From positions 1,250,144 to 1,314,143 of the forward strand of contig NZ_CP061288.1 of NCBI RefSeq assembly GCF_018687355.1: a DNA stretch of 64,000 nucleotides, read 5' to 3'. Made by a program: the position numbers and the translations under genes. Of the stretch, positions 1 to 64,000 are shown in pieces. Below the pieces are notes generated by a model. It was not told the DNA's origin, did not search any database, and saw nothing but the letters and a program-made list of their open reading frames with translations. Every line of letters starts with the position of its first letter. Within the stretch, counting starts at the first letter, position 1. The stretch is from Polynucleobacter sp. VK25 (lineage in GTDB: Bacteria > Pseudomonadota > Gammaproteobacteria > Burkholderiales > Burkholderiaceae).

Positions 1-512
1 AAGTACGGCGGCAAGACAGTTAAGAAGAAATAAGCATACAAGCTAAAGAACAGCACCTGGAAGACGGCATTAAAGGCAACCAAGCCAGCCGCATACTCTG
101 TAGAGCCTTTAGCAATATCGTTCCAAACAATCACCATAGCAATACATGGCGCTATACCAATCAAGATCAGTCCCGCCATGTATTCCGGCTGATTGGGAAC
201 AAAAATAATGGCCAAGAAGAACATCAAGGTGGGCGCAACAATCCAATTGAGCAGGAATGCCAAGCCAAAGATCCGCTTATCCCTAAAAACATCAGGTAGG
301 TCTTCGTATTTGACCTTGGCAAACGGTGGATACATCATCAAGATCAATCCAATGGCAATCGGGATATTCGTAGTGCCCGTTTGAAAAGAGTTAATGAACC
401 CCTCTACCCCAGGGACAAAATATCCCAAACCTATTCCTGCTGCCATGGCAGCAAAAATCCACACCGTAAGATATCTATCTAAAAACGAGAGTTTGCTGGT
501 AACTGTATTCAT
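1..512 (-). CDS. acr3: ACR3-family arsenite efflux permease (C-terminus beyond window)
   Basis: Arsenite/H+ antiporter of the inner membrane that exports As(III) made by ArsC. Reading the minus strand from an ATG at 512 gives [20 protein letters not shown] followed by several hydrophobic segments. These include the ACR3 hallmark around [16 protein letters not shown], whose cysteine is the conserved one of the family. About 170 residues are visible, so roughly half of a usual 340-350 residue protein. The frame is open to base 1 and continues outside the window. The start overlaps the arsC stop (ATGA), so translation is probably coupled. It is the last visible gene of arsR-arsC-acr3. Confidence 0.9.
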
Positions 513-988
513 GATTTGCTGTGAATTTCTTGAAGGCTGATAGAGTTAAGTTGCTCGATTGGCAGTTCAGACAATAGATCAATACGTTTTTTTAGGCCAA
601 TCATGACTTCTTTAAATGCACGACGTTTATCGTCATCCGATCCAGCTGCTTGCGATGGATCCGGGAATCCCCAATGGGCGGTAGCTGGCTTACCTGGCCA
701 GAATGGACAGGCCTCGCCCGCTGCATTGTCACAAACTGTAACAATGAAATCCATCTTTGGAGCCTCTGGCAATCCAAATTCATCCCAAGACTTAGAACGC
801 AACCTTGATTCGTCGTAACCCATCTGTAAGGCTAGCTCACGGGCAAATGGATTTACAGATGTCCCCGGAGTAGATCCAGCGGAATAACCCACGAACTTGC
901 CGCTGGCATGCGTTGAAGCAAGCGCTTCCCCCAAGACAGAGCGAGCAGAATTATGTGTGCATAAAAAGAGAATGTTGTATTGCTTCAT
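509..988 (-). CDS. arsC: Arsenate reductase, low-molecular-weight phosphatase type
   Basis: Reduces As(V) to As(III) in the cytoplasm for export by the neighbouring ACR3 permease. 159 residues, normal for the LMW-PTP-like ArsC family. The P-loop CX5R is Cys10-THNSA-Arg16, and a DP motif (Asp110-Pro111) supplies the general acid. Cys86 and Cys94 are placed where this family keeps its resolving cysteines. The start overlaps the arsR stop by four bases (ATGA) and its stop overlaps the acr3 start likewise, so the three genes form one coupled operon. Whether it recycles through thioredoxin or glutaredoxin cannot be told from sequence. Confidence 0.95.
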
Positions 989-1314
989 TTTGCCTTCGCC
1001 TTTTTGGTGATCGATACTGGAGCACAGGCTTTGCCGCCACAGCAGTTTTCAAGCAAGAACGCGCTAAGCTCTTGAACCAAGCTAGCATTGGGTCGATAGA
1101 TGAGATTGCGACTCTGGCGCTCTACTGACAATAAATCCGCCCCCATCAATTCTTTTAGATGAAAGCTGAGTGTGGCGTTGGCTACGCCAAGTTTTTCAAT
1201 AATTTCACCGGGCGTTAATCCAGTATCACCACGCTGCACTACTAAGCGAAATATATTTAAACGGGTCTCTTGGCCCAGCGCTAGAAATGCTTTGATGGCA
1301 TCAGTGTTTTTCAT
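985..1314 (-). CDS. arsR: ArsR-family arsenite-responsive repressor
   Basis: SmtB/ArsR winged-helix repressor of the ars operon, 109 residues. The helix-turn-helix (about residues 34-58, TPGEIIEKLGVANATLSFHL) lacks the classical ELCVCDL metal site. Instead the protein carries Cys91-Cys92 and Cys97 in a C-terminal CCGGKAC segment. This resembles the Acidithiobacillus-type ArsR, which binds As(III) with C-terminal cysteines. A Lys/Ala tail ends the protein. It is first in the operon and presumably autoregulated through the AT-rich palindrome just upstream. GGAA lies five bases before the ATG. Confidence 0.93.
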   Translation of the reverse strand: MKNTDAIKAFLALGQETRLNIFRLVVQRGDTGLTPGEIIEKLGVANATLSFHLKELMGADLLSVERQSRNLIYRPNASLVQELSAFLLENCCGGKACAPVSITKKAKAK

Positions 1315-1321
1315 ATTTCCA

Positions 1322-1343
1322 ATTATATAGAAATATATATTTC
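1322..1343 (-). promoter_or_regulatory. Probable ars promoter and ArsR operator
   Basis: On the minus strand TATAAT occupies 1327-1322, ending only seven bases before the arsR ATG. Just upstream lies a perfect 14-bp palindrome, GAAATATATATTTC (1330-1343). A repressor bound there would block the promoter, as expected for ArsR autoregulation. No good -35 box is seen at normal spacing. Role inferred from position and symmetry. Confidence 0.5.
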
Positions 1344-1349
1344 AAGAAT

Positions 1350-1403
1350 GTGACATACAACCTCCGATAACTGACATATAACTGTCATATAAGTGTCATA
1401 TAC
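1350..1403 (+). promoter_or_regulatory. Pho box array upstream of the H1-like/ppk2 pair
   Basis: Three contiguous 11-bp direct repeats: CTGACATATAA (1371-1381), CTGTCATATAA (1382-1392) and GTGTCATATAC (1393-1403). A fourth unit, GTGACATACAA (1350-1360), lies 21 bp, about two turns, further up. The PhoB consensus is CTGTCATAAAAC repeated every 11 bp, so the match is strong. The array reads towards the H1-like gene at 1495 and sits in the region shared with arsR. PhoB is encoded in this window. An exact -10 could not be fixed. Confidence 0.78.
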
Positions 1404-1494
1404 GCTTGAAAATAGCTTGAATAGAACGTAGGATTTGTTGAGAGCCATCTCATATTCAACAATATTTGAGCCACACATCCATATAGGAATAAAC

Positions 1495-1770
1495 ATGAGT
1501 CAAAAGAAATTGGTCAAACAGTTATTTAAAAAGCTCGATAAATTAGAGTCCGACAGAGAGAAGTTGATCGATAAGCTTGCAAAAGCATTAGAGAAGCTCG
1601 ATAAAAAAGAGGCGGCCAAAAAGACACCCGCCAAGAAAGCCGCAGTGAAGAAGGTATCAGCCAAGAAAGCTTCAGCTAAAAAAGTTGCAGCAAAGAAGGC
1701 GCCAGCTAAAAAAGCAGCGGCCAAGAAAGCCCCCGCCAAAAAGACACTCAGTCCAAGCGAAGCTAGCTGA
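1495..1770 (+). CDS. Histone-H1-like Lys/Ala-rich protein (AlgP-like)
   Basis: 91 residues. The N-terminal 35 residues form a charged amphipathic helix ([27 protein letters not shown]). From about residue 40 it is a low-complexity tail of AKKA/PAKK repeats like the C-terminal tail of histone H1, AlgP and PhaF. Such tails bind DNA and polyanions; Pseudomonas AlgP is known to affect polyphosphate granules. The start at 1495 has AGGA at 1485-1488, whereas a longer frame from 1435 has no such support. The stop overlaps the ppk2 start (TGATG), and Pho boxes lie upstream. A role in polyphosphate or nucleoid organisation is inferred from this context. Confidence 0.82.
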
Positions 1771-2543
1771 TGGGTCATAAAAATAAAGATAAGCTAGAAC
1801 AATCTAGCTATGATGAACAACTTCGCCTATTGCAAATAGAGCTAGTCAAACTGCAAAATAGTTTAATTAGCAAAGGAGATCAGATACTGGTCATCCTTGA
1901 GGGTCGTGACACAGCCGGTAAAGACGGCACTATAAAAGTCATCACCCAACACTTAAGTCCAAGAGAAACGCGTGTTGTTGCACTCGGAAAACCATCCGAT
2001 AGCGAATCTGCAGAGTGGTATTTTCAAAGATACGTAGCTGAGTTACCAAAAAAAGGGGAATTCGTACTCTTTAATCGCAGTTGGTACAACCGCGCCGGTG
2101 TTGAAGTGGTGATGAACTTTTGCACCAAGCCCCAGCATGCTAACTTCATAAATACAGTCAATGAGTTTGAGTCCATCCTAGCTAGCTCAGGCATCACTAT
2201 CCTCAAATACTATTTAGATATCTCTAAAAAAGAACAAGCCCTTCGTCTTGCAGATAGAGCGAAGGATCCGCTCAAGCAATGGAAAATCAGTCCAATTGAT
2301 CAGCAAGCGCAGAAAAACTGGAATGCTTATAGCAAGTGTAGAAATGAGATGCTAGAAAAAACTAGTACTGCAGATGCGCCTTGGATCGTTGTAAAGGCTA
2401 GCGATAAAAAAATTGCCCATTTCAATATGATTCAAGACCTGTTATCGAGAGTTACCTATCCAGGTAAAGATAAAAACCTGCTGAAGGCGAATAAAGACAT
2501 CATCTTCAAATGGGATGGGAAATTATCTAAGCTAGAAAAGTAG
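1770..2543 (+). CDS. ppk2: Polyphosphate kinase 2 family protein (copy A)
   Basis: Transfers phosphate between polyphosphate and nucleoside diphosphates, usually favouring NTP synthesis. 257 residues, one PPK2 domain. Walker A is [10 protein letters not shown] (residues 45-54). The lid/Walker B segment is [10 protein letters not shown] (101-110), with Asn102 where copy B has Asp. [10 protein letters not shown] and the C-terminal APWIVV segment are also PPK2 hallmarks. Translationally coupled to the H1-like gene by TGATG and presumably under the same Pho boxes. Convergent with the second ppk2, five bases between stops. Substrate class (ADP, GDP or AMP) cannot be assigned from the sequence alone. 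Confidence 0.9.
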
Positions 2544-2548
2544 CTTCT

Positions 2549-3454
2549 TTAGAAAACCTCAGGAACATACAGGTCCGGAGGTACTGGCCCGCGCAGATAA
2601 TCAGGGTTATGTACACGCTTAGGCAAAGTAATGACTGGGTGATCAATTTCTTTATACGGTATTTGACTCAGCAAATGCGTTATGCAGTTTAGGCGTGCTT
2701 TTTTCTTATCATTAGCAGCAACCACCCACCAAGGCGCCTCAGGTATATGCGTGCGCTCCAACATAGTTTCCTTTGCTTTGGTGTAAGCCTCCCAGAGTCT
2801 TCTGGCCTCCAGATCCATTGGGCTTAGCTTCCACTGCTTTAATGGGTCATGAATACGCATCATGAAGCGGTTGTATTGCTCATCATCAGAGATTGAGAAC
2901 CAATACTTAATGAGAATAATTCCAGAGCTGATCATCATGCGCTCAAGATCCGGAACAGTTCTGAGAAACTCTTCGTACTCATCATCGGTACAAAAACCCA
3001 TCACCTTCTCTACACCGGCTCGGTTGTACCAGCTTCTATCAAATAAAACGATCTCGCCACCAGCTGGCAGCTGGGAAATATATCTTTGGAAATACCACTG
3101 TGTTTTCTCGCGCTCATTGGGTGCGGGTAAAGCAACTACCTTACATACGCGAGGATTGAGTCGCTGAGTAATACGCTTAATGGCACCACCCTTACCCGCG
3201 GAATCTCTTCCTTCAAATAGGACCGCTACCTTTAGTTTGTTCTCTACTACCCAGTCTTGGAGTTTTACTAACTCACCCTGAAGCCTAAAGAGCTCACGGA
3301 AGTAAACATTACGTGGAATTTGCGAATGGCTGTCACCATCAGGAGAAAGGCGATCATCATCGAGCTCCATTTCAAGCTCTTCATCCATGCTGTCAAGAAT
3401 TTCCTCTTGAGCACGGCGATACCACTCGGCCATTTCTTTATGTTTTGATGTCAT
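2549..3454 (-). CDS. ppk2: Polyphosphate kinase 2 family protein (copy B)
   Basis: Second PPK2 paralogue, 301 residues from the chosen ATG at 3454, which has GGAA upstream. A longer frame to 3571 would run into the acyltransferase gene. An acidic N-terminal extension (residues about 20-45, rich in D/E) precedes the domain. Walker A is EGRDSAGKGGAI (81-92); the [10 protein letters not shown] motif keeps Asp139. Compared with copy A it is clearly diverged, so this is not a recent duplication. It lies 50 bp downstream of the acyltransferase on the same strand and may share the Pho-box promoter at 4.3 kb. Direction of catalysis and base preference unknown. Confidence 0.9.
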   Translation of the reverse strand: MTSKHKEMAEWYRRAQEEILDSMDEELEMELDDDRLSPDGDSHSQIPRNVYFRELFRLQGELVKLQDWVVENKLKVAVLFEGRDSAGKGGAIKRITQRLNPRVCKVVALPAPNEREKTQWYFQRYISQLPAGGEIVLFDRSWYNRAGVEKVMGFCTDDEYEEFLRTVPDLERMMISSGIILIKYWFSISDDEQYNRFMMRIHDPLKQWKLSPMDLEARRLWEAYTKAKETMLERTHIPEAPWWVVAANDKKKARLNCITHLLSQIPYKEIDHPVITLPKRVHNPDYLRGPVPPDLYVPEVF

Positions 3455-3504
3455 TAGCGTTCCATTCCTAGAATACTTTATAGCGAGGAAAGATGACACT
3501 TTTG

Positions 3505-4293
3505 TTACATCAAGGGTTGATTGCCTTTTAATTGATTGGAAATGGCCTCTTGGCTGTGCAAAGCAAGCCACTTGCGGTCTTTAGAAGTTTCGGGACTAGC
3601 CCCTGAAGGCGGGATAAAGCTCAACTCAACAACAATTTGGCGGTGATTCAAAATCTTTGCCATTGACTCAAGTAGTCCCATATCTCCTACAAAAGCTGGG
3701 ACCACGCTTCTGGCTCCAGAGACGGAAGAGCGGTAGGTTATTGCCAGGGAATAGACCGGAACCCGCGCAATAACAGCAGATTCAAATAAATTGGGCTTAA
3801 ACGGCAAAACGCTCTCGCCTATTGTGGAGGTTCCCTCCGGAAAGATACAGACTGACTGAGTTTTGAGCACGTCGCTAACCTCACTGGCAACCTGTCTTCC
3901 ATGACGAGCGCTATCGCGCTTAATAAATACCGTACCTAATTGTTTGGCCATCCATCCAAATACAGGCCAACTCTCCACATCTGACTTGGCTACAAAGCGA
4001 ATAGGCTTGTATGCATTAATCGCATGGATATCCATCCAGGAGATATGGTTTGATGCCAAAAGGAATGGTGTTGCAGGAAGCATCCCTTGGTGAATTACTC
4101 TGAGATCGATTCCAAAAATATTGAGCAATCTCATAGACCAAGCTTGGATCAATTGATTTTTAAGCCTCTGATCAGCAAACGGAAAACGAAAAGATAAGGT
4201 TACCAAGCCAGCAATGACGTGGGCCCACACCCTTACCCAAGAGCAAGCTATAGATCCAGCAGGTTGTCGTTTTAATGGTTGACTCTGATTCAT
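3505..4293 (-). CDS. PlsC/OlsA-like lysolipid acyltransferase
   Basis: Inner-membrane-associated acyltransferase of the PlsC family, 262 residues. The catalytic HX4D motif is His83-ISWM-Asp88, and FPEGTS (151-156) contains the substrate-binding Glu-Gly. An N-terminal hydrophobic stretch (about 20-38) anchors it. Family members either make phosphatidic acid (PlsC) or add the second acyl chain to lyso-ornithine lipid (OlsA). An OlsB-like protein lies 2.4 kb away and Pho boxes lie in the divergent promoter, so OlsA is the more attractive reading. That is inference. Divergent from the PlcP-like gene, 102 bp apart. Confidence 0.88.
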   Translation of the reverse strand: MNQSQPLKRQPAGSIACSWVRVWAHVIAGLVTLSFRFPFADQRLKNQLIQAWSMRLLNIFGIDLRVIHQGMLPATPFLLASNHISWMDIHAINAYKPIRFVAKSDVESWPVFGWMAKQLGTVFIKRDSARHGRQVASEVSDVLKTQSVCIFPEGTSTIGESVLPFKPNLFESAVIARVPVYSLAITYRSSVSGARSVVPAFVGDMGLLESMAKILNHRQIVVELSFIPPSGASPETSKDRKWLALHSQEAISNQLKGNQPLM

Positions 4294-4331
4294 ATAGCTG
4301 AAATATAAATCAAGTTATGAAATTAATTCCG

Positions 4332-4389
4332 CCGTCATAAAACTGCCTTAGAACTGTCACTCTAGTTTCACACTCAGCAGGCTTAATAC
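4332..4389 (+). promoter_or_regulatory. Pho box and -10 in the acyltransferase/plcP-like divergent promoter
   Basis: 11-bp units in phase: CCGTCATAAAA (4332-4342), CTGCCTTAGAA (4343-4353), CTGTCACTCTA (4354-4364), and a weaker GTTTCACACTC (4365-4375). They match the PhoB consensus CTGTCATAAAA/CTGTCAC. A -10-like TAATAC follows at 4384-4389, six bases before the ATG at 4396. PhoB control of the plcP-like operon, and perhaps of the divergent acyltransferase, is inferred. Confidence 0.7.
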
Positions 4390-4395
4390 TGTTTC

Positions 4396-5205
4396 ATGAT
4401 GCATTACAAAGCCATCTGGATTTCAGACGTACACCTGGGAACATCAGGGTGTCAGGCAGACTACCTTCTTGATTTCCTAAAGCATAACGAAGCGGATAAA
4501 TTCTACCTAGTTGGCGACATTATTGATGGCTGGAGACTGAAAAAGTCTTTCTACTGGCCGCAAACACACAATGACGTTGTTCAAAAACTGTTACGTAAGG
4601 CCCGTAAAGGCAGTGAAGTGATCTATGTTCCTGGCAATCATGACGAAAGCGCTAGACAGTTCTTTGGACTCTCTTTTGGTGATGTAAAAGTAGTTGAAGA
4701 AGTCATTCATACAACGGCAGATGGCAGAAAGCTATGGGTAACGCATGGCGATCAGTTTGATGGTGTGATGCAATACGCCAAGTGGCTTGCCTACGTTGGT
4801 GACAACCTATATTCGTTCATCCTCTATGTCAATCGCTACTTCAATATGGTCCGCGCCAGGATGGGGCTGCAATATTGGTCCCTGTCTCAATATCTGAAGC
4901 ACCAAGTAAAGAACGCAGTCAGCTATATCGCCGACTTTGAACACATCATGGCCAGAGAGGCTCGCTTAAGAGGCTGCGATGGCGTTGTGTGCGGCCACAT
5001 ACACAAAGCAGAAATTCGTGAGATCGATGGACTGCTGTATTGCAACGATGGTGATTGGGTCGAAAGCCTCTCCGCCTTAGTTGAAACACAGACTGGCGAA
5101 CTCAAAATTATTTACTGGACGCATATCAAGGGTGAGCCAGTAGAAGCCCCTCAAATTACCCTTCAACCTGCTATCGAATCACTTATCAAAGAGGCTGTGC
5201 TATGA
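4396..5205 (+). CDS. LpxH-type metallophosphoesterase, probable phospholipase C PlcP
   Basis: Calcineurin-like metallophosphoesterase of 269 residues. Metal ligands are seen in SDVHLG (Asp11, His13), GDIIDGW (Asp41), GNHDE (Asn81, His82), THGDQFD (His117) and CGHIHKAE. Automatic annotation usually calls this family UDP-2,3-diacylglucosamine diphosphatase (LpxH). However, the Pho-regulated PlcP of rhizobia and marine bacteria, which strips headgroups from phospholipids to give diacylglycerol, belongs here and is typically followed by a GT4 gene, as it is in this window. The stop overlaps that gene by ATGA. PlcP is favoured by context, not proven. No ribosome binding site precedes the start. 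Confidence 0.85.
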   Translation: MMHYKAIWISDVHLGTSGCQADYLLDFLKHNEADKFYLVGDIIDGWRLKKSFYWPQTHNDVVQKLLRKARKGSEVIYVPGNHDESARQFFGLSFGDVKVVEEVIHTTADGRKLWVTHGDQFDGVMQYAKWLAYVGDNLYSFILYVNRYFNMVRARMGLQYWSLSQYLKHQVKNAVSYIADFEHIMAREARLRGCDGVVCGHIHKAEIREIDGLLYCNDGDWVESLSALVETQTGELKIIYWTHIKGEPVEAPQITLQPAIESLIKEAVL

Positions 5206-6230
5206 AAATTATGATCATCACCGATGCATGGGATCCACAGGTTAACGGCGTTGTCCGAACACTTAAACAAACTCGTGCTGAATTAACTGCCATGGGTCAT
5301 GAAGTAGAGATGATTACGCCAACGGGCTTTAAATCGATTCCTTGCCCAACGTATCCCGATATCGCCCTCTCACTCTTTCCAGGCAAAGAAGTGGCTCGTC
5401 GCATTAAAGAATTTGCTCCAGATGCAATGCATATTGCTACAGAGGGACCATTAGGTTTATCTGCCCGCGCCTATGCGGTAAAGAATCGCTTACCGTTCTC
5501 TACCGCGTATCACACACGCTTCCCCGAATATGTCAAAGCGCGCACCGGCATCCCATTGGCAATTACTTATGCGTTTATTCGCTGGTTCCACGGCCCGTCA
5601 ATGGCTGTGATGGCACCAACTATTGTCGTTAAAGATGATTTAGAGAAATATGGCCTCAAGAATGTGGTGTTGTGGTCCAGGGGTGTAGATCTCGATATTT
5701 TTAAGATGCAAGATTCAAAAGCCTTAAACACTGCTCACCCGATTTTCTTGTATGTGGGCCGAGTTGCTGTTGAGAAAAACATCAATGCATTCTTAGAAAT
5801 TGATTTGCCAGGTTCAAAGTGGGTGGTAGGAGACGGTCCAGCAATGGCTGGCATAAAAGAAAAATACCCAGAAGTGAATTATCTGGGAATACTACAGCAG
5901 CATGAGTTAGCAAAAGTGTATGCAGCAGCAGATGTATTTGTATTTCCTAGCAAGACCGATACGTTTGGATTAGTTCTACTTGAGGCAATGGCTTGCGGTA
6001 CGCCAGTTGCAGCCTATCCAGTAACTGGTCCGATTGATGTCTTAGGGAACTCTAATTCGGGCGCCATGAATGAAGACTTGCGCGAAGCGTGCTTGCAGGC
6101 ACTCAAGATTCCTCGTGAGGTTGCACGCGCACATGCAGAGAAGTTCTCCTGGAGAGCAGCTTCAGAGCAGTTTGCCAATCACCTCAAGCCAGTGCCGACT
6201 ACAGAAGTTCACGTTACTGCGCTTGCTTAA
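5202..6230 (+). CDS. GT4 glycosyltransferase, probable diacylglycerol glycosyltransferase (Agt-like)
   Basis: GT-B fold, family 4, 342 residues. The N-terminal Rossmann domain opens with MKIMIITDAWDPQVNGVVRT. The C-terminal donor domain carries YVGRVAVEKN, GDGPA and SKTDTFGLVLLEAMACGTPV. The first acidic residue of the EX7E motif is Asp, as in several MgtA/Agt relatives. Overlaps the PlcP-like stop by four bases. In phosphate-starved bacteria, PlcP-derived diacylglycerol is glycosylated by such an enzyme to make phosphorus-free glycolipids. Acceptor and sugar donor are inferred from context. A mannosyltransferase acting on another lipid remains possible. Confidence 0.88.
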   Translation: MKIMIITDAWDPQVNGVVRTLKQTRAELTAMGHEVEMITPTGFKSIPCPTYPDIALSLFPGKEVARRIKEFAPDAMHIATEGPLGLSARAYAVKNRLPFSTAYHTRFPEYVKARTGIPLAITYAFIRWFHGPSMAVMAPTIVVKDDLEKYGLKNVVLWSRGVDLDIFKMQDSKALNTAHPIFLYVGRVAVEKNINAFLEIDLPGSKWVVGDGPAMAGIKEKYPEVNYLGILQQHELAKVYAAADVFVFPSKTDTFGLVLLEAMACGTPVAAYPVTGPIDVLGNSNSGAMNEDLREACLQALKIPREVARAHAEKFSWRAASEQFANHLKPVPTTEVHVTALA

Positions 6231-6239
6231 AGAAAGTTC

Positions 6240-6647
6240 ATGTTGAACACTCCATATCATATCGACCAAAACCCCCACAAGGGTAATCGCGGTCTTGCCA
6301 GAGCATGGCATGCAGCGAAGAACTCTTGGTGCGGGTTGGTTTATGCATTTATGGAAGAAAGTGCTTTTAGGCAAGAGCTCACTTTATTTGCATTGTTAAC
6401 ACCGGTCGCCTTTTTTCTACCGATATCACTGCTAGAGAAAGCATTACTGGTTTCTTCATTAGTAATGGTTCTCGTCATTGAGCTACTGAACTCTAGTGTA
6501 GAAGCAGCAATCGATCGCATCTCGTTCGAACATCATGATCTTTCAAAGCGAGCAAAAGATTTTGGTAGTGCTGCCGTCATGCTTGCTCTATTTGTGGCGG
6601 CCCTGCTCTGGGCTGCAGTTTGTATCCCTGTAATCCTCAAGCTCTAA
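6240..6647 (+). CDS. dgkA: Diacylglycerol kinase
   Basis: Small integral-membrane kinase that converts diacylglycerol to phosphatidic acid using ATP. 135 residues with three membrane segments. Family signatures are EESAFRQE (near residue 40), VIELLNSSVEAAIDR (the catalytic stretch with essential Glu and Asn) and SKRAKDFGSAAV. Nine bases after the glycosyltransferase stop, so in the same transcript. In this setting it can return diacylglycerol released by the PlcP-like enzyme to the phospholipid pool when phosphate is restored, or limit its accumulation. Confidence 0.95.
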   Translation: MLNTPYHIDQNPHKGNRGLARAWHAAKNSWCGLVYAFMEESAFRQELTLFALLTPVAFFLPISLLEKALLVSSLVMVLVIELLNSSVEAAIDRISFEHHDLSKRAKDFGSAAVMLALFVAALLWAAVCIPVILKL

Positions 6648-6681
6648 ACCATTTTTTGAATTTCATCCTCCAAGGCTAACT

Positions 6682-7605
6682 ATGTCTGATATCCCTAATC
6701 CAATCGGCTCATTTGAGATTTTCGCTCCTAAAAAGGTCAAGGCCTTAAAAAGAAAGAAGCCAAATACCTTTCAAAAACTCTCAAAAAAGTTAGCTAAGAA
6801 ACTTTTTGGCAAGAAGTTTGTCACCAAGACAAGGGCTGAGCTCAGAGAAACGGATATCACCCCCGCTATTCAGATAGATAAACCCAAAAAACCTGCATTT
6901 AAAATTATTTGGGCAAGCACCCCAGGCGAGATTAAAGAAGCACAAAGACTACGTTACAAAGTGTTTGCGGAAGAAATGGGTGCGAATCTCCCAAGCAATG
7001 CAGAACGCTTAGATATTGATGAATTCGATGCTTATTGCGATCACTTATTAATCCGCGATCAAGACAGCTTAAAGGTTGTTGGAACCTACCGCGTACTGCC
7101 ACCACATAAAGCCCAAGAGATTGGCCGCCTCTACTCCGATTCTGAGTTTGATCTTTCCCGCATTGACCACCTGCGCCCTAAATTGGTTGAGTTAGGTAGA
7201 TCCTGCGTACACCAAGACTATCGCTCAGGCGCTGTAATCATGGCTCTCTGGAGTGGTTTGGCACAATATATGCAGAAGAACGGATATGAAATCATGCTGG
7301 GCTGCGCTAGCATCCCCATGGCTGATGGTGGCCACTTTGCGGCGAGTCTTTATAACTCCCTAGGCAATGATCAAATGGCGCCTACAGAATTCCATGCCTT
7401 CCCGCGTCTTCCATTGCCTCTTGATAAATTAAATGGCGGCTTAGATGTTCAGCCCCCACCATTGATCAAAGGCTACCTAAAGCTAGGAGCAAAAATTTGT
7501 AGCGCTCCAGCCTGGGATCCAGACTTTAATACAGCCGACTTATTAACAATGCTGCGCCTATCAGAAATCAACCCACGTTATGCAAAGCATTTTCTTGGCT
7601 TGTAA
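6682..7605 (+). CDS. OlsB-like GNAT acyltransferase (ornithine lipid synthesis)
   Basis: 307 residues. The first 75 are strongly basic and low-complexity (KKVKALKRKK, KKLAKKLFGKK). The rest matches the hemolysin/OlsB branch of the GNAT fold: AQRLRYKVFAEEMGA, VVGTYRVLPP, VELGRSCVHQDYRSG, LGCASIP. OlsB joins a 3-hydroxyacyl chain from ACP to ornithine, the first step of ornithine lipid synthesis. It is last in the plcP-agt-dgkA run, 34 bp after dgkA, and is followed by a terminator. The basic N-terminal extension is longer than usual and may bind membrane. OlsB function is inferred from family plus the OlsA-like neighbour. Confidence 0.83.
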   Translation: MSDIPNPIGSFEIFAPKKVKALKRKKPNTFQKLSKKLAKKLFGKKFVTKTRAELRETDITPAIQIDKPKKPAFKIIWASTPGEIKEAQRLRYKVFAEEMGANLPSNAERLDIDEFDAYCDHLLIRDQDSLKVVGTYRVLPPHKAQEIGRLYSDSEFDLSRIDHLRPKLVELGRSCVHQDYRSGAVIMALWSGLAQYMQKNGYEIMLGCASIPMADGGHFAASLYNSLGNDQMAPTEFHAFPRLPLPLDKLNGGLDVQPPPLIKGYLKLGAKICSAPAWDPDFNTADLLTMLRLSEINPRYAKHFLGL

Positions 7606-7622
7606 CTTGGGGATTAACCAAT

Positions 7623-7655
7623 AAAAAAGCCACTTCATAAGGAAGTGGCTTTTTT
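7623..7655. terminator. Bidirectional terminator between olsB-like and ppx
   Basis: Perfect stem GCCACTTC / GAAGTGGC (7629-7636, 7642-7649) with loop ATAAG. It is flanked by an A-run before and a T-run after, so it can terminate both convergent genes. Confidence 0.93.
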
Positions 7656-7700
7656 ACTTCTTGTTATTTCTAATTGTTTCTTACTATCTCTTCATTCCTC

Positions 7701-9263
7701 TTATTTGAGGCTGACTTGATAAGAGCGACCCACCCTTTCCCATTCAGCCGCCTCCTTAAGAAGGCTAAATTCTGTGAGGGGATGTTCGGTGGCCCACTCT
7801 TTAGAGAGGCTGACGAAATAAGATCCATCCTTCTCAGAAACTTTGACCTTGGGAAGATTTGTATCGCTTCGACCGCGGCAGAGGACCTGGGCCAACCTTA
7901 GACAAAAAAGCATGCGCCAGTCTTCAAAACTAGGGTTATTAGCCAGTTTTCCCAACTTACCGGTGTGTCCGATCAATAAAGCAGCGAGTCTAGCCTGGTC
8001 ATTTTTAGAGAAGCCTGGCATATCGGCATTGCCCGCTATATAAGCCGAGTGCTTGTGATATCCATTATGAGAAATAGATAAGCCGATTTCATGGAGATTG
8101 GCGGCCCACTGCAATAGTGCTACGTTATCTGCTCTACTTTCGGATTCTGGCTTAGGAAGATGCTGCAGAAAATCTGCCGCTAATTTACCAACCCTATCAG
8201 CTTGCTCACGATCAACGGCATAACGTTGCATAAATTGCTCAACAGTGACATAACGCATATCGTGATGTTGTGAGCGACCAAGTAGGTCATACAAAACGCC
8301 GCTACGTAATGCGGCATCAGTAACTTCCATTTCGTTAATGCCTAATTCATCAAATGCTGCCAGCATAATTGCTAAACCGCCTGGCCAAACCATTCTTCTG
8401 TCATCTTTTAAACCAATGAGCTCCACTTGATTTACATGCTCGTACTTCAGCAAGTGTTTTTTGAGATTCTTTAAGCCTTCACGAGTAATCAGACCACTAG
8501 CACCATTAACACGGCCCATGGTTAAACCATCGCCCTGACCATTGAAGTTGTTGTTAGCAATCAGTTCCGCTAAAGCTCTGGCAGTTCCAGAGGAGCCTAT
8601 GACTTGATTCCAGCCACTTTTAAGATACGCACCTGAAATGACCTGGATTTCACGGCGAGCAGCCAATTCTGCCTCTTTAAATGCGTGCGCATCGATATTT
8701 CCTTTTGGGAAAAAACGCATGCTGTGTGAGACGCAACCAATATAGAGACTTTCCATCAGCTTTGGCTCATAACCTTTACCAATAATGAATTCAGTAGAAC
8801 CACCACCGATATCAATGACTAGTCTATTACCCTGAACGGCTGGAACTTCATGCGCCGCTCCAATGTAAATAAGGCGAGCCTCTTCTACCCCAGCAATGAC
8901 TTCAATTGGAAATCCTAGAGCCTCCTCCGCATCCGTTACAAATTGCTGCGCATTCTTAGCAACGCGCAAAGTATTGGTGGCGACGGCTCGAACATGAGAA
9001 GGATCGAATCCACGAATACGTTCGCCAAAACGCCGAATAGTAGTTAAACCTCTTTGATAGGCATCATTACCAAGTAATTTATTCTCAGTAAGGCCAGCGG
9101 CCAGACGTACTGTCTCACGTAAAGTATCTATGGGACGTAGCTGGGTACCAGAAGGCGTATTTACCGCCTGAGCTACCAGCATACGAAAACTATTTGACCC
9201 TAAATCAACCGCAGCCACGAGGTCTGCGGAAGTTACTGAAGGATCTACGGTATTGCTGGCCAA
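7701..9263 (-). CDS. ppx: Exopolyphosphatase, Ppx/GppA family
   Basis: Removes terminal phosphates from polyphosphate; homologues also hydrolyse pppGpp. About 520 residues. The N-terminal ASKHA ATPase-like domain carries VAAVDLGSNSFRMLVAQ, VATNTLRVAKN and the IDIGGGSTEFI phosphate loop. The C-terminal half (after about residue 310) is the HD-like helical domain. The start is uncertain: TTG at 9263 has GGGGA at good spacing, and a TTG at 9275 adds four residues. Placed between the lipid-remodelling operon and phoR, it balances the two PPK2s. A weak Pho-box-like pair lies upstream. Confidence 0.92.
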   Translation of the reverse strand: MASNTVDPSVTSADLVAAVDLGSNSFRMLVAQAVNTPSGTQLRPIDTLRETVRLAAGLTENKLLGNDAYQRGLTTIRRFGERIRGFDPSHVRAVATNTLRVAKNAQQFVTDAEEALGFPIEVIAGVEEARLIYIGAAHEVPAVQGNRLVIDIGGGSTEFIIGKGYEPKLMESLYIGCVSHSMRFFPKGNIDAHAFKEAELAARREIQVISGAYLKSGWNQVIGSSGTARALAELIANNNFNGQGDGLTMGRVNGASGLITREGLKNLKKHLLKYEHVNQVELIGLKDDRRMVWPGGLAIMLAAFDELGINEMEVTDAALRSGVLYDLLGRSQHHDMRYVTVEQFMQRYAVDREQADRVGKLAADFLQHLPKPESESRADNVALLQWAANLHEIGLSISHNGYHKHSAYIAGNADMPGFSKNDQARLAALLIGHTGKLGKLANNPSFEDWRMLFCLRLAQVLCRGRSDTNLPKVKVSEKDGSYFVSLSKEWATEHPLTEFSLLKEAAEWERVGRSYQVSLK

Positions 9264-9303
9264 AATTTTCCCCAAGAATGGAATGCTGCATCAATTATGT
9301 CTA

Positions 9304-9325
9304 TTTTATGTACAAAAGGTGACAC
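9304..9325 (-). promoter_or_regulatory. Weak Pho-box-like repeat upstream of ppx
   Basis: On the minus strand GTGTCACCTTT (9325-9315) is followed in 11-bp phase by TGTACATAAAA (9314-9304). The first unit fits PhoB sites well, the second only partly. The position, about 40-60 bp before ppx, suits an activator site, but the match is below that of the pstS and PPK2 sites. Confidence 0.3.
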
Positions 9326-9374
9326 ATTGATGAAATCAACAGCAAGCCTTTATGACTGGGGCAGCCAACGCTAA

Positions 9375-9584
9375 TTAGGCAGCTAAGTTTTGCTCTGAGC
9401 TTGAACAATCACGATTACCAAAGCTACACAAAATGCAGCAATCACCAGACTTTGGCTTCAAGATAGCACTGCAAGAACGACAGCGATACAGATGCTGGGC
9501 ACCCTCTTCAGAGCTGATGATTTCAGAGGCTTGGCAATGGGGGCAAGTAACAATCGATTGCAGATGGTTGATGGTCTTATTCAC
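9375..9584 (-). CDS. Small GDCCxxC-motif cysteine-rich protein
   Basis: 69 residues. Two CxxC pairs (CPHCQ, CRSC) resemble a zinc ribbon and are followed by GDCCILCSFGNRDC. This is the GDCCxxC (GDCCVxC) domain family, some members of which carry selenocysteine in the GDxC motif; here all positions are ordinary cysteine codons. Function is not known in the family; a redox or metal-handling role is plausible. It sits alone between ppx and a small Lys-rich gene. Nothing else in the window points to a partner. Confidence 0.75.
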   Translation of the reverse strand: MNKTINHLQSIVTCPHCQASEIISSEEGAQHLYRCRSCSAILKPKSGDCCILCSFGNRDCSSSEQNLAA

Positions 9585-9717
9585 ACTGCAATACTGAACC
9601 AGGATTGTGACAAGATTATGTCAAGCAAATCAACAGCCTTATGCCTATGGAGCCTAAAATATCAGAAATGTCATATTACTTTGCTAGGATTGGGATTCAC
9701 TTAATCCCTTCAGTTGA

Positions 9718-9939
9718 ATGAATATGAGCAAATATCTATATGAAGACGCAGTAAAACAACTGCAAGAATCTGGCGGCATTAGCCTGGTGGATTTGAAAAA
9801 CCTTCCCCATGAAGATCTTGTCGAGTTATTAGAGGAAATTAAGGTTTGGTGCCTCTATGCCAATGGCAAAACAGATAAGCTGCCTAAAGAATCCAAAAAG
9901 AAGAAGAAAAAGAAGAAGGATTCAGAGAAGAAAGATTGA
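9718..9939 (+). CDS. Small hypothetical protein with lysine-rich tail
   Basis: 73 residues, or 71 from the second ATG at 9724. A folded-looking acidic first part (YLYEDAVKQLQESGGISLVDLKNLPHEDLVELLEEIKVWCLYA) is followed by a tail of mostly lysine (KESKKKKKKKKDSEKKD). I do not recognise a family. Its stop is three bases from the convergent phoR stop. The amphipathic Leu/Glu-rich N-terminus and sensible codon use favour a real gene. No clear ribosome binding site is visible. Given its location inside the Pho block, a link to phosphate or polyphosphate is possible but unsupported. Confidence 0.55.
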   Translation: MNMSKYLYEDAVKQLQESGGISLVDLKNLPHEDLVELLEEIKVWCLYANGKTDKLPKESKKKKKKKKDSEKKD

Positions 9940-9942
9940 GTT

Positions 9943-11241
9943 TTAAGCAGTCACTCGGTCTTTAGGGAAGCGCAGCATAAATTTACTACCTCTTCCGGGA
10001 GTGCTCTCTATAACCAGTTGAGCTTGATGTCGATTGGCAATATGCTTAACAATAGCCAAGCCTAAACCAGTACCGCCAGTATCCCTTGAGCGGCTCCTAT
10101 CTACACGATAAAAGCGCTCTGTTAACCGGGATAAATGCTCAGATGCAATTCCTGGGCCAGTGTCTGTAACCGCGAACTCGCCCTGCCCCTGATCATTTAT
10201 CTTCCACTCAACGCCGATCGATCCAACATCCGGCGTATAGCGAATTGCATTGGAGACTAGATTACTAAATGCAGAGAGTATTTCTCTTTCATCACCCAAT
10301 AAGTTCTGCTGTGAATTTACGTCGAAGTTAAACGAATGTTTGCCTTGAGAAAGTGCTTCAGCGTCATTCTTCAGCAGCGCCATCAAGGTCTCAACCTTAA
10401 CTACTGTGTTTATGGCCGGCAATGCATTGGATTCTAGATTGGCAAGAGTCAATAAGTCCTCAACCAGGCTTTTCATTCTCTGGGCCTGAGACATCATCAT
10501 GTCAAAGTATTGATCCTGCTGGTCTTTCTTGAGATCTAAGGACTGAACAGTCTCCAGAAAGCCCATCAAAACAGTGATTGGTGTGCGCATTTCATGGGAA
10601 ACGTTAGCCACGAAATCGCGGCGCATCGCATCCGCTTTTTGCAAATCCGTGACGTCCTGCACCAAAAGAAGATGGCGCCTTTGGCCGAAGGGAAAAGCTT
10701 GCAACATCAAGCTTAAGCTGCCATCAGGCCCCATACGCTCCATTAACAGAGGTTCTTCAAAATTACGCTTATTGAGATACTGTATGAATTCAGGGCGACG
10801 AATTAAAAAATTAATGCGCTGCATGACATCGCGCTTAAAGATTAATCCAAAGAATCGCTCGGCAATACTATTGCACCACTCAATTTGGTCGCTTTCATCG
10901 AGCATAACGATGCCGTTTGGAGAGGCTTGGAATGCCTCAATAAAGTGCTCGTGCTGCTGCTCAATACTTCGGATATGTTGCTTTAGATTTCTAACTAAGC
11001 GCTGAAGTCTAAAAAACACTTCTTCCCAAAACCCGCTTGGTAAGGGCATATTTTCGACAGAATCAGCAAGGGTATATTTTCTAAGGCGCGCTAAGTTAAT
11101 GTAAGCGTACACAAGTGGAATGGAAAGAACGGAAATTCCGACTGCTATAGCCCACTCCGCACCCCATAAGGACAATGTTGTAAACGCCAATACAAATGCG
11201 ACGCAAATAATGACGAAGAAACGGGTGAGAACGGATAGCAT
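9943..11241 (-). CDS. phoR: Phosphate-regulon sensor histidine kinase
   Basis: Membrane kinase that phosphorylates PhoB when phosphate is scarce; PhoU and the Pst transporter relay the signal. 432 residues. Two N-terminal membrane helices (about 5-25 and 29-47) have almost no periplasmic loop, typical of PhoR. A PAS domain (about 100-200) precedes the H-box FVANVSHEMRTP with His216. The ATPase domain shows NAIRYTP, DTGPGI and GTGLGLAI. Last gene of pstSCAB-phoU-phoB-phoR, 64 bp after phoB. A short ATCTCC/GGAGAT inverted repeat lies in that gap. Confidence 0.95.
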   Translation of the reverse strand: MLSVLTRFFVIICVAFVLAFTTLSLWGAEWAIAVGISVLSIPLVYAYINLARLRKYTLADSVENMPLPSGFWEEVFFRLQRLVRNLKQHIRSIEQQHEHFIEAFQASPNGIVMLDESDQIEWCNSIAERFFGLIFKRDVMQRINFLIRRPEFIQYLNKRNFEEPLLMERMGPDGSLSLMLQAFPFGQRRHLLLVQDVTDLQKADAMRRDFVANVSHEMRTPITVLMGFLETVQSLDLKKDQQDQYFDMMMSQAQRMKSLVEDLLTLANLESNALPAINTVVKVETLMALLKNDAEALSQGKHSFNFDVNSQQNLLGDEREILSAFSNLVSNAIRYTPDVGSIGVEWKINDQGQGEFAVTDTGPGIASEHLSRLTERFYRVDRSRSRDTGGTGLGLAIVKHIANRHQAQLVIESTPGRGSKFMLRFPKDRVTA

Positions 11242-11305
11242 GATGCAATATTAGAGCATCTCCAAAAATCCCCGGAGATTCCCAATAAAATCGTTAAATA
11301 CAGGC

Positions 11306-12019
11306 TTAAGTTTCGGTTGGGGTCTTGGTGATGCGGTAGCCGCTGCCACGTACGGTCTCAACGTAGCGGTCGCAATCAAAAGGGGCTAGTGCTGCCCTTA
11401 AGCGCTTAATGTGAACGTCGACTGTTCTTTCTTCAATATAGACTTCACTACCCCATACCTTATCCAATAAACTGCCACGAGAATGAACCCGCTCAGGATT
11501 AGCCATAAAGTACTGAAGCAAACGGAATTCGGTTGGCCCCAGGGCGATAGATTTAGGCTCAATATTAGGCCAAACTGCCAATACACGGTGAGAGCTCGGA
11601 TCGAGTTTTAACGGACCAACGGTTAGTGGGCCAGTGTCTTCAATAGGCATCTGCCTACGTAGTATTGCCCTTACCCTAGCCACTAACTCTTTAGGTGAAA
11701 AAGGTTTGGTAACGTAATCATCCGCTCCTGAATCAAGGCCCAGAACCTTATCGGACTCTTCACTCTTGGCGGTCAGCATCAAAATCGGCAATGCCTTAGT
11801 ACGTTCATTAGAGCGCAACTCTTTTGCAAACTGAACCCCTGATTTACCAGGCAACATCCAATCCAGAATAACCAGATTAGGAAGCTGATCTTTCATCATT
11901 GCCAAAGCAAGATCCGTCTGCATCGCCTTTTCTACCTCGTACCCCGCATGGGACAGGTTAATCGCAATCAATTCTGCAATTGATGGCTCATCCTCAACTA
12001 TGAGTATGCGGTGAGTCAT
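11306..12019 (-). CDS. phoB: Phosphate-regulon response regulator
   Basis: OmpR-type regulator that binds Pho boxes. 237 residues. The receiver domain has acidic pocket Glu9-Asp10, phosphoacceptor Asp53 (ILDWMLPG) and Lys105 (TKPF). The C-terminal winged helix ends with ERTVDVHIKRLRAAL and GSGYR, the DNA-contacting helix and wing. Encoded between phoU (15-bp gap) and phoR, it is the predicted user of the Pho boxes at 1.4, 4.3 and 16.6 kb. Confidence 0.96.
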   Translation of the reverse strand: MTHRILIVEDEPSIAELIAINLSHAGYEVEKAMQTDLALAMMKDQLPNLVILDWMLPGKSGVQFAKELRSNERTKALPILMLTAKSEESDKVLGLDSGADDYVTKPFSPKELVARVRAILRRQMPIEDTGPLTVGPLKLDPSSHRVLAVWPNIEPKSIALGPTEFRLLQYFMANPERVHSRGSLLDKVWGSEVYIEERTVDVHIKRLRAALAPFDCDRYVETVRGSGYRITKTPTET

Positions 12020-12034
12020 TATCAGAGGCCCTAT

Positions 12035-12742
12035 TTATTGTCTATTTGCTTCGCGGACTAAATCTTCATGCGGGATATGGCGAACATCAGATCCCTTAGC
12101 AATGTAGATCACGAACTCTGCAATATTTTTAGCATGATCACCGATACGCTCAATAGCCTTGGCAATCGTCAGCATATCCAGGCCTGTACTGATCATATGC
12201 GGATCTTCAGACATATAGGTAATGAGCTTGCGCACAAAGCCTCTGAATTCTTCGTCAATCTGACGGTCTTCTTGAACCACATCAGCTGCCGCAATAGTAT
12301 CTAAGCGCGCAAAAGCATCAAGACTGCGACGCAACAAAGAAATCGCCATCTGACCTGATAAGCGAATCTCTGCAACGTTAATGTTGTGCGGTAAACCAGA
12401 TTCAATTAAGCGCTTGGTACGCTTAGCTACACGTTCAGCCTCATCGCCAGCGCGCTCAAGATTTGTAATCGCTTTTGATACTGCCATGACGAGACGCAAA
12501 TCTCGCGCAGTAGGCTGTCTGCGTGCGATCAATTCGGTGCAAGCTAAATCAATCTGAATTTCAAGATCGTTAACTAACTTTTCATTTTCGATTACAACAT
12601 TGCAAGTTTCGGCGTCCATTTGTGTAAATGCGCGCATCGCTGTGGCAATCTGTGACTCTACAAGACCGCCCATCTCAAGCAAGCGGCTTGAAAGAGAGTT
12701 AAGGTCTGCATCAAACTGTGATGATAGGTGTTTATCTGGCAT
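12035..12742 (-). CDS. phoU: Phosphate-signalling complex protein PhoU
   Basis: Cytoplasmic all-helical protein that links the Pst transporter to PhoR and keeps the Pho regulon off in high phosphate. About 235 residues, two three-helix bundles. Each bears the metal-binding E/DxxxD-type motif: LERAGDEAERV in the first half, IERIGDHAKNI in the second. The ATG at 12742 has GGAG seven bases upstream and is preferred to a TTG at 12754. Twelve bases downstream of pstB. Confidence 0.95.
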   Translation of the reverse strand: MPDKHLSSQFDADLNSLSSRLLEMGGLVESQIATAMRAFTQMDAETCNVVIENEKLVNDLEIQIDLACTELIARRQPTARDLRLVMAVSKAITNLERAGDEAERVAKRTKRLIESGLPHNINVAEIRLSGQMAISLLRRSLDAFARLDTIAAADVVQEDRQIDEEFRGFVRKLITYMSEDPHMISTGLDMLTIAKAIERIGDHAKNIAEFVIYIAKGSDVRHIPHEDLVREANRQ

Positions 12743-12754
12743 GTGTGTCTCCAA

Positions 12755-13603
12755 TTAACCGAAGCGGCCGGTAATGTAGTCTTCTGTTTCTTTACGCTTA
12801 GGCTTAATAAATATCTCGTCAGTTTTGCCATACTCAATCAGGCTACCTAAATACATATAGGCCGTATAGTCAGATACACGAGCTGCTTGCTGCATATTAT
12901 GAGTCACGATCGCAATCGTGTAATCCTTTTTAAGCTCATGAATCAATTCCTCCACTTTACCGGTGGAAATGGGGTCCAAGGCAGATGTTGGCTCATCCAA
13001 CAAAATGACTGAAGGCTTTACAGCTACACCACGGGCAATACACAAACGCTGTTGCTGGCCACCAGAAAGAGATAAACCGCTCTGATTTAACTTATCTTTT
13101 ACTTCATTCCACAGCGCCGCCTTATTTAATGCCCACTCTACACGCTCATCCATTTCGGAACGTGAGAGCTTTTCATAAAGACGTACACCAAAGGCGATAT
13201 TTTCGTAGATCGACATTGGGAATGGGGTTGGCTTCTGAAAAACCATACCAATGCGTGAGCGCAGGAGATTTAAGTCTTGGCCTGGCTCAAGAATATTCTG
13301 CCCGTAGAAATTGATCTCACCTTCTGCACGCTGACCAGGATAGAGGTCATACATCCGGTTTAAGGTTCTCAGAAGGGTTGATTTTCCGCAACCAGAAGGC
13401 CCGATGAATGCAGTGACCTTACCTTGCTCAATATCTAAATTGATCTTTTTTAAGCCTTGGAATGCGCCGTAATAAAAATTCAGATTACGCACTTCAATAG
13501 CATTGATTGCCGCATTTTGCGGTTCTTGGTTTATTGCGTCCACTCTACCCCCTTGACTATCAACCTGATTCAAGTCAAACATTGTTTTCATATTACTCAT
13601 CAT
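12755..13603 (-). CDS. pstB: Phosphate ABC transporter ATPase PstB
   Basis: Energises high-affinity phosphate import through PstCA. 282 residues from the ATG at 13603, which overlaps the pstA stop (ATGA); in-frame ATGs at 13600 and 13591 are alternatives. A longer frame to 13687 lies inside pstA. Walker A is GPSGCGKST, the Q-loop [10 protein letters not shown] is typical of PstB, the signature is LSGGQQQR and Walker B is VILLDEP. A short unconserved leader (about 35 residues) precedes the ABC domain. Confidence 0.95.
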
Positions 13604-14466
13604 CCCTGCACCTTCTCTCGGAATACCACACGAGCAAGGATATTTAGCCCTAGCACTGCAAATGTAATCAGCAACGCGCCACCCCAAGCAAGATCAACCC
13701 AGTTGTCGTAGGGACTCATTGCAAATTGGAATATCACCACTGGCAAGTTCGCCATTGGCGCATTCATATTGGTTGAAAAGAATTGGTTATTTAAGGCGGT
13801 AAACAACAAAGGCGCTGTTTCACCGCTAACACGTGCCAGGGCAAGCAAGATACCCGTCATCACACCACTTTGTGCAGCACGAAGCGTGATCATGAATGCC
13901 ACTTTCCACTTTGGTGTGCCAAGCGCATAAGCAGCTTCACGCAAACTACCTGGAACCAAACGAAGCATATTCTCAGTGGTACGCACAACAACCGGTATTG
14001 CAATTAAAGCCAAAGCAATGGTGCCAGCCCAACCAGAGAAGTGACGAACCTGCGCAACCACGAAGGCATAGACAAACAAACCAATAACGATTGATGGAGC
14101 AGACAACATAATGTCTGTTACAAATCGAGTAATTGCAGCAACCTTGCTACGATCGCCATACTCCGACAGATACAAGCCTGCAAGGACGCCAACTGGCGTA
14201 CTAATCAATGTACAGCAGCCAATCAGCATTAAGCTGCCAACAATCGCATTTGCTAAACCGCCGCCATCAGATCCCGGAGCTGGCGTGCTGTGTGTAAAGA
14301 GGTCCAAGTTAATTGAGGAGAATCCTTTAATTACCAAGACACTCAGAATCCAGAACAAGAAAATCATTCCCAGGCCCATGGCGAACATGGACAGGGTAAG
14401 GCCGATCTTGTTGGCACGCTTGCGACGAGCAAAAACTTCTGGATTGATATTGGTTGCCTTGTTCAT
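13600..14466 (-). CDS. pstA: Phosphate ABC transporter permease PstA
   Basis: Inner-membrane channel subunit, 288 residues, six membrane helices. The ABC-permease coupling loop reads [41 protein letters not shown] is the usual PstA segment. Overlaps pstC by ATGA at its start and pstB by ATGA at its end, so pstC-pstA-pstB are translationally linked. Confidence 0.95.
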
Positions 14467-15461
14467 GATTTCAGGCCCTGCTTCTTCTCCATATTATTTA
14501 GCATCCACTTAGCGCATGCCAAAACAATGAAGGTAATAATAAATAGTGCGAGTCCGAGTGCAAATAATGAGGAAAGGTGATTACCTGCTTCAGCCTCACC
14601 AAATTCGTTTGCCAATGTAGATGCAATCGACGTGCCCGGTGCAAATAAAGATGGGGACAAGCGCTGCGCATTGCCAATTACGAAGGTCACTGCCATGGTT
14701 TCACCAAGCGCCCTACCCAAGCCCAGCATCACGCCACCAATCACACCAGCCTTGGTATATGGAAGCACTACGTTCTTAACCACTTCCCAGGTTGTGCAGC
14801 CAATACCGTAGGCAGACTCTTTAAGAACCGGTGGAACGATCTCAAATACGTCGCGCATCACTGAAGCAATAAACGGCAGAATCATCATTGCCAGAATTAA
14901 TCCAGCACAGAGAACGCCAATGCCATTGAAAGCGCCAGAAAATAAAATACCTAATCCTGGAATTTTGCCTAGAGTTGCCGCAAGTGCTGGCTCTATGTAT
15001 TCAGCAAACAAAGGAGCAAAGATGAATAAACCAAACATGCCATAAATGATTGATGGAACTGCTGCCAATAACTCTACCGCTGTACCTAATGGACGACGCA
15101 AAGGACCTGGACAGAGTTCTGTCAGGAATACCGCAATGCCAAAGCTTAGAGGTACCGCAATTAGCAAAGCAATAATGGATGTAGCCAAGGTGCCATAGAT
15201 GGCAATCAAGCCACCGAACTCACCATTCACAATGTCCCACTCTTGAGTAAAGAAAAATCCTAAACCAAAAGTATTTAGTGCGGGCCATGCATTGATCACC
15301 AGGGAAATGATGATGCCTAATAAGGCAATCAATACCGAACAGGCAAAGAACTGGGTAATGCCGTGAAATAAAAAGTCTTGAACTCGCTGAATCTTAGCGA
15401 TTCGCAGCGCCTGAGGCGTTGGGGCTGAATGAGATTGAGCGTTATCGATCATCGTTTGCAT
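14463..15461 (-). CDS. pstC: Phosphate ABC transporter permease PstC
   Basis: Second channel subunit, 332 residues (329 from an in-frame ATG at 15452). Six membrane helices follow a short cytoplasmic N-terminus. The coupling loop is [26 protein letters not shown], and [18 protein letters not shown] is characteristic. It is separated from pstS by 74 bp that contain a hairpin, whereas the rest of the operon is tightly packed. Confidence 0.95.
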
Positions 15462-15475
15462 ATATTTATACAGCC

Positions 15476-15503
15476 AAACAGCCCCACCTTAGTGGAGCTG
15501 TTT
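15476..15503 (-). terminator. pstS-pstC intercistronic hairpin (attenuator)
   Basis: In the minus-strand transcript a 12-bp stem forms between AAACAGCTCCAC and GTGGGGCTGTTT with a four-base loop and one G-U pair. There is no proper U-run after it. Such hairpins after binding-protein genes protect the pstS message and reduce read-through, giving PstS excess over the membrane subunits. Role inferred. Confidence 0.6.
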
Positions 15504-15535
15504 GTTATCTCAGTAAACAAGTAAATTTGCAAAAT

Positions 15536-16558
15536 TTACTTAGTCGCAATCTTATTGAAAACATTCTTGCGAATGAAATCAGTTGTTTTGTCAGGCATTG
15601 GAACGTAATCCAAGTCTTCCGCCATCTTCTTGCCGTCTTTGAATGCAAAGTCAAAGAACTTAAGTACTTCAGCAACGTTAGCTTTGTTCTCTGGATTCTT
15701 GTAAATCAAGATAAATGATGCGCCAGTAATTGGCCATGATTTGGCACCAGGAGCATTGGTAATAAATGTTCCCATGCCTGGAATTGCTGCCCAATCTGTA
15801 CTTGCAGCAGCTGCAGCAAATGTAAGGTCGTCAGGAGCAACAAATTGACCATCTTTATTCTTCATGGAAATGAAGGTCATTTTGTTTTTCTTGGCATATG
15901 CATATTCAACGTAACCAACAGAGTTCTTCACGCGAGTTACGTTTGCCGCTACACCCTCGTTACCCTTGCCACCTACTGTTGAGGCTGCAGGCCACTTAAC
16001 AGAAGCGCCAGAACCTACGCCGTCTTTAAACAAAGTACTTGTTTTAGCTAGGTAGTCAGTAAAGATCGCTGTAGTACCAGAACCATCAGCACGCACAACC
16101 ACAGTAATTGGGCCGCTAGGAATCTTTACGCCTGGGTTCATGATGGCGATACGCTTATCACCCCAATCAGAAATCACACCTTGGAAAATGTCTGCCAATG
16201 TTGGGCCGTCCAACTTGATTTCACCTGGCTTAACACCATCAACGTTAATCACTGGAACAACACCACCAATAATCGCTGGGAACTGAACCAAGCCATCTTT
16301 TTCTAAGTCATCAAATTTCACTGGATTGTCTGTTGCACCAAAATCCACTGTTTTTGCTTTGATCTGCTTAATGCCACCGGATGAACCGATAGACTGGTAA
16401 TTTAAGTTTGAACCAGTTTTAGCTTTAAATGCTTCTGCCCATTTGGCATAAATTGGGTACGGGAATGTTGCGCCTGCGCCAGTCATATCTACGGCAAATG
16501 CCGCTGGAGCTAGTGAAATAGCACCAATAACGAGGGCTTTTTTCAAGAAAGATTTCAT
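15536..16558 (-). CDS. pstS: Periplasmic phosphate-binding protein PstS
   Basis: High-affinity phosphate receptor for PstCAB. 340 residues with a Sec signal peptide (MKSFLKKALVIGAISLAPAAFA, cleavage likely after residue 22). Phosphate-contacting segments are GAGATFPYPIY, IGSSGGIKQI, and VVRADGSGTT. Typical length for proteobacterial PstS. First gene of the operon and preceded by a good Pho box, so strong induction on phosphate starvation is expected. Confidence 0.96.
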   Translation of the reverse strand: MKSFLKKALVIGAISLAPAAFAVDMTGAGATFPYPIYAKWAEAFKAKTGSNLNYQSIGSSGGIKQIKAKTVDFGATDNPVKFDDLEKDGLVQFPAIIGGVVPVINVDGVKPGEIKLDGPTLADIFQGVISDWGDKRIAIMNPGVKIPSGPITVVVRADGSGTTAIFTDYLAKTSTLFKDGVGSGASVKWPAASTVGGKGNEGVAANVTRVKNSVGYVEYAYAKKNKMTFISMKNKDGQFVAPDDLTFAAAAASTDWAAIPGMGTFITNAPGAKSWPITGASFILIYKNPENKANVAEVLKFFDFAFKDGKKMAEDLDYVPMPDKTTDFIRKNVFNKIATK

Positions 16559-16615
16559 TTATTCAGTCCTTAAATTGAATATGCGCAACAGCGCGATATA
16601 AGAACAATAAGGCGG

Positions 16616-16637
16616 CAATATGACAGCTATGTGACAC
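16616..16637 (-). promoter_or_regulatory. Pho box upstream of pstS
   Basis: Minus strand: GTGTCACATAG (16637-16627) directly followed by CTGTCATATTG (16626-16616), two 11-bp units close to the PhoB consensus. They lie 58 bp before the pstS start. TTATAT (16601-16596) or TATTGT (16609-16604) could be the -10. Confidence 0.8.
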
Positions 16638-16729
16638 CCCTAAAACCCCTTTACAGATGCTCCAAGTGGCATTTTCCCGGAATTAGGTCCTATCGGGCAA
16701 AGGCCAGTATTACAGGCAAATGACCAAAG

Positions 16730-16753
16730 AAAAACCACCCGAAGGTGGTTTTT
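16730..16753. terminator. Terminator downstream of the lipase gene
   Basis: Perfect stem AAAAACCACC / GGTGGTTTTT with a CGAA tetraloop. On the minus strand it ends in a U-run just after the lipase stop at 16796, isolating it from pstS. Confidence 0.9.
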
Positions 16754-16795
16754 ACTAATGACTACCCCAATAACTAGTAGGGCTTTTATTTCAAT

Positions 16796-18088
16796 CTATT
16801 TTGCTGGGCATGCATTTGCCAATGGTTTGCCAGCAATTCGATCCTTAACCCATTGGAGATACATGGGTGCTGAAACGCCAGGGGTCGTAAAGTGGGTTTG
16901 CTCACCAGGCAACTGATTTCTTCCAACATTCGCACCCATAGAGCACATTTGCTTTTGATAAAGCTCATGCATTACAGGAGGAACAGCGGTATCTTTTGTG
17001 CCCCAATAAATCACCACTGGAGCCACTGGTTTTACAGGCTTCACGCTGCCATCAATAAATGCCTTAACCCATGCCAATGAATTAGTGGCAGTTGGCTTTA
17101 ACAGGGATTTATAGCTATCTCCATATGCATAAGTAAATGTATCAGCCATGACATGGACGCATTTATTGCTTGCTAGTGTTTCAGCGACCTTTGCACCTTC
17201 ATCAGTAAGCACATCGGTTAACTGCAAGCCAGGAAATGCAGCTTGTGTACCCCAGAGGCCCATCACATAATGAGCAAATAAGAAAACATTCGGGACGTTA
17301 GCCTGAGTAAACCCATTCATGAGCTTGGTTGCGCCAGCCTCATCAGTAGGTGGATTTGCAAGCATTACAGCCACATCATCCGGTGCCAATGCAACAAATC
17401 CAAGATATTGCAGATCATCTGCAGCAGTACCTTTTTGAGCCTGATATTCTGGCAAGCTGGCAGCCGCAATGGTAGCGCCACCACCCTGTGACCAACCATA
17501 AATAATCGTCTTTTTACCAGCGCTCACTTCTTTCATGGAGCTAGCTGCTCTTGCAGAATTAATTGCATCTCTGCCATTTGTTTGAGCCACTGCGTACTGA
17601 TGCTTACCGCCACCACCTTGGCCTTGATAGTCGGTAGCAACAATGACATAACCTTCTTTAATAAATTGCTCTACATTCGGAATGCCGTAATCAGTCCAAG
17701 AATTTCCACCCATTAAAAAATATTCATTCAACGGAGCGGTGGGATCTGTAATTTGGGAAGGGCCACAATTTTGAGCGGATCCAGTTGTGCCGTGTGCCCA
17801 AGCCATAATGGGTCTACCCTCTTTAGGAGCTGGGCCAACAGGAGAAATAATCATTCCAGTGGCAATCGTCTTACGCCCAGCAACATCAGAAGAAATATAA
17901 GCAATCTTCCAGGCTTGAGCACCCTTAACTGAAGTATCGATCTTTTCTTTTTTAATGATCTGACCCAATTTACCTTCAGGGGCCATTTTCATAACTGATG
18001 CATAGAAAGGTGGCATTGGCGGATCAGCATGAGCAGCAGAAAAACCAAGCAAAGAGCCCGCAACTAGGGTTGAGAGTAGTTTTTTCAT
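16796..18088 (-). CDS. Secreted alpha/beta-hydrolase, secretory-lipase (LIP) type
   Basis: Probable periplasmic or extracellular lipase/esterase, 430 residues with a Sec signal peptide (MKKLLSTLVAGSLLGFSAAHA). The nucleophile elbow is GWSQGG. WAHGTTGSAQNCGPS forms the oxyanion-hole region and ATDYQGQG follows as in the LIP family known from Candida and actinobacterial lipases. CX cysteines (CGPS, CVHV, CSMG) may form disulfides. The acid and His are likely in GTKDTAVPP and EQTHFTTPG near the C-terminus. Single gene between a terminator and recQ. The natural substrate (triglyceride, ester or polyester) is unknown. Confidence 0.82.
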   Translation of the reverse strand: MKKLLSTLVAGSLLGFSAAHADPPMPPFYASVMKMAPEGKLGQIIKKEKIDTSVKGAQAWKIAYISSDVAGRKTIATGMIISPVGPAPKEGRPIMAWAHGTTGSAQNCGPSQITDPTAPLNEYFLMGGNSWTDYGIPNVEQFIKEGYVIVATDYQGQGGGGKHQYAVAQTNGRDAINSARAASSMKEVSAGKKTIIYGWSQGGGATIAAASLPEYQAQKGTAADDLQYLGFVALAPDDVAVMLANPPTDEAGATKLMNGFTQANVPNVFLFAHYVMGLWGTQAAFPGLQLTDVLTDEGAKVAETLASNKCVHVMADTFTYAYGDSYKSLLKPTATNSLAWVKAFIDGSVKPVKPVAPVVIYWGTKDTAVPPVMHELYQKQMCSMGANVGRNQLPGEQTHFTTPGVSAPMYLQWVKDRIAGKPLANACPAK

Positions 18089-18210
18089 ATGAGCCTTTGA
18101 TAAACAAGGAATTTAGCTAGGATACCGGCGAATTGGCGGGCTGTGTAGCCCTAAAGTTCCGCCTCCGTTTGATTGTAATAGACGCTCTGAACGCGATTTG
18201 CAACAGCAGA

Positions 18211-20049
18211 TTAACTAGAGCGCTCGAGGTTCTCTAGAATGACCTCAACAAAGTGTTCGCCATAGCGCTCTAGCTTAGCTTGCCCGACCCCGCCAATACG
18301 ACTGAACTGAGCTAAGGTAGTTGGCGTAGATTTAACCATCTCCTGCAAAGTGCTGTCATGAAAAATGACATAGGGCGGCACTCCTTGCTCTCGTGCCAAC
18401 TCAGTACGTTTGGCCTTGAGTGCATCCCATAGTTTTTCATCTGCGATATTACTAAAGGGATGTGTGGATTTCTTATTTGCTCCAGACTTCGTAGCTTTGC
18501 TCTTGGAATAGCCCGTTTCTTTGCGTAGCCAAACCTCTTGCTCCCCCCGTAATACGGGCAAGGCAACGGCATCCACCAGCTTTAAACCACCATGCAATGC
18601 AATGTCAGCGTCTAAGTAACCACCAGCTACCAATTGACGATAGATGCTATTCCACTGCGCCTGATTGAGTTCTGAACCAATACCAAATGTACTCACTTGC
18701 TCATGAAAAAATTGCTTCACTCTAGGGGTTACCTTACCCAACAGCACATCAATTAAATGGGTTACACCAAAACGCTGGCCTGTGCGATACACACATGACA
18801 ATCCTTTTTGCACTTCATTCGTAGCATTCCAAGTAGCTACTGGCTCTAGACAGTTATCGCAGTTACCACAGCTACCAGCATGCGTCTCTCCGAAGCAACG
18901 CAAGATTGTTTGATGGCGGCACGTTGTAGATTCACAATAGCCCAATAGGGCATTGAGTTTTTGGCGCTCAACCCGCTTACGGTCTTCAGAAGCCTCACCA
19001 GAATCCACCATTTGCCTCAAGCTCACCACATCCCCAAAGCCGTAGGCCATCCAAGCATTTGCAGGCAATCCATCGCGTCCTGCCCGACCAGTTTCTTGGT
19101 AATACCCTTCCATGCTTTTAGGCAGGTCCAGGTGAGCCACAAAGCGGACGTTAGGCTTGTCGATACCCATACCAAAAGCTACGGTTGCAACCATGATGAC
19201 GCCCTCTTCTCGCAAGAAACGCTTCTGATTTGTGCTGCGTGTTTCCACACTCAAACCTGCGTGATACGGCATAGCATCCCATCCGCGGTCTACTAACCAT
19301 TGCGCAGTCTCTTCTACACTGCGACGTGATAGACAGTAAATAATTCCTGAGTCATCTGCATGCTCTGCATCTAAAAAATGCTCTAACTGCTGTTTAGCGC
19401 TTTGCTTTTGGAGAACTCGATACTTAATATTGGGACGATCAAAGCTAGAAACAAACTGTTCGGCGGATTCCAGTGAAAGACGTTCCACAATTTCTGCCCG
19501 AGTTGGGGCATCGGCTGTGGCTGTTAAGGCAATACGAGGCACCTTTGGGAATCGCTCGTGCAATACAGTTAACTGACGATATTCTGGGCGGAAATCATGA
19601 CCCCATTGTGAAACGCAGTGTGCCTCATCGATAGCAAATAGTGCAATTCCAGGACCGCTGTTGAGCCTATCGAGTATCGACAAAAAACTAGCGCTCATTA
19701 GGCGTTCTGGTGCCACATAGATTAAGTCTAGGTCCCCAGCCAGCAATTGACTTGTGACCTTTTGAGATGTTGCCGCATCCAAGCTAGAGTTTAAAAATGA
19801 AGCCTTAACACCTAACTGGGTTAATGCATCAACTTGATCTTGCATCAGCGCAATTAAGGGTGAAACTACGACCCCTACCCCAGATCTAACTAGCGAGGGA
19901 ATTTGGTAGCACAGCGACTTACCGGCACCAGTAGGCATGAGAACCAAAGCATCTCCACCCGCCACCACATGACTAACAATAGACTCTTGTGCCCCGCGGA
20001 ATTGATCAAAGCCAAAAACGTCATGAAGTACTTGATGGCTCGATTGCAA
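18211..20049 (-). CDS. recQ: ATP-dependent DNA helicase RecQ
   Basis: 3'-5' helicase for recombination and fork repair, 612 residues. Helicase motifs are [13 protein letters not shown] (I), DEAHC (II), ALTATA (III) and ETGRAGRDG (VI). The RQC zinc site uses Cys residues in [10 protein letters not shown]...CGNCDNC. A winged helix and an HRDC domain (about 530-605, [26 protein letters not shown]) complete the normal architecture. The start appears to be TTG with a G-rich ribosome binding site about eight bases before. Confidence 0.96.
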
Positions 20050-20102
20050 CAGTAATGCCCCCTATGTTAATGAATACCCATGAACTTAAATTGGGTTTAA
20101 AT

Positions 20103-20130
20103 AAAAAGCCCCGCATTATGCAGGGCTCTT
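20103..20130 (-). terminator. Terminator downstream of tRNA-Ser
   Basis: In the minus-strand transcript GCCCTGCA and TGCGGGGC form an eight-pair stem (one G-U) around TAA, followed by TTTTTATTT. It ends the tRNA transcript before recQ. Confidence 0.85.
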
Positions 20131-20166
20131 TAGATATCTACTCTATGAATCTAAATAAAGACTTTT

Positions 20167-20258
<92 letters not shown>

Positions 20259-20278
20259 AAGCTTTGTATTGTATCGCT

Positions 20279-20935
20279 TTAGGTATGGCTTGAATTGGCT
20301 AGACGATCGACTACCCTGCGGGCAATGTTCTTAATCCAAGGCTTCGCTTGCCAGTGTGACTGAGCAAAGCGATTAATTTGATCTTGATATTTCAAGGTAA
20401 GACCAATCACATCGAGACCCTCCAGAAACATCTGCTGATGTCTTGCGGACATTGAAAATGTAAAACGGTGCTTTAGGGTACTGACAATACCATTCTCAAT
20501 ATCGATCTTGATTTGAATGGGGCCACATTGTTCATCCGCATCCTTCATCAAAGCCTGTACCTGATCTTCCGGTAACACTACGAGCAACAGTCGATTGCCC
20601 ATTGCATTCGAATAAAATATCTCGGCAAAGCTTGAAGCGATAACCGCTTTAAAGCCATATTGCTGCATGCCCCAAACTGCATGTTCGCGACTAGATCCAC
20701 ACCCATAATTTGGCCCTGCGATTAAAACGTCTGTTGACGCATAGGCTGCTTGATTCAAAAAGAAGTCCGGCTTTAACCGCCCCTCATCATCAAAGCGCAA
20801 GTCATAAAAAAGGCCATCCTTCAGGCCTGACTTATCAATGCCACGTAAAAACTGCTTAGGCATGACCTGATCAGTATCAAAGTTTGCAATGCGTAAGGGG
20901 GCGGCATAGCCTTGAATCATTGTTTGTTGAGACAT
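20279..20935 (-). CDS. leuD: LeuD-like hydro-lyase small subunit
   Basis: Swivelling small subunit of an aconitase-family isomerase/hydratase, 218 residues. The motif NFDTDQVMPKQFLRG is at the N-terminus, and the substrate-loop segment is GPNYGCGSSREHAVW. It pairs with the LeuC-like large subunit 13 bp upstream. No leuB (isopropylmalate dehydrogenase) follows, and the neighbours are a Bug receptor, a dehalogenase-like hydrolase and a PdxA-like enzyme. It may therefore work in catabolism on a related malate rather than in leucine synthesis. That reassignment is inference; the leucine enzyme is the default annotation. Confidence 0.88.
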   Translation of the reverse strand: MSQQTMIQGYAAPLRIANFDTDQVMPKQFLRGIDKSGLKDGLFYDLRFDDEGRLKPDFFLNQAAYASTDVLIAGPNYGCGSSREHAVWGMQQYGFKAVIASSFAEIFYSNAMGNRLLLVVLPEDQVQALMKDADEQCGPIQIKIDIENGIVSTLKHRFTFSMSARHQQMFLEGLDVIGLTLKYQDQINRFAQSHWQAKPWIKNIARRVVDRLANSSHT

Positions 20936-20948
20936 TTAATCTGCCTTC

Positions 20949-22352
20949 TTATAGTTTACGAACATCGGTAATTTTTCCTGTAATGGCAGCAGCTGCGGCC
21001 ATTGCTGGACTCATGAGGTGCGTAATTGCTCCCCTACCCTGGCGCCCCTCAAAGTTACGATTCGTAGTTGAAGCGCAACGCACTCCTGGTTCGAGCACAT
21101 CATCATTCATCGCAAGACACATTGAGCAACCAGGATTGCGCCACTCAAAGCCAGCAGCAATCAGAAGAGCTGCAATACCTTCAGCCTCAGCCTGCTCTTT
21201 CACCGCACCTGAGCCTGGCACAACCATGGCTCGAACACCTTTAGCAACTTTTTGATCGCCCACTACTTGTGCAACGCTTCTTAAATCCTCAATCCGACCA
21301 TTCGTACAAGATCCTATAAAGACATGCTGAATGGGCACGCCCTCTAGCGCCTGCCCTGCCTCTAACTTGGTATACCGCAGGGCCTGCTCAAGACTTAAAT
21401 TTTCTACAGGATCAGAAAAAGAATTGTGATGTGGCAACAGATCACCAATTGCCACAGTCTGATCAGGACTTGTACCCCAGGTAACATGTGGCGCAACGGT
21501 GCTAGCATCGAATTGATGTTCAATATCAAAATGAGATCCGATATCAGACTTTAGGTCACCCCAAGAGATCAGCGCTTGATCTCGAATCTCGCCGACCATA
21601 TCTTGAGCACGTTGCAATACATAGTTAATGGCGGTTTGATCAGGCGCGATTAATGCGCCACGAGCGCCAGCCTCTACCGCCATATTACATAGAGTAAAAC
21701 GGGCTTCAATCGTTAGCGCTTCAATAGCGCTTCCACAAAATTCAATCACGCAACCAATTGCACCTTTGGCACCAATTTTGCCGATGATCATCAGAATCAA
21801 ATCTTTAGATGTGCTGCCGACTGGCAACACTCCATTGACGGTAATTCTCATATTTTTTGCAAGACGGTAAACCAAGGTCTGCGTGGCCAGTACATGCTCA
21901 ACCTCTGATGTGCCAATACCAAAGCCTAGAGCCCCTAAAGCCCCATAAGTCGTTGTGTGACTGTCTCCACAAATCACCACCATTCCCGGTCTTATCATGC
22001 CGTGCTCTGGGGACACTACATGCTCAATCCCTTGGAGATGATCGTTTGTATCAAATAGTGGAATGTGATGTTTATCACAATTACGCTTTAGATTGACAGC
22101 CTGCAATGCAGATGCTGGGTCAGCAATAATCCTGGGAGAGGTGTGATGCGTTGGAATAATGTGGCTAACTACTGCCACATTCTGTCCGGGAATAGGTACC
22201 CCATACCCCTTTTCCTCCAAGCCCGCAAATGCTTGTGGACTTGTATATTCATTCATTAAATGCAAATCACAAAACAGCAGAACATGTTCTTGATCAAGCA
22301 CAGTCACTGTGTGTGAATCCACCAACTTCTGATACAGAGTTTTTACTGTCAT
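20949..22352 (-). CDS. leuC: LeuC-like hydro-lyase large subunit (4Fe-4S)
   Basis: Large subunit of the aconitase family, 467 residues, typical LeuC length. Fe-S cysteines are in IGSCTNGR and NPGCSMCLAM. HTTTYGALGALGFGIGTSEVEHVLATQ and SPEHGMIRPG belong to the active site. It isomerises 2- to 3-isopropylmalate in leucine synthesis, or a related 2-hydroxy-dicarboxylate if the cluster is catabolic. Lies 55 bp after the Bug receptor gene on the same strand. Confidence 0.88.
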   Translation of the reverse strand: MTVKTLYQKLVDSHTVTVLDQEHVLLFCDLHLMNEYTSPQAFAGLEEKGYGVPIPGQNVAVVSHIIPTHHTSPRIIADPASALQAVNLKRNCDKHHIPLFDTNDHLQGIEHVVSPEHGMIRPGMVVICGDSHTTTYGALGALGFGIGTSEVEHVLATQTLVYRLAKNMRITVNGVLPVGSTSKDLILMIIGKIGAKGAIGCVIEFCGSAIEALTIEARFTLCNMAVEAGARGALIAPDQTAINYVLQRAQDMVGEIRDQALISWGDLKSDIGSHFDIEHQFDASTVAPHVTWGTSPDQTVAIGDLLPHHNSFSDPVENLSLEQALRYTKLEAGQALEGVPIQHVFIGSCTNGRIEDLRSVAQVVGDQKVAKGVRAMVVPGSGAVKEQAEAEGIAALLIAAGFEWRNPGCSMCLAMNDDVLEPGVRCASTTNRNFEGRQGRGAITHLMSPAMAAAAAITGKITDVRKL

Positions 22353-22407
22353 CTCAGTCCTGTAAAGCGACTAGCGATACTACTAATTTTAAATAATGGC
22401 TCATAGG

Positions 22408-23376
22408 TTAGTTATCAGCCTTAATTCCAGCTTTAGCAATCACACCACCCCAAAGGTTGTATTCCTTTTTCATATAAGCTGCCATTTCATCAGGAGTTGA
22501 TGGTGTAGGGTCTAAGCCCTGCATCAGTAGCTTCTCTCGAATTTGTGGATCGCGCAGAGCCTTATTAATCGCAGCATTTAACTTATTGACAATGGCTGGT
22601 GGCGTCTTAGGTGGCGCAATAAACGCATACCAATTTGCAGCCTCATATCCGGGGTAACCTAACTCGGCAATCGTTGGGACATTGGGCAAGGCTTTGGAGC
22701 GCTGGCGACTAGTTACTGCCAATGCATCAACCTTGCCGGATTCAATCAACTGCTTTGCTGTAATGATCGTTGCAAACAAAGAAGGCACGGTACCCCCCAA
22801 CAAATCATTAATCGCAGGACCTCCGCCACGATAACCAATATGGATCAATTTGATTTTTGCAGTTGCGGCAAATAACTCTCCAGCTAAATGCCCACCGCTT
22901 CCAGATCCTGAGGTGCCATAAGCTAATCCGCCCGGTGTTTTTTCTGCAATAGCAACATACTCAGCCAAGGTTTTTGCCTTGAGTACCTGAGGGTTAACAA
23001 TCAAAGCATTTCCTGAAGTAACCCCTAACCCTATCGGAGTGAGATCTTTTAAAGGATCGTAAGCCAATTTATAGATGTGTGGGCTGTAAGCTAAAGGACC
23101 CACAGAACTCAACATAATCAAATAACCATCAGGCGGAGACTTTGAGATCACATCTGTCGCAATATTGCCGCCAACTCCAGGCTTATTTTCGATAACGATA
23201 GACTGCCCTAACTCCTTAGATACGTAAGGAGCAATAATTCGTGCGGCAATATCTGTGCCTCCTCCAGGCGCAAATCCCACATATAGGCGAATGGGCTTGC
23301 TTGGATAGGCATCATCTGCATACCCCTGTAATGAGAAACAGCAACAACAGAAAAACAAAATAGATCGAATGATCAT
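22408..23376 (-). CDS. Bug/TctC-family periplasmic solute receptor
   Basis: Tripartite tricarboxylate-type receptor, 322 residues, with signal peptide ending near QGYADDAYP. Family landmarks: SKPIRLYVGFAPGGGTDIAARI, NKPGVGGNIATDVI, YGTSGSGSGGHLAGELF and HIGYRGGGPAINDLLGG. No tctA/tctB partner is beside it, as is common for the many orphan Bug proteins of Burkholderiales. It probably captures the organic acid degraded by this cluster, or serves the tct permease at 45.7 kb. Confidence 0.88.
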   Translation of the reverse strand: MIIRSILFFCCCCFSLQGYADDAYPSKPIRLYVGFAPGGGTDIAARIIAPYVSKELGQSIVIENKPGVGGNIATDVISKSPPDGYLIMLSSVGPLAYSPHIYKLAYDPLKDLTPIGLGVTSGNALIVNPQVLKAKTLAEYVAIAEKTPGGLAYGTSGSGSGGHLAGELFAATAKIKLIHIGYRGGGPAINDLLGGTVPSLFATIITAKQLIESGKVDALAVTSRQRSKALPNVPTIAELGYPGYEAANWYAFIAPPKTPPAIVNKLNAAINKALRDPQIREKLLMQGLDPTPSTPDEMAAYMKKEYNLWGGVIAKAGIKADN

Positions 23377-23435
23377 ATTGACCTCAATTAAAGGGGCAAG
23401 GGAAAAATGGGATGGGATCTTAACTAATCGACAAA

Positions 23436-24386
23436 CTAAGCAATAAAAGATCGAATGGCTTTATAAATTAAATCCGGACGTTGCTCCTGCGGGTAATGGC
23501 CAGTAGGGATATCGGTGCCCTCAAGATCATCGGCCCACTTACCCCAGGCGGTTAGTGGCTTAAAGTGTCTTCCACAATGACTATTACTTCCCCAAAGGAC
23601 CATCACTGGGCAAGTAATTTTCTTATTATTTGCCAGGTCCGCAGTATCCATCGCTAGATCAACTGATACTGTGGCGCGATAGTCTTCACAGATTGCATGA
23701 ATTTGCTCGGGAGTAGTGCAACGGGTATATTCAGCCAATGCTTCCGGGGCGAATATTTCTAAGCCAACACCTTTTTTATTCAGCTTGTAATTGATGTAGT
23801 AATTTAAATCGCCACAGATTAAGCGCTCTGGGAATGGCTCCTTTTGTGCCATGAAGAACCAATGGTAGGATTCCAGCCCCCAACCCATAGTGACGTTATT
23901 CAACACCTCATGGGTGGGAACAATATCCAAGGGAATAAATTTAGTAACTGTTTCGGGATGATCCAAGCACATCCGAAAACCCACGCGCGCACCTCGGTCA
24001 TGTCCCACTACAGGAAATTTCGAAAAGCCTAACTGAGCCATGACCTTGACCGCATCATTGGCCATAGTACGGAATGAGTATGCAGAGTGATCGCCACCAC
24101 CGACAGGCTTATCACTATCCCCATAACCACGTAAGTCAATTGCAACCACGGTAAAGTGCTTTGCCAAGGTTGGCGCAACCTTGTGCCAAGTCACATGAGT
24201 AAGTGGATTGCCGTGAATCAATAAAAGGGGTGGGCCACTGCCCCCAATAACACCATTGATATTGACGCCATCACCCGGCAATTTGAAAGGTTTAAAGCCT
24301 TCCATTAAATTGGCATTGTGTGGAATGAGTGTATCGAACTCTAAAGACTCAATATCAGCAGGAGTATGAATTTTTTTTCTAGTCAT
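23436..24386 (-). CDS. Fluoroacetate/haloacetate dehalogenase-like alpha/beta hydrolase
   Basis: 316 residues. The nucleophile is Asp130 in GHDRGAR instead of Ser, followed by Arg131 and Arg134, the pair that binds the carboxylate in fluoroacetate dehalogenases. His175-Trp176 (ESYHWFFMAQ) and Tyr220 (LAEYTR) match the halide pocket. EDYRA, a likely acid Asp154, and His297 complete the site. Oxyanion region HGNPLTHVTWH. All key residues known for FAcD-type enzymes are present, so hydrolysis of a 2-haloacid or a similar C-X bond is plausible. An epoxide-hydrolase-like reaction is the alternative. Eleven bases after the PdxA-like gene. Confidence 0.87.
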   Translation of the reverse strand: MTRKKIHTPADIESLEFDTLIPHNANLMEGFKPFKLPGDGVNINGVIGGSGPPLLLIHGNPLTHVTWHKVAPTLAKHFTVVAIDLRGYGDSDKPVGGGDHSAYSFRTMANDAVKVMAQLGFSKFPVVGHDRGARVGFRMCLDHPETVTKFIPLDIVPTHEVLNNVTMGWGLESYHWFFMAQKEPFPERLICGDLNYYINYKLNKKGVGLEIFAPEALAEYTRCTTPEQIHAICEDYRATVSVDLAMDTADLANNKKITCPVMVLWGSNSHCGRHFKPLTAWGKWADDLEGTDIPTGHYPQEQRPDLIYKAIRSFIA

Positions 24387-24397
24387 GAAGCCATTCC

Positions 24398-25405
24398 TTA
24401 TGGATTTTTTCTTGCAGTAGCAAGATTCGCAATCACATCAAAAGCCCTTTTCATTGCGCCAACATCGGCAATGCCTTTGCCAACAATGTCATATGCCGTG
24501 CCATGGGAAGGCGTGGTGTAGAGAGTTTTAAGGCCACCAGTTAAGGTAACTCCCTCACTAAAGCCGAGCAACTTGGTAGCAATTTGTCCTTGGTCGTGAT
24601 ACATAATTACCACGGCATCAAAATCTCCCGCACGCGCTTTTAAGAAGACGGTATCCGATGGAAATGGCCCTTCGCACGGCAGATTTTCTGCGCGCAGTTT
24701 TTCTAACGTCGGCCGAATAATTTCAATTTCTTCACTACCAAATAGACCGCCCTCTCCATTGTGCGGATTTAAAGCAGCAACGCCAATGCGGGGTTGCGGC
24801 TTTCCAAGACCACGCATGGTCTCATGGGCTAGACGCAATGCGCCTTCGATTCTTTCTGGAATAACCAAATCAACCGCTTGACGAAGGCTGACGTGGGAGG
24901 TGACGCGGAAAGTACAAAATAACTTAATGAGATTTACTTCGCCGTAATAACCTTCATGATCATTCCACTTTGCAAACATCTCATGCTCATCTCGATACTT
25001 CCAGCCACCCTTATTTAAAGCGCCTTTATTGAGTGGCGCAAAGCAAACTGCATCAATTTTTCCAGCGAGCACCATGTCTGTCATCACTTTTAGCGTCTCA
25101 CCGGTAAGTCGCCCTGACTCAATTGAAGTCAAACCACGCTCAATAACAGTGGGGTCAATATTGCCTAAATCAATCATCTGAATTCCAGGCTTAGACCAAT
25201 CGACAGAGTCCACGTCTTTTACAACATTGACGGATAACTTCATCTGCGCATCATGCATACCGAGTTCAAGGACCCTGCGGTCACCCACCACCAAAACATT
25301 GGCCTTTTCATGGGTTGCTGGATCCGCAAGAAGTTTGACAGCGACCTCTGGTCCTATGCCCGTGACATCACCCAGCATTAGGCCAACAATTGGTTTTTGA
25401 ATCAT
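24398..25405 (-). CDS. PdxA-like 2-hydroxyacid dehydrogenase
   Basis: 335 residues of the PdxA family, in the isopropylmalate dehydrogenase superfamily. Metal/substrate motifs are GDVTGIGPE at the N-terminus, ALNPHNGEGGLFG and YHDQGQIATKLLGF. The start at 25405 has GAGGG at good spacing; an in-frame upstream start is unsupported. PdxA itself makes the pyridoxine precursor, but PdxA-like relatives oxidise 4-phospho-threonate/erythronate or the terephthalate diol (TphB). First of a minus-strand run with the dehalogenase-like, Bug and LeuCD-like genes, and divergent from a LysR regulator, so a catabolic paralogue is likely. Confidence 0.85.
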   Translation of the reverse strand: MIQKPIVGLMLGDVTGIGPEVAVKLLADPATHEKANVLVVGDRRVLELGMHDAQMKLSVNVVKDVDSVDWSKPGIQMIDLGNIDPTVIERGLTSIESGRLTGETLKVMTDMVLAGKIDAVCFAPLNKGALNKGGWKYRDEHEMFAKWNDHEGYYGEVNLIKLFCTFRVTSHVSLRQAVDLVIPERIEGALRLAHETMRGLGKPQPRIGVAALNPHNGEGGLFGSEEIEIIRPTLEKLRAENLPCEGPFPSDTVFLKARAGDFDAVVIMYHDQGQIATKLLGFSEGVTLTGGLKTLYTTPSHGTAYDIVGKGIADVGAMKRAFDVIANLATARKNP

Positions 25406-25546
25406 TAAATATCCCTCGGTCAAATAGTTATGCAAATATCTTTATAGCAAAAGTAGCAGCAATTTAATACGTTTCAGCCATATTAACTGATGAAATTGAG
25501 TTTATAGTTAACATTTATTTATGACTTTAGTTACTTTAAGTTCACT
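25406..25546. promoter_or_regulatory. Divergent promoter region, possible LysR site
   Basis: 141 bp between the PdxA-like and LysR genes. An inverted repeat TTAACT (25483-25488) and AGTTAA (25506-25511) spans 29 bp in AT-rich sequence, a spacing that could fit a LysR-type dimer pair. No confident -35/-10 was identified on either strand. Confidence 0.3.
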
Positions 25547-26452
25547 ATGAATCAATTCTCAGATATTGCTTTTTTCTCACTCCTAATCAAAAAAGGGGGG
25601 CTCAACAGCGCAGCCCAAGAAATGGGGGTAACCCCACCAGCCGTGAGCAAACGCTTAGCAAATTTGGAAGCACGTTTAGGCGTTAGGCTACTCAATCGAA
25701 CCACTCGGCGTATTAGCCTCACGCCAGAAGGTGACATTTACCTCATAGAAGGTAGCAAAGTATTGAATGATCTTGAGGCTCTAGAGCGAACCATTGCAGG
25801 AAGTAAAGTCACACCCAAAGGAACTATTCGAATAGGTGCCACATTGGGATTTGGACGCAAGTACATTGCCCCAGCCTTGTCAAAATTTGCACGCACCTAT
25901 CAAGACATTGAAATCCAGCTGCACTTAACAGATAAACCGATTCATGCCCTTAAACAGGATATCGACTTGTATATTCATTTTGGTAACTTACCTGATACAA
26001 GACTCACCTCCAGAATTTTGATCCCGAATAAGCGCATTCTTTGCGCATCGCCAAAATATCTACAACGACATCCTGCACCGCAAACGCCAAAAGATCTTGG
26101 TCAACATCAATGCATCTTTCTTAGAGAGAGTAATGAAACCTTCGGCACCTGGCATTTGCATTCTGGCGCTAGGAATGAAACGATCAAAGTTCGCGGGCAA
26201 CTCACCACCAATGACGGAGAATCAGCTACCGCATGGGCGCTGGAGGGTCATGGTATTTTAATGCGGTCTATTTGGGAGGTTGAACCACACCTTCAGTCTG
26301 GACGACTTCAGCAAATTCTGAATGACTGGGAATTACCATCAGCAAACATATCCTTAGTGATTCCAGCAAAAAATAATATGTCTGCAGCGGTACGTACCTT
26401 AGTGGATTTTTTGGTAGTCAGCTTTAAGGATTTATCTCAACACAAAAAATAG
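25547..26452 (+). CDS. LysR-family transcriptional regulator
   Basis: 301 residues. N-terminal winged helix (about 3-62) with AAQEMGVTPPAVSKRLANLEARLGVRLLNRTTRRISLTPEG. The C-terminal periplasmic-binding-like effector domain starts near residue 90. Divergent from the five-gene catabolic run, so it most likely controls it in response to the substrate or an intermediate. Convergent with serS, 28 bp apart. Confidence 0.92.
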   Translation: MNQFSDIAFFSLLIKKGGLNSAAQEMGVTPPAVSKRLANLEARLGVRLLNRTTRRISLTPEGDIYLIEGSKVLNDLEALERTIAGSKVTPKGTIRIGATLGFGRKYIAPALSKFARTYQDIEIQLHLTDKPIHALKQDIDLYIHFGNLPDTRLTSRILIPNKRILCASPKYLQRHPAPQTPKDLGQHQCIFLRESNETFGTWHLHSGARNETIKVRGQLTTNDGESATAWALEGHGILMRSIWEVEPHLQSGRLQQILNDWELPSANISLVIPAKNNMSAAVRTLVDFLVVSFKDLSQHKK

Positions 26453-26480
26453 CCCGGGGAAATACAGGAATACATTCACC

Positions 26481-27827
<1,347 letters not shown>

Positions 27828-28511
27828 CTAGTTTAAGCGTAAGACTTCTGCCCCTGCTGGCGGGGTAAAGGTAAAGCGATTGGCAGGCAAGTTCACATTG
27901 AGCTGGATCTTATCCAGAGTCACCAGAACTACGCTTCCTAAACCATCGGTTAGCTCAAGCGCCTTTGGCAAGCCATTAGCCATACCAATAGAGATCTTTG
28001 TATAAGGGAGATCATTTTTATTCTTAGCATTAGGATCTTTCTTAGGGGTTAAGGAAACCCACTTCATACCTAGGCGCTCTTCACCTTCAATTAAGTCAAA
28101 GTGCTGATCTAATGAGTTCTCACCAAATAGAATCGCTGCCGGTGTAGAAGCAAGAGCCTGCCCTGCTGGCCGAAAAGTTGCTTGGTTTAAATCCTTATCC
28201 CACAGGATCAACTGCTTGCCATCAGCAATCAACTTTTGTTCATACGGCTTTTGGGTATCCCAGATAAAACGGCCTGGCCGCTGAAATACAAAATGGCCTT
28301 GTGTTTGACGAACCACCTTTAAGCCTTTGTCTTGTGGCTCGTTAGCCTTAGGAGCGCGCAACTGCTGCTGCACAAAATCACCTTCAGCAGTTTTAGAGTT
28401 GCGCACAAACTGGCGTAACTGCTCTGAACCACTTTCAGATTGAGAGAGTGCCGCTCCTGAAAATAAGATGCTTGCAATTGTCAGAATTGCTGTAGTGAGA
28501 AATCTTGGCAT
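27828..28511 (-). CDS. lolA: Outer-membrane lipoprotein carrier protein LolA
   Basis: Periplasmic chaperone carrying lipoproteins from LolCDE to LolB. 227 residues with a Sec signal peptide (MPRFLTTAILTIASILFSGAALSQ). The hydrophobic half-barrel is seen in QGHFVFQRPGRFIWDTQKPYEQKLIADGKQLILWDKDLNQA. Six bases after ftsK, as in many proteobacteria, so co-transcribed with it. Confidence 0.95.
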   Translation of the reverse strand: MPRFLTTAILTIASILFSGAALSQSESGSEQLRQFVRNSKTAEGDFVQQQLRAPKANEPQDKGLKVVRQTQGHFVFQRPGRFIWDTQKPYEQKLIADGKQLILWDKDLNQATFRPAGQALASTPAAILFGENSLDQHFDLIEGEERLGMKWVSLTPKKDPNAKNKNDLPYTKISIGMANGLPKALELTDGLGSVVLVTLDKIQLNVNLPANRFTFTPPAGAEVLRLN

Positions 28512-28517
28512 GGATTC

Positions 28518-31826
<3,309 letters not shown>

Positions 31827-31860
31827 GAGTTTTAGCAAATAAGCAGGTAACTGAGCAATA

Positions 31861-31889
31861 AAAAACGCCTAGCAATGCTAGGCGTTTTT
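31861..31889. terminator. Bidirectional terminator between trxB and hppA
   Basis: Perfect stem AAAAACGCCTAGC / GCTAGGCGTTTTT around AAT, suitable for both convergent genes. Confidence 0.93.
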
Positions 31890-31925
31890 GTTTGTTGCAG
31901 TTTTATTGCTACTGCATCTTATCTC

Positions 31926-33986
31926 TTAACGTGAGATCACTGGCAAGAGTGGCACGATGAGCAATGCCACGATGTTGATGATCTTGATCAGTGGGTTAAC
32001 AGCTGGGCCCGCAGTATCTTTGTAAGGGTCGCCTACGGTGTCGCCAGTAACTGCAGCTTTATGAGCTTCAGAACCTTTGCCACCAAAGTTACCTTCTTCG
32101 ATATATTTCTTAGCGTTATCCCAAGCGCCACCACCAGTACACATCGAGATCGCCACAAACAAGCCGGTCACAATTGTGCCCATGAGTAAGCCACCCAATG
32201 CAGCAGGTCCTAACAAGAGACCGACGACGATTGGAGCTACCACTGGCAAGAGTGAAGGAATAATCATCTCTTTAATCGCTGCTGAGGTGAGCATGTCTAC
32301 TGCTTTGCCGTACTCAGGCTTGGCAGTGCCTTCCATGATTCCAGGGATATCACGGAACTGACGACGCACTTCTTCCACCACTGCACCAGCACAACGACCT
32401 ACCGCTTCCATTGCCATCGCACCGAACAAATAAGGAATCATGCCGCCAATAAATAGGCCAATGATCACCATATGGTTAGACAAGTCAAAAGATACTTGCT
32501 GACCAATGCCCTCTAAAGCGTGCGTATAGTCGGCAAAGAGTACGAGTGATGCCAGGCCTGCTGAACCAATCGCATAGCCCTTGGTAACCGCCTTAGTAGT
32601 GTTACCAACCGCATCCAATGGATCAGTAATGTCGCGTACTGATTGTGGCAAGCCTGCCATCTCTGCAATTCCACCAGCGTTATCTGTAATTGGACCGTAT
32701 GCATCAAGCGCAACCACAATACCTGCCATAGACAACATGGCGGTAGCTGCAATTGCAATGCCGTACAAACCCGCTAACCAATACGCTGCAAAAATTGCTG
32801 CACAAACAAACAACACTGGGTAAGCAGTTGACTTCATCGAGATACCTAAACCAGCGATGATGTTGGTGCCATGTCCCTTAGTAGATGCCTCAGCAATATG
32901 TTGCACTGGCTTGAACTGAGTACCGGTGTAGTACTCGGTAATCCACACCAAACCAGCCGTCAGTAGCAGGCCCACTACGGTTGAACCAAACAAGCGCCAT
33001 TGGCTACCCGGAATGCCCAAGGCATCATCCGGCATGATGAAGTTTGTTACGAAATAGAAGGCAATCAGCGATAAGCCGCCAGCAATGATCAAGCCTTTAT
33101 ACAAAGCAGGCATCACGTTTCTCATGCCTGGCGTTGCCTTTACAAATGAACAGCCAATAATCGAAGCAATGATAGAAACGCCACCGAGTACTAATGGATA
33201 AATAATTGCAGCAACTGGAGCACCAGTAACCATCAATGAGCCCAAGACCATGGTTGCAATTAAAGTTACCGCATAAGTTTCAAATAAGTCTGCTGCCATA
33301 CCTGCGCAGTCACCGACGTTATCGCCAACGTTGTCAGCAATTACCGCAGGGTTGCGTGGGTCATCTTCCGGGATCCCTGCTTCAACCTTACCAACCAAGT
33401 CTGCACCTACGTCAGCACCTTTAGTAAAGATACCGCCGCCTAAACGAGCGAAAATCGAAATCAGTGATGAGCCAAATGCCAAACCAATCAATGGATGCAA
33501 TACAGAAGAGAGGTCTTGTCCTGCGCCAATCGATACGAGGAACATGAAGAACAAGCCAACGCCCAAGAGACCAAGGCCAACTACCAACATGCCAGTAATT
33601 GCGCCGCCTTTGAAGGCTACGTTCAGGGCTTCGTTCATGCCTTTAGTAGCTGCTTCTGCAGTTCGAACGTTTGCTCGAACAGAAACATTCATACCAATAA
33701 AGCCGCAAGCACCAGAGAGAACGGCGCCAATGACAAAGCCAATCGCAGTCGCAAAATCGAGGAAGAGCGCCATGAGAATGGTTAAAACGACCCCTACAAC
33801 AGCGATCGTTTTATATTGGCGCGACAAATACGCTGCCGCACCCTGCTGAATCGCCTCAGCAATTTCTTGCATCTTGGCATTACCCGTACTTTGCTTCAAA
33901 ATCCAGCCGCGCATCACAAAACCGTAAATCACGGCTATGACACCGCACGCTAAGGCAAAATACAAGCCTAAAGTGACATTACTCAT
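31926..33986 (-). CDS. hppA: K+-independent proton-pumping membrane pyrophosphatase
   Basis: Couples pyrophosphate hydrolysis to proton export across the inner membrane. About 686 residues and 15-16 membrane helices. The PPi site shows [54 protein letters not shown] carries Lys and Thr where K+-dependent enzymes have Ala and Gly/Ala, indicating the K+-independent H+ pump. The ATG at 33986 has AGGGAG seven bases upstream; a start at 34022 is not needed. Divergent from soluble pyrophosphatase, 192 bp apart. Confidence 0.95.
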
Positions 33987-34178
33987 GCTTGAACTCCCTA
34001 AAGTTAATGATTTATTAATCATTTGTTAGTCTTTACTGTTTGCATATCCTGCACTTAGGTAGACCGGTTTTCGAAAGCTTTAAACTATGGTCTTTAAGCC
34101 GTATCAGTATGTAACAGAATTACCCCTGCTCCCCCTTGATAGGATCAGGGTATTTACTAATCATTATTCGGAGTATTT

Positions 34179-34715
34179 ATGAGTCTCGAAAAGGTCAAGC
34201 CAGGTAAAAAGATCCCTGAAAGCTTCAACGTCATTATTGAAATCCCAATGAACGCTGATCCAGTGAAGTATGAAGTGGATAAAGAGTCTGGCGCAATTTT
34301 TGTTGACCGATTTATGGGTACTGCAATGCACTATCCATGTAACTACGGCTATATCAACAAAACGATCGCTGGTGATGGCGACCCTGTTGACGTTCTCGTA
34401 ATTACTCCCTTCCCACTCATTCCAGGTGTAGTTGTTTCATGCCGCGCAATTGGCGTACTGCAAATGGAAGATGAAGGCGGTGAAGATGCCAAATTATTGG
34501 CCGTTCCAGAAGACAAAATTTTGCCTATCTATACACACTGGCAAAAACCAGAAGACATGAACCCATTACGTTTGAATCAGATTCAACACTTCTTCGAGCA
34601 CTATAAAGATCTCGAAAAAGGCAAATGGGTAAAAGTGCGAGGCTGGGGCGGCGTTGCCGATGCTCATAAAGAGATTCTTGAGGGTATCGAGCGTTACAAC
34701 AAAGAGCACGCTTAA
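34179..34715 (+). CDS. ppa: Soluble inorganic pyrophosphatase (family I)
   Basis: Hydrolyses cytoplasmic pyrophosphate, 178 residues. Active-site segments are [24 protein letters not shown] and [10 protein letters not shown], the last being the PROSITE-type DxDPxD signature with metal-binding aspartates, plus [10 protein letters not shown] near the end. CGGAG lies before the ATG. Divergent from hppA, so the cell has both an energy-conserving and a dissipating way to remove pyrophosphate from the same locus. Confidence 0.96.
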
Positions 34716-34772
34716 TTTATTGATTACTTTTATTCATTTAATTCATTACCAGCAAAGGCTTTGTGAATCGGA

Positions 34773-36392
34773 GTGAGCGCACAGAAAATTGCTTTAGCCC
34801 AAATCAACCCATTACTGGGTGATTTGGCTGGCAACGCGCAGCTCATTTACAAAGCCGCTCTAGAAGCCCATTCTCAGGGTGCCAAACTCGTAATAACCCC
34901 AGAGCTCTCGCTCACAGGCTATCCTCCAGAAGACTTACTGCTCCGCCCCGCTTTCATTGAAGCGGCACAGTTACAGCTTGAGCTCCTTATGAAAGAGTTA
35001 GCTCAGTATCCTGAGCTGACAGTCATCGTGGGTCATCCCAAACAAACATCGCAGGGCTTGCAAAACTACGCATCCGTTTTACAAAACGGCAAAGTGATTG
35101 CAGGCTATGCCAAACAAGAATTACCTAATCATGAAGTGTTCGACGAAGTGCGTTACTTCGTTCCTGGTAACCAAGCATGTGTCTTTGAGTGTGAAGGTAT
35201 TCGCTACGGATTAATTCTGTGTGAAGATGCCTGGCATGCTGGGCCTGCTAAGCAAGCACATGCTGCTGGCGCACAAGTACTGCTCGTTCCGAATGCATCT
35301 CCCTATCACCTGAAAAAAGAAGCGCTACGCATTGATGTGTTGCGTGGACATATTGCTCAAACCAATATGCCACTGGTTTATGTGAATGCCGTTGGCGGTC
35401 AAGATGAATTGGTTTTTGATGGCGGCTCATTTGCTTTAAATGGCAAAGGTGAAGTTGTCATGGCAATGCCTCAGTTTGAAACTGGCTTAGGTCTTGTTGC
35501 AGTCTCATCCTCCGGTCAACTGGAAAAAGGTGTAATCACCTCACCCCAATCCGTTGAGGCACAGGCTTATCAAGCCCTGGTCTTAGGTGTACGTGATTAC
35601 ATCACTAAAAATCGCTTCCCAGGGGTCATTATTGGCCTATCTGGAGGTGTAGATTCCGCTCTGGTGCTGGCAATTGCGGTAGATGCCCTAGGTGCCGATA
35701 AAGTACGTGCCGTCATGATGGCTTCACGCTATACCGCAGACATCTCCTGGATTGATGCACGTGAGATGGCTGAGAACTTGGGCGTGCAATACGATGAAAT
35801 CCCCATTAGCGGACCAGTAGATGCTTTAGAGACTTCTCTGGCAGAGCAATTCAAAGGTTTGAAAGTAGACGCTACTGAAGAAAATATTCAGGCACGTGTG
35901 CGCGGTACTTTATTAATGGCCCTCTCGAACAAAACAGGTCGGCTGGTTTTAACCACCGGCAACAAGAGTGAAATGGCTGTTGGCTACTGCACTCTCTATG
36001 GCGATATGGCTGGCGGTTTTGCAGTGATCAAAGATATTGCAAAGACCCTGGTGTATCGCTTGTGTGCTTATCGCAATAGCATTGCGCCAATTATTCCGGA
36101 ACGGATCCTAACTCGTGCCCCTTCAGCAGAATTACGTCCCGATCAAAAAGATCAAGATAGCCTGCCATCATATGAAGTTCTAGATGGGATCGTGGAGCGC
36201 TACATGGAGCAAAACCAATCTATCACCCAGATCATTGCCGCCGGTTTTGATGCGGAGAGCGTAGAAAAAGTGACTCGCTTAATTAAGTTAAACGAATACA
36301 AACGTCGTCAAGCACCCCCAGGGGTTCGCGTGACCACCCGCGCTTTTGGCCGGGATTGGCGCTACCCAATCACTTCACAATTTAGAGCCTAG
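34773..36392 (+). CDS. nadE: Glutamine-dependent NAD+ synthase
   Basis: Final step of NAD synthesis: nicotinate adenine dinucleotide to NAD using glutamine nitrogen. 539 residues. The N-terminal nitrilase-type amidase has the triad Glu44 (TPELSLTGY), Lys114 (AKQELPNHEVFDE) and Cys150 (LILCEDAW). The C-terminal synthetase has the PP-loop SGGVDS (290-295) and TTGNKSEMAVGYCTLYGDMAGGFAVIKD. The start codon is GTG after CGGA. Lies 72 bp before glnB. Confidence 0.96.
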   Translation: MSAQKIALAQINPLLGDLAGNAQLIYKAALEAHSQGAKLVITPELSLTGYPPEDLLLRPAFIEAAQLQLELLMKELAQYPELTVIVGHPKQTSQGLQNYASVLQNGKVIAGYAKQELPNHEVFDEVRYFVPGNQACVFECEGIRYGLILCEDAWHAGPAKQAHAAGAQVLLVPNASPYHLKKEALRIDVLRGHIAQTNMPLVYVNAVGGQDELVFDGGSFALNGKGEVVMAMPQFETGLGLVAVSSSGQLEKGVITSPQSVEAQAYQALVLGVRDYITKNRFPGVIIGLSGGVDSALVLAIAVDALGADKVRAVMMASRYTADISWIDAREMAENLGVQYDEIPISGPVDALETSLAEQFKGLKVDATEENIQARVRGTLLMALSNKTGRLVLTTGNKSEMAVGYCTLYGDMAGGFAVIKDIAKTLVYRLCAYRNSIAPIIPERILTRAPSAELRPDQKDQDSLPSYEVLDGIVERYMEQNQSITQIIAAGFDAESVEKVTRLIKLNEYKRRQAPPGVRVTTRAFGRDWRYPITSQFRA

Positions 36393-36414
36393 AGAGTTCA
36401 AAATAGCTTGGTTT

Positions 36415-36444
36415 TTGGCAAGTCGTTCAAGTTCTAGGTATGAT
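36415..36444 (+). promoter_or_regulatory. Sigma-70-type promoter of glnB
   Basis: TTGGCA (36415-36420) and TATGAT (36439-36444) separated by 18 bp, a good vegetative promoter. The ATG at 36465 has AGGGGGA about six bases upstream. It lets glnB be expressed independently of nadE. Confidence 0.65.
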
Positions 36445-36455
36445 TACTGCATTAG

Positions 36456-36803
<348 letters not shown>

Positions 36804-36831
36804 AAATAGGTTTAACGTAACATACAAACGC

Positions 36832-36857
36832 AGCGGCTTAATTAGCCGCTGTTTTTA
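36832..36857. terminator. Terminator between glnB and the RodZ-like gene
   Basis: Stem CAGCGGCT / AGCCGCTG around TAATT, followed by TTTTT on the plus strand. It terminates glnB and possibly the convergent gene. Confidence 0.9.
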
Positions 36858-36863
36858 TTTGGA

Positions 36864-37844
36864 TTAACGTAGTTGAGAGTCGGAAGAAGTGACTGGAGCT
36901 GCAGGCTGAATCATTTCAGCTGGTTCCAAAATAATTGTCTTACTAGCTGTGTTACCCGTGCGAACCTTAGCACCTTGATAGTACAAGTCCACTTGATTTA
37001 AACCACCGGTGAGCACTTTGAATGGCGGCTTGCCAAAAATGCTGGCTCCAACGCCAGGCTCTAAAGTTTTATTTTGAGTTTTGCCAGTAGCATCTACAAC
37101 GCAAACGGTTTGAGCAGTCTTGGACTGCAGATAAACCATGTCGCCGGCTTTTTTTGGCGCATCTGGCTTGTAGTTCATTGCCGAAGCATCAGCAGCTGGG
37201 CATTCAGCAGAAACAGCTGCCGGCGCTGGTACTGGTGCTGGTTTGGCGTCCGCTACAGGCTCTGGAGTAGTGGCTGGCGCAGGCTCTGGTGCCACCTCTT
37301 CAATAATGACCAATTCCTCTTTTACCGGCTCAGGAAAAAATAAGGGGCGTAGATTAATAACAGCAAAAATCACTACTGCAGCAATTACCAAGAGCAGGAA
37401 GAATTTCTTTTTAGGACTTCCCTTAGCTTTTGATTGCACTCGATAGTCGACTACGCTTTCAGTAGTTTTTTTGGCGATTGTTTTTTCAGGCTTTGACTCT
37501 GCAGCCTCTTCTTTTTCAGGCTTTAATTTTTTATCTACTGCAGAGGCTTCTGTCTCCTCCCGAAATCTTTCCTGTACTTCATCCGCTTTAACGGGCTGCG
37601 CAACACCAGAAAAATCAAATGCATCTTCTGGGGTGAGCTTTAATAGAGTGGCGACTTTTTTTGCCGCTGTGAATTTAACTTGAGCACCATAGAAGCTGCT
37701 CATTTCGCCATTCTCAAGCTGTTCGATTTGACGAACAGAGAGACATGCCATTCCAGACAAATCCTTTGCACTTAAACCAAGACTTTCTCTGGCCTTAGTA
37801 AATGCCTCTTTTCGAATCTCGGGAAGTTTTGCTTTTATAACCAC
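36864..37844 (-). CDS. RodZ-like membrane protein with cytoplasmic helix-turn-helix
   Basis: 326 residues. A Cro/C1-type helix-turn-helix fold (about 15-72, ARESLGLSAKDLSGMACLSVRQIEQLENGE) is followed by a charged linker. One membrane helix (about 147-169) and a Pro/Ala/Glu-rich periplasmic stretch (about 171-220) come next. The C-terminal domain ending near residue 312 resembles the DUF4115/RodZ periplasmic domain (CVVDATGKTQNKTLEPGVGASIFGKPPFKVLTG). RodZ links MreB to the wall machinery. The usual ispG neighbour is absent, so the name is by architecture only. Confidence 0.72.
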   Translation of the reverse strand: MVIKAKLPEIRKEAFTKARESLGLSAKDLSGMACLSVRQIEQLENGEMSSFYGAQVKFTAAKKVATLLKLTPEDAFDFSGVAQPVKADEVQERFREETEASAVDKKLKPEKEEAAESKPEKTIAKKTTESVVDYRVQSKAKGSPKKKFFLLLVIAAVVIFAVINLRPLFFPEPVKEELVIIEEVAPEPAPATTPEPVADAKPAPVPAPAAVSAECPAADASAMNYKPDAPKKAGDMVYLQSKTAQTVCVVDATGKTQNKTLEPGVGASIFGKPPFKVLTGGLNQVDLYYQGAKVRTGNTASKTIILEPAEMIQPAAPVTSSDSQLR

Positions 37845-37953
37845 TGCAGGCTTGTCTCGCTATTTGTTATTGATATAACTCTAATTCATTGATTACTTTA
37901 ACGCTTTATTTGATATTAGTACTTTTATACCAATTGATAAATTAGCTCTCAAG

Positions 37954-38583
37954 CTAGTCAGTCAAGGGGTGATTCTCTAAATCAGACTCCAAGTATTTTT
38001 TTACTAAGTTTTGCACTGAATCGGCATGCATTTTGTCCATCACCCTGGCTTTATGCACCTTAATAGTTGCGTCAGTAGTGCCGAGCTTTACCGCAATATC
38101 CTTGTTTAATAGACCTTTAACGAGCCATCCGCATACTTCTCGCTCTCTTGGGGTAAGACTTTCGTAATCCCTCTTAGCCTCTACATCCAAAGAAACGCGT
38201 TTGAGCTGACGACTGTCAAATTCAATTGCATCAGCTACTGCCTTTAAAAGTTCTTCGAGATTAAATGGCTTGAATAGAAAATCCAATGCCCCCTTCTTCA
38301 GGCCCTGAACAATTTGGTGAGGATGGCTTTGCCCACTGACAAAGACAATCGGCGTCTTGCGACCAAACTTTTGGAGCTTTTCTTGCAAATCTAGCCCAGT
38401 CATATCGGGCATTTGCATATCTAGCAAGATAACGGCCGGAGACACTGGAACAGATTTCTCCAGAAAAACGCTGGCAGATGCGTAGTCCTCAACGAGATAG
38501 CCCAACTCCCGTAGCATTCTTGAAAGAGAGATGCGCATAGACTCGTCATCATCAATAAGGTATATGTGGCCGACTTTAGTCAT
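37954..38583 (-). CDS. Orphan FixJ/NarL-type response regulator
   Basis: 209 residues from ATG 38583; an in-frame TTG lies nine bases earlier. The receiver domain has acidic residues Asp11-Asp13, phosphoacceptor Asp55 (ILLDMQMPDMTG), Ser83 and Lys105 (FKPF). The C-terminal LuxR-type helix-turn-helix reads LTPREREVCGWLVKGLLNKDIAVKLGTTDATIKVHKARVMDKM. No histidine kinase is nearby, so the cognate signal is unknown. Divergent from ilvD. Confidence 0.9.
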   Translation of the reverse strand: MTKVGHIYLIDDDESMRISLSRMLRELGYLVEDYASASVFLEKSVPVSPAVILLDMQMPDMTGLDLQEKLQKFGRKTPIVFVSGQSHPHQIVQGLKKGALDFLFKPFNLEELLKAVADAIEFDSRQLKRVSLDVEAKRDYESLTPREREVCGWLVKGLLNKDIAVKLGTTDATIKVHKARVMDKMHADSVQNLVKKYLESDLENHPLTD

Positions 38584-38815
38584 TGAATTCAAAGGAAAAA
38601 GTGATCGATGGATTAATGTACTGCAGCGTCTTTTGAGAAGCTATTAGCTATCAAGCTAATACTTAGACCTAAATCAATGATTTCATTGGTATTTTTTGTA
38701 TTGCGGTGCAACATTTATCCCAACTTAGTCAATTGCCTCAATCTACAGAACCTTTGATGCCATCTCACGGCACAATAGAGCCTTTCGACACAAACCTTTT
38801 CTGGAGTAAATAAGC

Positions 38816-40507
38816 ATGAAACGCCTTAATGAACGCTCGCGCATGGTCACCGAAGGGGTCGCTCGCGCACCTAATCGTTCGATGTATTACGCAATGGGTT
38901 ACGAAGAAAAGGATTTTGCAAAGCCAATGGTTGGCGTTGCAAACGGTCACTCCACTATCACTCCTTGTAATAGTGGTTTACAAAAATTAGCTGACGCTGC
39001 TGTTGAAGCATTAGAAGCGGCTGGTGCAAAAGCTCAAGTATTTGGTACGCCAACCGTTTCTGATGGTATCGGCATGGGCACTGAGGGAATGAAGTATTCA
39101 CTCGTATCACGTGAAGTCATTGCCGACAGTATTGAAGTTTGTGTCAACGGTCTTTGGCAAGATGGTGTAGTGGTCATTGGTGGTTGCGATAAAAACATGC
39201 CGGGCGGCATGATGGCTTTAGCGCGCACTAACGTTCCTGGCATCTATGTTTATGGCGGCACAATTAAGCCAGGTCATTACAAAGGCAAGGAACTCAATAT
39301 CGTTTCTGCATTTGAAGCGGTTGGTGAATTTACATCTGGCCGATTGAGTGAAGAAGATTTAAAGGGTGTTGAACAGCATGCCTGTCCAGGTAGCGGCTCT
39401 TGTGGCGGTATGTACACAGCAAACACCATGAGCTCTTCATTTGAGGCTTTGGGCATGAGCTTGCCCTACTCTTCTACGATGGCCAACGTTGATGCTGAAA
39501 AGGTAGCTAGCGCTGCTGAATCCGCACGCGTCCTAGTTGAAGCAGTTAAGAACAATCTTCGTCCACGCGACATCATTACCAAGAAATCCATTGAGAACGC
39601 AGTCAGCGTCATCATGGCGGTTGGCGGATCTACCAATGCCGTATTGCATTTCTTGGCGATTACAAGCGCTGCTGAAATTGATTGGACCATTGATGACTTT
39701 GAGCGTATTCGCAAACGCGTTCCTGTGATCGTGGATATGAAACCATCTGGAACATATTTAGCAACTGATTTACATCAAGCTGGCGGCATTCCACAAGTCA
39801 TGAAAATTTTGCTCGATGGTGGTTTGCTACACGGTGATTGCATGACGATTACTGGCAAGACAATTGCCGAAGTATTGAAGGATGTGCCGTCAGTGCCACG
39901 CGCTGATCAAAAAGTGATTCGTACTTTAGACAACCCTTTGTACAAGCAAGGTCACTTGGCTATTCTCAAAGGCAACATCTCCCCTGAGGGTTGCGTTGCG
40001 AAGATTACTGGCTTGAAGAACCCTTCTATCACTGGTCCAGCACGGGTATTTGATTCTGAAGACGATGCAATGGCAGCCATCATGGCCCAGAAGATCAAGG
40101 ATGGTGACATCGTTGTGATTCGTTATGAAGGCCCTAAAGGCGGTCCCGGCATGCGTGAAATGCTTGCCCCTACCTCGGCCCTCGTTGGCCAAGGCCTAGG
40201 CGAATCAGTGGGCCTGATTACCGATGGTCGCTTCTCTGGTGGCACATGGGGCATGGTAGTTGGTCACGTCGCTCCTGAGGCTTATGTAGGCGGCACAATC
40301 GCTCTCATTAATGAAGGTGACTCAGTAACGATTGATGCGCACAAGTTGCTGATTCAGCTGAACGTGGACGAAGCAGAAATTGCCAAGCGCCGTGCGGCCT
40401 GGGTACAACCGAAACCACGCTATACCCGCGGCTTGCTAGCTAAATATGCAAGTCTGGCAAGTAGCGCCAGTAAAGGTGCTGTAACTGATCAAGATTTAAA
40501 TATTTAA
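38816..40507 (+). CDS. ilvD: Dihydroxy-acid dehydratase
   Basis: Fourth step of valine/isoleucine synthesis, converting dihydroxy acids to 2-oxo acids. 563 residues. Fe-S cysteine motifs: [16 protein letters not shown] and [33 protein letters not shown] and the C-terminal [21 protein letters not shown] complete the family pattern. GGAG precedes the ATG and a strong terminator follows. Confidence 0.97.
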
Positions 40508-40521
40508 TTAATTTTGATTAT

Positions 40522-40556
40522 AAAAAAGCCCCTAAGTAAATCTAGGGGCTTTTTTT
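40522..40556. terminator. Terminator between ilvD and the PCu(A)C gene
   Basis: Stem GCCCCTA (40528-40534) / TAGGGGC (40543-40549) with flanking A- and T-runs, usable from both sides. Confidence 0.93.
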
Positions 40557-40580
40557 ATTGCTTCTGTTAAATCGCTTTAC

Positions 40581-41066
40581 TTAGTGCTTCATTGCTCCAT
40601 GACCGGCAGCCGCGTTACCCATCGCGTTTACAGGCATTTTTACTTCCACCTCACCCGCTTTTGCAAACTTCAACTTCACTGGCACAGTTTCACCAGCAGT
40701 TAGAGGTGCTTTAATGTTCATCAACATGAGGTGCAAACCGCCTGGCTTGAGTTCAACCGCCCCACCTGCTGGCAAAGGGATGTCTTTAACTTGGCGCATT
40801 TTCATGACATTTCCATCCATTGCCATTTCGTGCAACTGCACTTCACCAGCAACTGGCGAGCTAGCAGAAATCAACTGATCGGCAGCACCTTTGTTCTCAA
40901 TCTTCATAAAGCCGCCAGCCACTTGCTGCCCTGGAACGGTAGCGCGGGTGTAGGCGTTCTCAATTTGTACGCTACCGACTTTAGCGTTCTGTGCGCTTGC
41001 TAAACCACCAAAACCAAAGCCAATTGCTGTGATCAACAATGCTTTCAATAAAGTATTACTTTTCAT
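40581..41066 (-). CDS. Periplasmic copper chaperone PCu(A)C
   Basis: 161 residues with a Sec signal peptide (ending GLASAQ). The Cu(I)-binding signature is exact: His79-X10-Met90-X21-His112-X-Met114. PCu(A)C delivers copper to the CuA/CuB sites of cytochrome oxidase. A His/Met-rich end (HGAMKH) may add binding capacity. Last gene of the copper operon, 36 bp after the TlpA-like gene, followed by a terminator. Confidence 0.93.
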   Translation of the reverse strand: MKSNTLLKALLITAIGFGFGGLASAQNAKVGSVQIENAYTRATVPGQQVAGGFMKIENKGAADQLISASSPVAGEVQLHEMAMDGNVMKMRQVKDIPLPAGGAVELKPGGLHLMLMNIKAPLTAGETVPVKLKFAKAGEVEVKMPVNAMGNAAAGHGAMKH

Positions 41067-41102
41067 TTGTACACTCTCCTAGTAAATATTCATATGGGTT
41101 GA

Positions 41103-41585
41103 CTATGACTTGCCGGCAAAGAAGCTTTGTAGCCTCAGAAAATCCACCCCGCCAGTCTTACGAGCGACTTTGCCGCTCTTATCAATCATGATCGTTGTAG
41201 GGGTTTCTCCATGCCACTGCGGATCAATCTCATAACGTAAGCGCTCATCAAATAGGGCAGCCACATAGTAATTATTTGCCTTATCTAATCCTGCCTTGCT
41301 CAGCATTTTTTTAATAGCATCTTGTGAAACATCATCAACCTGAATAAAGATCACTTTTGCATTTGGGTTGTTTTTTAGAAACTGGCCCCACTGCGGCATC
41401 TCTTTTACACAAGCCGGACAGGTCACACCCCAAAAATGGACCGCCAATGGCGAGCCATTGCCAGCCTTGCTTATCGACTTCCAATCCCCCGCTTGATAAG
41501 GCTTCAAAGAGGCTACATCCGCCAGCACCAGGCCGGCAATAGATAAAGATAAGGTAACGAGGAGTGCTGACCAAAACCGCTTCAT
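41103..41585 (-). CDS. TlpA-like thioredoxin-fold protein, exported
   Basis: 160 residues with an N-terminal signal/anchor (MKRFWSALLVTLSLSIAGLVLA). Redox centre Cys56-Pro-Ala-Cys59 in FWGVTCPACVKEMPQWGQ and a cis-Pro region GETPTTIMID. In this setting it could reduce the CuA cysteines or the cysteine-rich BNR partner, as TlpA/Sco-like proteins do. The start overlaps the BNR gene stop by ATGA. Confidence 0.9.
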   Translation of the reverse strand: MKRFWSALLVTLSLSIAGLVLADVASLKPYQAGDWKSISKAGNGSPLAVHFWGVTCPACVKEMPQWGQFLKNNPNAKVIFIQVDDVSQDAIKKMLSKAGLDKANNYYVAALFDERLRYEIDPQWHGETPTTIMIDKSGKVARKTGGVDFLRLQSFFAGKS

Positions 41586-42835
41586 TGCTTGCGCCCAATA
41601 TTCATTAATTGATAACCATCATCACGTGTTAGCCAAGATAGAAATACTTCATTCCCTCGAGCTAACAACAGAGGGTGATCGCTATACCCTACTGTACTTG
41701 CCAATATTTTAGGTGAACTCCAGGTGTTGCCATCATCAGCAGACTCTTTCAGATAAACCGATGACTGCTTCCCATCAAATTCTTTCCATACTAGCCATAC
41801 TTTCTGATCTGAGGCAAAAAGATAAGGTCTTGCAACATTAGATCCTTCTGCACCAATTTGGCTTGGCTTTGAATAAGTAAACCCTTGATTGCTAGAGTTG
41901 GCATAAAACACGCCAGAACGCTTACTGCCTTGCGTATACCAAGCAACATGGAATTTTCCTGTCCCTGATACTGCAATAGATGGACCGTGATGTGGGCATG
42001 CATCCGTTTTCCAATCATCATCCGCCACCCTGCGAACAGGCTCGGCACCCTTACTAGAGATCACCTGAGAGGCTTGGTCTCGTATACCTCCAGGATAGAT
42101 GGCACGATAGGCAATGACTGGCTGGTTTTGTGGATCCAAAGCTGCGCCGATACGGCAGCACTCACAACTGCTCTCGTTAGCAAAACGCTCCGTCTGAAAT
42201 GTCTTCCCGCCATCCTGCGAAGTTGAATACGCAATAGAGCCACCCAAACGCCTCTCACCACCCTGCTTTGCCTTAGCAACTAGGCGCTTATCTATCCAAG
42301 AAATAAAGATAGAGTTATCCGACCTAATAATTACCGAAGGAAAGCGCTGACTAGAGCCATCCTTAACTAAAGTTTCTGGACTGGTAAATGAATTACCGCC
42401 ATCCGTAGATCGAACAGTATTGATTTGAGCATTCCAATTCGCATCTTTGAAAAAGGCATATGCTAAAAATATATTCCCCTGTTTATCAGCCACAATTTGT
42501 GGCCTAGCATCACTTCCGGTATCAAGCGATTTACCATGCTCAGCAATTTTGATTGGGGACGTGAATGATTTTCCTAAGTCATTAGATTGTGCAACTGAAA
42601 CCACTCCATTGGCAGTCCATGACAGCAATAATTTTCCATTTGCATCAAAAAAAGGAGTGGCTGCATTTGCACACTCCAAACCAGAATCCTGACAAGTACT
42701 ATTGGGCTTTACATGTGCAGGATTCATCATATGAGATGAATGGTCCATCTGAGCATAGGAGAAATTTAGCGCAAACAATCCCAAGACACCCCCAAAGAGT
42801 GCCTGGATTGTTTGTTTTTTAACTTGCTGATACAT
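41582..42835 (-). CDS. Exported BNR-repeat (sialidase-fold) protein, copper-operon member
   Basis: 417 residues with signal peptide (to about residue 29). At least four Asp-box repeats: SNDLGKSF, STDGGNSF, SQDGGKTF and SADDGNTW, predicting a beta-propeller. The mature N-terminus MDHSSHMMNPAHV is His/Met-rich, and CECC (224-227) and CPHHG add metal-ligand character. Automatic annotation would say exo-alpha-sialidase. The operon (TonB receptor upstream, thioredoxin and PCu(A)C downstream) argues for metal handling instead. Overlaps the receptor stop by one base (TAATG). Confidence 0.8.
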   Translation of the reverse strand: MYQQVKKQTIQALFGGVLGLFALNFSYAQMDHSSHMMNPAHVKPNSTCQDSGLECANAATPFFDANGKLLLSWTANGVVSVAQSNDLGKSFTSPIKIAEHGKSLDTGSDARPQIVADKQGNIFLAYAFFKDANWNAQINTVRSTDGGNSFTSPETLVKDGSSQRFPSVIIRSDNSIFISWIDKRLVAKAKQGGERRLGGSIAYSTSQDGGKTFQTERFANESSCECCRIGAALDPQNQPVIAYRAIYPGGIRDQASQVISSKGAEPVRRVADDDWKTDACPHHGPSIAVSGTGKFHVAWYTQGSKRSGVFYANSSNQGFTYSKPSQIGAEGSNVARPYLFASDQKVWLVWKEFDGKQSSVYLKESADDGNTWSSPKILASTVGYSDHPLLLARGNEVFLSWLTRDDGYQLMNIGRKQ

Positions 42836-45120
42836 TAGAAAATAGCTCGAGCTCCAATGGTAATCGCCTGCGGCATGCCCATCATATAACTAGTCTGGCC
42901 CGTACCAGAGCCGTAAGTAATGTACTGACGATTAAATAAGTTCACTACAGAGGCATACATAGAAACCTGCTGATTTATTTCGTAATTAGCGCGCATCCCA
43001 ACAACGGCGTACGCCGGCACTGGCAGAGAGTGTGCTGGATCCATCCAAGAATTACCGATATAACGAACGTTTGCGGTTAAGCTAGCCTTTGGCAATGGAT
43101 AGTAAGTTAATGCAGCATAGCCCATGTTTTGGGGTGTTCCGCCAAGCTGCGTTCTTAGCGGGTTAAGTGCAGCATCGACACTTGAAGCATTCCATGTAAC
43201 AAACGCTCTTGTGTAGGTGTAAGTTGCATCCGTAGCCCATTTCGAATTAATGTCATGATGCGCCTGAAATTCAAGACCCTGACTTTGAATATTTTGATTA
43301 TTGGAGTAAGAGTTTGCGTTGCTACCATAGCACACTGAGCCGAGTGGGCAAAATGCTAAATATGCAGCCGAACCTTGACTTAGTGTTGCCGCATAAATAG
43401 CGTTTGTAATGTTATTGTTAAAACCAGTTAACTGTACAAAACCAGCCCCCCAGCGGTAATCAGTACCCACCTCATATCCAGTCATATTCTCTGGTGTTAG
43501 GTTTGGATTTGCAAAACTATAAGTTTTTCCGGGTGACCCGTAACTTCTCAGCATATTATTCATTCCAGGAGCATGAAATGCCTGGTACGCAGCTCCACGC
43601 AGGTTCCATTTGTCCGTCAACTGATACAAAAGCCCAAGATTGGGGCTGAGTTTAGTTTGCTTAACAACTTGAGCGTTTGTATATGTTGGGTTTGCTCCAT
43701 TCGCACCAGCCACATAATATTCAGGGACATTACTTGTGTATTGATCCACACGCGCAGACAGAGTAGCCTGTAAAGGAACTTGGGCACTAGTTTTAATCTG
43801 CCCCATTATCCCCGAAAAATTCTGGGTAGCTTTTGCATAGGCTACACCAACATTTGTCTGACCTAAAGCTTGGGTGCTCGGCGTGCCTGCTGTACATTTA
43901 TTAGTGCCCGTACCAGAACAATTGGTAGTAGCCAAACTATTGGCGAAATTTGAGGCGTTAACCTGCCTTAAATCCACCCCTAAAATATATTGCTCAATTA
44001 AAGAATTTTTTAGGTCATGCGTCAATGAAACAGAGCCACCACCAGTGGTCGATGGGTCTTGATATGTAGATGAAATATAAGGGGTATTTGCTGGCGTCAA
44101 CTTAACTGCAGGTGGAGGATTTGTAGTTGCTCCATTTTGCTTATTAAAAATCTCATTTTGATAGAAGCCACTTACAGTCACCTTTTTATCAACGTCTAAT
44201 TTTGTGGTTGTGCCACCCGCAATATTTGTTGTTTGTACCAAATTTGTTGCAAAGCTATAGTTTGAAGATAGATCTGCCATGGTGCTATAACCCATGCGAA
44301 AAAATCCATCGGTATCCTGGCTAAATTTCATATTGCCCTGCATGCGCATATTTGAATTTGATGCGCTGCCATTAGACATGCCCGGTGCAAGGGGTGCCTG
44401 CTGGGGAGTTGCAACGTTTGGAAGTGTTTTTGTAACCCCCCAAAGAGTAGCTGGCGATATTGTGGCAGGACCTACGTAACCTTCAGTACTAAAGTAGTCT
44501 GCTGAAAAACGCAGTTTCACTGCATCACTAACGGCCAAATCCTTCGATACAGCCACATTACCTGTACCGAATGAGCCGTAACTAACCGAAGCCTCATTTT
44601 TACTATTGCTGATATTTTTAGTGTTGATATTGATGACGCCACCCATGCCATAGTTGCCCCACAAACTCGAGACGCCGCCTCGAACAATCTCGATGCTTTC
44701 GATTGACGACATGGGTACCTGATTCCACTGAACCGTGTTGTAGAAAGGGTCTAAAGCAGGAACACCGTCTATCAATACCAAAGATCTAGCATTACCAAGG
44801 CCGCGCATATTAATACTTTGACCAGTTGGGTCTTTCTCATAATACGGGGTGTCATTCAAAAATACGCTAGGGGTATTTTTCAGGATCTGGTCAGGCGTTT
44901 GATCTGGAGCCAACTCCAATACATCTTGTGTCATAACGGTTGTATTCATCGTCATGCGATCCAAGGGGGTATCAGAACGACTGGCATTCACCACTACTTC
45001 GCTTAACCTTTGGTTGTAATCCGGTGGCGGTGCAATCTGCGCTTGCACACCTATTGCCACGAAGGCTGAGCCAAAAATCATGCCTAGGCATGCGCTAATT
45101 TTCTTTTGCTTAAACAACAT
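42835..45120 (-). CDS. TonB-dependent outer-membrane receptor, probably for copper
   Basis: 761 residues. Signal peptide ending GVQAQ, then a TonB box candidate LSEVVVNASR. The plug domain (about 55-165) contains INMRGLGNARSLVLIDGVPALDP and IEIVRGGVSSLWGNYGMGGVINI. A 22-strand-type barrel ends in aromatic Phe. The ligand is assigned from neighbours (PCu(A)C, DUF2946, TlpA), as for OprC/NosA-type copper receptors; the barrel is not otherwise diagnostic. Confidence 0.88.
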   Translation of the reverse strand: MLFKQKKISACLGMIFGSAFVAIGVQAQIAPPPDYNQRLSEVVVNASRSDTPLDRMTMNTTVMTQDVLELAPDQTPDQILKNTPSVFLNDTPYYEKDPTGQSINMRGLGNARSLVLIDGVPALDPFYNTVQWNQVPMSSIESIEIVRGGVSSLWGNYGMGGVININTKNISNSKNEASVSYGSFGTGNVAVSKDLAVSDAVKLRFSADYFSTEGYVGPATISPATLWGVTKTLPNVATPQQAPLAPGMSNGSASNSNMRMQGNMKFSQDTDGFFRMGYSTMADLSSNYSFATNLVQTTNIAGGTTTKLDVDKKVTVSGFYQNEIFNKQNGATTNPPPAVKLTPANTPYISSTYQDPSTTGGGSVSLTHDLKNSLIEQYILGVDLRQVNASNFANSLATTNCSGTGTNKCTAGTPSTQALGQTNVGVAYAKATQNFSGIMGQIKTSAQVPLQATLSARVDQYTSNVPEYYVAGANGANPTYTNAQVVKQTKLSPNLGLLYQLTDKWNLRGAAYQAFHAPGMNNMLRSYGSPGKTYSFANPNLTPENMTGYEVGTDYRWGAGFVQLTGFNNNITNAIYAATLSQGSAAYLAFCPLGSVCYGSNANSYSNNQNIQSQGLEFQAHHDINSKWATDATYTYTRAFVTWNASSVDAALNPLRTQLGGTPQNMGYAALTYYPLPKASLTANVRYIGNSWMDPAHSLPVPAYAVVGMRANYEINQQVSMYASVVNLFNRQYITYGSGTGQTSYMMGMPQAITIGARAIF

Positions 45121-45201
45121 CTACTGCTCCACTTTTTATTACGACAACGCTTTTAAAGATTCGTTGCCAACTACATAGCTAGGCTATGCCCTAATATTTA
45201 A

Positions 45202-45573
45202 TTAGGCTTGTACTGGTGGAGCTGCTGAAGGTGGGGTTACCCAAACGGCGAGAGGCTTAGGCGATTGGTAGAAAAGCTGTGGCAGCAAAGCTAAAGCTTG
45301 CGGAGCCTGAAATGTGAGATTGTTATTGAATGCTGGGGTGATGCTGTTTTGAGCAACGCAATAGGGACAAGGCTGCATTTGATCTGCAACATCTTGATCA
45401 TCTGTCTGAACATCGATTTGCATCTTGGCGCCAGATGTAGAACAAATCTCCATTGCAAAACCTTGGCCATGCTTTGCAAGCGATACCGCTTGAGATGCAG
45501 CTGGCGCTAGCGCACTCATTGCGATTGCAAATGCGGCAACCCAGTGAATGAGGCGGTTTTTATGGAATTTCAT
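45202..45573 (-). CDS. DUF2946-like exported small protein
   Basis: 123 residues with a signal peptide or single helix (HWVAAFAIAMSALAPAASQAV). QMQPCPYCVAQNS gives a CxxC motif in the position of the HCPYC site of DUF2946 proteins, often encoded next to copper receptors. EICSTSGAKM provides another cysteine. First gene of the copper operon, 81 bp before the TonB receptor. Function unproven; a periplasmic copper ligand is plausible. Confidence 0.75.
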   Translation of the reverse strand: MKFHKNRLIHWVAAFAIAMSALAPAASQAVSLAKHGQGFAMEICSTSGAKMQIDVQTDDQDVADQMQPCPYCVAQNSITPAFNNNLTFQAPQALALLPQLFYQSPKPLAVWVTPPSAAPPVQA

Positions 45574-45621
45574 GATGGGTGAATTTTATCGGAATTTTGT
45601 GTTTCTTTCGTCTTTCGCATG

Positions 45622-45645
45622 AAAAAAGGGGCTGACGCCCCTTTT
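45622..45645 (-). terminator. Terminator downstream of tctA
   Basis: GGGGC / GCCCC stem around a four-base loop, followed on the minus strand by TTTTTT. Ends the tctCBA operon before the copper operon. Confidence 0.85.
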
Positions 45646-45677
45646 CCCTTTGAAATCACTATGTCTAGCGTCTTTCC

Positions 45678-47177
45678 TTATGCAGCAGAAACCTTCTTCT
45701 TACCAATCACCTTGCCGATCAATGGCCAGAAGAGGAGGAGCAGAGCTACTGAAGAAATGCCTGCTACCAGGTAGTTGGAGAAGAATACATCCAAGCTGCC
45801 TTGTGAGATCAGCATTGACTGACGGAAGGAGTCTTCCGCACGGTCGCCCAATACCAAGGCCAAGACCATTGGTGCCATTGGGTAATCGAGTTTCTTGAAG
45901 ACATAACCCAATACACCGAAGCCCAACATCAACCAAACGTCAAAAGTCGCGTTGTGAACGGTATATGCGCCCACCGCACAAATCACAATAATGACTGGAG
46001 CAATGATTGAGAATGGAATTCTCAAGATGGAGGCAAACAATGGCACGCAAGTTAATACAACAAACAAGCCAGCCAAGTTACCCAAGTACATACTAGCGAT
46101 CAAGCCCCAAACAAAGTCTGGCTTCTCAACGAAGAGCAATGGGCCAGGTTGTAAACCCCAGATCAACAAGCCACCGAGCAATACCGCTGCAGTTGGTGAG
46201 CCTGGAATACCCAAGGACAACATTGGAAGAAGTGCAGATGTACCAGCTGCGTGAGCCGCTGTTTCTGGAGCAACGATGCCTTCCATTTTGCCGGTACCAA
46301 ACTTGTCGCCTTCTTTAGATACGCGCTTAGCTACACCATAAGCCATAAAGGATGCAGGTGTGGCGCCGCCTGGAGTGATACCCATCCAGCAACCAATCAA
46401 GCAGCTGCGCAATGAAGTAGCCCAGTATTTTGGTAACTCTTTCCAAGTTTCCAAAACAACCTTGCCGCGAATCTTTGCAGCTGCGCCTTGGAATGCCAAG
46501 CCCTCTTCCATTGACAGGAGAATCTCGCCAATACCGAACAAGCCGATCACCGCGATCAAGAAGTCAAAGCCACGCATCAATTCTGGATGGCCGAATGTCA
46601 AACGCAATTGACCTGTAACGGTATCCATACCAACAGTTGCTAGGGCAAAGCCAAGCATCATGGCGGAAATTGTTTTGAATGGTGAGCCCTTATTCATGCC
46701 TACGAAGCTACAGAAGGTCAGCAGGTATACCGAGAAGAACTCTGGTGGGCCAAACTGCAATGCAAACTTAGCAACCAAAGGCGCCAAGAAGGTAATCATC
46801 ACAATTGCGAAGAATGCACCCACAAATGATGATGTGAAAGCAGCTGTCAACGCTTCGCCAGCTTTACCATTACGGGCCATTGGATAACCATCAAAGGTTG
46901 TCGCCACTGACCAAGGTTCACCAGGAATATTAAATAGAACGGATGTAATCGCCCCGCCAAACAATGCGCCCCAGTAAATACAGGACAACATGATGATTGC
47001 GGATGTAGGTGGCATTGTGAATGTCAACGGCAACAGAATTGCAATACCGTTTGCACCGCCAAGGCCAGGCAACACGCCGATGATCACACCGAGGGTTACA
47101 CCAACCAACATCAACAATAAGTTAAAGGGTGTCATTGCAACGGCAAAGCCGTTGAATAGAGCGCTAATTTCTTCCAA
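45678..47177 (-). CDS. tctA: Tripartite tricarboxylate transporter large permease TctA
   Basis: 499 residues, about 11-12 membrane helices. Conserved stretches are GVLPGLGGANGIAILLPLTF, GAITSVLFNIPGEPWSVATTFDGYPMARNGKAGEAL and GIPGSPTAAVLLGGLLIWGLQPGP. Secondary-type uptake of citrate-like or other carboxylates with TctB and a TctC receptor. TTG start with AAGGAG six bases upstream. 41 bp after tctB. Confidence 0.95.
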   Translation of the reverse strand: MEEISALFNGFAVAMTPFNLLLMLVGVTLGVIIGVLPGLGGANGIAILLPLTFTMPPTSAIIMLSCIYWGALFGGAITSVLFNIPGEPWSVATTFDGYPMARNGKAGEALTAAFTSSFVGAFFAIVMITFLAPLVAKFALQFGPPEFFSVYLLTFCSFVGMNKGSPFKTISAMMLGFALATVGMDTVTGQLRLTFGHPELMRGFDFLIAVIGLFGIGEILLSMEEGLAFQGAAAKIRGKVVLETWKELPKYWATSLRSCLIGCWMGITPGGATPASFMAYGVAKRVSKEGDKFGTGKMEGIVAPETAAHAAGTSALLPMLSLGIPGSPTAAVLLGGLLIWGLQPGPLLFVEKPDFVWGLIASMYLGNLAGLFVVLTCVPLFASILRIPFSIIAPVIIVICAVGAYTVHNATFDVWLMLGFGVLGYVFKKLDYPMAPMVLALVLGDRAEDSFRQSMLISQGSLDVFFSNYLVAGISSVALLLLFWPLIGKVIGKKKVSAA

Positions 47178-47218
47178 CTTGAACTCCTTATTTAATCTTT
47201 TTTAATAGTTATTCTTTT

Positions 47219-47746
47219 TTATTGCACACCCAAGAATTCGAGCGGGTTAAACCATGAGCCATGTGGCAATGGAACCTGGAACCAGAACTCGAACATGAGG
47301 TACAGAGCTACGCTCACACCAATTGAAACTGCAATCGCTTTCCACAATGGATATTTACCCAACCAAACCATGAAGATGGCAATGTAAAACACTGAGGAAA
47401 CATAAATACCAATGAGTTGCACACCCAGAACAAACACAATCGCTGGCAATAAAACCGCCATCACTTGCTTGAAAGGCTCTCTCTCAACAAATGTTTCAGT
47501 TTTCTTGTTCTTATTAACGATCGCTGCCTGATAAAGAGTTACCGCGCTCGAAAGCATCATGATCAAGCTAATGTAGAAAGGGAAATAGCCGGCCTCTGGA
47601 CCATCGCTACCCCAGCTGGCACCTAATTTAATGCTGCCTACCATCACCGTCAGACCAATCGCAAGAAATACGATCGCAGTGATGATATCCATTGCTCTCA
47701 CGCTAATTACTGAGTCTTCTTTTAAATTATTTGTATGTTCAGACAT
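47219..47746 (-). CDS. tctB: Tripartite tricarboxylate transporter small permease TctB
   Basis: 175 residues, four membrane helices, poorly conserved as usual for the family. SDGPEAGYFPFYISLIMMLSSAVTL is the typical TctB segment. Between tctC and tctA; a terminator-like hairpin separates it from tctC. Confidence 0.9.
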   Translation of the reverse strand: MSEHTNNLKEDSVISVRAMDIITAIVFLAIGLTVMVGSIKLGASWGSDGPEAGYFPFYISLIMMLSSAVTLYQAAIVNKNKKTETFVEREPFKQVMAVLLPAIVFVLGVQLIGIYVSSVFYIAIFMVWLGKYPLWKAIAVSIGVSVALYLMFEFWFQVPLPHGSWFNPLEFLGVQ

Positions 47747-47787
47747 TTTTTGATTTTTAATAAAGTTGATTAATGCTCTTACTTAAA

Positions 47788-47817
47788 AAATAGGACCCCC
47801 AATTGGAGGTCCTATTT
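47788..47817 (-). terminator. Terminator-like hairpin between tctC and tctB
   Basis: Ten-bp stem AAATAGGACC / GGTCCTATTT with a short inner helix, followed on the minus strand by a run of T. Probably partial termination giving more receptor than permease. Confidence 0.75.
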
Positions 47818-47830
47818 ACTTTCTCTTCAA

Positions 47831-48835
47831 TTACTTGGCCAAGAAGCCAGCTTCAGACATTAACTGCTTGTGTAAAGCTTCATTCAATGTAAGCCAGTTT
47901 CTAAACTCTTTACCACTCATAAATGTTTGGTTAAACGCCCCATCAATCATGAACTTCTTCCACTCTGGAGTAGCGCGAACTTTCTTAAACAACTCAACAT
48001 AGAAGTCAACTTGCTCTTGAGTTACACCAGGAGCCATGAAAATACCACGCAACATAGTGTAGTCAGTTGTTACGCCAGCTTCTTTACAGGTTGGGATGTC
48101 GTACCATGACTGAGTATCCGTAACCTTCTCTTTGTATGGCATACGTGTGTCATCAAATACGCACAGTGCACGTAATTTATTTGCACGCCATTGAGCAACT
48201 GCTTCAATTGGGTTGTTCACAGAAGAATCTACGTGATTACCAACCAACTGAACTGCAACGTCGCCACCCCCTTTAAACGGGATGTATGTGAACTTAGCGC
48301 CAGTTGCCTTTTCAATTGCTACAGTGATGATCTGGTCTTCAGACTTGGAGCCAGTACCACCCATTTTGAATTTGCCAGGACCCGCTGCTTTAGCGGCATC
48401 GATGTATTCCTTTGCTGTCTTGTAAGGCTTTTCAGCGTTGTCCCACAAAACGAATTGGTCAAGCGCCAACATCGCCACTGGAGTGATGTCTTGCCAGTTA
48501 AAAGGAACACCGGTTGCTAATGGAGTAGTAAACAAATTGGAGAGTGTGATCACAATCTTATTTGGATCGCCCTTGGCTTCTTTCATTGCCAAGAAGCCTT
48601 CAGCACCCGCACCAGCACCTTTATTCACAGGAATAATTGCCTGCTTCATCAAATTATTTTTGGTGATGATCCCTTGAATCATACGAGCCATTTGGTCAGC
48701 ACCACCGCCGGGACCGGCAGGAATAATGAACTCAACTGGCTTGTTTGGCTCCCATGCTGCAAAAGCAGGTGAAACGCCAACTACACCGAGGGCTAAAGCG
48801 GTAGATAACAACGCCCCTTTTAACTTCATCTTCAT
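47831..48835 (-). CDS. tctC: Tripartite tricarboxylate transporter receptor TctC
   Basis: 334 residues from ATG 48835, which has GGAG nine bases upstream; a TTG at 48850 is the longer alternative. Signal peptide MKMKLKGALLSTALALGVVGVSPAFAA. Ligand-loop motifs are IPAGPGGGADQMARMI, NKGAGAGAEGFLAM and YIPFKGGGDVAVQLVG. Distinct from the orphan Bug receptor at 22.4 kb. The ligand is unknown; no tctDE two-component pair is adjacent. Confidence 0.92.
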   Translation of the reverse strand: MKMKLKGALLSTALALGVVGVSPAFAAWEPNKPVEFIIPAGPGGGADQMARMIQGIITKNNLMKQAIIPVNKGAGAGAEGFLAMKEAKGDPNKIVITLSNLFTTPLATGVPFNWQDITPVAMLALDQFVLWDNAEKPYKTAKEYIDAAKAAGPGKFKMGGTGSKSEDQIITVAIEKATGAKFTYIPFKGGGDVAVQLVGNHVDSSVNNPIEAVAQWRANKLRALCVFDDTRMPYKEKVTDTQSWYDIPTCKEAGVTTDYTMLRGIFMAPGVTQEQVDFYVELFKKVRATPEWKKFMIDGAFNQTFMSGKEFRNWLTLNEALHKQLMSEAGFLAK

Positions 48836-49132
48836 AAAGTATGTCTCCAAAATGGTTTACCAATTTAATTTGGCTTATCTAATGTGTGTGTGATTTTTAA
48901 ACAAGATGAGCAAGCAGAACTTGACTGCCATCAATAATTTCAAAATCGTTACACATGGGCTTCTGAAATCTAGTAGAAACCCTGATATATCAAGCCAAAG
49001 ACTACAGCTAGTGTACTTACATATGGGCACAAAAACTGCATTTTATGCACGAAAAATGCGCATTTCTGGATGGCGATTAACCGCAAATTAGGACTAGGGT
49101 TTTCCCTGATTATGATCGAAAAATGATGCTGC
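48836..49132. promoter_or_regulatory. Upstream region of tctC
   Basis: 297 bp without a supported gene; a 61-codon frame at 48906-49091 has no coding signs. It holds an inverted repeat GCATTTT / AAAATGC (49038-49059) and AT-rich sequence that could contain the tctC promoter. No exact promoter could be fixed. Confidence 0.35.
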
Positions 49133-49600
49133 TTAACGGAATCGATCTAATAGTTTTTTGCTGACTTTATCCAGTTGCGTGGAGTCCTTAATGAGGAACT
49201 GCAGGCCATTTGAATCTGCAATCAGCAATGTATTGCCAGCAATTCTGCGAATGTCTTCTTCAGCCTTCAGGCGAATTCGGGTAGGACCACGGTCCGTTTC
49301 AATATCCCAAATGCTTGGTGTAGCAAAAGTGGAGACCTTAGTAATTTTTTCAATCACTGGCATGAACTCACGCTCAGCCAACTCTTCCTCAATCAATCCT
49401 AATTCAGCTTCAGAGATCGCACTCATATTTGGGAACCAGCAAAGCTCTTTCCCAGATTGATTCATGATGCCAACACCCGCATCAGGTGCAGTAATTGGAA
49501 ATGCTCTTACTGGATGAACGCCCACATGTCGCTCACCTTTGTTATCAATGAAGACCAGGCGACCTAGTGCATCACGCTCTAGTTGATGAGTCTTGTTCAT
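49133..49600 (-). CDS. Cyanophycin-associated DUF1854 protein
   Basis: 155 residues, DUF1854. Motifs include LERDALGRLVFIDNKGERHVGVHPVRAFPI, GKELCWFPN and DRGPTRIRLKAEEDIRRI. This small soluble family is regularly found with an ABC exporter beside cphA genes. Its biochemical role is unknown. The ATG overlaps the ABC transporter stop (ATGA). Confidence 0.88.
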   Translation of the reverse strand: MNKTHQLERDALGRLVFIDNKGERHVGVHPVRAFPITAPDAGVGIMNQSGKELCWFPNMSAISEAELGLIEEELAEREFMPVIEKITKVSTFATPSIWDIETDRGPTRIRLKAEEDIRRIAGNTLLIADSNGLQFLIKDSTQLDKVSKKLLDRFR

Positions 49601-51942
49601 ACCCCACCCCCAATTTTCTTAGCCGCTTCCTCTAGTTTTTCTTCTTGCTGCTCTGCTTTTTCTTCTTCTAAACTTTCGCCAATAGCGCCACCCTCAACGA
49701 GCTCTGCAGCATGACGCAGTTGAGCTTGATACAAGGTGTAATAAGCACCCTGAGCTTCCATCAATTGATCGTGAGAACCTATTTCTACAATCTCACCTTT
49801 ATCCAAGACAACTAAGCGATCTGCTTTCCTTAAAGTGGAGAGGCGGTGTGCGATGGCAATCGTGGTGCGACCTTTAACCAGATTATCTAAAGCGCGCTGA
49901 ATTTCTTTTTCCGTGGTTGTGTCGACTGATGAGGTCGCTTCATCCAAAATCAGAATGCTTGGATTGATCAGCAATGCACGTGCAATTGAAATGCGTTGAC
50001 GCTCACCACCGGAGAGAGACTGACCACGCTCCCCAACTAAGGAGTCGTAACCTAAAGGCAGACGGAGAATAAATTCGTGAGCATGAGCTGCACGAGCAGC
50101 CTCAATGATTTCTTCACGAGTGGCATCTGGTTTGCCGTAGGCAATATTTTCTGCGATGGTGCCAAAGAATAAAAACGGCTCTTGTAATACCAAGCCAATG
50201 CGCTTGCGGTAGTCGGAAATGGCAATACTACGAATATCGCGCCCATCCAATGAAACAGATCCAGAGCTGACATCATAGAAGCGACAAATTAAGTTCACTA
50301 AAGTACTTTTGCCGGATCCGCTGTGACCTACCAGACCAATCATTTCGCCTGGAGCAATATCTAAATCAATCCCCTTAGTAACCGCACGATTGCCATAACG
50401 GAAACCCACGCCACGCAAGGAAATACGGCCTTTAACCTCGCCTAATGGCGCTGGATTAATAGGCTCCGGAACGCTGGAGACGTGATCCAAAATATCGAAA
50501 ATACGCTTGGCGCCAGCTGCCGCTTTCTGTGTATGAGAAACAATCCGACTCATGGAATCTAAACGGATATAAAAACGTCCGATATACGCTAAGAATGCAA
50601 TCAAGACACCAACGGTGACTTTCTGATGTGCAACTTGCCAGATACCAAAACCCCACACCACCAGTAAACCCGTTTCAGTAAGCAAAGTTACCGTAGGTGA
50701 GAATAAGCCCCATACGCGATTGACGCGATCATTGATTTGTAGATTGTGTTTATTGGAGTCTACAAAGCGCTTGAGCTCGCGATCTTCTTGGGCAAATGCT
50801 TTGACCACTCGAATACCTGGAATGGTATCGGCCAAAATATTTGTCACTTCAGACCAGATGCGATCAATCTTTTCAAAACCAAAACGCAAACGATCACGCA
50901 CTACATGAATCATCCACACGATGAATGGCAATGGTGCCAGGGTGACCAGGGCCAGCAAAGGATCGATCGATACCAGGATTGCCGCTGTCATGGTGATCAT
51001 CAAGACATCGGTCGCAAAGTCAAGTGCATAAAGGGAGAGGAAGACGCAGATGCGATCGGTCTCTGCACCAATACGAGCAATTAAATCACCCGTTCTCTTG
51101 CCACCAAAATATTCCAATGAAAGCTTAAGTAAATGCTCAAAAGTGGTATTTCGTAAATCGGCGCCAATACGCTCACTCACCAAGGCAAGAAGATACGTTT
51201 TCCACCAGCCCAGTCCCCATGCAACGATCGCAGCACCAAATAAAGCCAAGAGATACATGCTGGCTAAATGAAAATCAATCGGGTTACCGCGCTCGTATGG
51301 AATCAAAACATGATCCATTAATGGCATCGTCAGATACGGCGGAATTAAAGTTGCGCCCGTAGACAACAGAGTTAATACAAAACCAAGTAGTAATTGCTTT
51401 TTGTAAGGACGTGCAAAACGCCAAAGTTTGAAGAGTGTCCAAGTAGATGGGGGTGCGTCATCCTCCGGATCGCACGTGGGACAAGAATCAGAATTTGCTG
51501 GTTTTGGACTCAAGCAAGCCGGGCAAACCTGCTTGTCATACTCACTAACCTCACCGCTGCTGATTTCCTCACCACGAGTCAACTGCTTAAAGCTTGATTG
51601 CAGGCGCAGAACTTGGGGATTCACAGCCAGAGTGAAATTCCAAGCCCTCAATAATTTATCGGGAGTTTCTAGGCGTAAATGCCCCACTCCCGCATGATCG
51701 CCATGGACTAAATGGGTGCTCTGACCCAACTTCCAGGATTCAAATACCTTACCATCCGTCCAAACCAGACCTTCGTCACCAAGCAAAAGCAGGCTTTTTT
51801 CAAAGCGCAACTCATCGTCCAGATCGAGCTCAACCCATGCTAGCAAGGCGTCAGGGCTCTTTACTGGAGATGCCTGATTGGCTAAAACAGCCTCCCAATA
51901 GCTTGGTAGCACGGGAGCAAAAGGTAGGATTAGTGGCTTCAT
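49597..51942 (-). CDS. Cyanophycin-associated ABC exporter with zinc-ribbon N-terminus
   Basis: 781 residues. An N-terminal soluble domain (1-165) is unlike ordinary exporters. It ends with a zinc-ribbon Cys140-PA-Cys143 ... Cys154-PT-Cys157. A six-helix type I exporter domain (about 175-470) and an ATPase with GHSGSGKST, LSGGERQRI and LILDEATSSVD follow. The tail is Glu/Lys-rich coiled coil. Half-transporter, presumably a homodimer. The consistent pairing with DUF1854 and cphA suggests a role in cyanophycin metabolism, substrate unknown. Divergent from the cphA pair. Confidence 0.9.
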   Translation of the reverse strand: MKPLILPFAPVLPSYWEAVLANQASPVKSPDALLAWVELDLDDELRFEKSLLLLGDEGLVWTDGKVFESWKLGQSTHLVHGDHAGVGHLRLETPDKLLRAWNFTLAVNPQVLRLQSSFKQLTRGEEISSGEVSEYDKQVCPACLSPKPANSDSCPTCDPEDDAPPSTWTLFKLWRFARPYKKQLLLGFVLTLLSTGATLIPPYLTMPLMDHVLIPYERGNPIDFHLASMYLLALFGAAIVAWGLGWWKTYLLALVSERIGADLRNTTFEHLLKLSLEYFGGKRTGDLIARIGAETDRICVFLSLYALDFATDVLMITMTAAILVSIDPLLALVTLAPLPFIVWMIHVVRDRLRFGFEKIDRIWSEVTNILADTIPGIRVVKAFAQEDRELKRFVDSNKHNLQINDRVNRVWGLFSPTVTLLTETGLLVVWGFGIWQVAHQKVTVGVLIAFLAYIGRFYIRLDSMSRIVSHTQKAAAGAKRIFDILDHVSSVPEPINPAPLGEVKGRISLRGVGFRYGNRAVTKGIDLDIAPGEMIGLVGHSGSGKSTLVNLICRFYDVSSGSVSLDGRDIRSIAISDYRKRIGLVLQEPFLFFGTIAENIAYGKPDATREEIIEAARAAHAHEFILRLPLGYDSLVGERGQSLSGGERQRISIARALLINPSILILDEATSSVDTTTEKEIQRALDNLVKGRTTIAIAHRLSTLRKADRLVVLDKGEIVEIGSHDQLMEAQGAYYTLYQAQLRHAAELVEGGAIGESLEEEKAEQQEEKLEEAAKKIGGGV

Positions 51943-52147
51943 TGACCTTAAAAGTATAGTGGAGCTGAATTATTTAGATTTATTGCTCCTGTCAACTTTA
52001 GAGGCCCAAAAGCCGTTAAATTACTTAACTAGGCCTTTTTATGTATTTTTGCTAATTTTGTGAGTTTTTCAATAACTACTAGAAACAGAGAGACTGTCTG
52101 ACGCGTCAACGCCAAAACCCTTGGTGCCGGCCATCGCAACACTGCAT
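51943..52147. promoter_or_regulatory. Divergent region between ABC exporter and cphA pair
   Basis: About 205 bp, AT-rich. It contains a short inverted repeat GTTAA / TTAAC near 52013-52027 and separated AGGCC / GGCCT arms. Both transcripts must start here, but no convincing -35/-10 pair or known operator was found. Confidence 0.35.
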
Positions 52148-54340
52148 ATGCCCCAATTACTAGATAAATCCATCGAGATTCTGAGCGTTAAGCATCTCCG
52201 TGGCCCCAATATGTGGACTTACCATCCCGTTATCGAGGTATGGCTTGATATTGGTGATTTAGAGGACTATCCCTCTAACCTCATCCCCGGCTTTTATGAC
52301 CGTCTGGTCAAGGCACTCCCAAGTCTTGTTGAGCATCGCTGCAGCTATGGCAAAACTGGCGGATTTTTAAAGCGCGTTGAAGAAGGTACTTGGCCCGCTC
52401 ATATCCTTGAACACCTGACTTTAGAGCTGCAAAACTTAGCTGGCATTCCTGGTGGCTTTGGCAAAGCACGCGATGGTGATCGCCGTGGCGTTTATAAAGT
52501 CATGGTTAGCGCCATCAATGAAGAAGTCACTCTCACTGCCCTCAAATACGCACGCGACCTGTATCTAGCTTTAGCGCAAGACAATGCTGATTGTGTTGCT
52601 CTCACACAAACCATTATTGAGAACTTGCGTGAACTCGGTGACGATCTCTTGCTCGGCCCAAGTACCGCTTGTATTGTGAACGCAGCTGAAGAGCGCGGTA
52701 TTCCATCGATTCGTTTGTCTGAAGGTAACTTAGTTCAATTAGGTTATGGTGCTAAGCAACGCCGCATTTGGACTGCAGAGACTGATCAAACAAGCGCGAT
52801 TGCGGAAACCATTTCTCGCGATAAAGACTTAACCAAAAGTTTGCTACGTAGCGCTGGAGTTCCTACTCCTGAAGGTAGAACAGTTACTAGCCCTGATGAT
52901 GCTTGGGAAGCTGCACAAGACATTGGTCTGCCGGTTGTAGTCAAACCAATCGACGGCAACCATGGCCGCGGCGTCTTTATTAACCTCTACACCCAACAAG
53001 AAATTGAAGCTGCTTATGCAGTTGCTATCGACGAAGGTAGCGAAGTATTGGTTGAGCGTCATATTGTTGGCGATGAGCATCGCTTACTTGTTGTTGGCAA
53101 TAAAGTTGTTGCCGCAGCTAAAGGTGAAACTGTTTGGGTAACTGGTGATGGCAAACACACCGTTCATGAGCTTATACAGATTCAGATTAATTCTGATCCG
53201 CGTCGTGGTACTGCTGAAGAACATCCTTTAAATCCAGTGCGGATTGATTCTGCAGTCGAACTAGAATTAGCACGCCAACAATTAACTGGTGACAGCATTC
53301 CTGCTGCTGACCATAAGGTCTTAATCCAAAGTAATGGCAACGTAGCTTTCGATGTCACTGATTTAATTCATCCTGATGTTGCTAGCCAAGTAGCCTTAGC
53401 TGCCCGCGTGGTTGGTCTTGAAATTGCGGGTGTTGATTTAGTGGCACAAGATATAAGCAAGCCACTTGCAGATCAAAATGCGGCCATTGTTGAAGTTAAT
53501 GCTGGTCCAGGCCTATTGATGCACTTAAAGCCTGCTAGTGGCAAACCGCAACCTGTTGGTGTTGAAATTGCTAATCACCTCTTCCCCCCTGGTACGGATT
53601 TCCGCATTCCCGTAGTTGGAGTCTGTGGCGAGCGTGGCAAAACACCGGTTGCTGAAATGATTGCTCATTTCTTACGTTTAACCAATGTCTATGTTGGACT
53701 CTCTTGTAGTAAGGGGCTCTTTTTTGGTAATCGCGCTATCCCCAACTCTAATTCCTCCAATTGGGAAAATGCGCGTCGTACATTACTGAACCGCGCAGTT
53801 GAAGCTGTCGTGATTGAGAACAATCATTTGTCGATGTTGATTGAAGGCTTAGCCTATGATCGTTGCCAGGTTGGCGTAGTGCTCAATGTTGATCCAAAGG
53901 CAAACTTCCCGCAGTACGCCATTTACGATGAAGATCAAGTCTTTAGCGTTGTTCGTACTCAAGTAGATGTTGTACTTCCAACCGGCGTTGCCGTGCTCAA
54001 CGCGGATGATCCAATGTGCGTTCAGATGGCTGAGCTTTGCGACGGTCAGGTGATTTTCTTTAGCGAAAATCCCGACTCGGAGATTATCAAAAATCACTTG
54101 CTTGAAGGCGGACGTGCAGTTGTCATCGGCAAACAACAAATTACCCTGAAGTCTGGCAAGCTGGATCAGAAATCTATTCCCGTACCGCGCCACTCTGAAG
54201 CAAACAACACCACTCCATGGAAGACTATGAATTTAGGTGCGGCGATTGCCGCGGCCTGGGCTCTAGATATTCCATTTAACGTTATTGAAGCAGGCGCAGA
54301 AACATTCGTACCTGATGCCACTATCTCTACAGGGGCTTAA
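52148..54340 (+). CDS. CphA-like cyanophycin synthetase paralogue, shortened (CphA')
   Basis: About 730 residues. N-terminal domain VKHLRGPNMWTYHPVIEV, an ATP-grasp domain (about 215-480, VVKPIDGNHGRGVFINL, EVNAGPGLLMHLKPASG) and a Mur-ligase-like domain. The latter has a degenerate P-loop, CGERGKTP, and ends without the C-terminal Mur domain seen in the next gene. Comparable two-gene sets (cphA'/cphA) occur in Cupriavidus. It may act on another substrate form or modulate CphA. The start is uncertain: ATG 52148 or TTG 52121, neither with a clear ribosome binding site. Confidence 0.88.
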   Translation: MPQLLDKSIEILSVKHLRGPNMWTYHPVIEVWLDIGDLEDYPSNLIPGFYDRLVKALPSLVEHRCSYGKTGGFLKRVEEGTWPAHILEHLTLELQNLAGIPGGFGKARDGDRRGVYKVMVSAINEEVTLTALKYARDLYLALAQDNADCVALTQTIIENLRELGDDLLLGPSTACIVNAAEERGIPSIRLSEGNLVQLGYGAKQRRIWTAETDQTSAIAETISRDKDLTKSLLRSAGVPTPEGRTVTSPDDAWEAAQDIGLPVVVKPIDGNHGRGVFINLYTQQEIEAAYAVAIDEGSEVLVERHIVGDEHRLLVVGNKVVAAAKGETVWVTGDGKHTVHELIQIQINSDPRRGTAEEHPLNPVRIDSAVELELARQQLTGDSIPAADHKVLIQSNGNVAFDVTDLIHPDVASQVALAARVVGLEIAGVDLVAQDISKPLADQNAAIVEVNAGPGLLMHLKPASGKPQPVGVEIANHLFPPGTDFRIPVVGVCGERGKTPVAEMIAHFLRLTNVYVGLSCSKGLFFGNRAIPNSNSSNWENARRTLLNRAVEAVVIENNHLSMLIEGLAYDRCQVGVVLNVDPKANFPQYAIYDEDQVFSVVRTQVDVVLPTGVAVLNADDPMCVQMAELCDGQVIFFSENPDSEIIKNHLLEGGRAVVIGKQQITLKSGKLDQKSIPVPRHSEANNTTPWKTMNLGAAIAAAWALDIPFNVIEAGAETFVPDATISTGA

Positions 54341-56911
54341 TTGGAAATCACCCGCATTCGCATGTTGCGCGGCCCAAATTTATGGAGCCGCCATACCGCT
54401 TTAGAAGCCATTGTTTCTTGTGATGAGTCAGAACGCTCCATCGACTCTATTCCTCAATTTGAAATTAAGATTCGTGAACGCTTTCCTCAGTTAGGCAGTA
54501 TGCGTCGCGGCGGTCACAATGAGGTGCTTTCACTGGCCCACGCCTTAGAGCATGCAGCTTTAGGTCTTCAAGCGCAAGCAGGCTGTCCCGTTACTTTTAG
54601 TCGCACTGTACAGACTGTAGATACTGGGGTTTATCAGGTTGTAGTTGAATACACCGAAGAAGTCGTTGGCCGGATGGCATTTGACTTCGGCTTTGCATTA
54701 ATTCAAGCAACCCTCAACGATGCACCGTTTGATCTGGCTGCCGCCCTCTCTGAATTAGAAGCGCTTTACGAAGATGTTCGTCTTGGCCCTAGCACAGGAT
54801 CCATTGTCGATGCTGCAGTTCAGCGCAATATCCCCTACCGCCGCATGACCGAAGGCAGCATGGTTCAGTTTGGTTGGGGTAGCAAGCAAAAACGAATTCA
54901 GGCTGCAGAAACTAGCGATACCAGCGCGATTGCTGAAGCCATCGCACAAGATAAAGAACTTACTAAAAACCTACTCGCTGCTGCCGGAGTATCTGTACCT
55001 ATCGGTGAAGTAGTTACCACTGCTGATGATGCTTGGCGCGCCGCCCAAAAAATTGGCGGCCCCATTGTGCTTAAGCCAAAAGATGGTAATCAAGGTAAAG
55101 GGGTTGTAGCCAACATTCAAACCGAAGAAGAAGTTCGTGCTGGATTTGTTGTAACCCAAGCCTTTGGTCGTGAAACGATTGTTGAGCGCTATCTTCCTGG
55201 TGCAGACTATCGCTTGCTAGTAGTTGGCAATCGCTTATCAGCTGCTGCACGCCGAGAACCCGCACAAGTAGTTGGGGACGGCACTCACACGGTCGCCGAA
55301 CTTGTAGAGATGGAGAATAAAAATCCATTGCGTGGCGATGGGCATGCGACCGCACTAACCAAAATTCGTTTTGATGATATTGCCCTAGCGCATTTAGCTA
55401 GCAACGGCCTATCACCGCAGCATGTACCCAAAACTGGCGAGCGTGTTTTATTGCGTAATAACGCCAACCTAAGTACTGGCGGTACTGCAACCGATGTGAC
55501 TGACGATGTTCACCCTGATGTAGCGGCGAGCGCAATTGCTGCCGCGCAGATGATTGGTCTTGATATTGCTGGTGTCGACATCCTCTGCGAATCCATCTAC
55601 AAGCCCTTAGAGCAACAAGGCGGCGGCATTGTTGAGGTGAATGCTGCACCTGGATTGCGCATGCATTTAAAGCCTTCTTACGGAAAAGGGCGTCCTGTAG
55701 GCGAAGACATCATCAATATGATGTTTCCACCCGGAGACGACGGCCGAATTCCTGTAGTTGCAGTCACAGGCACTAATGGCAAAACCACTACCGTACGCTT
55801 GATCTCTCATTTATTAAATGCAACTGGTCTGCGCGTAGGTATGACAGGCACCGATGGCGTTTACATCAATCATCGCCTCATTGATACCGGCGATTGCAGT
55901 GGGCCGAAGAGTGCCCGCAATGTGTTGATGCATCCCGATGTCGATGCTGCTGTTCTGGAAACGGCGCGTGGCGGTATGTTGCGCGAAGGCCTGGGTTTTG
56001 ATCGCTGTGAAGTTGCTGTAGTCACCAATATTGGTGAGGGTGATCACCTGGGTCTCAATTACATCACTAGCGTTGAAGATTTAGCCATCCTGAAACGCGT
56101 CATTGTGCAAAACGTCGCCCCTACTGGCGCTGCAGTATTAAATGCGGCAGATCCGATGGTGGTGAAGATGGGCGATAAATGCTCTGGCCGAGTAATCTTC
56201 TTTGCTCAGAACCAACATCACCCAGTGATTGCGGCACATCGCGCTAAGAATAAAAAAGTGATTTATTTTGATGGCACTTATATCGTTGCATCTAAGGGTG
56301 CGCGCGTTATGTATCGCTTCCCCGTGAGCGAGATTCCATTGACACAAAATGGCGTCCTCGGTTTTCAAATAGAAAATGCGATGGCTGCTATTGGCGCTGC
56401 TTGGGCCCTAGGTCTTGATGCAGAAAAGATTGCTCGCGGTCTACATGGCTTTGAGAGTGATGCTAATTCAGTACCGGGGCGCTTTAATCAGTTTCAACAC
56501 AAGGGCGCCACTGTGATCGCCGACTATGGACACAATCCTGATGCGATGCGCGCTCTGACAAGCGCTATTGAGGCGATGAAACCTAACAAGAGCCATGTAG
56601 TCGTTAGTGGCGCAGGTGATCGTCGTGATGAAGATATTCGCGACCTGACCCGCATCCTCGGAAATTCTTTTGATAACGTCATCCTCTATCAGGATGCCTG
56701 CCAACGTGGTCGGGAAGACGGCGAAGTATTAAAACTCTTACAAGAAGGTTTAGTTGGCGCCACTAAGGCAAAGCAAGTGAAAGAAATTCATGGCGAATTC
56801 AAGGCAATTGATACAGCCCTCAATGATCTTGCTGCTGGTGATATCTGCCTGATTCTGATCGATCAAGTGGAAGAATCACTTGCTTATCTGAAGGAACAGG
56901 TGAAGCCTTAA
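54341..56911 (+). CDS. cphA: Cyanophycin synthetase
   Basis: Makes multi-L-arginyl-poly-L-aspartate, a nitrogen reserve, from Asp, Arg and ATP. 856 residues, full architecture. N-terminal domain (MEITRIRMLRGPNLWSRH), ATP-grasp (LKPKDGNQGKGV, VEVNAAPGLRMHLKPSYGKGRP), and Mur-ligase-like domain with P-loop GTNGKTTT (about 476-483), ETARGGMLREG and YGHNPDAM. TTG start directly after the upstream TAA, with AGGGG inside the preceding gene, so the two synthetases are tightly coupled. No cyanophycinase lies in the window. Confidence 0.96.
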   Translation: MEITRIRMLRGPNLWSRHTALEAIVSCDESERSIDSIPQFEIKIRERFPQLGSMRRGGHNEVLSLAHALEHAALGLQAQAGCPVTFSRTVQTVDTGVYQVVVEYTEEVVGRMAFDFGFALIQATLNDAPFDLAAALSELEALYEDVRLGPSTGSIVDAAVQRNIPYRRMTEGSMVQFGWGSKQKRIQAAETSDTSAIAEAIAQDKELTKNLLAAAGVSVPIGEVVTTADDAWRAAQKIGGPIVLKPKDGNQGKGVVANIQTEEEVRAGFVVTQAFGRETIVERYLPGADYRLLVVGNRLSAAARREPAQVVGDGTHTVAELVEMENKNPLRGDGHATALTKIRFDDIALAHLASNGLSPQHVPKTGERVLLRNNANLSTGGTATDVTDDVHPDVAASAIAAAQMIGLDIAGVDILCESIYKPLEQQGGGIVEVNAAPGLRMHLKPSYGKGRPVGEDIINMMFPPGDDGRIPVVAVTGTNGKTTTVRLISHLLNATGLRVGMTGTDGVYINHRLIDTGDCSGPKSARNVLMHPDVDAAVLETARGGMLREGLGFDRCEVAVVTNIGEGDHLGLNYITSVEDLAILKRVIVQNVAPTGAAVLNAADPMVVKMGDKCSGRVIFFAQNQHHPVIAAHRAKNKKVIYFDGTYIVASKGARVMYRFPVSEIPLTQNGVLGFQIENAMAAIGAAWALGLDAEKIARGLHGFESDANSVPGRFNQFQHKGATVIADYGHNPDAMRALTSAIEAMKPNKSHVVVSGAGDRRDEDIRDLTRILGNSFDNVILYQDACQRGREDGEVLKLLQEGLVGATKAKQVKEIHGEFKAIDTALNDLAAGDICLILIDQVEESLAYLKEQVKP

Positions 56912-56930
56912 TAGTCACTCTTGGAACAAC

Positions 56931-56960
56931 AAAAAACCCAATCGCATGATTGGGTTTTTT
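56931..56960. terminator. Bidirectional terminator between cphA and fbp
   Basis: Perfect 13-bp stem AAAAAACCCAATC / GATTGGGTTTTTT with a GCAT loop. Confidence 0.94.
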
Positions 56961-56980
56961 ATTTGTGCGGGAGATCTTGT

Positions 56981-58003
<1,023 letters not shown>

Positions 58004-58044
58004 AACGATCTACTGGCTCTATTTTGCCTTGATATTTAAGCGGG

Positions 58045-60654
58045 CTAGTTACCTAGCGCCTTTCCAATCACTTCCCTCACATCTGGAGAGAGTGTTTGGC
58101 ATGCTGAAACCCGCTCTAGGGCTGCTTTCATGCGATCTTGGTAAGGCTGGGCAAATAAACGCCAGCGATCCAAAGCTCTGGCAAGACGGGCAGCCACTTG
58201 AGGATTAATCGGGTCTAGTGCCAGCACACTATCCGCCCAAAACTCATAACCACTGCCATCTGCCTGATGAAAGCTGGCTGGATTATTAGCGCAGAAAGCA
58301 TGGATGACGCTACGCACTCGGTTTGGGTTATTTAACTTGAATGCAGGATGCTCACGCAGCTTCATCACTTCAGTGAGCGTAGAGTTCAGCCCCTCAACAG
58401 GAGGACGGCTCGATTGCAGACCAAACCACTTATCAATAACCAAAGCATCATTAGCGAAACGACTGTAGAAATCAATCAAACAATCTTTTGCCTGCTTTGC
58501 GCCGTGCACCACCAATGCTGATAAAGCAGCATAACGATCGGTCATATTGTCAGCGATCTGATATTGGTTGGCAGCCATAGGAGCCCATACTGCAGGAGCA
58601 GCCTCGAGCAACATACTCAATGCCAGGTTTTTTAGCGCACGCTTACCTGCATCCACCCCATCGGACTTAAACGGCCCAGGTGTTTGCATTTGCTGATACA
58701 AGGCTGCCCATTCCAACTGGAGTTGTTTAGCAATCTCTCTACGGAAAGCGCGGCGTGCGGCAAATATCTTTTGGGGATCAACGCTTGTGCATTGTTCATA
58801 CAAGTATGACTCTGCAGGCAGGGTAAGAGCCAGATCCTTAAAGGCTGGATCTAGATCGGTATCTAGCAAAATATGGCGATATGCCTCAATCAGCTGCGCA
58901 TCTGGCAAACGATTATTCAGAATCATTTGCATCGCTAGCTTTTGACCAGCCTCCCAGCGATTAAAGGCATCGTCATCACCTGAGAACAAAGTCAGAAGAT
59001 CCGCTTCACTCTGCTCAAAATCTAAATTGATTGGTGCTGAGAAATTGCGATTAATCGATAGTACTGGGCGCTCTTCGACATTGTCAAAAGTCCAGCTTTG
59101 TGTTGTTTGTGTGAGTTCCAGTAATTGCTCTTTTTGATCATTCGCCTTAGTAAGCAAGCGTATCTTCAGCGGAATATGAAAAGGCTTCTTCTCTGGCTGA
59201 CCTGGGCTAGGTTTGTAACTTTGCGTTAGCGTCAGCTGATACTGTTTTTTCGCGGCATCGTATTGTTCTTGCACCTTCACTCTTGGGGTGCCTGCCTGGC
59301 TATACCAATTCTTAAACTGAGTGAGATCCTTATTATTGGCATCGGCCATCGCCATTAAGAAATCATCGCAAGTCACTGCTTGTCCATCATGGCGCTTGAA
59401 ATACAGATCCATGCCCTTGCGGAAACCTTCTTTACCCAAGAGGGTTTGGTACATCCTGACTACCTCAGAGCCCTTCTCGTAGACCGTGACGGTATAGAAG
59501 TTATTAATCTCCTGATACTCATCTGGACGGATTGGATGGGCCATTGGACCCGCATCTTCCGGGAACTGCAGCTGACGTAGCAAGCGGACATCTTCAATAC
59601 GTTTTACTGCCCTGCCCGACTCGCTACCCATTTGGTCAGCAGAAAACTCTTGGTCTCTAAATACGGTTAAACCCTCTTTCAGTGATAGCTGAAACCAATC
59701 CTGGCAAGTCACACGATTACCAGTCCAGTTATGAAAGTATTCATGGGCAACAACGCTTTCGATGTTCGCAAAGTCAGCATCGGTAGCGGTCTCGGGTTGC
59801 GCAAGAACAAACTTGGTATTGAAAATATTCAATCCCTTATTCTCCATCGCACCCATATTGAAATCACTTACTGCCACAATCATGAAGCGCTCTAAATCCA
59901 ATTCGAGCCCAAAACGCTTCTCATCCCAATGAATAGAAGCAATCAGAGAATCCATAGCATGACGAGTCTTTTTTAGGTCATGCGGCTCAACCCAGATCTG
60001 CAAAAGCTTCTTGGCGCCGCTGCTGGTGGTGATGGTCTCTTCAATGCACTCCAACTTACCAGCCACCAAGGCAAACAAATAAGACGGCTTCGGAAACGGA
60101 TCTTCCCAGGTTGCGCTATGCCAACCATTAGGAAGTTTTTCTGTATTCAGTAAATTGCCGTTAGACAACAAGACTGGGCATTCTGCCTCACGAGCGCGCA
60201 AGGTCACGCGATAGCGCGCCATCACATCTGGGCGATCTAAGAAGTAGGTGATCTTTCGGAAACCTTCTGCCTCACACTGAGTGAAGAAGTTGCCATTGGA
60301 AACATACAGACCCATCAAGGTCGTATTTTTCTCAGGCACACAAACGCAAATCATTTCCACAACAAACTTTTCTTTGCCTTCATTAGGTAAAGAATGAATC
60401 GTCAGTGTTTCTGGTGTTAATTCAAAATGGCGATGCGCCTCACCATTGATGCGCAAGCTCACAAACTCGAGTTCGTGACCCACCAAAACTAAGGGTGCTC
60501 CTGGGGCAAAGCTTTTGCCAGGCAATACTTCAATGCGACTCTTCACAATGGTTCGCGCTGGATCTAAAGCAATATCGAGCTCGACTTGATCAAAGGTGTA
60601 AACAGGCGGAAGGTATTCGAGCCGACGAAAGCTCTGGGGAAGATCAGTTTTCAT
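58045..60654 (-). CDS. pepN: Aminopeptidase N
   Basis: M1-family zinc aminopeptidase, 869 residues. Exopeptidase motif GAMENKG and zinc motif HEYFHNW with the downstream Glu in LKEGLTVFRDQEFSAD. An N-terminal beta domain and a long C-terminal helical domain give the E. coli PepN architecture. Cytoplasmic, no signal peptide. Confidence 0.97.
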   Translation of the reverse strand: MKTDLPQSFRRLEYLPPVYTFDQVELDIALDPARTIVKSRIEVLPGKSFAPGAPLVLVGHELEFVSLRINGEAHRHFELTPETLTIHSLPNEGKEKFVVEMICVCVPEKNTTLMGLYVSNGNFFTQCEAEGFRKITYFLDRPDVMARYRVTLRAREAECPVLLSNGNLLNTEKLPNGWHSATWEDPFPKPSYLFALVAGKLECIEETITTSSGAKKLLQIWVEPHDLKKTRHAMDSLIASIHWDEKRFGLELDLERFMIVAVSDFNMGAMENKGLNIFNTKFVLAQPETATDADFANIESVVAHEYFHNWTGNRVTCQDWFQLSLKEGLTVFRDQEFSADQMGSESGRAVKRIEDVRLLRQLQFPEDAGPMAHPIRPDEYQEINNFYTVTVYEKGSEVVRMYQTLLGKEGFRKGMDLYFKRHDGQAVTCDDFLMAMADANNKDLTQFKNWYSQAGTPRVKVQEQYDAAKKQYQLTLTQSYKPSPGQPEKKPFHIPLKIRLLTKANDQKEQLLELTQTTQSWTFDNVEERPVLSINRNFSAPINLDFEQSEADLLTLFSGDDDAFNRWEAGQKLAMQMILNNRLPDAQLIEAYRHILLDTDLDPAFKDLALTLPAESYLYEQCTSVDPQKIFAARRAFRREIAKQLQLEWAALYQQMQTPGPFKSDGVDAGKRALKNLALSMLLEAAPAVWAPMAANQYQIADNMTDRYAALSALVVHGAKQAKDCLIDFYSRFANDALVIDKWFGLQSSRPPVEGLNSTLTEVMKLREHPAFKLNNPNRVRSVIHAFCANNPASFHQADGSGYEFWADSVLALDPINPQVAARLARALDRWRLFAQPYQDRMKAALERVSACQTLSPDVREVIGKALGN

Positions 60655-60710
60655 GAGCCTATTTTAAGTCTAGGCTGGCAGACTGGTGAGTCGTCTACAT
60701 CAACCCTGAG

Positions 60711-61286
60711 TCACGCCCAGATCAGGGTGGCGATACCAATGGCGATAAAAGTAACAGCCGCAACCGCGTGAACCCACTTAATAGGCATCCGCTTGGTGAA
60801 TTTCTGACCAATCCAGACAGCAGGGGCATTTGCCAGCATCATCCCCAATGTGGTGCCTATAGTGACTGAGATCACATCCTCATAGCGAGCCCCTAAGGCA
60901 ATAGTCGCAATTTGTGTCTTATCGCCCATCTCAGCCAGGAAGAATAAACCTGTTGTTAAGAGAAAAACTTGTAGGGCTTTATCAGCGACCTTAGATCCAG
61001 CGGCATCATCAATATGGTCTGGCACCAAGAGCCACAAACCAATGCCCAAGAAACTCAACCCCAAAATCCAGCGCATCACATCTGGCGACACCAGGGTAGT
61101 TAACCAATGACCTAGCAAAGCAGCGCAAGCATGGTTTGCAATCGTAGCAATAAAGATGCCGGCGATGATTGCCATTGCTTGCTTAGGATAACGAGCTGCA
61201 AGCATCAAAGAAAGTAGCTGGGTTTTATCCCCCATCTCCGCCAAAGCAACCACTCCGGCAGACAGTGTTAATGCTGAAAAATCCAT
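60711..61286 (-). CDS. TMEM165/GDT1-family divalent cation exporter
   Basis: 191 residues, six membrane helices in two repeats, each with the ExGDKT motif: LAEMGDKTQLLSLMLAARY and LAEMGDKTQIATIALGARY. Bacterial members export Mn2+ and eukaryotic ones move Mn2+/Ca2+ against protons. The second repeat follows a poorly conserved acidic loop (DHIDDAAGSKVADK). The unusually paired leader upstream may regulate it. Confidence 0.92.
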   Translation of the reverse strand: MDFSALTLSAGVVALAEMGDKTQLLSLMLAARYPKQAMAIIAGIFIATIANHACAALLGHWLTTLVSPDVMRWILGLSFLGIGLWLLVPDHIDDAAGSKVADKALQVFLLTTGLFFLAEMGDKTQIATIALGARYEDVISVTIGTTLGMMLANAPAVWIGQKFTKRMPIKWVHAVAAVTFIAIGIATLIWA

Positions 61287-61294
61287 AAATGAAA

Positions 61295-61352
61295 TAGGTC
61301 CAGTCAGTTTTCGTATGAGGATCAGTTTAAATCCGAACCCTGGCTAGACCTA
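61295..61352 (-). promoter_or_regulatory. Possible structured 5' leader of the TMEM165 gene
   Basis: On the minus strand, TAGGTCTAGCCAG (61352-61340) pairs with CTGACTGGACCTA (61307-61295) in 12 of 13 positions with one G-U. It encloses a shorter GGAT/ATCC helix. The right arm takes in the only G-rich stretch (GGA) before the ATG at 61286. A metal riboswitch would suit a Mn exporter, but the known yybP-ykoY core is not evident. Confidence 0.35.
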
Positions 61353-61372
61353 CTATTTATGAAAATCTTGCT

Positions 61373-62491
61373 TTATGCCACCAATAACTCTTCTGCAGAC
61401 GCAAATTCCAGGCCTTGCGCTACTGCAACCGGCATTGATGTCAGCACCCCTTTATGAACGCTCAAACCGTTGCGCAAATGCTCATCAATCGAAAGTGCAT
61501 TCAACACCCCGCGATTTGCTAAAGCCTCGACAAATGGATAAGTAGCATTGGTTAAGGCAAAGGTAGATGTTCGCGCTACTGCTCCTGGCATATTGGCTAC
61601 GCAATAATGAATGACGCCATCCACTACAAATGTGGGATCTGCATGGGTAGTTGGTTTAGAGGTTTCAAAACAACCGCCCTGATCAATAGCTACATCCACC
61701 ACGACCGAACCGGGTTTCATTTTTTTAATCATGTCACGTGTAACCAACTTCGGCGCCGCGGCCCCTGGTAGCAATACCGCACCAATCACGACATCCGCCT
61801 CACACACCTCTTGCTCAATCAATAAGCTGTCTGAATAAAACGTTCTCACCCGGTTGCCGTAGAACATGTCGATCTGACGTAATCGTTCAATATCACGATC
61901 AAAGATGCATACATCTGCACCCATACCAACGGCCATTTGCAAAGCATTGCGCCCCACTACACCGCCTCCCAAAATAACAATCTTTGCCGCCGATACTCCA
62001 GGAACACCTGCCATCAGCACACCTAAGCCGCCATTAGTTTTTTCTAAATGCGATGCAGCCGCCTGTATCGACATCCGGCCGGCTACTTCACTCATGGGCG
62101 CCAACAGGGGTAAAGCACCATTCATGGCAGTGACGGTTTCGTAAGCAATACAGGTAGCGCCTGACTGTAGTAATGCTTTGGTTTGCTTGGGGTCTGGGGC
62201 TAAATGCAAATACGTAAACAGAATTTGATCCTCACGCAACATAGCGCATTCCTGAGCCTGAGGCTCTTTGACCTTCACAATCATCTCAGCCTTTTGGAAC
62301 ACTTCAGCTGCGCTATTGATTAAGCTAGCGCCAGACAGTCGATAGGACTCATCACTCAGTCCAATCTGCTCTCCAGCGCCACGCTGAATGAGAACAGAAT
62401 GACCCTGCTTACAAAGTCCGCTGACATTGCCTGGTGTTAGACCTACCCGGAACTCATTGTTTTTAACTTCTTGAGGCACACCAATAATCAT
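61373..62491 (-). CDS. ald: Alanine dehydrogenase
   Basis: NAD-dependent L-alanine to pyruvate plus ammonium, 372 residues. MIIGVPQEVKNNEFRVGLTP with the conserved Arg/Lys substrate residues, RGAGEQIGLSDESY, VKVKEPQ, the nucleotide-binding VILGGGVVGRNALQMAVGMGADVCIFD and HYCVANMPGAVARTST. Twelve bases after the permease stop on the same strand, so uptake and deamination of alanine are probably co-expressed. Confidence 0.96.
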   Translation of the reverse strand: MIIGVPQEVKNNEFRVGLTPGNVSGLCKQGHSVLIQRGAGEQIGLSDESYRLSGASLINSAAEVFQKAEMIVKVKEPQAQECAMLREDQILFTYLHLAPDPKQTKALLQSGATCIAYETVTAMNGALPLLAPMSEVAGRMSIQAAASHLEKTNGGLGVLMAGVPGVSAAKIVILGGGVVGRNALQMAVGMGADVCIFDRDIERLRQIDMFYGNRVRTFYSDSLLIEQEVCEADVVIGAVLLPGAAAPKLVTRDMIKKMKPGSVVVDVAIDQGGCFETSKPTTHADPTFVVDGVIHYCVANMPGAVARTSTFALTNATYPFVEALANRGVLNALSIDEHLRNGLSVHKGVLTSMPVAVAQGLEFASAEELLVA

Positions 62492-62503
62492 TGCTATCTC
62501 CTA

Positions 62504-63886
62504 TTATTTAAAGTCACGCACGATTGCGGTTTTGCGATGTAAGCCCACGATATAAAACATCACGAGATACACACCCAATAAACACGGGCCGACTATTAAA
62601 GCGATCCGTGCATCCTCATGAAATCCCATCAGCACCACTACTAAACCAATAAATGCCAATGCAAACCATGAGGAATAAGGTGACCACGGAGCGCGATACG
62701 CGAGCTCAGCTACTTGGGTTTTGGATAGAGAGCGGCGGAATTTGATTTGCGTAATTAAGATTGCGATCCAGACCATCAACCCAATAAAAGTCACAGCAGC
62801 CATAATGTATTGAAAGGCTTTGTCAGGGACAAAGTAATTCAACACTACACCTGACATACAAACTCCAACCGTAGCCATCACTGCTCGATGAGGAACGCCG
62901 TATTTAGACAGTTTTGAAAAAGATCTCGGTGCGTAACCGTTAGATGACAAAGAAAACAACAGTCGTCCACCGCTAAAGATGCCTGCATTGCAGGAAGATA
63001 GCGCGGCAGTAATAACAACGAAGTTAATCAAGCCAGCTGCTTCTCGTAGACCCAATCGCTCAAACATCACTACGAATGGACTGCCTTGCTGCCCGACTTG
63101 ATTCCACGGGAAGATTGCCAAGATAACTAGGATGGCACCCATGTAAAAAATGAGAATGCGCCATGCCAAAGAATCGATTGCCATGGGAATCGTTTTTTGT
63201 GGGTTCTCAGCCTCGCCTGCAGAAAGACCAATCATTTCGATGCCAACATAGGCAAATAGCACCATCTGTAATGACAACAGCATGCCGCTAATGCCATTCG
63301 GGAAGAAGCCTCCGTGTTGCCATAAATTGCTCAGGCCAATGGGCTGCCAATCATTAGTAAAGCCAAACAAGATCACTGAACCACCAAGCGCAATCATGGC
63401 AACAATGGCCACTACTTTGATGAGAGCAAACCAAAATTCAAACTCACCAAATACCTTGACCGCAATGAGATTTATGAGACCCATCATCACAATCGATGAA
63501 AGCGCCCACACCCACTGCGGCGCCTCCGGGAACCAGATTCCCATATAGATGCCAACAGCTGTAACTTCTGCGATTCCCACGACGATCCAATAGGTCCAAT
63601 AACCCCAACCCACCATATAACCAGCTAGTGGACCGATATAGGTATTGGCATAAGCTGCAAAAGAGCCCGCTACAGGTTCATGTACTGCCATCTCCCCTAA
63701 TGTGCGCAAAACAATGAAGGCGACTAAGCCAGCGAGTAAGTAGCCCAAAAGAATGGATGGGCCAGCAATTTGGATGGCGCTTGCCGAACCAAGAAATAAT
63801 CCTACGCCTATCGTTGAACCTAAAGCCATCAAACGAATGTGGCGTACTTTGAGATGGCGTTTTAAGCCAGTGTGTTCAGTCTGCAA
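62504..63886 (-). CDS. Amino-acid permease, APC/AAT family
   Basis: 460 residues from a TTG at 63886, which has a full AAAGGAGGT Shine-Dalgarno seven bases upstream; a frame from 63925 would contain that signal inside the gene. Twelve membrane helices. Helix I signature ALGSTIGVGLFLGSASAIQIAGPS and the loop SAGEAENPQKTIP are typical of the AroP/ProY/CycA group. Overall it looks ProY-like, yet the operon with ald suggests alanine or a related amino acid. Confidence 0.9.
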   Translation of the reverse strand: MQTEHTGLKRHLKVRHIRLMALGSTIGVGLFLGSASAIQIAGPSILLGYLLAGLVAFIVLRTLGEMAVHEPVAGSFAAYANTYIGPLAGYMVGWGYWTYWIVVGIAEVTAVGIYMGIWFPEAPQWVWALSSIVMMGLINLIAVKVFGEFEFWFALIKVVAIVAMIALGGSVILFGFTNDWQPIGLSNLWQHGGFFPNGISGMLLSLQMVLFAYVGIEMIGLSAGEAENPQKTIPMAIDSLAWRILIFYMGAILVILAIFPWNQVGQQGSPFVVMFERLGLREAAGLINFVVITAALSSCNAGIFSGGRLLFSLSSNGYAPRSFSKLSKYGVPHRAVMATVGVCMSGVVLNYFVPDKAFQYIMAAVTFIGLMVWIAILITQIKFRRSLSKTQVAELAYRAPWSPYSSWFALAFIGLVVVLMGFHEDARIALIVGPCLLGVYLVMFYIVGLHRKTAIVRDFK

Positions 63887-64000
63887 GAGAGACCTCCTTT
63901 CGATTTGCTGTTGGCGACTTACCAACGGAGCAAAGTCTAGGGAGGACTGGGGATGAGCACTAGAGGAGAGAAATTACTAAAGTGACTAAATGAACAAATA

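Follow-up and report, generated by a model that had tools for sequence, protein, structure and literature searches.

A putative phosphate-homeostasis supercluster in Polynucleobacter with five predicted PhoB promoters

The classical arrangement of phosphate genes is pstSCAB-phoU-phoB-phoR with ppk1-ppx. A different type of locus combines plcP with an agt-like gene and a Pho box; the accessible text of the relevant reports describes such systems in marine heterotrophs, Agrobacterium, Pseudomonas aeruginosa and Methylosinus, with glycolipids replacing phospholipids at low phosphate (PMC4796936, PMC8528852, PMC9239053), and plcP-agt with a Pho box has been published in P. aeruginosa (PMC8528852) and in marine bacteria (PMC4796936). 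A fusion of lipid, pst-pho and ppk2 genes is not mentioned in the available part of the published survey of plcP neighbourhoods (PMC4796936). Our literature search found no paper on Polynucleobacter and plcP, and the accessible portions of the Polynucleobacter Pho-regulon literature contained nothing on the locus described here. The presence of ppk2 in Polynucleobacter is already in print, in two genome notes and one proteome study as far as their available text shows.

Here we analyze a window of 64 kb, the whole stretch of DNA studied, from Polynucleobacter sp. VK25. A 15 kb block in this window (Table 1) is, judged from its DNA, a phosphate-homeostasis supercluster of the genus, built from known families in an unusual packing. 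Its gene content, synteny and conserved box arrays are features of the DNA itself. Pfam and NCBIfam back the original prediction of pst-pho genes, ppx, two ppk2 genes, an H1-like protein and a lipid set, with matches to OlsA, OlsB and HC2 below cut-off. Genes for sensing, import, storage and phosphate-free lipids standing side by side probably form one low-phosphate survival kit. PhoB most likely turns the block on at low phosphate through five predicted promoters, those of pstS, H1-ppk2A, plcP, ppk2B and ppx, a reading to which we assign a probability of roughly 0.78; a single PhoB-driven response, as proposed earlier, is a prediction from DNA. The idea that the block is one unit did not hold up. 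Strand and spacing point to about six transcription units, not one operon, and no separate box precedes olsA-like, phoR, phoB or phoU (0 of 87, 33, 30 and 28 upstreams of relatives, respectively).

The genes are those of the classical pst-pho-ppk1-ppx arrangement, and relatives with ppk1 have it beside ppx, whereas VK25 is without ppk1, has its PPK2 genes at the opposite end of the block and has lipid genes joined on. With the PlcP-Agt systems it shares plcP, the agt-like gene and the Pho box, but in Polynucleobacter dagK and olsB follow codirectionally, and pst-pho, ppx and ppk2 adjoin. The contiguous core olsA-like/plcP-agt-dagK-olsB-ppx was found in 61 of 63 Polynucleobacter loci, counting only loci of at least 14 kb (63 of 78). 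The distance between plcP and pstS is 10.3-23.9 kb in at least 119 Polynucleobacter genomes, a number compiled by hand from the listed matches, excluding pairs split over contigs and taking the better match in genomes with two PstS. The claim that the packing is unusual is borne out by 12 loci from ten other genera of the family, which have plcP-agt, and in most cases dagK as well, but not the rest of the block. The plcP candidate adjoins agt in the genus and in all 12 of these outgroup loci.

Table 1. Features of the block, with positions in the 64-kb window and supporting evidence.
Feature	Position	Strand	Evidence
PhoB-type box, three 11-bp half-sites, H1-ppk2A promoter	1371..1401	+	matrix 26.8 (1382), 20.9 (1371)
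Sigma-70-like TTGAAA, 17 bp, TAGGAT	1406..1434	+	sequence, 3' of box
H1-like lysine-rich protein, 91 aa, pI 10.4	1495..1770	+	PF07382 33 bits, under cut-off 40
ppk2A, class I-type PPK2, GKDG + FNRSWYN	1770..2543	+	TIGR03707 334 bits, cut-off 302; motifs, tree
ppk2B, ordinary class I-type PPK2, GKGG + FDRSWYN	2549..3454	-	TIGR03707 372 bits, cut-off 302
PhoB-type box of ppk2B	3491..3510	-	matrix 17.5; TATAAA 10 bp downstream
OlsA/PlsC-like acyltransferase	3505..4293	-	PF01553; NF052553 128.5 bits, under cut-off 300
Array of four PhoB half-sites, plcP promoter	4332..4375	+	matrix 12.9, 9.5
plcP candidate, calcineurin-like phosphoesterase	4396..5205	+	PF12850/PF00149; adjoins agt as in published plcP loci
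agt-like GT4 glycosyltransferase	5202..6230	+	PF13439, PF00534
Diacylglycerol kinase (dagK)	6240..6647	+	PF01219
OlsB-like ornithine N-acyltransferase	6682..7605	+	PF13444; NF052554 175.6 bits, under cut-off 350
ppx exopolyphosphatase	7701..9275	-	PF02541, PF21447, TIGR03706 309 bits, cut-off 307
PhoB-type box of ppx	9317..9336	-	matrix 10.0; TAAAAT 10 bp downstream
phoR sensor kinase	9943..11241	-	PF11808, PF00512, PF02518
phoB response regulator	11306..12019	-	TIGR02154 323 bits, cut-off 296
phoU	12035..12754	-	PF01895
pstB	12755..13612	-	PF00005 + position
pstA	13600..14466	-	PF00528 + position
pstC	14463..15461	-	PF00528 + position
pstS	15536..16558	-	PF12849
PhoB-type box of pstS	16618..16637	-	matrix 24.2, not independent (pstS sites = training set); TATTGT 10 bp downstream

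The calcineurin-like phosphoesterase lies beside a GT4 glycosyltransferase, as expected of a PlcP-Agt gene pair, with predicted activities for both. OlsB and OlsA are the best-matching families for the two acyltransferases, yet the scores are below the curated cut-offs. Judging from what is known of these families, a shortage of phosphate would be sensed via PstSCAB and PhoU and would activate PhoR and PhoB, and PhoB would recruit RNA polymerase at the boxes. Pst would raise phosphate import, PlcP would strip head groups from phospholipids, Agt would convert diacylglycerol to glycolipid, DagK would convert excess diacylglycerol back into phosphatidic acid, and ornithine lipid would come from OlsB together with the OlsA-like enzyme, so that membrane phosphorus would be freed. 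The PPK2 enzymes and Ppx may run the polyphosphate store, the VK25 lineage having presumably lost ppk1 and come to depend on PPK2. According to the available excerpts, Polynucleobacter reaches very high abundance in fresh water (PMC7522526), where phosphorus is commonly limiting (PMC4940451). The union of phosphate import, storage and lipid replacement in a conserved locus leads one to expect that these cells adjust their lipids and phosphorus content to supply, a prediction that lake and culture studies could test.

The VK25 genome has no ppk1; the gene was found in 53 of 186 Polynucleobacter genomes. It adjoins ppx on the phoR side in 14 relative loci, and in two relatives ppk1, ppk2A and ppk2B stand in a row. 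New here are this row, the absence of ppk1 from VK25 and a hybrid PPK2A behind an H1-like protein. Mutual exclusion with ppk1 was considered for each kinase and rejected, as 21 genomes hold both ppk2A and ppk1 and 26 hold both ppk2B and ppk1 (ppk2B upstreams were fetched for 20 of these 26).

Both motifs of ppk2B, GKGG and FDRSWYN, are kept in 93 of 93 rows in which both are readable; the motif count behind this figure omits rows without a motif (5 of 53 for ppk2A, 7 of 100 for ppk2B) and includes the source genome several times. GKDG with FNRS occurs in 120 of 120 PPK2A homologues among those listed. Class I-type PPK2s of other genera have GKGG and FDRS in 9 of 9 cases, and ppk2A departs from both. 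Its Asn after Walker B and its sequence affinity, in the PDB to 3CZQ and the F. tularensis PPK2, are those of class I. Assignment to class III was rejected, since Asn stands where class III has Glu after Walker B, the signature of that class in the accessible text of PMC8776046. Five class III-type PPK2s of other genera nevertheless share GKD and FNRS with ppk2A, which thus combines class I Asn and affinity with class III-type motifs, a mixture fixed in its clade. In a tree for which 13 of 14 PPK2A, 7 of 7 PPK2B and 14 of 16 other rows were obtained, the PPK2A proteins of Polynucleobacter group in a single clade with 98/99 support, placed with class I.

The start of ppk2A overlaps the stop of the H1-like gene (TGATG), and 45 of 51 loci (four loci cut at the gene excluded; the misses are L107, L128 and L214-L217) have a K/A-rich ORF immediately 5' of ppk2A. 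Membership of the H1-like protein in HC2 was rejected at 33 bits versus a cut-off of 40, and 34.6 versus 80 for NF038053. In P. aeruginosa, AlgP is a histone H1-like polyphosphate-granule protein; both proteins are lysine/alanine-rich with a strongly basic tail and are tied to PPK2 enzymes, as described in the available part of PMC9239181. The resemblance is one of composition; the H1-like protein differs in having 91 aa and another conserved N-terminus, and its gene directly precedes a PPK2 gene and carries a PhoB box. Based on its pI and its neighbour, ppk2A, which is basic and coupled to the lysine-rich protein, is probably a granule-bound form; pI only incompletely predicted granule binding in P. 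aeruginosa (PMC9239181, accessible text).

It is tempting, if tentative, to suggest that Polynucleobacter swapped PPK1 for a PhoB-driven PPK2 storage machine, with the odds somewhat against it. A lysine-rich H1-like scaffold would be translationally coupled to a hybrid PPK2 that has a class I frame but Walker residues of the class III type. Integrated at a single locus with phosphate import, sensing and membrane-phosphorus recycling, the pair would build or hold polyphosphate granules and phosphorylate both AMP and ADP from them. The kinases would have moved within the locus, and these moves, with the intermediate holding all three kinases, would represent regulon building by gene relocation. 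Alternatively, ppk2A may be no working kinase, an Asp-to-Asn change in Walker B having turned it into a scaffold that binds polyphosphate in partnership with the H1-like protein. For F. tularensis PPK2, a magnesium-holding role has been proposed for this Asp (PMC4748334, available text), and PDB 5LLF has Asn where 5LL0, the same enzyme, has Asp, which we infer to be a deliberate inactive variant; we found no literature on a PPK2 variant D117N. This alternative appears unlikely given that the same GKD and FNRS occur in the five class III-type PPK2s, class III enzymes being active as far as the accessible text of PMC8776046 goes, and that the motifs are unchanged throughout the listed homologues. 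A lineage that has lost ppk1 and is left with PPK2, and in which a hybrid PPK2 with its own H1-like partner is fixed, offers a clean system for asking which PPK2s make polyphosphate in vivo.

A PhoB matrix was trained solely on pstS promoters of the genus (49 of 50; L149, with 5 mismatches, was dropped) and applied to the window and the fetched loci, with thresholds of at least 9.5 in the window and at least 8 for upstreams of relatives; the whole genome was searched with consensus patterns. Seven positions scored at least 9.5 inside the block and none in 16661-64000, where the top score was 8.65. Dinucleotide shuffling of the block, repeated 100 times, gave a mean of 0.4 such positions and a maximum of 2, so the scores lie far above random and the original prediction withstands the computational refuting test that was set for it. 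The predicted boxes of the block promoters have at least two direct 11-bp repeats TGTCAY-N5, as in PhoB regulons. At pstS, H1/ppk2 and plcP, where sites had been claimed, the matrix placed them within a few bases; all three promoters of the original prediction therefore stand, but it had missed those of ppk2B (3491-3510) and ppx (9317-9336). A -10-like element follows 10 bp downstream of the boxes at pstS, ppk2B and ppx.

The consensus CTGTCAT-N4-CTGTCAT was searched over the whole 2.00 Mb genome with the reversed pattern as a control. With at most one mismatch it occurs in three places, two overlapping at the H1 promoter and a third (C1:1331576) that was rejected as a Pho gene because it is inside an ORF. 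The pstS box has two mismatches and is one of five such places. The plcP boxes have three, a level with 125 genome matches versus 81 for the reversed control, and for this reason would be unconvincing from a single genome; we accept them because of the matrix and the conservation footprint in relatives. Outside the block, a matrix site of 16.8 at C1:1011931 falls between two ORF ends, and the 3 kb fetched contain no gene after it on its strand.

The H1-ppk2A box is the best consensus match in the whole genome, but it is not genus-wide. It scores at least 8 in 22 of 23 genomes in which the pair adjoins the core and in 0 of 17 with the pair at least 9.6 kb from the core or on another contig, a grouping that is our reading of the coordinates; 10 further loci belong to neither group and 5 of them have the box. 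The arsR gene starts at 1314 on the minus strand, as part of a divergent ars set that has this region in common with the promoter. One could therefore propose that H1-ppk2A is driven by another regulator, or by PhoB together with ArsR. Downstream of the box there is a complete -35/-10 (TTGAAA-17-TAGGAT), whereas at pstS, ppk2B and ppx the box is followed by a -10; a similar sigma-70-like motif is found at most ppk2A loci, and in the far group one half-site remains and the core promoter is the same. We regard this as improbable, as no consensus match in the genome is better than the two at this promoter, and as nearly all genomes with the pair next to the core have the box.

The boxes at the other promoters were followed across relatives, counting genes with an aligned start and at least 120 bp upstream; all counts are raw, with kinship ignored, and some species in L187-L197, L214 and L215 also occur among L001-L078. 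The plcP upstream has a box in 88 of 89 relatives (L045 has no plcP upstream), and column conservation over 77 loci shows its four-half-site array to be fixed. Boxes were found upstream of ppk2B in 73 of 76 relatives and of ppx in 61 of 80, with 19 below threshold, as compared to 0.8% and 0.5% of shuffled upstreams. The ppk2A count (1 of 74) is void because H1 intervenes and loci without ppk2A match ppk2B. An own olsB box is present in 42 of 87 relatives, but the window scores -10.3 and has none. That the genes are together by ancestry, with only pstS and perhaps plcP responding to PhoB and the other boxes being chance TGTCA repeats in AT-rich promoters, is highly improbable: consensus matches at up to three mismatches are common in the genome, the weakest box is that of ppx (10.0 in the window) and the H1-ppk2A core promoter persists in the far group without a full box, but ppk2B and ppx pass far more often than shuffled upstreams, the matrix finds no box upstream of eleven neighbouring genes in relatives, and chance as the origin of all boxes is rejected by matrix, shuffles and conservation footprints.

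A PADLOC scan of small ORFs gave nothing informative. VK25 has no clustered phoA; a distant homologue at C1:1977682 (34% identity) is without a box on its own strand in the fetched locus (maximum 1.4). Among 33 phoA-like upstreams of relatives, 5 are below threshold and 28 carry a box.

Gene content, gene order and promoter motifs together support reading the locus as a real, conserved phosphate supercluster marked by predicted PhoB sites, with a larger extent than the original prediction stated. The source genome is a single contig of 2,000,070 bases. The predicted gene list was backed by Pfam and NCBIfam with some cautions: OlsA-like and OlsB-like proteins are top family matches yet fall under curated NCBIfam cut-offs, the H1-like protein scores under the Pfam HC2 cut-off, and the names PlcP and Agt rest on family and context. 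The individual parts are already known, while the gene combination and the PPK2A-H1 pair appear new as far as the accessible part of the open-licence literature shows.

Genes along the locus, each predicted PhoB-type box listed beside its gene (window coordinates)
Feature	Position	Strand	Matrix score
ars genes	1-1314	-	
Box, H1 promoter	1371	+	20.9
Box, H1 promoter	1382	+	26.8
H1-ppk2A		+	
Box before ppk2B	3491-3510	-	17.5
ppk2B, then olsA-like		-	
Box, plcP promoter	4332	+	12.9
Box, plcP promoter	4354	+	9.5
plcP-agt-dagK-olsB		+	
Box before ppx	9317-9336	-	10.0
ppx		-	
GDCCVxC-domain protein	9375-9584	-	
Small lysine-rich ORF	9718-9939	+	
phoR-phoB-phoU-pstB-pstA-pstC-pstS		-	
Palindrome, upstream of pstS	16583-16594	-	
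Box, pstS promoter			24.2

The order olsA-like|plcP-agt-dagK-olsB-ppx (the core) was unbroken in 61 of 63 loci of at least 14 kb, the exceptions being L068 and L077, and the distance from plcP to pstS is 10.3-23.9 kb (median 16.0) across at least 119 genomes with both genes on one contig. The best 80 plcP loci comprise 78 from Polynucleobacter or betaproteobacterial metagenome bins and two from alphaproteobacteria. All 12 outgroup loci, drawn from ten further genera of this family, have plcP-agt, and in 11 of them dagK comes next. Since these stretches of 12.5-19.9 kb showed no olsB, ppx or pst and, for pho genes, only two-component matches of 31-33% in L250, the fusion is a genus feature relative to these outgroups. 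Seven of the 12 carry weaker sites 212-353 bp before plcP (score at least 8 within 450 bp), a hint of possibly older PhoB control of this gene. One genus genome, G034, has stop codons within ppk2A, plcP and pstS alike, and single locus genes are broken in G031, G035, G036, G071 and G141; the supercluster may decay in reduced genomes.

The ppx-phoR gap, which in the window holds the GDCCVxC-domain protein and the small lysine-rich ORF, is occupied in relatives by ppk1 or a phosphatase island. This island, absent from the window and present in many relatives (e.g. L001:15216-20232), encodes MgtC-like, alkaline-phosphatase-like, DUF2252-like (our own reading), tautomerase-like and second ArsC-like proteins, the named models scoring below cut-off.

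Allowing at most one mismatch, CTGTCAT-N4-CTGTCAT occurs at three places in the whole genome, two of them overlapping within the H1 promoter and the third falling in an ORF. The pstS box, with two mismatches, is one of five such places. The plcP box has three mismatches, and at that stringency the genome gives 125 matches versus 81 with the reversed control; judged by this consensus count alone, the box would not stand. A 20-bp PhoB matrix trained on pstS promoters only (30 closest and 20 more distant genomes, 49 of 50 used) was scanned over both strands of the 64-kb window. Seven positions in the block reached 9.5, against an average of 0.4 and at most 2 in 100 block shuffles, and positions 16661-64000 held none on either strand (maximum 8.65). 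The sites thus stand out from random DNA, and the three promoters originally proposed (H1/ppk2, pstS and plcP) score high; their count has to be extended by the sites before ppk2B and ppx, which are followed after 10 bp by -10-like TATAAA and TAAAAT, respectively. Downstream of the pstS box and ahead of the start codon is a short palindrome, GCGC-N4-GCGC; its letters are altered on both sides in many relatives (pstS upstreams, L135-L186), and it could be a leader hairpin.

Relatives were scored for sites of at least 8 within 160 bp upstream, with some species represented twice and counts ignoring kinship. Sites were found before plcP in 88/89, ppk2B in 73/76, ppx in 61/80 and the alkaline-phosphatase-like island gene (phoA-like), which has its own box, in 28/33; the 11/12 for pstS are not independent of matrix training. 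Shuffled upstreams reach the threshold in 0 to 1.6%. A site precedes olsB in 42/87 relatives and is absent there in the window. Counts were lower for ppk1 (3/14), arsR (3/11) and arsC2 (1/34), and no site was found before plsC (0/87), agt (0/89), dagK (0/88), phoR (0/33), phoB (0/30), phoU (0/28), pstB (0/22), pstC (0/11), mgtC (0/35), the DUF2252-like gene (0/38) or the tautomerase-like ORF (0/16). In 77 loci the four plcP half-sites occupy identical columns counted from the ATG, and these columns are on average 89% identical versus 68% for the rest of the span.

A lysine/alanine-rich ORF lies immediately 5' of ppk2A in 45 of 51 loci, and in the window the two overlap by TGATG. A full box precedes H1-ppk2A in 22/23 genomes where the pair adjoins the core, in 0/17 where it lies elsewhere and in 5/10 others, a pattern that may reflect one evolutionary event.

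A search of the whole genome found no ppk1, which occurs in 53 of 186 genus genomes and adjoins ppx on the phoR side in 14/14 loci (L187 stops before phoR, and some loci are from the same species). ppk2A (E <= 1e-85) was found in 126/186, namely 105/133 without and 21/53 with ppk1 (Fisher p 6e-7, kinship ignored), and ppk2B (E <= 1e-110) in 142/186, namely 116/133 and 26/53. Neither ppk1 nor ppk2B was found in 17/186, some of them single-contig and about 99% complete; some Polynucleobacter species may have neither gene nor any of these polyphosphate kinases. Bacteria with PPK2 only are known, a PPK2 being the sole polyphosphate kinase of F. tularensis according to the part of the source available (PMC4748334). 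Two loci, L214 and L215, have the order ppx-ppk1-ppk2A-ppk2B-phoR, which in our own reading would be an intermediate. A box upstream of ppk2B in 10 of 20 ppk1-bearing genomes suggests partial PhoB control of ppk2B already before the gene came to adjoin olsA-like.

PPK2A carries GKDG and [FL]NRSWYN in 120/120 homologues (best 120 of 7,999 candidates), and PPK2B carries GKGG and FDRSWYN in 93/93 readable rows. In eight genomes of other genera, nine class I-type proteins have GKGG/FDRSWYN and five class III-type proteins GKDG/FNRS[HY]YE. By this comparison PPK2A combines class III-type Walker residues with Asn, a class I signature according to the accessible text of PMC8776046. F. tularensis PPK2 likewise has the Walker B Asn of the FNRS motif in PDB sequence 5LLF, at the site where 5LL0 has Asp. 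PPK2A is monophyletic (98/99) and falls on the side of class I, with class III separate (100/100), in a tree whose program flags the long branch L288 beside PPK2A; the class III-type residues of PPK2A look convergent. The pI values are 9.4 for PPK2A and 5.9 for PPK2B. In the portion of PMC9239181 available, basic kinases alone were observed on granules in Ralstonia, and the rule is imperfect in P. aeruginosa.

Divergent from the H1 promoter, the ars genes at the window edge comprise arsR, a gene for an LMW phosphatase resembling ArsC, and a putative Acr3-type permease ORF that the edge interrupts. Arsenate is a phosphate analogue, and the shared ars/H1 region may therefore link arsenic defence with phosphate control.
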